Positions 1-34,764 of a stretch of 34,764 bases of DNA are shown in pieces. The stretch spans positions 1-34,764 of the forward strand of contig NZ_LMCM01000003.1 in assembly GCF_001426245.1 (NCBI RefSeq), given 5' to 3'. The notes under the pieces were generated by a model that saw nothing but the letters and a program-made list of their open reading frames with translations, was not told the origin of the DNA and did not search any database. The position numbers and the translations under genes were made by a program. Origin of the DNA: Phycicoccus sp. Root101 (GTDB taxonomy: Bacteria; Actinomycetota; Actinomycetes; Actinomycetales; Dermatophilaceae). Within the stretch, counting starts at the first letter, position 1. Each line of letters opens with the position of its first letter.

Positions 1-1056
1 CAGAAGCTTATTCGCGACCACCGCGATGGCATTTCGGTAGCAGCCCGCATGACAGTTGCCTCGGCCATCGAGGACTGGCTGGAGTTCGGTCTGGCCGGCC
101 GGTCCGCGAAGACCATCACCACGTGCCGGATCCTGGCCAACGGACATGTCATCCCGGACTTGGGCGCCAGAAAGGTGCAGGAGCTCACAGCCGAGGACGT
201 CGACCGATGGCTCAAGCGGAAGTCACCCGACCTGAGCCGCGCCACCCTGCAGCGCGTCCTCTCCATCCTGCGTCGAGCCCTGTCTCGCCAAGTGGCACGT
301 GACCGGCTCCGACGAAACGTCGCGTTGCACTGCGAGGTCCCACAGGGACGAGAAGGGCGCCCGTCCAGAGCGCTGACCTTCGACCAAGCTGCGGCCGTGC
401 TGGCCGCGGCGCGTGGAACGGACATGAATGCCTACATCACGCTCAGCCTCGTCACGGGCGCCCGGACCGAGGAACTGCGCGCCCTGACCTGGGCTCACCT
501 GGACCTGACTGGCGACCTCGCCTCGCAGCCACCCCGGCCGCCGACCATCCAGGTCTGGCGGTCGGTGCGTGAAACAGGTGACACCAAGACCAAGCGGTCA
601 CGACGGACCCTGCGGTTGCCCGCCGTCGCCGTCGACGCGCTCACGCCTCACAGGCAGGAGCAGGACCGTCGCAGGGAGGCAGCCGGTGACAGCTGGACCG
701 ACAACGACCTCGTCTTCTGCACCGATTCCGGGCTCGCCCTGGACTCGGCGAACGTCCGCCGCGCCTTCCGCAGCGTCGTGCGCCGAGCTGGCCTGGACGA
801 CGGGACGTGGACACCCCGCGAACTACGGCACAGCTTCGTCTCGATCCTGTCCGAGGCAGGAGTCCCCCTGGAGGAGATCGCCCGGCTCGTCGGCCATCGA
901 AGCACCACGGTCACCGAGGCGGTCTACCGAAAGCAGCTCAGACCCGTGCTGACCGAGGGCGCTGAGGCCATGGACCGCATCTTCATGTCCGAGGACGTCC
1001 GCCCACGTCCGGACTCCCTTTCGACACCGGAATCGGCCTCGAAATCGGATCCTTAG
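1..1056 (+). CDS. Tyrosine recombinase (phage/ICE-type integrase), 5' end outside window
   Basis: The frame is open from base 1, so the start lies left of the window and 351 residues are visible; the ATG at 49 is probably internal. It catalyses site-specific DNA strand exchange that inserts or excises a mobile element. A core-binding SAM-like domain (about residues 17-100 of the visible part) precedes the catalytic domain. Visible catalytic motifs are the first Arg in TGARTEELRAL, a Lys in the TKTKRSRRTL beta-hairpin, RELRHSFVS (H-x-x-R type box), LVGHRSTTVTEAVY, and the nucleophile Tyr in AVYRKQ. The TAG stop lies inside a repeated arm-like motif, and the gene ends 69 bases from a tRNA-Val 3' fragment, the usual place for an integrase that uses a tRNA gene. 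It belongs to the element lying to the left. Family call is secure; target assignment is inferred from position. Confidence 0.93.
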   Translation, partial: QKLIRDHRDGISVAARMTVASAIEDWLEFGLAGRSAKTITTCRILANGHVIPDLGARKVQELTAEDVDRWLKRKSPDLSRATLQRVLSILRRALSRQVARDRLRRNVALHCEVPQGREGRPSRALTFDQAAAVLAAARGTDMNAYITLSLVTGARTEELRALTWAHLDLTGDLASQPPRPPTIQVWRSVRETGDTKTKRSRRTLRLPAVAVDALTPHRQEQDRRREAAGDSWTDNDLVFCTDSGLALDSANVRRAFRSVVRRAGLDDGTWTPRELRHSFVSILSEAGVPLEEIARLVGHRSTTVTEAVYRKQLRPVLTEGAEAMDRIFMSEDVRPRPDSLSTPESASKSDP

Positions 1057-1075
1057 TCAAGCAGTTAGTCAAGCA
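1053..1075 (+). repeat. Arm-like direct repeat, type i (two units)
   Basis: Two copies of TTAGTCAAGCA spaced 12 bases apart (1053-1063 and 1065-1075), starting inside the integrase stop codon and about 50 bases from the tRNA core repeat. Short directly repeated motifs flanking the core are typical integrase arm-binding sites. The same type occurs at 28929-28950 and 15541-15560. The role is inferred. Confidence 0.6.
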
Positions 1076-1109
1076 TCGCCCTTGAGGGCCGATTCGAAGC
1101 CCTACAAAG

Positions 1110-1149
1110 AACAGCCCCTGACCGGCGTTTCCGCAGGTCAGGGGCTGTT
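1110..1149 (-). terminator. Hairpin terminator of the tRNA-Val fragment, first copy
   Basis: A 14-bp perfect stem (1110-1123 with 1136-1149) lies just downstream of the tRNA CCA end on the minus strand and is followed by a short T-rich run. It is the natural tRNA terminator carried along with the attachment site. The minus-strand distal arm differs from the copy at 28.7 kb while the rest is identical, which places the edge of the shared segment inside this hairpin. Confidence 0.75.
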
Positions 1150-1200
1150 TCGTACTGGTGGGCGATACTGGGTTTGAACCAGTGACCTCTTCCGTGTCAA
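1125..1200 (-). repeat. Attachment-site core: tRNA-Val(GAC) 3' half, first copy
   Basis: On the minus strand this contains the anticodon loop TTGACAC, the 3' anticodon stem, a five-base variable loop, a complete T arm (ACTGG-TTCAAAC-CCAGT), the acceptor 3' strand ATCGCCC, discriminator A and CCA (ending at 1156), then part of the terminator. The D arm and 5' acceptor strand are absent, so it is a tRNA fragment, not a working gene. All 76 bases are identical to 28759-28834. A tRNA 3' half repeated beside an integrase gene is the hallmark of an att site. Confidence 0.88.
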
Positions 1201-1763
1201 CGACTTTTACGCCGTCCGTGGCCGTCCATCGAAGTCCGTCTGAGCACGAACCACTCCCCCACCGTCCACCGACGTCCACCCAAATCCGCGCCCGTTGTCA
1301 CTCACTTAGTCACGCACCCGGATCGCGCACTCGGCACCGTTCAAGCCGTAGCAGACCACTCGCTCGGGCTACCGATCCCAGGGACAAATTCGCGAACGGG
1401 ACCCGCACCGCCCGCAAATGCCGCGTGCTACGGCCGGGTCTGCCCGCCCGCCTTGACCCGTGAGCTTCTGAACCCGGGAACCTCAAAGAGCTGGTGTGCA
1501 GATCTCGACAACGCCAACCTGCGTGACAGCCGGTGTGGACCGCCCCTTCCATTGCCGCGGCTACGTCGTCGCTGCCCCTATGCCCCAACTTCCGGATCTG
1601 CCAGCTTGCGACTGCGCACGGCCCGCGAAGGCGGGTTGCCTGCCGCCGATCTCGCACAGAGGCGCCTCATGGCATGTCAGGGGTCGTAAGACCTTCGTCT
1701 CATTGCCGCCAACACTTGGGGCGCGGACGCTGGAGGGACGCGAGTTCGATCTAGGAGGCCCGC
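1201..1763. other. Non-coding att flank and spacer
   Basis: No credible gene. The part to about 1280 has several imperfect CGTCC/GTCCA units (e.g. at 1212-1275), echoed at the equivalent place right of the second tRNA repeat. The stretch 1290-1420 is clearly related to 34520-34660. The remainder up to the ribosome binding site at 1753 shows nothing I can name. Confidence 0.55.
1295..1317 (+). repeat. Arm-like direct repeat, type ii (two units)
   Basis: TTGTCACTCAC (1295-1305) is followed directly by TTAGTCACGCAC (1306-1317). This type lies inside the left edge of the 27.6-kb segment; matching units lie inside its right edge (28687-28699) and at 34525-34547. Function as an integrase arm site is inferred. 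Confidence 0.55.
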
Positions 1764-2027
1764 ATGAACCATGACTCTCGCTCCCCGTCAGGGCGTAGGG
1801 ACCTGCGTCTCGTTGCAACACCACCGGTTGAAAGCGAACAGTTGAGCGACCTCATCGAAGCCGTTGTCCTGCTGCACCGCGAGGTGTCTGAACCGCTAGG
1901 CCTCCTACGGGGTGCGAGCACGCCCGTCGCCCCCATCACCTCGATTCAAGAGGCGCTTACGTCGATCGACTCACTCATCAAGGCCGCATGCCAGATCCGT
2001 CGACTCCGCCCCGTGTCCTCGGTCTGA
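1764..2027 (+). CDS. Small hypothetical protein
   Basis: An 87-residue protein of a family I do not recognise. The case for it being real is the strong ribosome binding site AGGAGG at 1755-1760, close before the ATG. The N-terminus is polar and basic (SRSPSGRRDLR); the middle (about residues 25-45 and 60-78) has a leucine/isoleucine heptad-like pattern suggesting two amphipathic helices. There is no signal peptide, membrane segment or clear DNA-binding motif. As the first gene inside the left repeat it sits where small element-borne regulators or excisionases often lie, but nothing in its sequence proves that role. Confidence 0.5.
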   Translation: MNHDSRSPSGRRDLRLVATPPVESEQLSDLIEAVVLLHREVSEPLGLLRGASTPVAPITSIQEALTSIDSLIKAACQIRRLRPVSSV

Positions 2028-2348
2028 CGGTGTACGGCTGCGTCGTCGGGGCCCGCGCGGCAACGTCCGCGCCGCCGTGGAGGCCCTGTCGGCGCCCATG
2101 GGTCTGGCAGGCGTCGCGAGTCGTCGACGAACTGGTCATAGCCAGCGAACGGGGCGCTCCGCCGCTGGCGTCTGAGCGTGGGGAGCCCAAGGCGTCCGCC
2201 CGACCGAGTGACGGCCGTTGGTAGACGCTCAGGGCATTGGGGAGGTTGTCCTTGTCCTTTCCTCACGTTCGTCAGCCGCTCCATGGACATGTCGTGTGGC
2301 GTCAAGACGGCGAACAGTGGTGTGGGCCCCTGCATGCCACCTGAGCGC

Positions 2349-2366
2349 CCGCGCGCCGGCGCGCGG
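2349..2366. repeat. Perfect 18-bp GC palindrome
   Basis: CCGCGCGCC immediately followed by its reverse complement. It lies about 160 bases before the GAF-ATPase gene. It could be a protein-binding site or simply a low-complexity GC tract; no second copy was noticed. Confidence 0.4.
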
Positions 2367-2513
2367 ACACCTCGCACGTGGCGGAGTCCAACGCGAGACG
2401 GACAACGAGCCCTTCAAACGGCGGCGAGCCTGGGACCGTCCCTGACTAGTTGGTCACGCGGTCCGGGCCCCGTCTGCTTCGCCGCGATCCCGGCGAATGC
2501 CGTCGGGGGCGGA

Positions 2514-2519
2514 TATTCT
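2514..2519 (+). promoter_or_regulatory. -10 box for an apparently leaderless gene
   Basis: TATTCT fits the actinobacterial TANNNT -10 and ends six bases before the GTG at 2526, so transcription would start at or next to the start codon. There is no Shine-Dalgarno sequence and no clear -35. The same spacing is seen before the exchanger gene (3601) and selD (7326). Confidence 0.45.
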
Positions 2520-2525
2520 GCAAAG

Positions 2526-3464
2526 GTGGCGCACACCGTCGCAAGCAGGCCTGTCCCGGAGGGGGAGACGTGGGCGCGGTCCGCGCTCTCGCGACTGGCG
2601 GACGTCCCGAGGGTCCACCGGGCCGGTCTGGCACTGGCCGAGGGTGGCGGACGACGGCTGCTGTTCACCGCCAGCGACCGCGACGACGGGCAGCGCGTCA
2701 CCTGGTGTGAGATCGACGCATACGAGCACGTCCCCCTGACCCACACCGTGCGCACCGGCGAGGCCGTGTTCGGTTCGTTGGACGACCTTGCCGCCGGATA
2801 TCAGGGGTTCGTCGACCACCAGGCCCCGCAGACGATGGCGCTGGCGTTCCTGCCCATCGTTGCGGCCGGTCACGTCCAGGGCGGGTATGCACTGTTCTTC
2901 GACGCACCCCAGTCCTTCGACCAGAAGCAACTGGCCGAGCTCGAGGACCTCGGAACGCAGTTGGGCGCGGACCTGCGCCGCGTGCAGCGCACCACCACCC
3001 ATGCCAGCAGGTCCCTGGACGCGGAGCCGGTACCGGACGACGCACAAGCGGCGACGTACTCAGTCGCGCCCGACCCTCGAGCCGTCGCTCACGCCCGCCA
3101 CTTCGCGCACAGCACCCTCACGTCCTGGGGCGTCGACGAGGGCACCGTCAGCAACGCGGTCCTGTGCCTGAGCGAGCTGGTCACCAACGCACTGCTCCAC
3201 ACCGACGCCGGATGCGAAGTCCGCGTCATGCTCGACCAGGGCGTGCTGACCGCGACCGTTCGTGACAGCGGCTCAACGGTCGTGGTAAACCCCAGCAACG
3301 TCACACGGGAGCCGTTGGCCGTCCACGGTCGTGGACTTCAGCTCGTGGACGCGTTCTCGACAAGGTGGGGCTCCCAACTGGACGCAGCCGGGATGAGCGT
3401 CTGGTTCACACTCGAGCCGGCGAACGTCGGCCTTGGTCGAGCCGCCGACCAGATAGGCCGGTAG
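2526..3464 (+). CDS. GAF-like sensor with RsbW-type ATPase domain
   Basis: About 312 residues. The first half (roughly residues 15-160) looks like a divergent GAF/ligand-sensing domain, with hydrophobic strands such as MALAFLPIVAAGHVQGGYAL. The second half (about 185-300) is a HATPase_c_2 domain of the anti-sigma-factor kinase kind: N box in LSELVTNALLHT, G1 box VRDSGS, G2 box HGRGLQLVD. In actinobacteria such proteins bind ATP and often act as anti-sigma factors, usually in the cytoplasm, but no sigma factor or anti-anti-sigma gene is adjacent, so the partner is unknown. The frame is open further upstream (to 2178), but that stretch is unlike a protein; the GTG at 2526 is preferred because a -10 box lies six bases before it. 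Confidence 0.72.
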   Translation: MAHTVASRPVPEGETWARSALSRLADVPRVHRAGLALAEGGGRRLLFTASDRDDGQRVTWCEIDAYEHVPLTHTVRTGEAVFGSLDDLAAGYQGFVDHQAPQTMALAFLPIVAAGHVQGGYALFFDAPQSFDQKQLAELEDLGTQLGADLRRVQRTTTHASRSLDAEPVPDDAQAATYSVAPDPRAVAHARHFAHSTLTSWGVDEGTVSNAVLCLSELVTNALLHTDAGCEVRVMLDQGVLTATVRDSGSTVVVNPSNVTREPLAVHGRGLQLVDAFSTRWGSQLDAAGMSVWFTLEPANVGLGRAADQIGR

Positions 3465-3588
3465 ATGGGATGCGCACTCAGACACGGTGTGAGGCCCGTC
3501 GCCCAATGCTGACGAACGAGGGCAACCTCCCCCACGGACCGGTCGGGTTCGGCAACCGTTCTAGGGCGCAGGGTGCGCGGTCAGTCCC

Positions 3589-3594
3589 TAACAT
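3589..3594 (+). promoter_or_regulatory. -10 box for an apparently leaderless gene
   Basis: TAACAT ends six bases before the GTG at 3601. An in-frame TAA at 3589-3591 rules out any earlier start for the exchanger, and there is no ribosome binding site, which supports a leaderless transcript. The -35 is not convincing. Confidence 0.45.
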
Positions 3595-3600
3595 GGGGCG

Positions 3601-4674
3601 GTGAACCTGCTGCCACACCTACCGCTCTTGGGCGAGTTGCTCGTCTTCGTCGGAGCTGCCGCACTCATCTGGGTCGCCGGCATCCCGCTGTCGAACTACA
3701 CAGACATCTTGGCCGACCGCCTCCACCTCGGGCAGGCTCTGGGCGGCCTCATCCTCCTGGCCGTGGCCACGAACCTGCCCGAGATCGCCATCACGTACAG
3801 CGCGGCGGCCAGCGGTAAGCCCGATGTGGCAGTGAGCAACATCCTCGGAGGCATCGCCATCCAGACCGTGGTCCTGGTCGCCCTTGACGCGTTCGGCGTG
3901 CGCGAACGTCGACCGTTGACCTACCAGGCGGCGAGCCTGACCTTGGTCGTCGAGGGTGCCATCGTGCTCGCCGTCCTGGTCGTGGTCGTCATGGGAACCC
4001 AGCTGCCCAAGAACCTGGTCTTCGCCCGGCTCAGCCCCGACGTCGTGCTCATTGCTCTGGTCTGGGTCGGCGGTCTGATGCTCACCCAACGAGCCGGTGG
4101 GAAGCTGCCGTGGTCGAACAGCGGCGAGGCGCCCGACAGCCAACCCAAGCCACGCGGTCACTCCCAGAAGTCTCGCTCGGACGAAGCGACCCGCAAAGGC
4201 GTCAGCACCACGCGCGTCATCCTCATCTTCGGTGCCGCAGCCGTCGCCACGCTGGTGGCCGGTGCGGTCCTCGAACAATCCGGTACCGCGGCCGCCGACC
4301 AGGTGGGCCTCTCAGGGGCCCTGTTCGGTGCCACCGTCCTCGCAGCGGCCACCTCCCTGCCAGAGCTCAGCACCGGACTGGCCGCGACCAGGCAAGGCGA
4401 CTACAAACTCGCATTCGGTGACATCTTCGGGGGCAACGCATTCCTGCCCGTCCTGTTCCTCCTCGCCGTCCTCGTGTCCGGGAAGGCGGTGCTGCCCAAC
4501 GCGCACGCCGCCGACATCTACCTGACCGGGCTCGCAGCACTGCTGACTGTCGTGTACATGGCAGGCCTGCTCTTCCGGCCGGCCAAGCAGCACGCCCGAT
4601 TGGGTATCGACAGCATCGCAGTCCTGTTGCTGTACGTCGTCGGAGTCACCGGTCTGGTCGTCCTGCCGCAGTAG
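3601..4674 (+). CDS. CaCA-family cation exchanger (Na+/Ca2+ antiporter-like)
   Basis: A 357-residue inner-membrane protein with about ten hydrophobic segments. The two inverted alpha-repeats that form the ion path are clear: ATNLPEIAITYSAA with SNILGG near residues 59-83, and ATSLPELSTGL with GDIFGGNAF near 249-282. The acidic Glu of each LPE motif is the usual cation ligand. A hydrophilic loop (about 165-200, rich in Ser, Lys and Arg) joins the halves. The family exchanges Ca2+ or other cations for Na+ or H+; the exact ion cannot be read from the sequence. It stands alone, with its own likely promoter, and no neighbour suggests a specific pathway. Confidence 0.85.
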   Translation: MNLLPHLPLLGELLVFVGAAALIWVAGIPLSNYTDILADRLHLGQALGGLILLAVATNLPEIAITYSAAASGKPDVAVSNILGGIAIQTVVLVALDAFGVRERRPLTYQAASLTLVVEGAIVLAVLVVVVMGTQLPKNLVFARLSPDVVLIALVWVGGLMLTQRAGGKLPWSNSGEAPDSQPKPRGHSQKSRSDEATRKGVSTTRVILIFGAAAVATLVAGAVLEQSGTAAADQVGLSGALFGATVLAAATSLPELSTGLAATRQGDYKLAFGDIFGGNAFLPVLFLLAVLVSGKAVLPNAHAADIYLTGLAALLTVVYMAGLLFRPAKQHARLGIDSIAVLLLYVVGVTGLVVLPQ

Positions 4675-4752
4675 CTCAACGCAGACAGCAACGTTCGGTG
4701 CCTTACAAGCCAGCGCATTCGCTCGGCGCGACTCAGCAGTGACGCATCAGCG

Positions 4753-4959
4753 TCAGCGCCGAACGAGCCGTCTGCGCACGCGGCGGACGGTGACGGAGTC
4801 GTATGCCATTGCCTCAGGGCGCACGGCAATTGCGAGAAGGCGCCGGTCGTACTCAGCCACGTCGAGACCCCAGCGCTGGGCGACCACTTGGTCCTTGACG
4901 CCAGCGTGACGCCACCATTCCCGTTCGAAGTCAAGGATGTCCATGTCCATATCGGTCAT
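4753..4959 (-). CDS. DUF3263 family small protein
   Basis: A 68-residue protein with the typical actinobacterial DUF3263 pattern: an ILDFEREWW motif near the N-terminus, then AQRWGLDVAEYDRRL and a basic tail (VRRVRRRLVRR). The family is small, found mainly in actinobacteria and of unknown function; the shape is compatible with a compact helical, possibly nucleic-acid-binding protein. The ATG at 4959 is chosen because AAGGGA precedes it at good spacing; the frame is open further upstream but without a binding site. It sits between the exchanger and selB with no operon partner. Confidence 0.7.
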   Translation of the reverse strand: MTDMDMDILDFEREWWRHAGVKDQVVAQRWGLDVAEYDRRLLAIAVRPEAMAYDSVTVRRVRRRLVRR

Positions 4960-5334
4960 GTGAATCCCTTCTGGAACAGTTCGAAGCCGAGCGCTTGGTA
5001 TCCCTGTACCCCGTGGTTGCCTCCTCAATCCAGCTGGAGCCTGCCTTCACAACAGCCAAGGACCTGGATCCATCACCGTGGTGCATCCGAGGTCACCACC
5101 CAGTCGGTGCCGACCGAACACCACGCTGACCACTTGGAGCCGGCCCATCTCCAGTCCCGCGCGTTCGAACGGGCGGGCTCCTAGCCCCCGGGGACAGTAC
5201 CCAGGGTGGTCCTGGCCGTGTCGACCACCACGGCCCCAGCAGGTCACTGTGCAGGTGGCTGCCTGATGGTCGTGTGAGCTCAGGGTGATCCGGGCTCGTC
5301 CCGGACTCGGCGAACGTCAGGGGCAAGCCCTGAG
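4960..5334. other. Gap between DUF3263 gene and selB
   Basis: No gene seen; in particular no remnant of selA, which often neighbours selB. The right end has two small hairpins just after the selB stop. Confidence 0.5.
5290..5333 (-). terminator. Tandem hairpins after selB
   Basis: TCAGGG-GCAAG-CCCTGA (5317-5333) starts one base after the selB stop codon on the minus strand, and CCGGG-CTCGT-CCCGG (5290-5304) follows. There is no T run, as is common in high-GC actinobacterial terminators. Termination is likely but not certain. Confidence 0.4.
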
Positions 5335-7098
5335 TCACCGCACCACGACGCGGTGGGTCCCGTCGACTCGCCGGGTCCATCCACGGCCGTCGAGGTGCTC
5401 GAGCAACGGCACCGCCACGCGTCGTGTGGTGTCGAGCGCCTGTCGGGCTTCGCTGAGCGTGAAGGGCTGGGCAAGCCCCGCCAGCACCCGCATCGCCTTG
5501 GCTGGTGCGTCGGGGGCGAGCAGGACACCGTCGGACAACCGCAGAAGGCGCCCCGACCGCACGGCTGCGGCGACCTCTCGTGGCCCGAGCCCGGCCGCCG
5601 CCAGGTCCGGTTGCTCGGGCGCGGCGAACGGCGCCTGCTGCAGTCGTGCCTCCAGCTCCTGCAACCCGCGTTCGGCCGCGCCCATGGCGGCTCGCACACC
5701 GGGGAGCCAGACCCGTCCTTGGTGGAGCTCCAGTCCGGCCCGCTCGACGACATCCGGCAGCAGCGTCCGGTCGGGGACCCCAGCGGCGAGCCGCGCTGCC
5801 TCGGTCGTGAGGCTGGGTTCGAGGGGTTCGGCGGCCGCCTGCTGCTGCACGCAAGCGATCAAGGCGTCTGCCCAGCGGTGCAACGCCGACCCCGACACCA
5901 GCCACGTGCCACGCTTCAGGACCTTCGCGTCGTCAGACGAGTCGGGGATGCCGAGCGCGGCGGCATCCGCAACGAGCATCGCGCCGCGACGCTCGACCTC
6001 CGACAGCAGCTCGGGGACGCCGGTGGCCGATGCGAGCTCCGCACCACGTCGAGCCGCGGCCCCCCGGCGCCGAAGCTCGGGGGGATCTGCGTCCAGCACT
6101 AGGGCACCACCGATGATCCGTTGCGCACCGGCGTCACGCAGGATCAGCCGGTCCCCCGCGACCAGTGGGAGCGGCATCGAGAGCGTCAGACGCACCGTGT
6201 CGTCGCCGAGCGGTCGCACGTGGACCGCCACCGCCGCGGTGCCGGCGTGAAGAGTCAGGTGATTCGGCAGGTCACCAGACGACTGGCCGCCCATACGCAC
6301 GTCCAGCACCGACGTCATGCGCCAGGCGTCGGGGGTGAGGAGCAGGTCACCACGCGCGACGTCGGACACCGCCACTCCACGGAGGTTCACCGCCACTCGA
6401 GCCACAGGGAGGACCCGGTCACGAGGTTGACCCAGGGACTCCAGCCCGCGGACCCGGGCTCGGCGGTTACCGACCTGGAGCTCGTCTCCGATCGAGATAC
6501 CTCCCCGCGACAGCGTGCCGGTGACCACGGTCCCGCTGCCGCGGATGCTGAAGGCCCTGTCCACCCAGAGACGGACACGGTCACCTGGTCGAGCTGGAGG
6601 CAGCCGGACGACCAGGCGCACCAGCGCGTCGGTGAGCTCGGTCATCCCGGCTCCGGTGCGGGCAGAGACGGCCACCGACTCGACGTCGCCCAAGCTGGTG
6701 GCAGAGAGCCGGTCGCGGGCGTCGAGCAGGGCCGGCGCGGGGTCGGCGAGATCGCTGCGGGTCACGACCAAGAGCCCGTGGGAGATCCCCAGCGCGTCGA
6801 CCGCCGCGAGGTGCTCCTGCGACTGCCTTCGCCAGCCCTCGTCCGCAGCCACCACGAAGAGCACCGCGGAGGTGGGGCCCACTCCCGCCAGCATGTTCCC
6901 GATGAACCGCTGGTGACCCGGCACGTCGACGAAGGCCACCTGCTCGCCCGAGGGCAGGGTCGTCCACGCGTATCCCAGGTCGATGGTCAGCCCGCGGCGC
7001 CGCTCTTCGTCCCAGCGGTCCGGCTCGATCCCGGTCAGGGCCCGGACCAGCGCGGACTTGCCGTGGTCGACGTGCCCGGCCGTCGCGATCACGTGCAC
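5335..7098 (-). CDS. selB: Selenocysteine-specific elongation factor SelB
   Basis: A 587-residue GTPase that carries Sec-tRNA(Sec) to the ribosome at UGA codons marked by a SECIS hairpin. The N-terminal G domain has GHVDHGKS (residues 8-15), the [12 protein letters not shown] switch region, DVPGHQRF and TRSD in place of NKxD. EF-Tu-like beta-barrel domains follow ([13 protein letters not shown] near 200), and the C-terminal third is the winged-helix region that reads the SECIS element, ending in an [22 protein letters not shown] module. Length fits the family (E. coli SelB is 614). The start is 27 bases downstream of the selC 3' end, so selC and selB are probably one transcript. Its client in this window is the formate dehydrogenase at 12003-15308. 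Confidence 0.96.
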
Positions 7099-7125
7099 GC
7101 GGCGGACCTCCTGACGAGCTGATGG

Positions 7126-7221
7126 TGGCGGAGGTGGACGGGAATCGAACCCGCCAGACCGAGATGCTCGGTCTCACCGGTTTTGAAGACCGGGGGGACC
7201 ACCAGGAACCCTGACACCTCC
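7126..7221 (-). tRNA. selC: tRNA-Sec (selenocysteine, anticodon TCA)
   Basis: A 96-base tRNA including an encoded CCA. The anticodon stem-loop is CCGGT-CTTCAAA-ACCGG with anticodon TCA at 7184-7186. A long extra arm has an 8-bp stem (AGACCGAG/CTCGGTCT) and a three-base loop, the T arm is GCGGG-TTCGATT-CCCGT, and the acceptor GGAGGTG pairs with CACCTCC. An 8-bp extra-arm stem and a UCA anticodon distinguish it from tRNA-Ser. It is charged with serine, converted to Sec by SelA using selenophosphate, and delivered by SelB. It lies just upstream of selB on the same strand and is divergent from selD. Confidence 0.97.
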
Positions 7222-7313
7222 GTGGCCCACGGTAACGCGAGACCACAGTTCGACGCAGTGGAGGGTTCTGTCTGACCGCCCGGCCGAGGTGTGCGCACGC
7301 CAGCCCACCGACC

Positions 7314-7319
7314 TAGAGT
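7314..7319 (+). promoter_or_regulatory. -10 box for an apparently leaderless selD
   Basis: TAGAGT fits TANNNT and ends six bases before the selD ATG at 7326. No Shine-Dalgarno sequence precedes the ATG. The -35 is not clear. Transcription start at or next to the ATG is inferred. Confidence 0.45.
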
Positions 7320-7325
7320 CGCTGC

Positions 7326-8318
7326 ATGACCTCCAGCGCCGCCCGCCCCAGGTTGACGCAGTTCGCCCACGGGGGTGGCTGTGCCTGCAAGATCCCCCCC
7401 GGGGAGCTCGAGGACATGGTCCGCGGCCTGACCGGTATGGCGTCCCCCGACCTTCTCGTCGGACTCGATGACGGGGACGACGCTGCCGCCGTTCGCGTGG
7501 AGGGTGGTATGGCGGTCCTCGCGACCGCGGACTTCTTCACGCCGGTCGTCGACGACGCCTACGACTGGGGAAGGATCGCGGCGGCCAATGCGCTCTCCGA
7601 CATCTACGCCATGGGGGGACGGCCTGTCGTCGCCGTCAACCTGCTGGGCTGGCCACGTGACGTGCTGCCGCTAGAGCTGGCGGCTGAGGTCCTGCGCGGC
7701 GGCCTCGACGTCGGCCGGATGGCCCGGTGCCCGGTCGCGGGTGGGCACAGCATCGACGACCCTGAGCCGAAGTACGGGATGGCCGTCACCGGGATCGGTG
7801 ACCCGGACCGGTTGCTGCGCAACGACGCTGCCCGCGCGGGCACCCCCATCTCGCTGACCAAGCCGCTCGGTGTGGGCATCCTCAACAACCGCCACAAGAC
7901 GACGGGTGAGTCCTTTCCCCAAGCCGTCGAGTCGATGGCGGCCCTCAACGAGGCCGCCTCCGTCGCCGCCTTGGCCGCCGGCATCGAGGCAGCGACCGAC
8001 GTCACCGGGTTCGGCCTGCTCGGGCACCTCTACAAGATGGCTCGCGCGTCAGGGGTCACTGCCGTGGTCGACTCCGCGGCGATCCCCTACCTCGACGGCG
8101 CCCGCGAGTCCCTGGCGGACGGGTTCGTGCCCGGTGGGAGCCGACGCAACCTCGACTGGGTCCACCCCCACCTCGCTGCCAGCGTCCGCGACGACGAGCT
8201 CGTCCTGTTGGCCGACGCCCAGACCAGCGGTGGGTTGCTCCTGGCTGGCGAGATCCCCGGCGCACCCGTCGTGGGCGAGTTCGTGCCTCGTGGCGAGTTC
8301 GTCCTGCACGTCCGATGA
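7326..8318 (+). CDS. selD: Selenophosphate synthetase (selenide, water dikinase)
   Basis: A 330-residue cytoplasmic enzyme that makes selenophosphate from selenide and ATP, the selenium donor for Sec-tRNA synthesis. The catalytic loop is HGGGCACKIPP, with Cys19 in the position that is Cys or Sec in the family and the conserved Lys22. The DDAAAVRV segment and the ATADFFTPVVDDAYDWGRIAAANALSD region carry the acidic metal and ATP ligands, followed by the AIRS-type C-terminal domain (ATDVTGFGLLGHLYKMA). Length is normal. The catalytic residue is Cys, so this SelD needs no Sec itself. It is divergent from selC-selB and overlaps the rhodanese gene downstream by four bases. Confidence 0.96.
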   Translation: MTSSAARPRLTQFAHGGGCACKIPPGELEDMVRGLTGMASPDLLVGLDDGDDAAAVRVEGGMAVLATADFFTPVVDDAYDWGRIAAANALSDIYAMGGRPVVAVNLLGWPRDVLPLELAAEVLRGGLDVGRMARCPVAGGHSIDDPEPKYGMAVTGIGDPDRLLRNDAARAGTPISLTKPLGVGILNNRHKTTGESFPQAVESMAALNEAASVAALAAGIEAATDVTGFGLLGHLYKMARASGVTAVVDSAAIPYLDGARESLADGFVPGGSRRNLDWVHPHLAASVRDDELVLLADAQTSGGLLLAGEIPGAPVVGEFVPRGEFVLHVR

Positions 8319-8605
8319 CGACGCCACGGACAGTTGCCGCGGTCGACCGGCTCGGCGGCGTCATCATCGACCGCACGGTGCTGGAGTGGCCCCTGGACCC
8401 CACCTGTAGCTGGCGGATCCCCGAAGCAGACGACCCCGATCGGGTGGTCGTGGTCGTCTGCCGTCAGGGATTCAGCTCCAGCCTCGCCGCCGCGTCGTTA
8501 CGGGCCATCGGCATGCGTCGCGCCACCGACCTCGAGGGTGGGGTGGAGGCGTGGCTCGCGGCCGGCCTGCCCGTGCACGACGAGCCGGCCGACGTTCGCG
8601 AGTAG
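8315..8605 (+). CDS. Rhodanese-like protein coupled to selD
   Basis: A 96-residue single-domain rhodanese, cytoplasmic. The active-site loop is CRQGFSS with catalytic Cys49 at the end of a VVVVVC strand, followed by LAAASLRAIG and the typical ending LEGGVEAWLAAGLPV. The family moves sulfane sulfur, and sometimes selenium, as a Cys-persulfide or perselenide. The ATG lies within the selD stop (ATGA overlap), so translation is coupled. This pairing suggests it supplies reactive selenium to SelD, or sulfur to the formate dehydrogenase cofactor; the first is favoured by the coupling but is inference. The N-terminal half is short compared with full rhodaneses. Confidence 0.82.
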   Translation: MTTPRTVAAVDRLGGVIIDRTVLEWPLDPTCSWRIPEADDPDRVVVVVCRQGFSSSLAAASLRAIGMRRATDLEGGVEAWLAAGLPVHDEPADVRE

Positions 8606-8630
8606 GTCAGGGCCGCTGGCCAGGGTCCGT

Positions 8631-9920
8631 TCAGGCGCGCCCGGCCGCCACCCGGTCGTCGGCAGGCTTCCTCGTGATCAGCGGCACCGCCAGCGCCACG
8701 AGGGCGATGATGCCCACGACGCTGAAGCCGAGCGTGTACGCCTTGTTCTCACCGATGAGCTTGGAGATGAGCAGTGGCCCGACGACGCCCCCGATGCTCC
8801 ACCCGATGAGCATGAGCCCGTAGATGGCACCAGCGTTCTTCACGCCGAAGAAGCGGCCGGCGGTCGACGGCATCGTCCCGAAGGCCCCGCCGTAGCAGGT
8901 GTAGATCAGCGCCGCGAGCACCGCGAACATGGCGACCGACGAGGCGTGCGGAATGAGGATGAGGCAGACACCCTGGATGCCGAGGATGCCCATGAACGCG
9001 GGCATCTTGCCGATCCGGTCGGACAACCAGCCCCACAGGACGCGCCCCGCCCCGTTGAAGAGCCCGAGCGCCCCCACGAGCGTTGCCGCCCCTGCGGCAG
9101 AGAGGCCGGTGATGTCGCTGGCGCTACCTGCGGCGACGGAGATCAGGGAGATGCCGGCCACCACGCTCAAGGTGAGGATCGCGGTGAGGAGGTACCACTG
9201 GGGGGTGCTCAGCGCCTCGTTGGCGGTGAAGTCACGGGTGCTGGAGACGATTTCAGCGCCGTGGGCGTCGGCCGCCGGGACGGGCGCCTCGTAGCCAGGG
9301 GGCTGGTAGCCCTGCGGAGGGTTCCGGAACTGGCTCGCACCGATGAGGATGGCGACGAGGTAGCCGATGCCGAGCGGGAGAAAGGCCTTCGTCGGCATGT
9401 CCGGGGTGTTGTTGATGAGGCTCTGGCCCACGGGAGCGGTGATCACCGCGCCGAACCCGAAGCCCGCCACGGCGATGCCGGTGATGAGGCCCGGCTTGTC
9501 GGGGAACCACTTCTGCAGCATGGCGATCGGCACGATGTAGGCCATGCCCAGCCCGAAGCCACCGAGGATGCCGTAGCCGAGCACGAGCAGCCAGAACGAG
9601 TCGCCGGTCGCGAACGACGCCAGCACCACGCCGATGCTGTAGATGACACCGCCGGCGAGGGCGACGGTTCTCGGGCCGCGCCGGTCCTGGATGCGGCCGC
9701 CGATGTAGCTGCCGATGAAGATCATCCCGATGGCGACCTCGAACGGGACCGTCGCCTGGGACTTGGACCAGCCGAAGGCCTGGTGGCTCTGCAGTGCCTT
9801 GGAGAACACGCTCCACGCGTACACCGCGCCGATGGCCAGCTGTACCAGCACTCCTGCGACGAGGATCAGCCATCGGTTGCCCGAGGTGTGCTCGGTCCTC
9901 TCGGTGCGGGTCTGGCTCAT
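8631..9920 (-). CDS. OxlT/OFA-family MFS transporter (oxalate/formate antiporter-like)
   Basis: A 429-residue inner-membrane carrier with about twelve hydrophobic helices in two halves. Features of the OFA branch include the start NRWLILVAGVLVQLAIGAVYAW and the SYIGGRIQDRRGPR loop. The central loop (about 205-235) is cytoplasmic and Pro/Gly-rich. The ATG at 9920 is preferred over earlier in-frame codons because AGGAGG lies five bases before it. It is the last gene of the formate dehydrogenase operon, 23 bases after nrfD, so transport of formate or oxalate is the natural reading; the direction and substrate are inferred from family and context. Confidence 0.86.
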   Translation of the reverse strand: MSQTRTERTEHTSGNRWLILVAGVLVQLAIGAVYAWSVFSKALQSHQAFGWSKSQATVPFEVAIGMIFIGSYIGGRIQDRRGPRTVALAGGVIYSIGVVLASFATGDSFWLLVLGYGILGGFGLGMAYIVPIAMLQKWFPDKPGLITGIAVAGFGFGAVITAPVGQSLINNTPDMPTKAFLPLGIGYLVAILIGASQFRNPPQGYQPPGYEAPVPAADAHGAEIVSSTRDFTANEALSTPQWYLLTAILTLSVVAGISLISVAAGSASDITGLSAAGAATLVGALGLFNGAGRVLWGWLSDRIGKMPAFMGILGIQGVCLILIPHASSVAMFAVLAALIYTCYGGAFGTMPSTAGRFFGVKNAGAIYGLMLIGWSIGGVVGPLLISKLIGENKAYTLGFSVVGIIALVALAVPLITRKPADDRVAAGRA

Positions 9921-9943
9921 TGGGCCTCCTGGTGTCTGTGACG

Positions 9944-11011
9944 TCATTGACGTCCCGTGGTGATGGAGTCGTGGGTGACTCCCTCGCTCCTGCGTCGCTC
10001 CAGTCGCTCGCGCTGGGGAGTGACCGTGTATCGCGGGTCCTTCGCTGAGTGGATGCCCGCTTCGAAGACTCCGAAACGTGTGCACACCGATCCGGCCATG
10101 AGCGCGAGCCCGCTGACCGCGGCTGCGGACCGGTTGCCGCCGAGGGCGGCCGCGCCGAGCGCTCCGCCGAGGGTGAGGATCTTGCTCGCCCGCAGGAGCG
10201 AGCCGGGCCGGCCTTGGTGCAGGGGTTCGGCCACGACGTCACCCATGGCGCGCTCCATGCGCTCCAGGGCCGCCATCTCCACGGCAGCGCCAATGACGGC
10301 CAGCTTGCGGGCCGGGCCTGTCTGGCTGGAGGGCGTGGTGAGCAACGCCAAGCCGGCGGCTGCGGCGTTGGCCGACCCCACGAAGACGAAGGGCAGCTCA
10401 CGGTAGGACTCGTGCCACGTCGGGGTCGCGGTGTCCGCGAGCAGGACCGCCGTGTATGCCGCGAGCGGCGGTGCGAACAACGCGGACCCCACTGTCGCGA
10501 CGGGGTCCGCGACCCGTCGCGCGCGACCCAAGGTCGAGTCGTCGTCGACGAGGTGGCGACCCGCCTCGGTCGCCACGGCCAGGCCGGCGAAGGCTCCGAA
10601 CGCCGACAGGATCCACGAGCCCACGGACATCGGGGAGGTCAGCTTGACGGTGCGCATCATGTTCAGCGCCCTGCGGGGCTTGCCGAGGTCGCGGACCAGC
10701 GCGAGGCCCCCCGCAGCGACGGCGGCGATCGCGGCATACCGGCTGTTGCGGCGCAGTGTGGGCAGGTCTCGCGCCACGGCACCGGCACCCAGCAAGCCGG
10801 ACCCGGCGGCGAGGCCACCGAGGAAGATGTAGGCGGGGATGTCCGCTTCCCACGGCGCCGGCTTGACGACCTGCCGGCCGTAGTAGCTGTCGAACTTCAC
10901 GTCGGGCACCATGAGCGACTCATCGCGCCGTCGCCCACCGGCCGCCTTGCGTCGCCGTCCGCGACGATCGGGCTCGGGCGGCCGATCCGCGTCGAACGCG
11001 TTGACGGTCAC
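9944..11011 (-). CDS. nrfD: NrfD/PsrC-type membrane subunit of formate dehydrogenase
   Basis: A 355-residue membrane anchor. A basic cytoplasmic N-terminus (RRGRRRKAAGGRRRDE) is followed by the conserved start of the family (WEADIPAYIFLGGLAAGSGLLGAGA) and about eight hydrophobic helices. Such subunits hold the catalytic dimer on the membrane and pass electrons from the Fe-S subunit to quinone; there is no heme-binding gamma subunit here. GTG at 11011 overlaps the stop of the Fe-S subunit (GTGA), so the two are co-translated. The LGKPRRALNMMRTVKLTSPMSVGSW loop is a typical NrfD feature. Assignment to the formate dehydrogenase rests on the operon. Confidence 0.88.
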   Translation of the reverse strand: MTVNAFDADRPPEPDRRGRRRKAAGGRRRDESLMVPDVKFDSYYGRQVVKPAPWEADIPAYIFLGGLAAGSGLLGAGAVARDLPTLRRNSRYAAIAAVAAGGLALVRDLGKPRRALNMMRTVKLTSPMSVGSWILSAFGAFAGLAVATEAGRHLVDDDSTLGRARRVADPVATVGSALFAPPLAAYTAVLLADTATPTWHESYRELPFVFVGSANAAAAGLALLTTPSSQTGPARKLAVIGAAVEMAALERMERAMGDVVAEPLHQGRPGSLLRASKILTLGGALGAAALGGNRSAAAVSGLALMAGSVCTRFGVFEAGIHSAKDPRYTVTPQRERLERRRSEGVTHDSITTGRQ

Positions 11012-12003
11012 TTGCGTCCTCCCACGAAGGCACCTGCGGCCATGACCAGCATGGCGACCGCCGCCATACCGGCCTTGCGGTACATGTCCGGCAGGTCGGC
11101 CGTGGTGACGACCGGGTCCGGGGGCAGGCCGTACACCTCGGGTTCGTCGAGGAGGAGGAAGACCGACCCGGTGCCACCGACGCCGTCGTGCTCGTTACCC
11201 CCGTAGACCCTCGCCTCGGTGAACCCGTTGTCGTGCAGCGCCGCGACGCGTTCCTGCGCCTGCGCCTGCATCTCGTCGAGGTCACCGAACTTGATCGAGG
11301 TGGTCGGGCAGGCCTGCGCGCACGCGGGGGTCTGGTCGTGACCGATGCGGTCGTAGCAGAGCGTGCACTTCTGCGCGACGCCGACGTTCTTGACGGTGTC
11401 GTCCCCGTCGCGGCGCTCGATCACCCCGAAGGGACACGCGGCGACACAGTAGCCGCACCCGTTGCACACGTCGTCCTGCACCACGACGGTCCCGAACTCC
11501 GTGCGGAACAGGGCGCCGGTGGGACAGACATCCAGGCATGCGGCGTGGGTGCAGTGCTTGCACACGTCCGAGGACATCAGCCAGCGAAAGTCCGGGAGGG
11601 TGCCCAGCTCTCGGGCAGCGGTGGCCTGCGCTGTGGCGAAGGCAGTGTCGGTCCCGTTCCCGGACGGTGTCACCGGCGCCCCGATCGCTGGCATGCCCAG
11701 GTCGACGAGCTTGCGCCCGGACTCCCTCGCCTCCTCGATGCGATCGCCGGACTGCTCGATGAACGCCACGTGACGCCAGGTGCTGGCGCCGAGGGAGCCG
11801 GTGTTGTCGTAGGACGAGCCGAGCAGGTCCAGGTCACCGTCCTGCGGGAGGGCGTTCCACTCCTTGCAGGCGACCTCACATGCCTTGCAACCGATGCAGA
11901 TCGAGGTGTCGGTGAAGAACCCCTTGCGCGGCTGCTCGTCCTCCCACCCCGCGTCGCGCGCTGGGTCGGTCGGGCCGGTCAGCTGGTTGTGCCAGAACCC
12001 CAT
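11008..12003 (-). CDS. Formate dehydrogenase iron-sulfur (beta) subunit
   Basis: A 331-residue electron-transfer subunit. Four cysteine groups for four [4Fe-4S] clusters are complete: CIGCKACEVAC (36-46), CKHCTHAACLDVC, CNGCGYCVAAC and CTLCYDRIGHDQTPACAQAC. A single C-terminal hydrophobic segment (MAAVAMLVMAAGAF) could add a membrane contact, as in FdnH. No Tat signal is visible. The ATG at 12003 shares one base with the stop of the catalytic subunit (TGATG); earlier in-frame codons lie inside that gene and are unlikely. It passes electrons from the molybdenum/tungsten site to the NrfD subunit. Confidence 0.93.
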   Translation of the reverse strand: MGFWHNQLTGPTDPARDAGWEDEQPRKGFFTDTSICIGCKACEVACKEWNALPQDGDLDLLGSSYDNTGSLGASTWRHVAFIEQSGDRIEEARESGRKLVDLGMPAIGAPVTPSGNGTDTAFATAQATAARELGTLPDFRWLMSSDVCKHCTHAACLDVCPTGALFRTEFGTVVVQDDVCNGCGYCVAACPFGVIERRDGDDTVKNVGVAQKCTLCYDRIGHDQTPACAQACPTTSIKFGDLDEMQAQAQERVAALHDNGFTEARVYGGNEHDGVGGTGSVFLLLDEPEVYGLPPDPVVTTADLPDMYRKAGMAAVAMLVMAAGAFVGGRK

Positions 12004-15000
12004 CAGGTGCCGTCCTCGGTGGTCTTGAGCTGGTTGGAGGTCTCCACGGTCACTCCTGCGCGCGACTGGTACTCGTGCACCAGACGCAGCAGCGCCTCGC
12101 CCTCGGGGCGGCGACCGGGCTGGATGTCGCACGAGCCCGCTTTCGACTCCTGGATCTGCACGTTCGGGTCCAGGGCGACGCCGAGCAGGTCGTTGGCGCT
12201 GTCACCGGAGACCAGCGCCTCCTTGCCCACCCCCCAGTGGTAGGGCAGGCCGACCTGGTGCAGGGTCCTGCCGCTGATGACCAAGGGGGTCATGCGCTCG
12301 GTGACGAGGACGCGCGCCTCGATGGCGGAGCGGGCCGAGACGATGGTCGCCCAACCACCGTTGACGAGTCCACGCTCCTCGGCGAGCTCAGGTGAGACCT
12401 CGCAGAAGAACTCCGGCTGGAGCTCGGCCAGATAGGGCAGCCACCTGCTCATGCCACCTGCGGTGTGGTGCTCGGTGAGCCGGTACGTCGTGAAGACGAA
12501 CGGGTAGACCTCCGAACCCGGTGCCGTGCCGGACGGGCTCCACAGGTTGTCCTTGCGGGGGAACACGCGTCGGGCAGGGTTGCTCTGCTGGCGGTAGAGC
12601 GGGTTCTGGACCGGGGACTCCTGTGGCTCGTAGTGCGTCGGGAGCGGGCCGTCGAGCATGCCCTTCGGCGCGAACAGCCAGCCCTTGCCGTCGGCCATCA
12701 TGACGAACGGGTCGTCACCGGCGAGGCCGGCAGGTCCGCCCGTGCCCGGCTCGGGCCGGTACGACGGCGCCGTGGTCTTGACGAAGTCCGGGGTGTCTAG
12801 CCCGGTCCAGGTCTGGTTCTCCTCGTCCCACCACACGTACTTCTTGCGCTCGCTCCACGGCTTGCCCTCGGGGTCGGCCGAGGCCCGGTTGTACAGGATG
12901 CGACGGTTGTCGGGCCAGGCCCAGCCCCACTCCTGCGCGACCGGGCTCTGCTCGCGACCCGGCTTGCGGTTGGCCGCGCGGTTGACGCCCTTGGCGTACA
13001 CCCCGGAGTAGATCCAGCACCCGGAGCTCGTGGACCCGTCGGCCTTGAGGTCGGTGTACATGTCGGCCAGCTCGCCGGCCCGCTCACCAGACAGGTGGCG
13101 GCCGTTGATCTCCTGTAGGACCGCCTCGCCACTGATCTCACCGTCCTCGTTGAGCGGGTAGTCCCAGGTGAGGTCGAGCAGGGGCCGGTCGCGCGGGTCG
13201 TCGGAGTCGGCCAGCCGCTCCCGGATCCGCTTGCCGAGCTCGAAGAAGAAGCCCAGCTCGCTCTGGCAGTCACCCGGCGGGTTGACCGCCTTGTGCCGCC
13301 ACTGCAGGAGCCGTTGGGTCTGCGTGAACGACCCTGCCTTCTCGACGTGCGAGGCCGGTGGAAGGAAGAAGACCTCGGTACCGATCTTCTCGGTCTCCAG
13401 CTCACCCGTGGCGATCTCGGGCGCGTCCTTCCAGAACGTCGCCGACTCGATCATGTTGAGGTCGCGCACCACGAGCCACTTCAGCTCGGCCAGGGCCAGG
13501 CGCTGCATCCGGCCGTGGGCGGACCCGACGGCGGGGTTCTGTCCGAGCAGGAAGTACCCCTCGACCTCGCCGTCCTTCATCGCCATGGTCGTCTGGTACG
13601 TGCCGTGGGCACCGCTGAGCCTGGGCAGGTAGTCGTACGCCCAGTTGTTCTCCTTCGTCGCGGCGTCGCCCCACCACGCCTTGAGCAGGCTCACGGCATA
13701 CGCGTCGGCGTTGGCCCAGAAGCCCTTCTGCGCCTTGTTGGCGATTGCGGCGACGTAGTCGTCCCACGTGTCGTGGTTGCCGACCATCGGCATGGCGAGG
13801 TAGCCGGGAAGGATGTTGTAGAGGGTGGGGATGTCGGTGGAGCCCTGGATGCTGGCGTGGCCCCGCAGCGCCATGATGCCGCCGCCGGGACGTCCCATGT
13901 TGCCCAGCAACAGCTGGATGATGGCGGCGGTGCGGATGAACTGGGCACCGAGGGTGTGCTGGGTCCAGCCGACGGCGTAGCAGAACGCCGACGTACGGTC
14001 GCGCCCGCTGTTCTCGGTGAGCGCCCTGGCGACGTAGTGGAAGTCGTCGACGCTGACGCCGCAGACGTCGGCCACCATCTCCGGGGTGTAGCGCGCGTAG
14101 TGCCGCTTGAGGATCTGGAAGACCGTGTGGGGGTCCTGCAGGGTCTCGTCGCGCTTGACCCGCGCGTGCTCCAGCGCAGGGCCGCCCGAACCGTGCTCGT
14201 CGCCGGCTGAACGCTCGGACTTGCTGTGTCCGTGCTCGTGCCCGGCCGCAGGGCCGCCTATGGTGCCCGGGGAGGCGTCAGGGCCCTCGCCCTCGGTGGC
14301 GTACGCCCAGCTCGACGGGTCGTAGTTACCGAGCTCCTCGTCGTAGCCGGAGAAGAGCCCGTCGAGGTCCTCGGTGTCCTTGAACTCGTTGCCGACGATG
14401 GTGGCCGCGTTCGTGTACGCGACGACGTACTCCTTGAAGTACAGGTCATTGGCGAGGATGTGGTTGATCAGCGCGCCGAGGAACACGACATCGCTGCCCG
14501 CCCGGATCGGCACGTGCTTGTCGGCTGTGGCCGACGTGCGCGTGAAGCGCGGGTCGATGTGGATGACCTTGGCGCCCTTCAGGCGCGCTTCGGTCACCCA
14601 CTGGTAGCCCACCGGGTGGCACTCGGCCATGTTGGAGCCCTGGATGATGATGCAGTCGGCGTTGGCCAGGTCCTGCACCTGCTGTGTCGCGCCACCGCGC
14701 CCGAACGAGGACCCCAGACTGGGGACCGTGGACGAGTGTCAAATACGAGCCTGGTTCTCGATCTGTATGGCGCCCGCAGCGGTGAACAGCTTCTTGATGA
14801 GGTAGTTCTCCTCGTTGTCGAGGGTGGCTCCTCCCAACGAGGCGATGCCCATCGTGCGGCGCAGCGGTCGTCCGTGCTCGTCGGTGTCCTGCCAGCCGTT
14901 GCGCCGGCTCTCGATGAACCGGTCGACGATCATGTCAATCGCGGTCTCTCGGTCGAGAGGTTCCCAGCTCGTGCCATGGGGACGGCGGTAGAGCACCTTG

Positions 15001-15308
15001 GTCTGGCGCCCAGGACTGTTGACCAGCTGTTCGCTGGCGGACCCCTTCGGGCACAGCCGCCCACGCGACACCGGCGAGTCCGGGTCACCTTCGATCTGCA
15101 CGACGCGCTCGTCCTTGACGAAGACCCGCTGACCACAACCGACCGCGCAGTAGGGACAGACACTCTGCACGACGCGATCGGCCGTGGCCGTCCGGGGCTG
15201 CAGGGAGCGCGTCTTCTCGGAGGTCACCGCGGGTCCCCTGGCCAAAAGGTCACCAGCACGAACCTGTCGCACCACCGGCCAGGACAAAAACGTCCGCTTC
15301 GGATCCAT
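12003..15308 (-). CDS. fdh: Formate dehydrogenase catalytic subunit, selenoprotein (in-frame TGA = Sec190)
   Basis: One 1101-residue selenoprotein that looks like two genes if TGA is read as stop. It oxidises formate to CO2 at a molybdenum or tungsten bis-pterin site. The N-terminus has a [4Fe-4S] site, CPYCAVGC (Cys51, 54, 58) and Cys86. The TGA at 14739-14741 falls exactly at the family Sec position, in ENQARI-U-HSSTVPSLGSSFGRGG, and both sides read in one frame; a SECIS hairpin follows. Family motifs continue to the C-terminal pterin-binding domain. ATG 15308 is chosen for AGGAG at five bases; no Tat signal is seen, so the subunit probably faces the cytoplasm. A His- and Gly-rich insert (GHEHGHSKSERSAGDEHG) lies after a SWAYATEGEG segment. 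It heads the operon with the Fe-S, NrfD and MFS genes. Confidence 0.95.
14709..14727 (-). promoter_or_regulatory. SECIS element for Sec incorporation in formate dehydrogenase
   Basis: Eleven bases after the TGA, the minus strand reads GGTCCCCA-GTC-TGGGGTCC: two G-C pairs, a T-T mismatch, then five pairs closing a GUC loop. The E. coli fdhF SECIS has the same layout (GGU, a bulged U, a GC-rich stem and a GGUC loop) at nearly the same distance (12 bases). This is the site read by the SelB C-terminal domain. Confidence 0.86.
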
Positions 15309-15540
15309 CGTCACTCCTGTGCATTCGAACCTGACTCGACGATGCCACACCTGAGCCCGCTTGGGAATCTCATCGGACTCCATGGATCAGTCGATCCCGT
15401 GCTGGCAGGGAAGGCAGCCGATGCCCCTCGTCGCCCCGCTCTAGACCGGCCCTGTCACCCGAGCTGCGGAGCGGTTGGACGTGTCGCGGAAGACCAGTCC
15501 CCCCTACTTTCCCCCGCACCCACCCGGACACATTCGCGTG

Positions 15541-15560
15541 GTCAAGCAGTCAGTCAAGCA
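15541..15560 (+). repeat. Arm-like direct repeat, type i, internal copy
   Basis: GTCAAGCAGTCAGTCAAGCA differs by one base from 1056-1075 next to the integrase. Two GTCAAGCA units are spaced 12 bases apart as in the att-flanking copies. It overlaps the last codon and stop of the HAD gene. No tRNA core is found beside it, so it may mark an old element junction between the selenium module and the rest. Confidence 0.5.
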
Positions 15561-16317
15561 GGCTCAACCTCGTGGCGAGGTCGGTCAACGACGTCACCTC
15601 AATGTCCGCACGATCGAAGAAGGTCGGGTACGGCGTGGCTTCGCGGTTCACGTACGCCGTCCTGAGCCCTGCCTGACGACCGCCATGTATGTCCCAGGGA
15701 TGAACGGCCACCAGCATCGCGTCTCCAGCAGCGACACCACACACCTCCAGTGCGTACACATACGCAGCGCGTGCAGGCTTCCATGTGGGCGCGTCCTGGA
15801 CGGACAACAACCGCTCGAAGCTGTCCGCAATGCCGTTGCGCTCGAGAAGCCCCTCGGCCACAGCTGTCCCACCGTTGCTCAGCGTCACCAAGCGGATGCC
15901 GGCAGCGGCCAGCGTCCTGACGCCATCGATCACGTCGGCGTGGACGGGCAACGAGGTGAACTTCTGCATGACCTCCCGCACCGCCTGGCCCACGTCATCG
16001 ACCCCTTGAGTCGTCAGCATTCCCGTCAGCGACGTTGCGGCAAGGTCAGCGAAGTCGGGGTTCGTGCCACCGACGGTCAATGCGAACCCATCACGCAGCA
16101 GCGAGGCGAACCACGTACCGGCCAGCGCGGACGGCGCACCGACAGCCGCGAAATGGTCCGCCATACCGCTCATGTCCGACAGCGTCTCGTTGACGTCGAA
16201 GACCACCACTTGTGGCCGCAGCGAGGATGAGCCGGAGGCAGGCGGGTGTGCACCCGGCCGCGCGGACCGCTCGCCGACCATCGTCAGGGTCGTGTCGTCA
16301 GCTGAGCCTGGCTTCAT
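15550..16317 (-). CDS. HAD-superfamily (S)-2-haloacid dehalogenase-like protein
   Basis: A 255-residue hydrolase. Motif I is VVFDVNETLSD with nucleophile Asp41; motif II is TLSNGG; the Lys/Glu region is APTWKPARAAYVYA; a conserved VAVHPWDIHGG segment and a cap domain between motif I and II complete the type II dehalogenase pattern. Members remove halogens from short carboxylic acids, or act as phosphatases, so the substrate is uncertain. The first 34 residues are low-complexity. The ATG at 16317 follows an AAGGAGAG ribosome binding site. It ends inside the internal arm-like repeat. It has no operon partner. Confidence 0.8.
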   Translation of the reverse strand: MKPGSADDTTLTMVGERSARPGAHPPASGSSSLRPQVVVFDVNETLSDMSGMADHFAAVGAPSALAGTWFASLLRDGFALTVGGTNPDFADLAATSLTGMLTTQGVDDVGQAVREVMQKFTSLPVHADVIDGVRTLAAAGIRLVTLSNGGTAVAEGLLERNGIADSFERLLSVQDAPTWKPARAAYVYALEVCGVAAGDAMLVAVHPWDIHGGRQAGLRTAYVNREATPYPTFFDRADIEVTSLTDLATRLSLLD

Positions 16318-16783
16318 CGTTCTCTCCTTCGTGGCTGAACCTGTGGACGAACTCCACGATCCATGCCAGCGGCACGGATCCTGCCCGCATCTAGGCTGGC
16401 ACGCCAGCGGCGCACCCCGCGACCGGAGCCGAGCCCCTCGTTCGAGGCGAAAGCAGTTCGTCTTTCGTCCCGGCCGGTCGACCCAAAGCAGATGGGCCTC
16501 ACCCACCCAGCGGGGTCGTGAGCGCCCTGAGTCAGTCCCTGCATCGGGCTCGCTCGAGCCATGAACCCAAGGTCAGCACCAGCACGTGCCGGCGACGCGG
16601 CGACGTGTCGGACGTCGTCGAGCCGATACTCCCCGAGACCACCGATGTCAGGCCCCCTGGTACACCAGCGGCGACAAGCGGACCACGTCAAAGATGGTCA
16701 CCGGTTCGCCGGAGCAGACGCTGTATGCCGTGTGGCTGCCTTGGTCACGAGCGGGGCTGGCAGCTCGACCTCACCGAGCCCGG
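16318..16783. other. Gene-free stretch upstream of the HAD gene
   Basis: I see no supportable gene. There is a short inverted repeat around 16448-16468 (CGAAAG ... CTTTCG) that could be a small hairpin or binding site near the HAD promoter. The rest shows open frames with no ribosome binding sites or recognisable domains. Confidence 0.4.
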
Positions 16784-17311
16784 TCATGACCCGGCGGCCT
16801 CCGCTGCATCGGTGGAGGATTCGGCGATCCGCTTGATCGCCCGAAGGGTCGCTGGGATGCCGTCGATGGCTTGCTGCGTACGGTCGGCGATCTGAACGTG
16901 CGCGTCGTCGCCGAACTTCTCCTCGAACATGGCGATCCCCCCGGGTAGGAAATCCCAGGACTCGGTGAGGGCGGTCCCTGTCTCCACCGGGGCCAGAGTG
17001 AACGACCAGCGGACGAAACTGCCACCCACCACCCATGCGAACTCGCGACCACGCTCAGCCGCCACGATCTCCGACCGGGTCTGCCAGGTCCGGTGCGGGA
17101 GCTCATTGTGCCCGGTGAACCAGGCACCGACCTGACCGGCCTCGACCTCGTCGTCCCACCAGCACGACCTGCAAACCGGGCTCCACTCCCCGGTGCGGGT
17201 GATGTCGGAGACCAGGTCGTAGAGCTGCTCGGCCGACGCCTTGACCGTGACGGTCTCCTGGTAACTGCGGATGCTGGTCTTCCTCAAGCCACCAGGCTCG
17301 GCGGGTGTCAC
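16784..17311 (-). CDS. SRPBCC (START/Bet v1-like) family protein
   Basis: A 175-residue protein with the polyketide-cyclase-like SRPBCC fold: an opening strand ETVTVKASAEQLYDLVSDITRTGEW, then a PVCRSC segment, GRDFAW-like strand (GREFAWVVGGSFVRWSFTL) and a C-terminal helix (TRQ-like TQQAIDGIPATLRAIKRIAE). The family binds small hydrophobic ligands in a deep cavity; its ligand here is unknown. GTG at 17311 overlaps the stop of the nitroreductase-like gene (GTGA), so the two are translated together. An extra Cys pair (CRSC) near residue 48 is unusual and may be redox-active or bind metal. Confidence 0.78.
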   Translation of the reverse strand: MTPAEPGGLRKTSIRSYQETVTVKASAEQLYDLVSDITRTGEWSPVCRSCWWDDEVEAGQVGAWFTGHNELPHRTWQTRSEIVAAERGREFAWVVGGSFVRWSFTLAPVETGTALTESWDFLPGGIAMFEEKFGDDAHVQIADRTQQAIDGIPATLRAIKRIAESSTDAAEAAGS

Positions 17312-18045
17312 TTCTTCTGCCGTCGGCTGCCGCCGTGCCAGTCCTCCTGCTTTCCGACCCTGTCGGCGTCACCTCCGAGGGCAACCAGCTGTGGCTGCTC
17401 GCGCAAGCTTCGCTTGAGCTCGGCGAAACCAGGGAAACGGGACAGTCCGACCACGTGGTCCCACAGCTCGACGGCCGACTCCTCGCGTGGCAGCCGGCTG
17501 ATCACCGGCCCGAAGAAGGCCACACCGGCAGGAGGCTCGAAGTGGATGATGGGTGTGCCTACGTCCTTGCCCGTCAGAGAGAGCGCCTCGTCGGTCTCCT
17601 GCCGGATCTCGAGGTCCCACGACTCGTCGTCGAGGGCGTCCGCCAGATCGAGCGGCAGACCTGCCTCGGCGAGGATGGGCTCCACGAACTCACGTGTCCC
17701 GCGACGCTCACGCAGCTCGCCCTCACTTCGCGAGTCCTGCGGACCCGGAGCAGAGTCGAAGATGTGCGCCCCGAACGCGGCGTACAACGGCCCCATCGCC
17801 TCGCGCCCATGCTCGGCCCGTGCCCGGGCAGCCACCCGCAGGAGCCGAAGCCCGGCGGTGTGGCCGGCCTCGTACTCAGGTGGGAACTGCGCGTCATAGT
17901 CGACTTCGGCATTGATCAGGCGCAACGAGATGAACCGCCAGTCCACGGTGTAGTCGCGCTGGGACTGCACCTGACGCACCCACTTGCTGGTCATCCAGGC
18001 GAAGGGGCACACAGGGTCGAAGTAGAAGTTGATGTCGGCGTCCAT
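17308..18045 (-). CDS. Mycothiol-dependent nitroreductase-like (Rv2466c/DsbA-fold) protein
   Basis: A 245-residue thioredoxin-fold protein of the DsbA/FrnE group. It resembles Mycobacterium tuberculosis Rv2466c along its length: an N-terminal FYFDPVCPFAWMTSKW segment, a central helical insert, then VGTPIIHF and GVAFFGPVISRLPRE followed by LWDHVVGL and FAELKRS. The family uses mycothiol to reduce nitro compounds or disulfides. The active site reads CPFA rather than the CPWC of Rv2466c, leaving a single catalytic Cys13, compatible with a mycothiol-mixed-disulfide (monothiol) cycle. It is coupled to the SRPBCC gene. Mycothiol dependence points to an actinobacterial host. Confidence 0.83.
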   Translation of the reverse strand: MDADINFYFDPVCPFAWMTSKWVRQVQSQRDYTVDWRFISLRLINAEVDYDAQFPPEYEAGHTAGLRLLRVAARARAEHGREAMGPLYAAFGAHIFDSAPGPQDSRSEGELRERRGTREFVEPILAEAGLPLDLADALDDESWDLEIRQETDEALSLTGKDVGTPIIHFEPPAGVAFFGPVISRLPREESAVELWDHVVGLSRFPGFAELKRSLREQPQLVALGGDADRVGKQEDWHGGSRRQKK

Positions 18046-18500
18046 TCATCCACCCTAGGAGGGCGGATTCGAAACGGCCAACAGGCGGGAGCGAACTTTC
18101 CGGGGCCCCTCGTGGCGAGCGACAGTTGAGCCGTGCGGTCCGCCCCTGCACGTCGTGTCACGCATGACGGCAATCTCCCCAGGGCCGGGAATCGTGGGAG
18201 CCTGTCCACACGTTCCGCACAAGGACACCAGGTCCAGTACTCCTTCGGAGGCTCTCATGGTCAGCGATGACGGGAGCGCCGGTCAGTGCTGGCGGATGGC
18301 GCAGATCAGGGGAGGTGAAGTATATGAACGCCAGCCGCTTCCCATCTGCTCAGCGTCATTGGTTCAGCATGACCGTCCCACCAGTTGTCCGACGCCAGGC
18401 GTGTCTCACCACATGCTGCGCGGGCACAGAACGGTTCTTGGGGCGCTGAGGATCGGCGGTCGAATCCTTGACGCCGCTCGACCTTCGCCGCTGGATCGCG
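18046..18500. other. Spacer between nitroreductase-like and aminotransferase genes
   Basis: No conserved gene. It contains a possible small ORF at 18324-18449 with a good ribosome binding site; nothing else is recognisable. Confidence 0.4.
18324..18449 (+). CDS. Possible small Cys-containing ORF
   Basis: A 41-residue frame preceded by a strong GGGGAGGTGA ribosome binding site, seven bases before the ATG. The product is basic and ends in a cysteine cluster (RRQACLTTCCAGTERF), reminiscent of actinobacterial cysteine-sensing leader peptides. However, no gene follows on this strand (the next one is convergent), so a leader role is doubtful. It may be a short orphan peptide or chance. Confidence 0.3.
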   Translation: MNASRFPSAQRHWFSMTVPPVVRRQACLTTCCAGTERFLGR

Positions 18501-21416
18501 TTACCAGCCCTCGGTCAGCACCCGGTCGAGCGTGTCAGCGAAGAAGTCGGCGTCCGCGATGGTGATGCCCAGCGGAGGCTTGATCTTGAGCACGCACTGA
18601 CGATCCGAGGTCGGCTGCATGATCACACCGAGATCTCTCATGCGGTCGCAGATGGCCACCGTCTCTGCCGTCGCAGGCTCCAGGGTCCGGCGGTCACGGA
18701 CCATCTCGACACCGATGTAGAGGCCCATCCCGTGGACGGCGCCGATGATCGAGTGCCGCTCGGCTAGGCCGAGCAACCGTTCCCGCAGGTGATCCCCCAC
18801 CACGCGCGCATTGTCCTGGAGCCCTTCGTCGCGCAGCACGTCGAGAACCGTCAGTCCCACGACGCTGCTGACCGGGCTGCCTCCCGCCGAGGAGAAGAAG
18901 TAGCCCTGGCTGCGATAGCTCGCGGCGATCTGCTTGGTCGTGATCACGGCACCGAGAGGATGACCGTTGCCCATCGCCTTGGCGACCGCGACGACGTCGG
19001 GCACGACGCCCTGCTGCTGAAAGCCCCAGAAGTGCTGGCCCAGACGACCGTAGCCCACCTGCACCTCATCCGCGATGCACAGACCACCGGCCGCGCGGAC
19101 CGCTTCATAGACAGTGTCGAGATAGCCGTCCGGGAGCGCCATCCCTCCCGCGTTCCCGTAGTAGGGCTCGCACAGGAAGGCAGCTGGTGGAGTGCCCGAC
19201 ACCACCATCTCTCGGACGTGGGCCACGGCATCCTCGGCATATCGATGAGCCTCCGCGCCCCGGTACTGACCGCGGTACGCGTTGGGGGCCGCAACGGCGT
19301 GCACCCACTCGGGTCGAGTCTCGAGGGCCTGCGGGTTGTCGGCGATCGAGGTCGAGATCGCATCCGTCGCGTCGGTCCATCCGTGATACGCCTCGCGAAC
19401 CGCCACCACATCCCGACGTCCTGTGTGGGCCCAGGCCAGCCGCAGCGCCAGGTCCACGGCCTCGGACCCGCTGTTGACCAGGAACACGGTGTCCAGCGGC
19501 TCGGGGAGCAGCGCGGACAACCGCTCCGAGAGCTCGACCACGGACCGGTAGTGGAAGCGCGAGTTGGTGTTGAGCAGACGCCACTGCCGCTGGATCGCGT
19601 CGGCGAGCTGCGGATGTCCGTGCCCCAGGATTGACACGTTGTTGAGCATGTCGAGATAGGCGCGACCGTCGACGTCGAACAGGTGCTGCTTCCAGCCACG
19701 CTCGATCTGTGGCGGCGCGCTGAAGTAGTGCTCCTGCACCGGCGCGAACGACGAGTTGCGGCGTTCGAGCAGAGGGTGCGCGTTCTCCTGCAGAGAGTCC
19801 GTCCATCCGCCGGGATCGATCAGCGGAGTCGGGTCGGGGCTGGCCCACGCCCACGCCTCAGCCATGGCGGCGGTCACGAAGAACGGCGGTCGACCCGGAC
19901 CCCGGCTGACCTGGACACGAAGAGACGTGGACACCCCACGGGTCTCGAGGATTCCAATCGGCTCTCCCGAGCCCACGATCGACCCGGGGGCCGCACCCTC
20001 GATGGGGCCGGACAGCCACAGGTCGTGCCCGTCGTCGCCGCGCACCACGACGGCGTCCTCGGCGATTTCGATCCTCCCGGGCCACGGCGCGAAGAGCTCC
20101 GTGTCCCGAGACGCGAACAACTCCACTCCCAGCGCCACGTTCGACGGCGCGTCGAAATCGTTGGTCCGTGTGCGGGTGAGTCTGCGCTGGTGCGCAGGGA
20201 TGTACGCGAGGTCCGCGGACGCGGCCAGGACCGCTGCAGACACAGACTGCTCCGCGTCGCCCTCGAGGAACACGCCGCCGTCGAGGTGGGGACTGGTGGT
20301 CGAGACGTCCATCGGCACCAGGGTCGAACCGCTGACGATCGGCGATCCGGTCGCAGTGGGCCTGGAGAAAGGGAGACGGATCGTCGAGCGGACAAGCTCG
20401 GTCATCACCTCGAGTGGAACGGACGTCGCCACGGTGAAGATCCGCCGTTCCCGCTCAAGGTTGTTCACGGCGTAGTCGTTGTCTTGATCGATGCTCACCT
20501 GGTGCTGCCCACTCACCAGCAGGACCGCGGCGCGAAGGACGACCAACGGCCAGAACGCCTCGAGCTCGTCGTCCGACAGCGATCTGACCCGATCGAATGC
20601 CGTGACCGCGGGAAGAATCGTCTCCACACCACCGCCGTACGAAAGCAACGTCGCGCACGTCACGGCCAGCTCGCCGACGGCCCAGCTTTCCGTGAGATCA
20701 CCGAAGTCGATGAGCCCCACGGGGTGTCGTCGACCGTGACGATGAGCCGCCACAACGTTGTCGTCCGTCAGGTCACCATGGATCACCTGGACGGGTAGGC
20801 GCTCCGACACCCTCGCCAGCGCCTCGTGCGCGGCCTGCACGGCCTCCAGTGCGGCATCAGGCCCGCCTGCGATGTCCACGAAACCGGCGAGTCGACCGAC
20901 GACGTGGTGAGCGTGTCGCAGGTCCCACTGCAGTTCGCGCCGCGGGACTGGTCCATCGAATTCGGCCAGGGCAATCGAGGTCCGCGCGACCAGATCGCCC
21001 AGTGACGCCACCACCGACGTCGCAAGATGGTCGCTCTCGCTGAGGACTCCCCCGTCGAGGAACGTCATGAGTCGGATCAGGAGCGCCGTTCCGTCGATCT
21101 CGGCTTGGTGAATCGTCGCACCGTCCGACCCAGGCACCGACGTCGACACCGCGATGGTGTCGTCGAAGCGCTGGATGTGCGCGGCCGCCCGATCCTGCGC
21201 CTCCAGGTCTGCCCAGGTGAAGGCGGGGTTCGAGACCTTGAGCACGAAGGTCCCGACGGATGACTCGATCCGAAAGTTGGCATCCTGCTGGCTACCGAGC
21301 TTGGTGGCGGTGCCCACGATGCCGTAGTGCTGCTGCAGGACTGTCTCCGCCTGGGCCGGCGAGACGTCCGGTGTAGGGAGTGCCTCATGCTCCAAGAAGC
21401 TGAAGGTCTGGGACAT
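18501..21416 (-). CDS. Three-domain fusion: APH-type kinase, M23-like domain, class III aminotransferase/phospho-lyase
   Basis: A 971-residue cytoplasmic protein. Domain 1 (about 1-330) is an APH/choline-kinase fold with VIHGDLTDDNVV and LIDFGDL (catalytic and metal Asp). Domain 2 (about 400-520) is a degenerate M23/biotinyl-like beta domain (APWPGRIEI ... GSGEPIGILE) without a metal-site HxH. Domain 3 (about 540-971) is a class III PLP enzyme: LVNSGSEAVDLALR, YHGWTDATDA, CIADEVQVGYGR, and PLP-lysine AKAMGNGHPLG. Human hydroxylysine kinase and the AGXT2L phospho-lyases do these two steps as separate proteins, so phosphorylation followed by PLP-dependent phospho-elimination of an amino alcohol is the likely reaction; substrate unknown. 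ATG 21416 follows AAGGAAGG. Fourth gene of the ABC operon, 87 bases after the ATPase. Confidence 0.87.
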   Translation of the reverse strand: MSQTFSFLEHEALPTPDVSPAQAETVLQQHYGIVGTATKLGSQQDANFRIESSVGTFVLKVSNPAFTWADLEAQDRAAAHIQRFDDTIAVSTSVPGSDGATIHQAEIDGTALLIRLMTFLDGGVLSESDHLATSVVASLGDLVARTSIALAEFDGPVPRRELQWDLRHAHHVVGRLAGFVDIAGGPDAALEAVQAAHEALARVSERLPVQVIHGDLTDDNVVAAHRHGRRHPVGLIDFGDLTESWAVGELAVTCATLLSYGGGVETILPAVTAFDRVRSLSDDELEAFWPLVVLRAAVLLVSGQHQVSIDQDNDYAVNNLERERRIFTVATSVPLEVMTELVRSTIRLPFSRPTATGSPIVSGSTLVPMDVSTTSPHLDGGVFLEGDAEQSVSAAVLAASADLAYIPAHQRRLTRTRTNDFDAPSNVALGVELFASRDTELFAPWPGRIEIAEDAVVVRGDDGHDLWLSGPIEGAAPGSIVGSGEPIGILETRGVSTSLRVQVSRGPGRPPFFVTAAMAEAWAWASPDPTPLIDPGGWTDSLQENAHPLLERRNSSFAPVQEHYFSAPPQIERGWKQHLFDVDGRAYLDMLNNVSILGHGHPQLADAIQRQWRLLNTNSRFHYRSVVELSERLSALLPEPLDTVFLVNSGSEAVDLALRLAWAHTGRRDVVAVREAYHGWTDATDAISTSIADNPQALETRPEWVHAVAAPNAYRGQYRGAEAHRYAEDAVAHVREMVVSGTPPAAFLCEPYYGNAGGMALPDGYLDTVYEAVRAAGGLCIADEVQVGYGRLGQHFWGFQQQGVVPDVVAVAKAMGNGHPLGAVITTKQIAASYRSQGYFFSSAGGSPVSSVVGLTVLDVLRDEGLQDNARVVGDHLRERLLGLAERHSIIGAVHGMGLYIGVEMVRDRRTLEPATAETVAICDRMRDLGVIMQPTSDRQCVLKIKPPLGITIADADFFADTLDRVLTEGW

Positions 21417-21503
21417 GGCTACCTTCCTTCCCTGCGTAAGCGGACGATGAACGGCGGACGATGAAAGGTCTCTCAACGATCCTGTCGATGTCCGACCACC
21501 CTG

Positions 21504-22295
21504 CTACGAGCCGAGGATCGAGAGGAAGGCCCTCGTGCGCTCGTGCTCAGCGTTGGTGAAAAGCGACTCCGGCGGCCCTTGCTCCAGGATGCGACCGCGG
21601 TCGAACATCACGAGGCGGTCTGCCGCAGACCGCGCGAACCCCATCTCGTGGGTGACGACGACCATCGTCATCCCGTCCGCCGCCAGCTCACCCATGACCG
21701 AGATGACCTCGCCGACCATCTCGGGGTCAAGCGCGCTGGTGGGCTCGTCGAACAGCATGAGGGCCGGCTTCATCGCAAGGGCTCGGGCGATCGCGACGCG
21801 CTGCTGCTGACCGCCCGACAACGCCCGGGGACGGTTGTCCTCCTTGTCGGACAGACCGACCCGGGCCAGCAGTTCCCGCGCCTCCTCGCGTGCTTGGTCC
21901 TTGCTGATGCCGAGCACCTTGATCGGGGCGACGGCGACGTTCTCGAGCGCCGACAGGTGCGGGAAGAGGTTGAAGCGCTGGAAGACGAACCCGATCTTGC
22001 GACGCCGACGCGCGACCACACGCGGGGTGTCCTCCACCAGTCCGCCCTTCGACTCCTTGTAACCGACCGATTCGCCCAGCACCTCCACGGAACCGGAGTC
22101 GATCCGCTCCAAGTGGTTCAGGCATCGCAGGAAGGTCGTCTTGCCAGATCCTGACGGGCCGATCATCACCACGACCTCCTGCCGTTGCACCGTCATCGAC
22201 ACCGAGTCGAGGACCTTGAGCGGCCCAAAGCTCTTGACGACGTCACGCGCCTCGAGGATCACGTCGGAACCGTCATCGTGGGTGTGGATGCTCAT
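21504..22295 (-). CDS. Polar amino-acid ABC transporter, ATP-binding protein
   Basis: A 263-residue ATPase of the PAAT (GlnQ/HisP) family. Walker A is [11 protein letters not shown] loop in [16 protein letters not shown], signature [16 protein letters not shown], Walker [15 protein letters not shown], and the H loop VVVTHEM. An extra short insert after strand 3 ([19 protein letters not shown]) is a feature of a PAAT subset. ATG at 22295 overlaps the permease stop (ATGA). It powers import together with the permease and lipoprotein upstream. Confidence 0.94.
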
Positions 22296-23110
22296 CCGTG
22301 AACCGCCTTCGTCAGGGGAAGACGGGCTGGTCCGCCGAGGAGACGTTCGCGCATGCTGACCCGCTGTGTCGGCGTCGCTGGATCGCCGAACTTGCGCTCG
22401 AGCCATGCCTGCACGACCGACCAGATCGTCGTAAGGAGCAAGTAGTAGGCGGCGACCGCCATGAAGATCTCGAATGTCTTGAAGGTCGCGGAGTTGATCG
22501 ACTGGGCCGTCAGAAACATCTCCTGGACTCCGATGACGCTGAGCAGCGAGGTCGACTTCATCATCAGGTTGAACTCGTTGCCCAGTGGCGGGATCACGAT
22601 GCGGGTGGCCTGGGGCAGGATCACCGTCCGCATCGCGACGGCTGGTGACATGCCAAGGGCCTTGGCAGCCTCGGTCTGTCCATCGTCCACCGAATCGAGG
22701 GACGCTCGGATGATCTCGGACATGTAGGCGCTTTCGTTGACCGCGAGCGTGATGATCGCCGCCTGGATGACACCGAGCAAGGTCACCGACCCGAGCGTGA
22801 GGTCGCTGAACCGGTAGATACCCGTCGCGGCCAGGCCGTTGTAGACGATCACGAGCTGCACCAACAGGGGCGTGCCGCGGATGGCCCAGACGTACACGCC
22901 CCCGATCCACCCGAGCACGGGGAACCGGCTACGGCGCATCAGCGCGATCCCCAGCCCGCCGATGACGCCTAAGGCCTGAGCGAGCACCGAGATGTAGACC
23001 GTGCGCCACAGCCCAGTGAGGAACGGTCCGGACGGATGGATGACCGCGTCGACGAAGAAGCCCCAATCGAACGTCGGCTGTCCTTGGGCGGCTTGTAGCA
23101 GTGAGTGCAT
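22292..23110 (-). CDS. Polar amino-acid ABC transporter, permease
   Basis: A 272-residue inner-membrane protein with about five hydrophobic segments and the HisMQ pattern: [33 protein letters not shown], and the EAA loop [22 protein letters not shown] that contacts the ATPase. The single permease probably acts as a homodimer. It follows the binding-protein gene after a 51-base gap and overlaps the ATPase gene. Confidence 0.93.
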
Positions 23111-23161
23111 GAGTCCTGTCGATCCGTGGTCGTCATGTCGGTCGGAGGTCGTGCCGCTGTG

Positions 23162-24043
23162 TCAGCTCGCGGGGAGGGCGTCGTCGGTGAGCGACCAATT
23201 CTTCAAGATCGCGTCGTACGTTCCGTCGGCTCGCACCGCGGCGAACGCCTTGACCAGTGCGGCGTTCAGGGCGGCGTTGCTCTTGGCAGTCGCGATGCCC
23301 GTCTCGATCTTGCCGAACGGCTTGCCGACGGTCTCGAAGGTGCCGGGCTGCTGCTTGATGGCGTAGCCGGCGATCTCGACCGTGGTGCCGTAGGCGTCGA
23401 CGAGGCCGAGCTTCAGTTGCTGCTGAGCCTCGGAGTCACGGCCGAACTTCGAGACGGCGATGGTGGGCTTGCCAGCGGCCTGACACTTCTTTGCTTGGGC
23501 GTCAAGGAGGTCCACGATGGTGGTGCCGGTCTGGGCAGCGACCTTGCGACCGCACAGGTTCTCGATGCCAGTCACGGCACCGGGGTTGCCCGCCTTCACC
23601 AGGACCGTATTGCCCGCGTACATGTACGGCACGAAGTCGACGACCTTCTCGCGCTCCGGCTTGATGTATAGCTGCGACATGATCGCGTCGCACTGACGTC
23701 CCTGCAGGGCCGGAATGATGCCGTTGAAAGCAACATTCTGCCACGTCGACTTCAGGCCTAGCTGCTTGGCGATGGCGTCGCCGAGCTCAATCTCGGTGCC
23801 GACAGCCTTCTGGTCCTTGTCGAAGTACGTCAAAGGCGGTGCACTGATGTCGGCACAGAACGTCAACGTTCCTGAGGAGATCAGCGAGCTGGACGGCACC
23901 GCCGCCGACCCTCCGCCCGACCCTGAACTGGAGTCGGACCCCGTGGATCCTCCGCCGCATGCGGACAGCAGCGTCGCCGCGGCCACGACCGCCACGACGC
24001 TGATCGAGTACCGGACGGCTGAGGTGGTTCCGTGTGACTTCAT
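23162..24043 (-). CDS. Amino-acid-type ABC solute-binding lipoprotein
   Basis: A 293-residue secreted lipoprotein. The signal peptide ends in lipobox LLSAC with lipidated Cys29, then a Gly/Ser linker. The SBP_bac_3 fold follows: LTFCADISAPPLTYFDKDQKAVGTEIEL, VAFNGIIPALQGRQCDAIMS, and DAYGTTVEIAGYAI. The family binds polar amino acids or their derivatives. An AAAGGT ribosome binding site precedes ATG 24043. It heads the minus-strand operon and lies divergent to the GntR regulator; a FadR-type operator at 24081-24091 sits in its leader, so repression by that regulator is likely. Confidence 0.93.
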   Translation of the reverse strand: MKSHGTTSAVRYSISVVAVVAAATLLSACGGGSTGSDSSSGSGGGSAAVPSSSLISSGTLTFCADISAPPLTYFDKDQKAVGTEIELGDAIAKQLGLKSTWQNVAFNGIIPALQGRQCDAIMSQLYIKPEREKVVDFVPYMYAGNTVLVKAGNPGAVTGIENLCGRKVAAQTGTTIVDLLDAQAKKCQAAGKPTIAVSKFGRDSEAQQQLKLGLVDAYGTTVEIAGYAIKQQPGTFETVGKPFGKIETGIATAKSNAALNAALVKAFAAVRADGTYDAILKNWSLTDDALPAS

Positions 24044-24080
24044 GGGCGACCTTTCGGGGGCTGCGCGATGCGAGGCTCAT

Positions 24081-24091
24081 TGGTCTGACCA
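24081..24091. promoter_or_regulatory. Candidate GntR (FadR-type) operator, ABC operon side
   Basis: TGGTCTGACCA is a perfect 11-bp palindrome matching the FadR-subfamily consensus TNGTNNNACNA. It lies 37 bases before the lipoprotein start codon. A near-identical copy lies at 24233-24243, before the divergent regulator gene. Confidence 0.7.
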
Positions 24092-24232
24092 TCCAGACGC
24101 TAGGGGCTTGACGGGCTAACGTCAATCAATTCGAAGAAGATCCGGTCACTGACGACGTAAATCGCACATAAACGCGACTTCACGTACGGATATAGTCGTT
24201 CTAGCGAGCGGCACATGTAGCATGCTGACAAC

Positions 24233-24243
24233 AGGTCAGACCA
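24233..24243. promoter_or_regulatory. Candidate GntR operator, autoregulatory side
   Basis: AGGTCAGACCA matches the complement of the first operator at 10 of 11 positions. It ends ten bases before the GntR ATG and touches its AAAGGAG ribosome binding site, so binding could block both transcription and translation of the regulator operon. Confidence 0.68.
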
Positions 24244-24253
24244 AAGGAGCGCC

Positions 24254-24985
24254 ATGATCGACTGGCAACACCTCGCTCATGAGCAACGATCGGCACCTAC
24301 GACGATCTCTGCGCGCATCCACGAGCTGATCTCCGATGGCGACCTCGTCCCCGGCGAACGCATCCCCGCCGAACGGGAGCTCTCGACAGCCCTGGGCGTC
24401 TCGCGCGCTACCGTTCGAGAGGCGCTACGCGAGCTCGAGCTGCGCGGACTGATCGACCGACGCCGCGGCCGCGGCACCGTGGTGGTCGAGTCGCAGCGCC
24501 CCGAGATCACCTCATCGCTGTTCGGCGACATCGACCCCACGACCAGGGCCTTGCGCGAGGTCATGGACATGCGCGGCGTCATAGAACCACCGATCGCCGA
24601 GCGGGCCGCGACGCGTGCCAGCACCGACCAGATCGAGCGACTTGCGGACCTCGTGGCGCAGGCCGCTGACGAGATCGACCGCGGTGTCGACCCGCAGCGC
24701 TACGTCGAGCTCGACGTCGCCTTCCACCTGACGCTCGCACGGATGACGGCTAATCCTCTGCTCGAGCGGCTGCTGACCGTCACACATGAATGGATGGCGC
24801 CCTCGCGGCGGTCGTCCCTCGAGACCGAGACCCGCATCCATCGCTCGTTGGCCGCGCACCGCCGCATCCTCGACGCGGTCCAGCGCCACGACCCAGCCGC
24901 AGCGTCCCGCGAGATGACCGCGCACATCAACGACATCCTCACCGTGATCGCCGGCGACGGCCCGACACCTACGAAGGCAGGCTGA
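24254..24985 (+). CDS. GntR-family transcriptional regulator, FadR subfamily
   Basis: A 243-residue cytoplasmic repressor. The winged HTH (about residues 18-80) has GDLVPGERIPAERELSTALGVSRATVREALRELE in the order expected for GntR. The C-terminal FCD domain (about 95-230) shows metal/ligand residues D and H in the helices (ELDVAFHLTLA, HRRILDAVQRHD). FadR-type members sense small carboxylates or amino acids. It is divergent from the ABC operon, has its own operator copy, and its stop is one base before the next start, so it is co-transcribed with the gamma-glutamyltransferase-like gene. RBS AAAGGAG. Confidence 0.93.
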   Translation: MIDWQHLAHEQRSAPTTISARIHELISDGDLVPGERIPAERELSTALGVSRATVREALRELELRGLIDRRRGRGTVVVESQRPEITSSLFGDIDPTTRALREVMDMRGVIEPPIAERAATRASTDQIERLADLVAQAADEIDRGVDPQRYVELDVAFHLTLARMTANPLLERLLTVTHEWMAPSRRSSLETETRIHRSLAAHRRILDAVQRHDPAAASREMTAHINDILTVIAGDGPTPTKAG

Positions 24986-24986
24986 C

Positions 24987-26555
24987 ATGAGCTCCGATAC
25001 CTCCCGATGGGCCGTCGCCACCCCCCACGCCAGCGCCACCGACGCCGCTGAGAAGGTCTTCCGTGAAGGTGGCAACGCCGTCGACGCCGCCCTGGCCGCC
25101 GCCAGCGCACTTACCGTCGTCTACCCCCATCAGTGCTCGATCGGTGGCGACTGCATCGCGCTGGTCGGTCTGCCTGACGGCACGACGCACGTCGTCATGG
25201 GCGTCGGTCGAACGCCGGCGGATATGTCGCTCGACTCCTTCGCCGACATGACGACGATGCCGGTCGACGGCGCGCTGACCGTCACCGTGCCCGGCGCGGT
25301 CGGCGCTTGGCACACCATGGCCGAGCGTTGGGGCTCGGTCGGACTGACCTCGAGCCTCGAGGTCGCACGACGAATGGCATCCGAGGGCGTCCCGGTCGCT
25401 GCCGGCCTGGGCCGCGACCTGTTCCGCGAGGAGCACCGCATCCTGGCCGACCCGGGCCTGCGCCAGGTCTTCGCGCCCAACGGACGCCCCCTCGCGGCCG
25501 GTGAGCAACTCGTCCAGCCCCGGCTCGCCGCCAGCCTGCAGGCCATCGCCGAGTCGGGTCAGGACGCGCTGTACCGCGGCGACCTAGCCCGCAGCATCAC
25601 CGCGACCCTGCAGTCGAGGGGCTCAGCGATGACCACAGAGGACTTCGCAATCCACGAAACAGTGGTCGACGTCCCCGTCTCCGCGACGTACGACGGCCGG
25701 GAGTACGTGACCGCTCCGCCGCCATCGCAGGGCGCTTTCTTCCTCGAGGCCGTGACTGCACTCGAGCTGATCCGCCTCGCCACCGGCAAACCCCTCGATC
25801 TCGACGGGCCGGACGCCGCCACCGTTGCGATGGTGCTGGGAGACGTCGCCGAAGACCGCGACCGCCTGTTGGGCGACCCCGCGGTGTCCCCGCTCGACCT
25901 GGTCCAGCTGATGGGTACCCGCGCCCGCGAGATTGCGCAGCTTGACTCGGCGCCGGCGACCGGCCCGCGCAACCCACCACCCACAGGCGACACGGTCGCG
26001 GTCGTCACCTCCGACGGATCCGGCACCTGGGTCTCGCTCATCCAGAGCCTGTTCCACGCGTTCGGGTCCGGCATCCTCGACCCCGAGTCAGGCATCATCC
26101 TGCACAACCGCGGTGCGTCGTTCTCCGTCTCCCCCAACCACCCGGGAGCCGTCGCACCCTCGCGTCGCCCTCCTCACACACTGATGCCGGTGCTTACGCG
26201 TGACGACGGTGTGCTGTCCGGCGCCCACGGGACGATGGGCGGTCGTGCGCAAGCGCAGATCCACGCACAACTCGCACTCCGCCTCGCGACCGGCGACCTG
26301 CCAGGGGCAGCGATCGGCAGACCCCGCTGGGTCGTCGGCCTGATGGAGGAGGGGTACCGCGACCAACGCACCGTCGGAGTCGAGGCAAACGCCCCGGCTG
26401 CCGTCGCGCACGCACTACGCGCGACCGGCTTCGAGGTCACCGAGCTCCCCGCCAACGACGACGGGGTCGGGCACTCGCAGATGGTGCGGCGCTACCCTTC
26501 CGGATTGGCCGCAGCAAGCGACCCCCGCTCCGACGGCAGCGCGCGGATCGGGTGA
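24987..26555 (+). CDS. Gamma-glutamyltransferase-family hydrolase
   Basis: A 522-residue Ntn-hydrolase of the Ggt family. N-terminal FREGGNAVDAALAAASALTVVYPHQCSIGGD is the characteristic large-subunit region. The nucleophile Thr is in GDTVAVV (Thr336), where autocleavage would separate large and small subunits, followed by SLIQSLFHAFGSGILDPESGIILHNRG and GTMGGRAQAQ. There is no signal peptide, so unlike many Ggt enzymes it is probably cytoplasmic. It likely hydrolyses a gamma-glutamyl amide or related compound imported by the ABC system; substrate unknown. Start ATG is one base after the GntR stop. Confidence 0.9.
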   Translation: MSSDTSRWAVATPHASATDAAEKVFREGGNAVDAALAAASALTVVYPHQCSIGGDCIALVGLPDGTTHVVMGVGRTPADMSLDSFADMTTMPVDGALTVTVPGAVGAWHTMAERWGSVGLTSSLEVARRMASEGVPVAAGLGRDLFREEHRILADPGLRQVFAPNGRPLAAGEQLVQPRLAASLQAIAESGQDALYRGDLARSITATLQSRGSAMTTEDFAIHETVVDVPVSATYDGREYVTAPPPSQGAFFLEAVTALELIRLATGKPLDLDGPDAATVAMVLGDVAEDRDRLLGDPAVSPLDLVQLMGTRAREIAQLDSAPATGPRNPPPTGDTVAVVTSDGSGTWVSLIQSLFHAFGSGILDPESGIILHNRGASFSVSPNHPGAVAPSRRPPHTLMPVLTRDDGVLSGAHGTMGGRAQAQIHAQLALRLATGDLPGAAIGRPRWVVGLMEEGYRDQRTVGVEANAPAAVAHALRATGFEVTELPANDDGVGHSQMVRRYPSGLAAASDPRSDGSARIG

Positions 26556-26562
26556 CCGGACG

Positions 26563-27303
26563 ATGATCAGACGGCTCGGGGCACTGCCCCGCGACGCCTT
26601 CCACCTGGGGCTGATGCTCGCCCTCACGTTCTCGACGGGTGTCATCGACGCGGTCGGCTACCTCGGCCTCGACCGGGTCTTCACCGGCAACATGACGGGC
26701 AACGTCGTGGTCCTTGGCATGGCGCTGGTCGGAGGCACCGGGCTGCCGGTGCTCGGCCCGCTCCTGGCTTTAGTCGGATTCATGGCGGGCGCTGCCTTCG
26801 GTGGTCGCATGCTCAAGTCGGCGGGTCCGGGGTGGACGGCACGGACCACGGTCCTGTTCACGATCGTTGGGGTCCTGATGCTCGGGGTCGCGGCGTTGCT
26901 GCTGGCGATCGAGGAGGATGTGAGCCCGCCGTTGCGTGTCACGGTCACCACCGTCCTCGGCGCAGCGATGGGCATCCAGGCGGCCACTGCCCGATTCATC
27001 GCGGTCAAGGACGTCACGACGGTCGTCGTGACCTCGACCCTCACAGGTCTTGCCGCCGACTCGGTGCTAGGCAGCGGCAAGGGCGCTGGGAGCGCCCGGC
27101 GCACGGCCGCGGTGATCCTGATCCTTGCCGGCGCCTTCGCTGGCGGCGCCCTGCTGAAGTGGCATCTTGGCGGAGGCCTCCTCCTGGCCGGCTCCATCAC
27201 GTTGGCCGTCACGCTACTCGGGGCACTGCACGCTCGACACCACGTTCCTGCCAAGGACCCGACCGAAGCATCGAGCATCGGGTCTCACGCCGCCCGCGCC
27301 TAG
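26563..27303 (+). CDS. DUF1275 (YoaK-like) membrane protein
   Basis: A 246-residue protein with six hydrophobic segments. The opening LMLALTFSTGVIDAVGYLGLDRVFTGNMTGNVVVLGMAL is diagnostic of the DUF1275/YoaK family, and GIQAATARFIAVKDVTTVVVTSTLTGLAAD is its second conserved block. Function is unknown; a transport role is plausible. It starts eight bases after the gamma-glutamyltransferase-like stop, so it belongs to the GntR operon. Confidence 0.85.
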   Translation: MIRRLGALPRDAFHLGLMLALTFSTGVIDAVGYLGLDRVFTGNMTGNVVVLGMALVGGTGLPVLGPLLALVGFMAGAAFGGRMLKSAGPGWTARTTVLFTIVGVLMLGVAALLLAIEEDVSPPLRVTVTTVLGAAMGIQAATARFIAVKDVTTVVVTSTLTGLAADSVLGSGKGAGSARRTAAVILILAGAFAGGALLKWHLGGGLLLAGSITLAVTLLGALHARHHVPAKDPTEASSIGSHAARA

Positions 27304-27653
27304 CGCGCACCCCGACTACCGCACTGCCTCATCTGCCTTGGCGAACCGCCGCTCTCCTGGACGATCGAGCTCATACCGTCCACGTCGATGACCTGACCGG
27401 TCAGGTAGGACATGGCAGGCGACTCGATGAACGTGCCGACCTCCTTGAGCTGACCCGAGCGCCCCTATGTGAATCGCCCGACCCATGGCGCGCTCTCACT
27501 CGGTCCACGACGATATCGCGCTGCGACCGCGTTGGACCTGATGCTATGGGGTGCGAGGGCGACGGAGCCGGTAAGACCGACGACCGCCGCCCTCGAGGCG
27601 AGGTACGCGGCATCGTCCGGGAGCGCCGTCACCGGTCCGGACACGGACGCCAC
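27300..27653 (-). pseudogene. Decayed short-chain dehydrogenase (SDR) remnant
   Basis: The minus strand still reads DDAAYLASRAAVVGLTGSVAL and HSIRSNAVAA, the Yxxx(K) helix and following strand of an SDR, with Arg in place of the catalytic Lys. After a frame shift near 27460 it continues with VGTFIESPAMSYLTGQVIDVDG, the typical C-terminal substrate-loop region. The N-terminal Rossmann half is missing. It is a truncated, frame-shifted relic; its end overlaps the stop of the DUF1275 gene on the other strand. Confidence 0.72.
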
Positions 27654-27721
27654 AGATCACAACGACGTTACCCAGACCCGGCACGAGGGTCGCGGTCCTG
27701 CTACATTCCGCCGGCCTTGCA

Positions 27722-28573
27722 TCAGCTTTGCCTGGAGCGAGGCCGACGCGGACGTAAGCAGCCGGCGCCCTCGTGAGACTGACGAGTCTTGGCTCCGGTG
27801 TGGGCATCACGCATGGCCTGATGGCTGGCGAGGATCCCGTGGAGCTCCTTGGCCCGGGCACCGCTGATGTCACCGTCCTTGCAGTACCGACGCCAAGCAT
27901 CCGCGGCAGCGACACCTCTGACCACATGGACCTCGTCCACGACCGCCCAGTCGTTCTCCAGCTGTCGCGCGCCAGGTCCCCAGATGATCAGCACCGCCTC
28001 GACAGACACGTCCCTGACTCCTTGGGAGCGAAGGATCGATCGCACGGACCTGGCGCTCGAGCGGGCACCATCCATCGCCGCCTCGCGATAGCGGTCCGTC
28101 GCCCACTGCCGGCCAGCACCGACGAACTTGGTTTCGATCGCCAGCACCGCGCGCGGACTCACCGCGACGTGGTCGATGTTGCGCTTCTCCATCGGAACGT
28201 CGTCCAGGAACGGCCAACCGAACTCCCGGCTCTCGAGAACCTCCCGCGTGAACGACTCGCCCCACTCCCCCATCGTCACCGGATACGTCCGGATCAACGA
28301 CGTCACGAACACCATCCATGCCCAGCTCGTCACCAGTGCCCCGGCGAAGGCCCCTCGAACCATGGCCGGCCCGACCGGCAACACCACTACTACCAAGGCG
28401 GCACCCAGCATCCAGGCAGCGGCCGCCACGATGTTGCGACGCCCGCTCCACAGCTCGGTCCGCACCATCTCCCACCGACGCCGCTGCTCGAACGTCCTCC
28501 TCCCCCGTCTCAACACCCCAACAGTCTGCGACAAGAGGCCCCGGGCGAAGGCAGGAATGCGCTCAGTCCGCAC
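27722..28573 (-). CDS. NERD-domain membrane protein
   Basis: About 283 residues. A basic N-terminus (about 1-48), then two hydrophobic helices (about 49-70 and 74-93), then a NERD nuclease-related domain (about 100-215): GEWGESFTREVLES, FLDDVPMEKRNIDHVAVSPRAVLAIETKFV, and a Lys/Asp-rich region. The NERD fold resembles PD-(D/E)XK nucleases; D and ExK residues are present (IDHV ... AIETKF). Function is unknown, perhaps DNA handling or defence. GTG 28573 is the tentative start; no strong binding site is seen. A truncated second copy lies right of the second tRNA repeat (29255-29390). Confidence 0.75.
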   Translation of the reverse strand: MRTERIPAFARGLLSQTVGVLRRGRRTFEQRRRWEMVRTELWSGRRNIVAAAAWMLGAALVVVVLPVGPAMVRGAFAGALVTSWAWMVFVTSLIRTYPVTMGEWGESFTREVLESREFGWPFLDDVPMEKRNIDHVAVSPRAVLAIETKFVGAGRQWATDRYREAAMDGARSSARSVRSILRSQGVRDVSVEAVLIIWGPGARQLENDWAVVDEVHVVRGVAAADAWRRYCKDGDISGARAKELHGILASHQAMRDAHTGAKTRQSHEGAGCLRPRRPRSRQS

Positions 28574-28686
28574 AAGGCGTCAGCAGTGAGTCGACCCAAG
28601 ATCCCTTGGCAGACGCCGGCCGCCAACGCACGGCCACGGACGCGGGCGGACCTCAACGGATGGCCGCTCCGAGTGAGCGCGAGGGA

Positions 28687-28699
28687 CTTAGTCACTCAC
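28687..28699 (+). repeat. Arm-like repeat, type ii (one unit)
   Basis: CTTAGTCACTCAC lies about 60 bases left of the second tRNA core, in the same relative place as the type i pair beside the integrase at 1053-1075. Its sequence type matches the left inner edge at 1295-1317, which supports 1.1-28.8 kb being one element. Confidence 0.5.
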
Positions 28700-28745
28700 C
28701 AGCAGGGAAGAGGTCAGATCCAGCCCCTCGAGCCCGACAACGAAG

Positions 28746-28781
28746 CAGCCCCTGATCTGCGTTTCCGCAGGTCAGGGGCTG
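28746..28781 (-). terminator. Hairpin terminator of the tRNA-Val fragment, second copy
   Basis: A 13-bp stem with one G-T pair (28746-28758 with 28769-28781) follows the tRNA CCA end on the minus strand. The arm next to the tRNA is identical to the first copy, the distal arm is diverged yet still pairs. Confidence 0.72.
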
Positions 28782-28834
28782 TTTCGTACTGGTGGGCGAT
28801 ACTGGGTTTGAACCAGTGACCTCTTCCGTGTCAA
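28759..28834 (-). repeat. Attachment-site core: tRNA-Val(GAC) 3' half, second copy
   Basis: Identical over all 76 bases to 1125-1200: terminator arm, CCA, acceptor 3' strand, T arm, variable loop, anticodon 3' stem and anticodon GAC. Sequence beyond it on the right diverges, and the 5' half of the tRNA is missing here too, so the intact tRNA gene must lie further right, outside the window. Confidence 0.88.
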
Positions 28835-28928
28835 GCATTTTCACCCGTCTTTGGACGTCCGTCGCCGTCCATGTGAGCACGAAACGAGTCCCCCAACGTC
28901 CGCCGGCATGCAACCGAACACGCCCCTG

Positions 28929-28950
28929 TTGTCAAGCACTTAGTCAAGCA
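28929..28950 (+). repeat. Arm-like direct repeat, type i (two units)
   Basis: TTGTCAAGCA (28929-28938) and TTAGTCAAGCA (28940-28950), 12-base spaced like the pair at the integrase stop (1053-1075). They flank the right side of the second core at the same distance that type ii flanks the first. Confidence 0.55.
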
Positions 28951-28965
28951 GCCGTTGCGCGATGC

Positions 28966-29254
28966 GGGGGCTCTGCCCCTGGCCACGGGATGCCAGCGTT
29001 GCTCGGTTCTGCCTCTGAGATTTCGGTCGTGTACTCAGCGATGCGTTCAACGTAGAACCGCGCGTTGGCACGGATGCCTTCACGTTCTGCGTCGGTCGTT
29101 TCTCAGCGGACCATGCCGGGCAGGCCCAGCACCATGGAGTTCGGCGGGATCTGCGTGCCCTCCGGGATCATCGCCCCGGCGCCGATGATCGAGCCCGAGC
29201 CGATGCTGGCACCGTTGAGCACGATCGGCCCATGCCGATCAGCACGTCGTCATC
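28966..29254 (-). pseudogene. Gamma-carbonic-anhydrase-like hexapeptide protein, 3' remnant
   Basis: The minus strand reads DDVLIGMG, a one-base deletion, then PIVLNGASIGSGSIIGAGA, IPEGTQIPPNSMVLGLPG, MVR, an in-frame TGA, and ETTDAEREGIRANARF with YVERIAEYTTEI. This is the C-terminal half of a left-handed beta-helix gamma-carbonic-anhydrase-like protein, disrupted by 5' truncation, a frameshift and a nonsense codon. Its 5' edge is fused directly to a truncated NERD gene. Confidence 0.8.
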
Positions 29255-29390
29255 CACAGCTCGGTCCGCACCATCTCCCAGCGTCGCCGCTGCTTAAACG
29301 TCTTCCTCCCCCGCCTCAACATCCCCACGGTCTGCGGCAGGCAGCCCCCGACCACGGCCTGAATGCGCTCAGCCAACGGAAGAAGTCAGC
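29255..29390 (-). pseudogene. Truncated NERD gene (5' remnant)
   Basis: About 35 codons and upstream DNA match the first part of the NERD gene at 27722-28573, for example QTVGMLRRGRKTFKQRRRWE and MVRTELW, where the intact gene has QTVGVLRRGRRTFEQRRRWE. The match continues upstream to about 29455 (equivalent to about 28640). The remainder is replaced by the carbonic-anhydrase relic. It shows that a NERD gene was linked to att sites in more than one element. Confidence 0.72.
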
Positions 29391-29470
29391 AGTGCGTCGC
29401 CCCCAGATCCACTGGCGGCGCCGGCTGCCAAGCACAGCCACGGCGCGCAGACCCGTGCGCAAGATCGCCG

Positions 29471-29512
29471 CATGACGAAGGCTCGGACCGGGTGGTCCGA
29501 GCCTTCGTCATG
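29471..29512. terminator. Strong bidirectional hairpin
   Basis: A perfect 19-bp stem (29471-29489 with 29494-29512) around a GGGT loop, just downstream of the glycosidase-like gene on the minus strand. There is no T run, but the stem stability makes it a likely terminator and it also separates the gene from the pseudogene debris. Confidence 0.72.
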
Positions 29513-29537
29513 GCAGCTTTCACGCCACGCGTTGCCG

Positions 29538-32500
29538 TCAGCCGCCAGGCACTGGGCCGATCACCGGCCCGACCTCCGGAGCGGAAAGAGTCGTGGTGTA
29601 GGCGTGGGCCCGGTCGGCACTCACCCGGACTCCGATGCGAGCGCCGAGGTCAGCCTTCGTCGGGGTGTACGAGGCCCCGGTCGCACCTGTGACCGGCACA
29701 CCGTTGCGCGTCCACTGGTACCCGATGGCCTGCCAGCCTGAGTTGACCGTGGCCGTCAACGCGCTCCCGATCTTCGCCTTGCCGGTGATGGTCGGGGACA
29801 GTGCGGTGCCGTCCACGTCCACCGGGTGCCGCAGGGTGATGGTGAGCCGCTTCGTGGAAGCGGGGACTCGCACCGTGCCGGCCGCCTCGTCCACCACGGC
29901 CTTCGGCACTGACACGGACGTGATGTTGCCCTTGAGCGCCAGCAGCTCGATGCTGAAGGCTGTCGCGGAGCCAACGTCACCCGAGAAGGTGAACGTCACC
30001 TGGCTCCCGGTTGAGGTTGCTGCGTAGCCGACTCGACCGCCACCAAGGGTCGGGAAGTTGTCCAGGGCGATGCGCTTCCCTGCAGCAACCCAATCCTGCG
30101 GAGCGCCGCGTCCGACGATGATGGTGCCGTCGGACTTTTGGGCGATGAGTGAGTCGAACAGCACCTTCGTCGCAGTTGCCTGGCCCCACATGTGCTGGTT
30201 GGAGCCGCCGCCACCGGCGGCGTGGTCGATGTTCCACGGCGACGACGCGTTCGGGTAGTCGACTCCTTCCCACCATCCGAACGGACCGCTTTGCGACTTG
30301 TTCACCATGAACTCATAGCCGCGGATGCCGGCGTCGCGGTACTGCTCGCCACGCAAGGCGGTGCTGCCGTAGCCGGCGTTGTACGCGCTCGAGAAGTACC
30401 CGTGCGGGTAGCCGCCGAAGTTGTACACCGTGTCGGTCAAGCTCTCCCGCCGCTGGAAACCGTGCGTGTAGGTGCGGTCGATGTCGTCGAGCATGAAGCC
30501 GGACTGCTGCGCCCCGAACAGGTAGCCGTCCCAGGCCCACTGCCCGAACAGGAACATCGAGGCCCAGTTCGCGTCACGCGGGTCCTTGCGCGGGCCCTGC
30601 TCGTTGGGCTCGACCATCGAGATGGGGATGTAGTCGAGCTGATAGTCGGTCATCGTCTTGCGCAGCTGGTCGCTGACCACCTTGTACAGGTCGTCGTACT
30701 CGGCCTAGGCCCACGCCGCCTCGCTGTCCTCACCGAGCTGCTGTGCGAGCCACCGGTAGGTGGTCAGGCCTGCCAGGGCGGACCAGTTGTCAATGGTCCA
30801 GTAGCCCTCGCTGTCGATGGCGACGGTCTTCTTGATGATGCCGGTGCCGCCGTTGATGCGGTCGGTCTCGATCGTGTGCGTGTTCTTCTTGATCTTGTCG
30901 AACTGCGACCGCACGAACGCCTTGTCGTTGGTGCGCTGCAGGTACAGGGCGAACGGCCAGCTGAACTTCCACTTCGCGTCGTCGTACTGCAGCTGCGCGG
31001 GAAGGGTGGACAGGTAGTCCTGCGCGTATGTGTAGTCGCCGACGGTCAGGAGGGTGGAGACGATACCGATGGTGTCGTGGTCGAACATCTCGTCGTACCC
31101 GTTCTCCCCAACGTGCAGCTCCTTCTTGCCGTTGATGTCGTCGCGGATGATGAGCGTGTAGATGTAGCCGGCCTTGTACGCGTCGACGAGCTTGGGGTCG
31201 GGCAGCTCCTTAATGTTGGCGATGGCGACCAACCGGGTGTTCCAGTAGGTGCGCATGTGCTTGTAGTGCTGGTCGTACCCGCCGAGTGAGGCGAGCTGGG
31301 CGTTGGACGGCCAGCCGTACGTGCCGCCGAACCGGTCGGCTCCCACGGCGTAGTCCCGCACCACGGTCTGGCCGGCCGCGACGCTGTCGCGCGTGGCCGC
31401 GTCGTTCAACCCGACCAGCGCCTTGGAGACCCGTGGAAGCGGCAGTGCACCGGTCGTGGTGTTGGTCGTCGTCATGCGTGAGTACGCAACTTCGTAGCGT
31501 TTGCCCTCGACGACGACCTCGTCGGCGAAGTTCTGCACGCTGTGGCGCAGACCGCCCTTGGTGTACGTGCTCACGAACGCGGGCAGGTACCCCTCGGCAT
31601 TGCGCCAGTCGATGGTGCCGGGGATGTCTGGGACCCCGAACGTGATGGTGAGGTTGTCGTGGTCACGCAGCCGGTAGCTGCCGTCGATGGACGCGATGGG
31701 TGCGTGGTGGTCGCCTTCCCAGCCGAACGACGACACAAGGCCAGGGTTGGACTGGAAGGTGTACCGGGCGGCGGCCGCGGAGTGCTGGGCGGCGTTCCAG
31801 GCGGTGGTCAGCCGTGCGAGCGCAAGGCGGACGTCGGTGTCGATCGGTTGTCCGGCCATGACGGCGCGCGCGGCGGTGACCTCGCGGTCGAGCTGCGCAA
31901 GGGTGGCAGGGTCGGCGGCCGGGGTGTCCGTGCGGTCGATCTCGTCAAGCAGGGCGCGCCGCGCAGCCGACGCGGACGGGGTCGGGGCCAGGGCTGCGCC
32001 CGCGAGGGTGACGTTGCCGTCGCCGTTGTTGCGGCGGGTGAGCTGCGCGGTGACGGTGCTTGTCTGCCCAGCGGGCAGTATGACGGTGAACAGGCGAGAC
32101 AGTGCGCTGCCGCCAGCGGACAGTTCAGTGTTCGACACTGTCGGTGTGGTGGCGCCGCCGGTGGTGACGGTCACCGTGGCTGCGGCCTCCCAGACGCCGG
32201 CAACGAACTGAAGGGTCCGCGGTCGGTCGCTAGCGGCGACCGCCAGATCCCAGCCGGCCGGCCGGCTCAGGTCGTCACTGTCGGCGAGGAACACCCCACC
32301 GGTGGTCGTGCCCGGCTCGTTCGTCGTCGGGGTGCCGTTGCTCCACGAGTAGCGGACCGGGTTGTCGCCCTGCGGGGAGATGCCGCGGGTGCCGCGGTTG
32401 CTGGGGGTAAGCGCGCCCGACCCTGTGGCGGAGCGGTTCAGGGTGGACCCGCTCAGGTGGATCCAGTCAGTCGCGCCCAGGGCGGTGAGGTCCATCGTCG

Positions 32501-33233
32501 ACGGCGTCGACCGTGTCGTCAGCGTCACCGCGGGTTGTGCGCTGACGGTTTCAGCCAGTGTGACTGCCGCTAGGGAAACGTTGCCCTCTGGGCTGCGGGT
32601 CTCCGTGAGCGTGGTCGTGAGGATGACTGGCTCACCTGGCGGGACGATGACCGTGTACCGCTGCACCTGCGGCGTACCGGACGCGCTGACCGGTTGCTGC
32701 CACACGGAACGGGTTCCTGAGGCGGTGGTCAGACGGACGGTCGCGGCTGCCTGCCAGACTCCGCCGACCACGGTCAGGGTGCGGGAGGTGTCCGCGGATG
32801 GAACCGCGACGCGGTAGCCGGCATCGAAGCCGGTCGTCGGGCCAACAGTCGAGTGGTCATAGCTGAAGACCCCGCCGGTGGTGGTGCCGTCGTTGGTGGC
32901 CGTGGGTGTGCCGTCGGACCAGCGGTAGGACAACGGACTGTCGCCAAGGGTGCCGACTGCAGTCTGCGGGTGCAGGTTGCTCACGTCGATGACCGAGGTC
33001 GTGTCCTTGCGGCGGTTGTTGCCGGTGCCGGCGACGTGCACCCAGTCCGTGGTGCCGGTCGAGGTGAGGTCCAGGGTTCCGGCAGCGCCCGCACCGTTCG
33101 GCAGCGTCTCGGCGTCGACCACGAAGGAGGACGTAGGGGCGGCCGCTGCCCACGTCAAGGTGGCGGTGGTGGGCACGAGCAAGGCAGATACAGCGGATAG
33201 GACGAGCAGGCCACGCAGGCGTCGTTGCCGCAT
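29538..33233 (-). pseudogene. Large secreted glycosidase-like protein interrupted by one TAG codon
   Basis: One frame of 1232 codons broken only by TAG at 30705-30707. A signal peptide (RRLRGLLVLSAVSALLVPTT ... AAAA) is followed by two related beta-sandwich repeats (about 150 residues each, marked by TTDWVHVAG/ATDWIHLSG and TTTGGVF), a helical region, a six-hairpin glycosidase-like (alpha/alpha) catalytic region (GENGYDEMFDHDTIG, GYWTIDNWSALAGLTTYRWL, and after the TAG GWWEGVDYPNASSPWNIDH), and a C-terminal Ig-like domain (GYQWTRNGVPVTGATGASYTP). The exact CAZy family is not recognised. The TAG sits in ...AWA-stop-AEYDDLY, where a Gln codon CAG is the simplest ancestor. ATG 33233 follows AAGGAGA. 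The LacI-type gene upstream probably regulates it. Confidence 0.78.
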
Positions 33234-33337
33234 GTGGTTCTCCTTCATAGGTGGCCGGTGTGCGGCCGGGTTGGGGGCGAGCACGGTTGCTTGAGTTGGT
33301 GGCTGGTCAGAACGAGCTTGGTTGTAGGGCGGCGGGG

Positions 33338-34384
33338 TTAGCCCCGTCCGGTCGAGGACTCCCGAGGAACTAGCTGGGGAACGATGAGTCGCGTCACCCG
33401 TTCGTCCTGACGGCCTTCGATTTGGGCAACCAGCGACGCGAAGATGAGGTCGGCAACCCGGTCGGTCTGCTGAGAGACCGACGTGAGCGCAGGTCGGGTC
33501 ATCCGGGCTAGAGGTGAGTCGTCGAACCCGGTTACGGCGACGCCATGAGCAATGTCCTCATCCATTGTCTGAAGGACCTGAAGTGACTCGAAGGCATACG
33601 AGTCGTCGCGGCACGCCAACGCGGTCGGGCGGTACTGGCGCAGGAAGTCGGGCAGCTGGTCAAACAGGTTGGTCCGCTCGGTCACGAACAGGTCCAAGCC
33701 CTCGTCACGGGCCACGCCGGCCTCGGCCAAACCGGCCACGAGCCCGTCGTGTCGGTCATCTTCCATCCCGCCGTCGCGGGGAGGTCCGACGTAGGCAACT
33801 CTCGTGTGCCCGTGGTCGCGCAGGTGATGAGCAACCTGCCGCATTCCCTGTCCCCCGTCGACGTCAACCCACGAGTGGGCGGCATCCAGGTCATCCCACG
33901 GTCGGCCGAAGGCCACCATCGGCAGGCCGTGCTCGGTCAGCCAACGTGGCCGCTGGTCACCGACGTGGGTCTCAGGGATGACCACACCATCAACCGCGCG
34001 CCGGGCCGCAAGTTCCTGGAACGAGTCGATCTGCACCTCGTCGCCCGCCTCGGCCACATCAAGCACGATTCGGTAGCCCCGCGACGCGCCCGCCTGCGCG
34101 AGGGACCGCGCGAAACCCGCCAGCATCGACACACCGTCGTTCCACTGCGGGCCCAGGTGCAACGACACTAGGCGCGTTGAGCGCCGAGCCAAGGACCGAG
34201 CGGTCTCGTCTGGCCGGTAGTCCAGCGCCGTGATGACCTTGAGCACCCGGGTGCGTGTTTCCGGCCGCACCTTCTCCGGTGAGTTGAGGACGTTCGCAAC
34301 CGTCTGGTGCGACACGCCGGCCTCGTGCGCTACCGACTGCAGAGTCGGGCGCTGAGCGGGCGTCTTCGACCGTATGCGGGACAT
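33338..34384 (-). CDS. LacI-family transcriptional regulator
   Basis: A 348-residue repressor. The N-terminal HTH is PTLQSVAHEAGVSHQTVANVLN and the hinge NSPEKVRPETRTRV ... DYRPDETARSLARRSTRLV, followed by the periplasmic-binding-like core (DGVVIPE, VAYVGPPRDGG, ALACRDDSYAFESLQ, VAVTGFDDSPLARMTRPALTSVSQ). Such proteins sense a sugar. It lies upstream of and on the same strand as the glycosidase-like gene, so local sugar-use control is likely. The start is uncertain: ATG 34384 gives a normal family N-terminus; an in-frame GTG at 34414 is possible. Confidence 0.9.
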   Translation of the reverse strand: MSRIRSKTPAQRPTLQSVAHEAGVSHQTVANVLNSPEKVRPETRTRVLKVITALDYRPDETARSLARRSTRLVSLHLGPQWNDGVSMLAGFARSLAQAGASRGYRIVLDVAEAGDEVQIDSFQELAARRAVDGVVIPETHVGDQRPRWLTEHGLPMVAFGRPWDDLDAAHSWVDVDGGQGMRQVAHHLRDHGHTRVAYVGPPRDGGMEDDRHDGLVAGLAEAGVARDEGLDLFVTERTNLFDQLPDFLRQYRPTALACRDDSYAFESLQVLQTMDEDIAHGVAVTGFDDSPLARMTRPALTSVSQQTDRVADLIFASLVAQIEGRQDERVTRLIVPQLVPRESSTGRG

Positions 34385-34456
34385 CCTCGGGACCACCTGT
34401 CCGAGCCCACCCACGCCACCGTGGCGCGGCCTGTGGCTCGACCGGGACCGTATTCG

Positions 34457-34470
34457 TTTGACCGCTCAAA
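34457..34470. promoter_or_regulatory. LacI-type operator upstream of the regulator
   Basis: TTTGACCGCTCAAA is a 14-bp inverted repeat with central CG and one mismatched pair, as in LacI/GalR-family operators. It lies about 70 bases upstream of the regulator start, in a local AT-rich stretch (34450-34492) that probably holds its promoter, so autoregulation is likely. Confidence 0.6.
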
Positions 34471-34479
34471 TACAAGACT

Positions 34480-34764
34480 TTGAACGCGAACCCGTCCTTT
34501 GACGTCCGCCCGTTTCCGCCTCCGTTGTCACTCACTTAGTCACTCACCCCGACACCGCTCTTCGCTACCTGCGGCCACGGCAGACCACTCGCATGGACTA
34601 CGGATCCCCGGGGCACCTTGCAGGCCCGCACCGCCCGCGTAGTGCACGCGGTCGAACCACGTCTTCCCGGCACCCTTCTGTTGTCAAGCGGTCGCTTTGA
34701 GGCCCTCCCGAGGACTCTTCCGGGGCGCGGCTGTCGGGCGTAGCGTCGGGTCCGCGGGTCCGGG
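34480..34764. repeat. Third att-flank-like copy without tRNA core
   Basis: The stretch 34520-34660 resembles 1290-1420, sharing the type ii arm pair, the CAGACCACTCGC segment and CCCGCACCGCCCGC. The stretch from 34681 (TTGTCAAGCGGTCGCTTTGA then GGCCCTC) resembles the type i flank at 1067-1095. No tRNA fragment is present in the window here. No gene is seen in this end region. Confidence 0.55.
34525..34547 (+). repeat. Arm-like direct repeat, type ii (two units)
   Basis: TTGTCACTCAC (34525-34535) followed by TTAGTCACTCAC (34536-34547); nearly the same as 1295-1317. The presence of a full pair suggests another element end close by. Confidence 0.55.

Follow-up and report, generated by a model that had tools for sequence, protein, structure and literature searches.

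CIMEs are defined as elements that have kept their attachment sites, have lost the genes for integration and transfer, and lie beside an ICE of the same specificity (PMC5704250). Elements integrated in tandem can excise together in Frankia (PMC9513070, PMC3218068), and Photobacterium profundum strain 3TCK has a pair of tRNA-Sec genes located in two complete operons (PMC1273633, PMC5330540). The best explanation of the 27.6-kb segment described here, and one that we consider probable, is a CIME-like unit of a tandem island array at tRNA-Val(GAC) in an actinobacterium of the Pedococcus/Phycicoccus group, carrying a selA-less Sec-FDH plug-in that relies on the resident SelA. The window, i.e., the whole stretch of DNA analysed, is an entire 34.8-kb contig (C3) of the draft assembly of the host genome, and therefore both of its ends are assembly breaks. 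The features that delimit the segment are:

49..1056, plus strand: tyrosine recombinase (integrase) of the left-hand element (Phage_integrase PF00589, E 2.9e-19)
1054..1076, plus strand: paired TTAGTCAAGCA motifs left of junction 1, putative integrase arm sites
1112..1210, minus strand: attachment junction 1, with the tRNA-Val(GAC) 3' half (about 1159-1200) and terminator; exact repeat 1125-1200
1295..1317, plus strand: paired TTGTCA/TTAGTCA motifs right of junction 1, putative arm sites
28689..28699, plus strand: one putative arm motif on the left side of junction 2
28746..28844, minus strand: attachment junction 2; exact repeat 28759-28834
28929..28951, plus strand: pair of putative arm motifs on the right side of junction 2
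34492..34561, plus strand: third arm-type remnant, without a tRNA core

The first-pass annotation had proposed that perfect tRNA-Val 3' repeats bracket the segment, and the two 76-nt copies, which lie on the same strand, are indeed the longest exact direct repeat in the window (about 8e-34 such pairs expected by chance from base composition). Similarity extends beyond the 76 nt, at 94% over 99 nt and 84% over 225 nt. The repeat comprises tRNA-Val(GAC) from the anticodon loop to the 3' end and the terminator hairpin, and its copies enclose a formate dehydrogenase with Sec (UGA) together with selB, selC, and selD, as annotated and now supported by the tRNA-Sec call, family scores, and in-frame UGA. 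No intact tRNA-Val was found in the window by ARAGORN, both copies being fragments; an intact one lies at the matching repeat copy on contig C2. The junction repeat occurs eight times in the host genome, over four contigs and with a single intact tRNA-Val among them, and four times in the sister genome G001. The host copies form a tandem array of islands at tRNA-Val(GAC), with a contig order that we infer; the annotated stacking of integrated elements thus stands, the repeats being attachment-type junctions. Read by eye, paired arm-like motifs lie to the right of all seven partial junctions, and single or paired ones to the left of six of the seven. The genes left of C6:568621 have no counterpart in the stretches fetched around tRNA-Val of other genomes, and a search of these stretches for a conserved gene marking the far chromosomal end of the array gave none. 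An old internal attachment site was considered and rejected, as neither an arm-type motif nor a junction match occurs between 1.4 and 28.6 kb of the segment. Likewise, an ARAGORN “tRNA-Ala(agc)” at 3456-3542 was discarded because it is absent from Rfam matches at the gathering score.

The element left of junction 1 is probably of the ICE type. Its site-specific integrase, the only one in the window and outside the segment, adjoins the attachment site; because the frame stays open up to the edge of the contig, the N-terminus may be cut. The integrase is 94% identical to the one adjoining the intact tRNA-Val in the sister genome and, by piece, 86-98% identical to that on contig C2. The rightmost element at the intact tRNA of the sister genome is an ICE encoding an integrase, TrwC relaxase, TraG/D-type coupling protein, and primase, and pieces of it are present in host contigs C12, C6, and C2. 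Over its first 200 nt, the window matches contig C2 at 99.5% identity; a second ICE-type end therefore probably breaks the assembly here. The segment itself has kept both attachment sites (attL and attR) and has no integrase or transfer family among its called genes (Pfam; NCBIfam for fdhA), which makes it CIME-like as judged from sequence. No decayed integrase, relaxase, or transfer-gene remnants were seen in the segment, and descent from an ICE is therefore at most possible. The integrase of the neighboring ICE-type element could act on the shared junctions, and the segment could in this way be excised and transferred, either alone or together with its neighbor.

The segment encodes:

2178..3464, plus strand: GAF and HATPase regulator, start uncertain (Pfam)
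3601..4674, plus strand: Na/Ca exchanger (Pfam)
4753..5028, minus strand: DUF3263 protein (Pfam)
5335..7098, minus strand: selB, type I, 587 aa (TIGR00475, 270.9 bits, cut-off 242.25)
7126..7221, minus strand: selC, tRNA-Sec (UCA), type I (ARAGORN, Rfam)
7326..8318, plus strand: selD, type I (TIGR00476, 381.8 bits, cut-off 125)
8315..8605, plus strand: rhodanese-like protein (Pfam)
8631..9932, minus strand: lactate/formate-type MFS transporter, start uncertain, listed ORF start 10085 (NF049980, 423 bits, cut-off 320)
9944..11011, minus strand: NrfD-like membrane subunit (Pfam)
11008..12132, minus strand: fdhB, Fe-S subunit, start uncertain (Pfam, NCBIfam)
12003..15383, minus strand: fdhA, formate dehydrogenase alpha, UGA (Sec) at 14739-14741 (NF041513, 1939.8 bits with UGA read as Sec)
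12300..14830, minus strand: recombination tract in fdhA (92-96% nt identity to Pedococcus cremeus)
14692..14746, minus strand: predicted bacterial SECIS hairpin just after the UGA (fold and conserved sequence)
15550..18045, minus strand: HAD type II dehalogenase-type protein, SRPBCC-type protein, Rv2466c-like mycothiol nitroreductase (Pfam, NCBIfam)
18501..26555, unstranded: catabolic cluster of kinase-aminotransferase fusion, amino-acid-type ABC transporter, GntR regulator, and gamma-glutamyltransferase (Pfam, NCBIfam)
26563..27303, plus strand: DUF1275 membrane protein (Pfam)
27722..28573, minus strand: NERD-domain gene (Pfam)

An 87-aa ORF at 1764-2027 has no family assigned. The Na/Ca exchanger has a copy with 92% protein identity adjoining another junction (C6:620882), and the NERD-domain gene also adjoins a junction in two other elements. 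The genes fdhA (with its UGA), fdhB, and nrfD, the transporter, selD, selC, and selB make up a 10-kb Sec-FDH module. The single in-frame UGA of fdhA, which encodes the only strong FdhA of the host genome, has coding bias on both sides and a conserved context. The predicted SECIS hairpin, conserved in sequence, folds at -21.5 kcal/mol (z -1.75), a modest margin as 8 of 200 shuffles fold as well. A P. cremeus-like lineage was the partner of fdhA in the recombination that left this gene's tract, the borders of which are placed to about 500 nt.

The island thus carries selB, selC, selD, and a UGA-containing client, and selA is absent between the junctions. The only selA of the host genome (C7:375386-376720; TIGR00474, 403.1 bits) lies on contig C7, in a complete second locus with the order selD-selC-selA-selB, whose SelA, SelB, and SelD all exceed NCBIfam cut-offs. 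The host therefore holds two each of selB, selC, and selD. Without selA, the island module needs the resident SelA of this second locus to charge its tRNA-Sec, and it would be a plug-in rather than a self-sufficient Sec trait. The resident SelA would charge the island tRNA-Sec, if SelA is shared as we suppose, and the island SelB would then read the fdhA SECIS. The second-locus SelB (type II) is shortened and under purifying selection, and the sister genome carries the same locus.

Among 11 genus genomes (selC was searched in fetched loci only), the Sec-FDH module occupies a fixed core site without the tRNA-Val repeat in six, and this site lacks the module in five, including the host and the sister. 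In P. cremeus, the module lies beside lexA. The sister-strain comparison proposed in the first-pass annotation gave a matching result, with no FDH and an empty core site in G001. The same annotation had named, as evidence against an integrated element, synteny of the whole segment in distant relatives lacking the repeats, or repeats elsewhere without linkage to gene gain. The 10-kb module is syntenic at the repeat-free site but the whole segment is not, and the repeat does recur but, in the host, as junctions of one array. In the genus, the module ordinarily sits as a core locus; in this lineage it is missing from that site and present only in the array. A module on an island in G006 was rejected, as its 60 kb contain no tRNA except selC and nine scanned flanking proteins (not all genes) matched no mobile-element family (integrase, transposase, or other) over cut-off. 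SelB also occurs in 138 plasmid records at E up to 1e-40, all below 60% identity and the five best actinobacterial; Sec genes therefore ride plasmids too, but not this module.

The module may have been relocated from the resident core site into the array within the same lineage, without interspecies transfer, a reading that we regard as possible though rather doubtful. FdhB, NrfD, SelB, and SelD cluster among genus relatives or close to them, FdhB and NrfD are 85% identical to those of G002 (near the core identity of 88.6%), the core site is empty in the host, and the module GC content of 69.6% is inside the range of other host stretches (66.6-71.1%). However, the sister genome also has an empty site and no module, and a move in the common ancestor therefore needs a further loss in the sister. 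Moreover, the fdhA tract was exchanged with another lineage.

Each of the 11 genomes has a single selA, which is of the second-locus type throughout, and none was found in the seven other module I loci of the genus; selB, selC, and selD are drawn from either locus. The genus thus has hybrid Sec machineries assembled from two sel loci. Tentatively, one cell may contain two Sec decoding branches that depend on one SelA between them. The first would be mobile and serve FDH, with SelB I, tRNA-Sec I, and the fdhA SECIS; the second would be resident, with a miniature SelB II and a putative further selenoprotein as its client. Across the genus, parts would be exchanged freely, and the FDH module could be inserted, relocated, or discarded. 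Such an undiscovered selenoprotein is indicated by three species in which the sel locus is full, its shortened SelB is under selection, and no FDH was found.

No client of SelB II was found by family searches or read-through scans. The UGSC family had matches in 0 of 11 genomes, in a search in which no control matched either. HesB/IscA (PF01521) was rejected, with matches in all 11 genomes and an in-frame stop in 0 of 14 matches. Reading through stops in the sel loci without a filter produced 2215 sites; those listed resembled shadow frames, and the scan was dropped. A coding-bias scan of 20 loci recovered the fdhA Sec codon in all three FDH loci, together with four other sites. Its extension to 140 kb around the second locus in each of G004, G007, and the host, to 20 kb of G003 and G001, and to the window, which had no known second selenoprotein as a control, yielded 18 alignments of conserved TGA sites. 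By eye these look like stop codons between neighboring genes, several having Met or a ribosome-site-like GES-M directly after.

It is unlikely that the island copies of the sel genes are dispensable and on their way to decay while the resident set does all the decoding. This reading would account for the duplicated genes in the host and for other genomes in which redundant copies are missing from one locus or the other. On the other hand, the SelB, SelD, and FdhA frames of the island are intact, and type I SelB is present in 8/8 genomes with FDH and absent in 3/3 without, though the genes are neighbors. Type II SelB alone was never found with FDH in the 11 genomes.

The annotation had also held that UGA decoding was new to the cell, the element having brought in the complete Sec trait and its client enzyme together; we consider this very improbable. 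The selB, selC, selD, and Sec-FDH genes do lie together between the junctions, and for other bacteria there are reports of the Sec trait being transferred along with clustered FDH (PMC5029168). Nevertheless, UGA decoding was not brought by the island because the host has a full sel locus on C7, with its SelB under purifying selection and its counterpart in the sister, and the island lacks selA. Later acquisition of the C7 locus is argued against by the SelA clade, which spans all 11 genomes. An assembly artefact or contamination is scarcely credible: the window is a whole draft contig with a near-identical repeat at its left end, but genome completeness is 100 and contamination 0.01, the left end is 94.5% identical to G001 and 95-99.5% to contig C2, and the NERD-domain gene with its junction is 84% identical to contig C6.

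Genetic code expansion is usually described as an all-or-none trait. Under the preferred reading, a soil bacterium has, in a stacked island, a module that expands the code but brings no Sec synthase of its own. In six sister species, Sec decoding appears to depend on hybrids of the two sel loci, a natural experiment on which Sec components can replace one another. If the two-branch reading is true, the Sec system behaves as a modular kit.

The segment resembles CIMEs and tandem accretion in having both attachment sites, no integration or transfer genes, and an adjoining ICE-type element of the same specificity (PMC5704250), but differs in its Sec-FDH cargo, its eight junctions on four contigs, and the lack of remnants that would mark descent from an ICE. 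AICE/DAICE accretion in Streptomyces and Frankia is likewise actinobacterial tandem integration at tRNA genes with direct repeats (PMC9513070, PMC3218068), whereas the ICE at this tRNA in the sister genome has a TrwC relaxase and a TraG/D-type coupling protein. The Dehalococcoides ssrA islands with vcrABC similarly carry a respiratory enzyme in tandem islands at one RNA gene, but they use a serine recombinase and ssrA, and no Sec genes are described in the available portion of that source (PMC3146451). Photobacterium profundum shares the presence of two selD in one genome (PMC1273633, PMC5330540); in contrast, the additional set of the present host, that of the island, has no selA and is carried at a tRNA gene, and different species combine parts of the two loci.

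The 4.38-Mb assembly of Phycicoccus sp. Root101 (G000) has 12 contigs, and the window is one of these (C3; 34,764 bp) in its entirety. The repeat recognized in the first-pass annotation was confirmed as 76 exact nt at 1125-1200 (junction 1) and 28759-28834 (junction 2), with a start-to-start spacing of 27,634 bp, and it can be extended at 94% over 99 nt and at 84% over 225 nt. Each copy consists of a 3' fragment of tRNA-Val(GAC) plus the terminator, and ARAGORN detected no tRNA-Val in the window. A search of G000 with the repeat returned 14 matches, consisting of six self-strand matches to the terminator hairpin and eight copies of the tRNA part:

C3 (the window): two copies
C6: copies at 568,621, 575,354, 588,666, and 620,882
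C12: copy at 7,874
C2: copy at 50,793

Among the six copy loci outside C3, ARAGORN identified an intact tRNA-Val only on C2, after tRNA-Gly and tRNA-Cys. The upstream neighbors of the intact tRNA-Val are kept across the genus and the downstream genes vary between genomes. Three genus genomes (G002, G004, and G010) have one match each to the repeat. Paired TTGTCA/TTAGTCA-type motifs, read by eye, lie to the right of all seven partial copies, and one or two such motifs lie to the left of six. The copy at C6:568,621 has no left-hand motif, as expected for the chromosomal far end of the array, for which it is a candidate; genes to its left were not matched near tRNA-Val in any of the other genus genomes. 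The window also contains an arm-type attachment remnant without a tRNA core (34492-34561), which resembles the sequence flanking the C6:568621 junction at 74% similarity.

An integrase gene (49-1056) stops immediately left of junction 1, and its product matches the integrase encoded next to the intact tRNA of the sister species genome (G001) at 94% and the C2 integrase at 86% overall (94-98% by piece). The rightmost element in G001 (~56 kb) encodes a TrwC relaxase, a TraG/D-type coupling protein, a DnaG-type primase, and an integrase. Because parts of a G001-type ICE are present on C12, C6, and C2 of G000 and the window shares 99.5% identity with C2 over its first 200 nt, G000 probably has two ICE-type ends that break the assembly. 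No integrase or transfer gene was found among the called genes between the junctions. The structure is one of tandem tRNA islands, with the segment between the junctions as a CIME-like unit (a cis-mobilizable element keeping both attachment sites). The right end of this segment is a NERD gene followed by the junction, an arrangement also found at C6:574-575 kb and in Phycicoccus sp. Soil748 (G006). The NERD-domain gene lies directly beside the tRNA-Val junction in all three elements (window 27722-28573; C6:574318-575145; G006 C7:1027577-1028551), of which the window element has no recognizable integrase and the other two were only partly scanned. Elsewhere in the window, at 29538-33284, two abutting ORFs in different frames (30705-33284 and 29538-30680) have no Pfam match and are possibly a single broken secreted-type gene.

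The segment carries a selenocysteine (Sec)-formate dehydrogenase (FDH) module:

5335-15383: Sec-FDH module, 10 kb, with selB, selC, selD, rhodanese, lactate/formate-type MFS carrier, nrfD, fdhB, and fdhA (one UGA)

The rest of the cargo is mainly catabolic, including a dehalogenase-type HAD protein, mycothiol nitroreductase, aminotransferase fusion, ABC transporter, and gamma-glutamyltransferase. No selA was found on the island.

Among 11 genus genomes (G000-G010), the module is located between nrdJ/ycaQ and lexA in G002, G003 (Pedococcus bigeumensis), G005, G008, G009 (Pedococcus sp. 5OH_020), and G010, and it lies beside lexA in Pedococcus cremeus, where the fetched stretch ends before the other side. 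This core site lacks the module in G000, G001, G004, G006, and G007, and two of these, G000 and G006, hold it elsewhere. The G006 module, at C6:512-532 kb (L044), lies neither at the core site nor at a tRNA-Val copy, and no recognizable mobile genes were present among nine flanking proteins scanned. In a tree of six core proteins, in which P. cremeus is only 36% filled and several deeper forks are open, G000 and G001 group together (100/100; 92.1% identity). Based on site occupancy across the genus and this placement, the simplest reading is that the core site held the module ancestrally and lost it in the G000 lineage, so that the module in the array represents either a regain or a relocation.

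G000 has a second Sec locus (selD-selC-selA-selB) on C7, near tRNA-Ile/tRNA-Ala. The C7 SelA, SelB, and SelD all score above the NCBIfam cut-offs, SelB narrowly (255.4 vs. 242.25), and the island and C7 tRNA-Sec match at 83 of 96 positions. The island-type SelB (type I) occurs in 8 of the 11 genomes, with the other seven at 64-73% to the window's SelB, and FdhA occurs in the same eight. Type II occurs in five (55-59% to the window's SelB), and both types are present in G000 and G003.

L017:10724-12169 (C7) and L239-L242: SelB II in five genus genomes

SelB II is ~480-510 aa long and lacks ~110 aa of the mid C-terminal part, but the SelB-wing_3 domain, which binds SECIS, is kept in all five. 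SelB II appears to be under purifying selection because dN/dS is 0.22-0.30 in three pairs (0.19-0.22 in two SelB I pairs). G001, G004, and G007 have SelB II, with FDH not found, and a search for a SelB II client selenoprotein found none. Across 186 family genomes (eight candidates scored per genome), 119 have a SelB match at E ≤ 1e-30; the best five are the five genus genomes (at least 462 bits, 58-100%), followed by a match of 341 bits. Two SelB matches per genome occur in G000, G003, and G058; the pair in G058 consists of fragments at contig edges.

Each of the 11 genomes encodes one SelA, and the 11 proteins make up a single clade (SH-aLRT 99) separate from the SelA of P. cremeus, whose module retains its own SelA (seen at the module locus only), as in Terrabacter and Humibacillus. 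SelD is found in 12 places over the 11 genomes and its tree splits into two groups. Where SelB I is the only type (six genomes), the second locus retains selA alone (G002, G006, and G010), selA and selD (G005 and G009), or selA, selC, and selD (G008). Given these retained genes, with selC checked in the fetched loci only, the second-locus SelA is predicted to work with type I tRNA-Sec in five genomes, and SelB I would be paired with type II tRNA-Sec in G008.

A predicted hairpin 3' of the fdhA UGA (-21.5 kcal/mol) is only modestly better than shuffles (z -1.75), but its sequence is almost unchanged in 12 of the 13 modules listed, which come from this genus group, Terrabacter, Humibacillus, Janibacter, and Knoellia. 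The 13th, from G006, has a single N in place of ~60 nt directly after the UGA (L044 ~2114 / L158 ~9998), probably an assembly gap. Compared with P. cremeus in 500-nt steps, the module is 66-84% identical as far as 12.3 kb and 78% identical beyond 14.8 kb, with a recombination tract in fdhA (12300-14830) at 92-96% nt identity between them. In quick trees, FdhA clusters with P. cremeus (SH-aLRT 99), and FdhB and NrfD cluster with G002 and G003 (SH-aLRT 96 and 97). fdhA was recently exchanged with the P. cremeus lineage, whose core proteins are only 66.6% identical (three comparable proteins, 776 positions).

Transfers of Sec traits together with FDH are described in other bacteria, and some Sec users are noted to lack known selenoproteins, which is mostly attributed to incomplete genomes (PMC5029168). 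Genomes with two tRNA-Sec have been catalogued, with two operons in Photobacterium profundum 3TCK (PMC5330540). Among the papers searched on Sec with genomic islands or ICEs, duplicated sel genes, and Sec in Pedococcus/Phycicoccus, no report of the present case was found. Tandem tRNA islands with a CIME-like unit are a structure of an already known kind (background on CIMEs and accretion: PMC1273633, PMC5704250, PMC3146451, PMC9513070, PMC3218068); what is unusual is the cargo, a SelA-less Sec-FDH module, and the host, a cell already equipped with a complete Sec locus.
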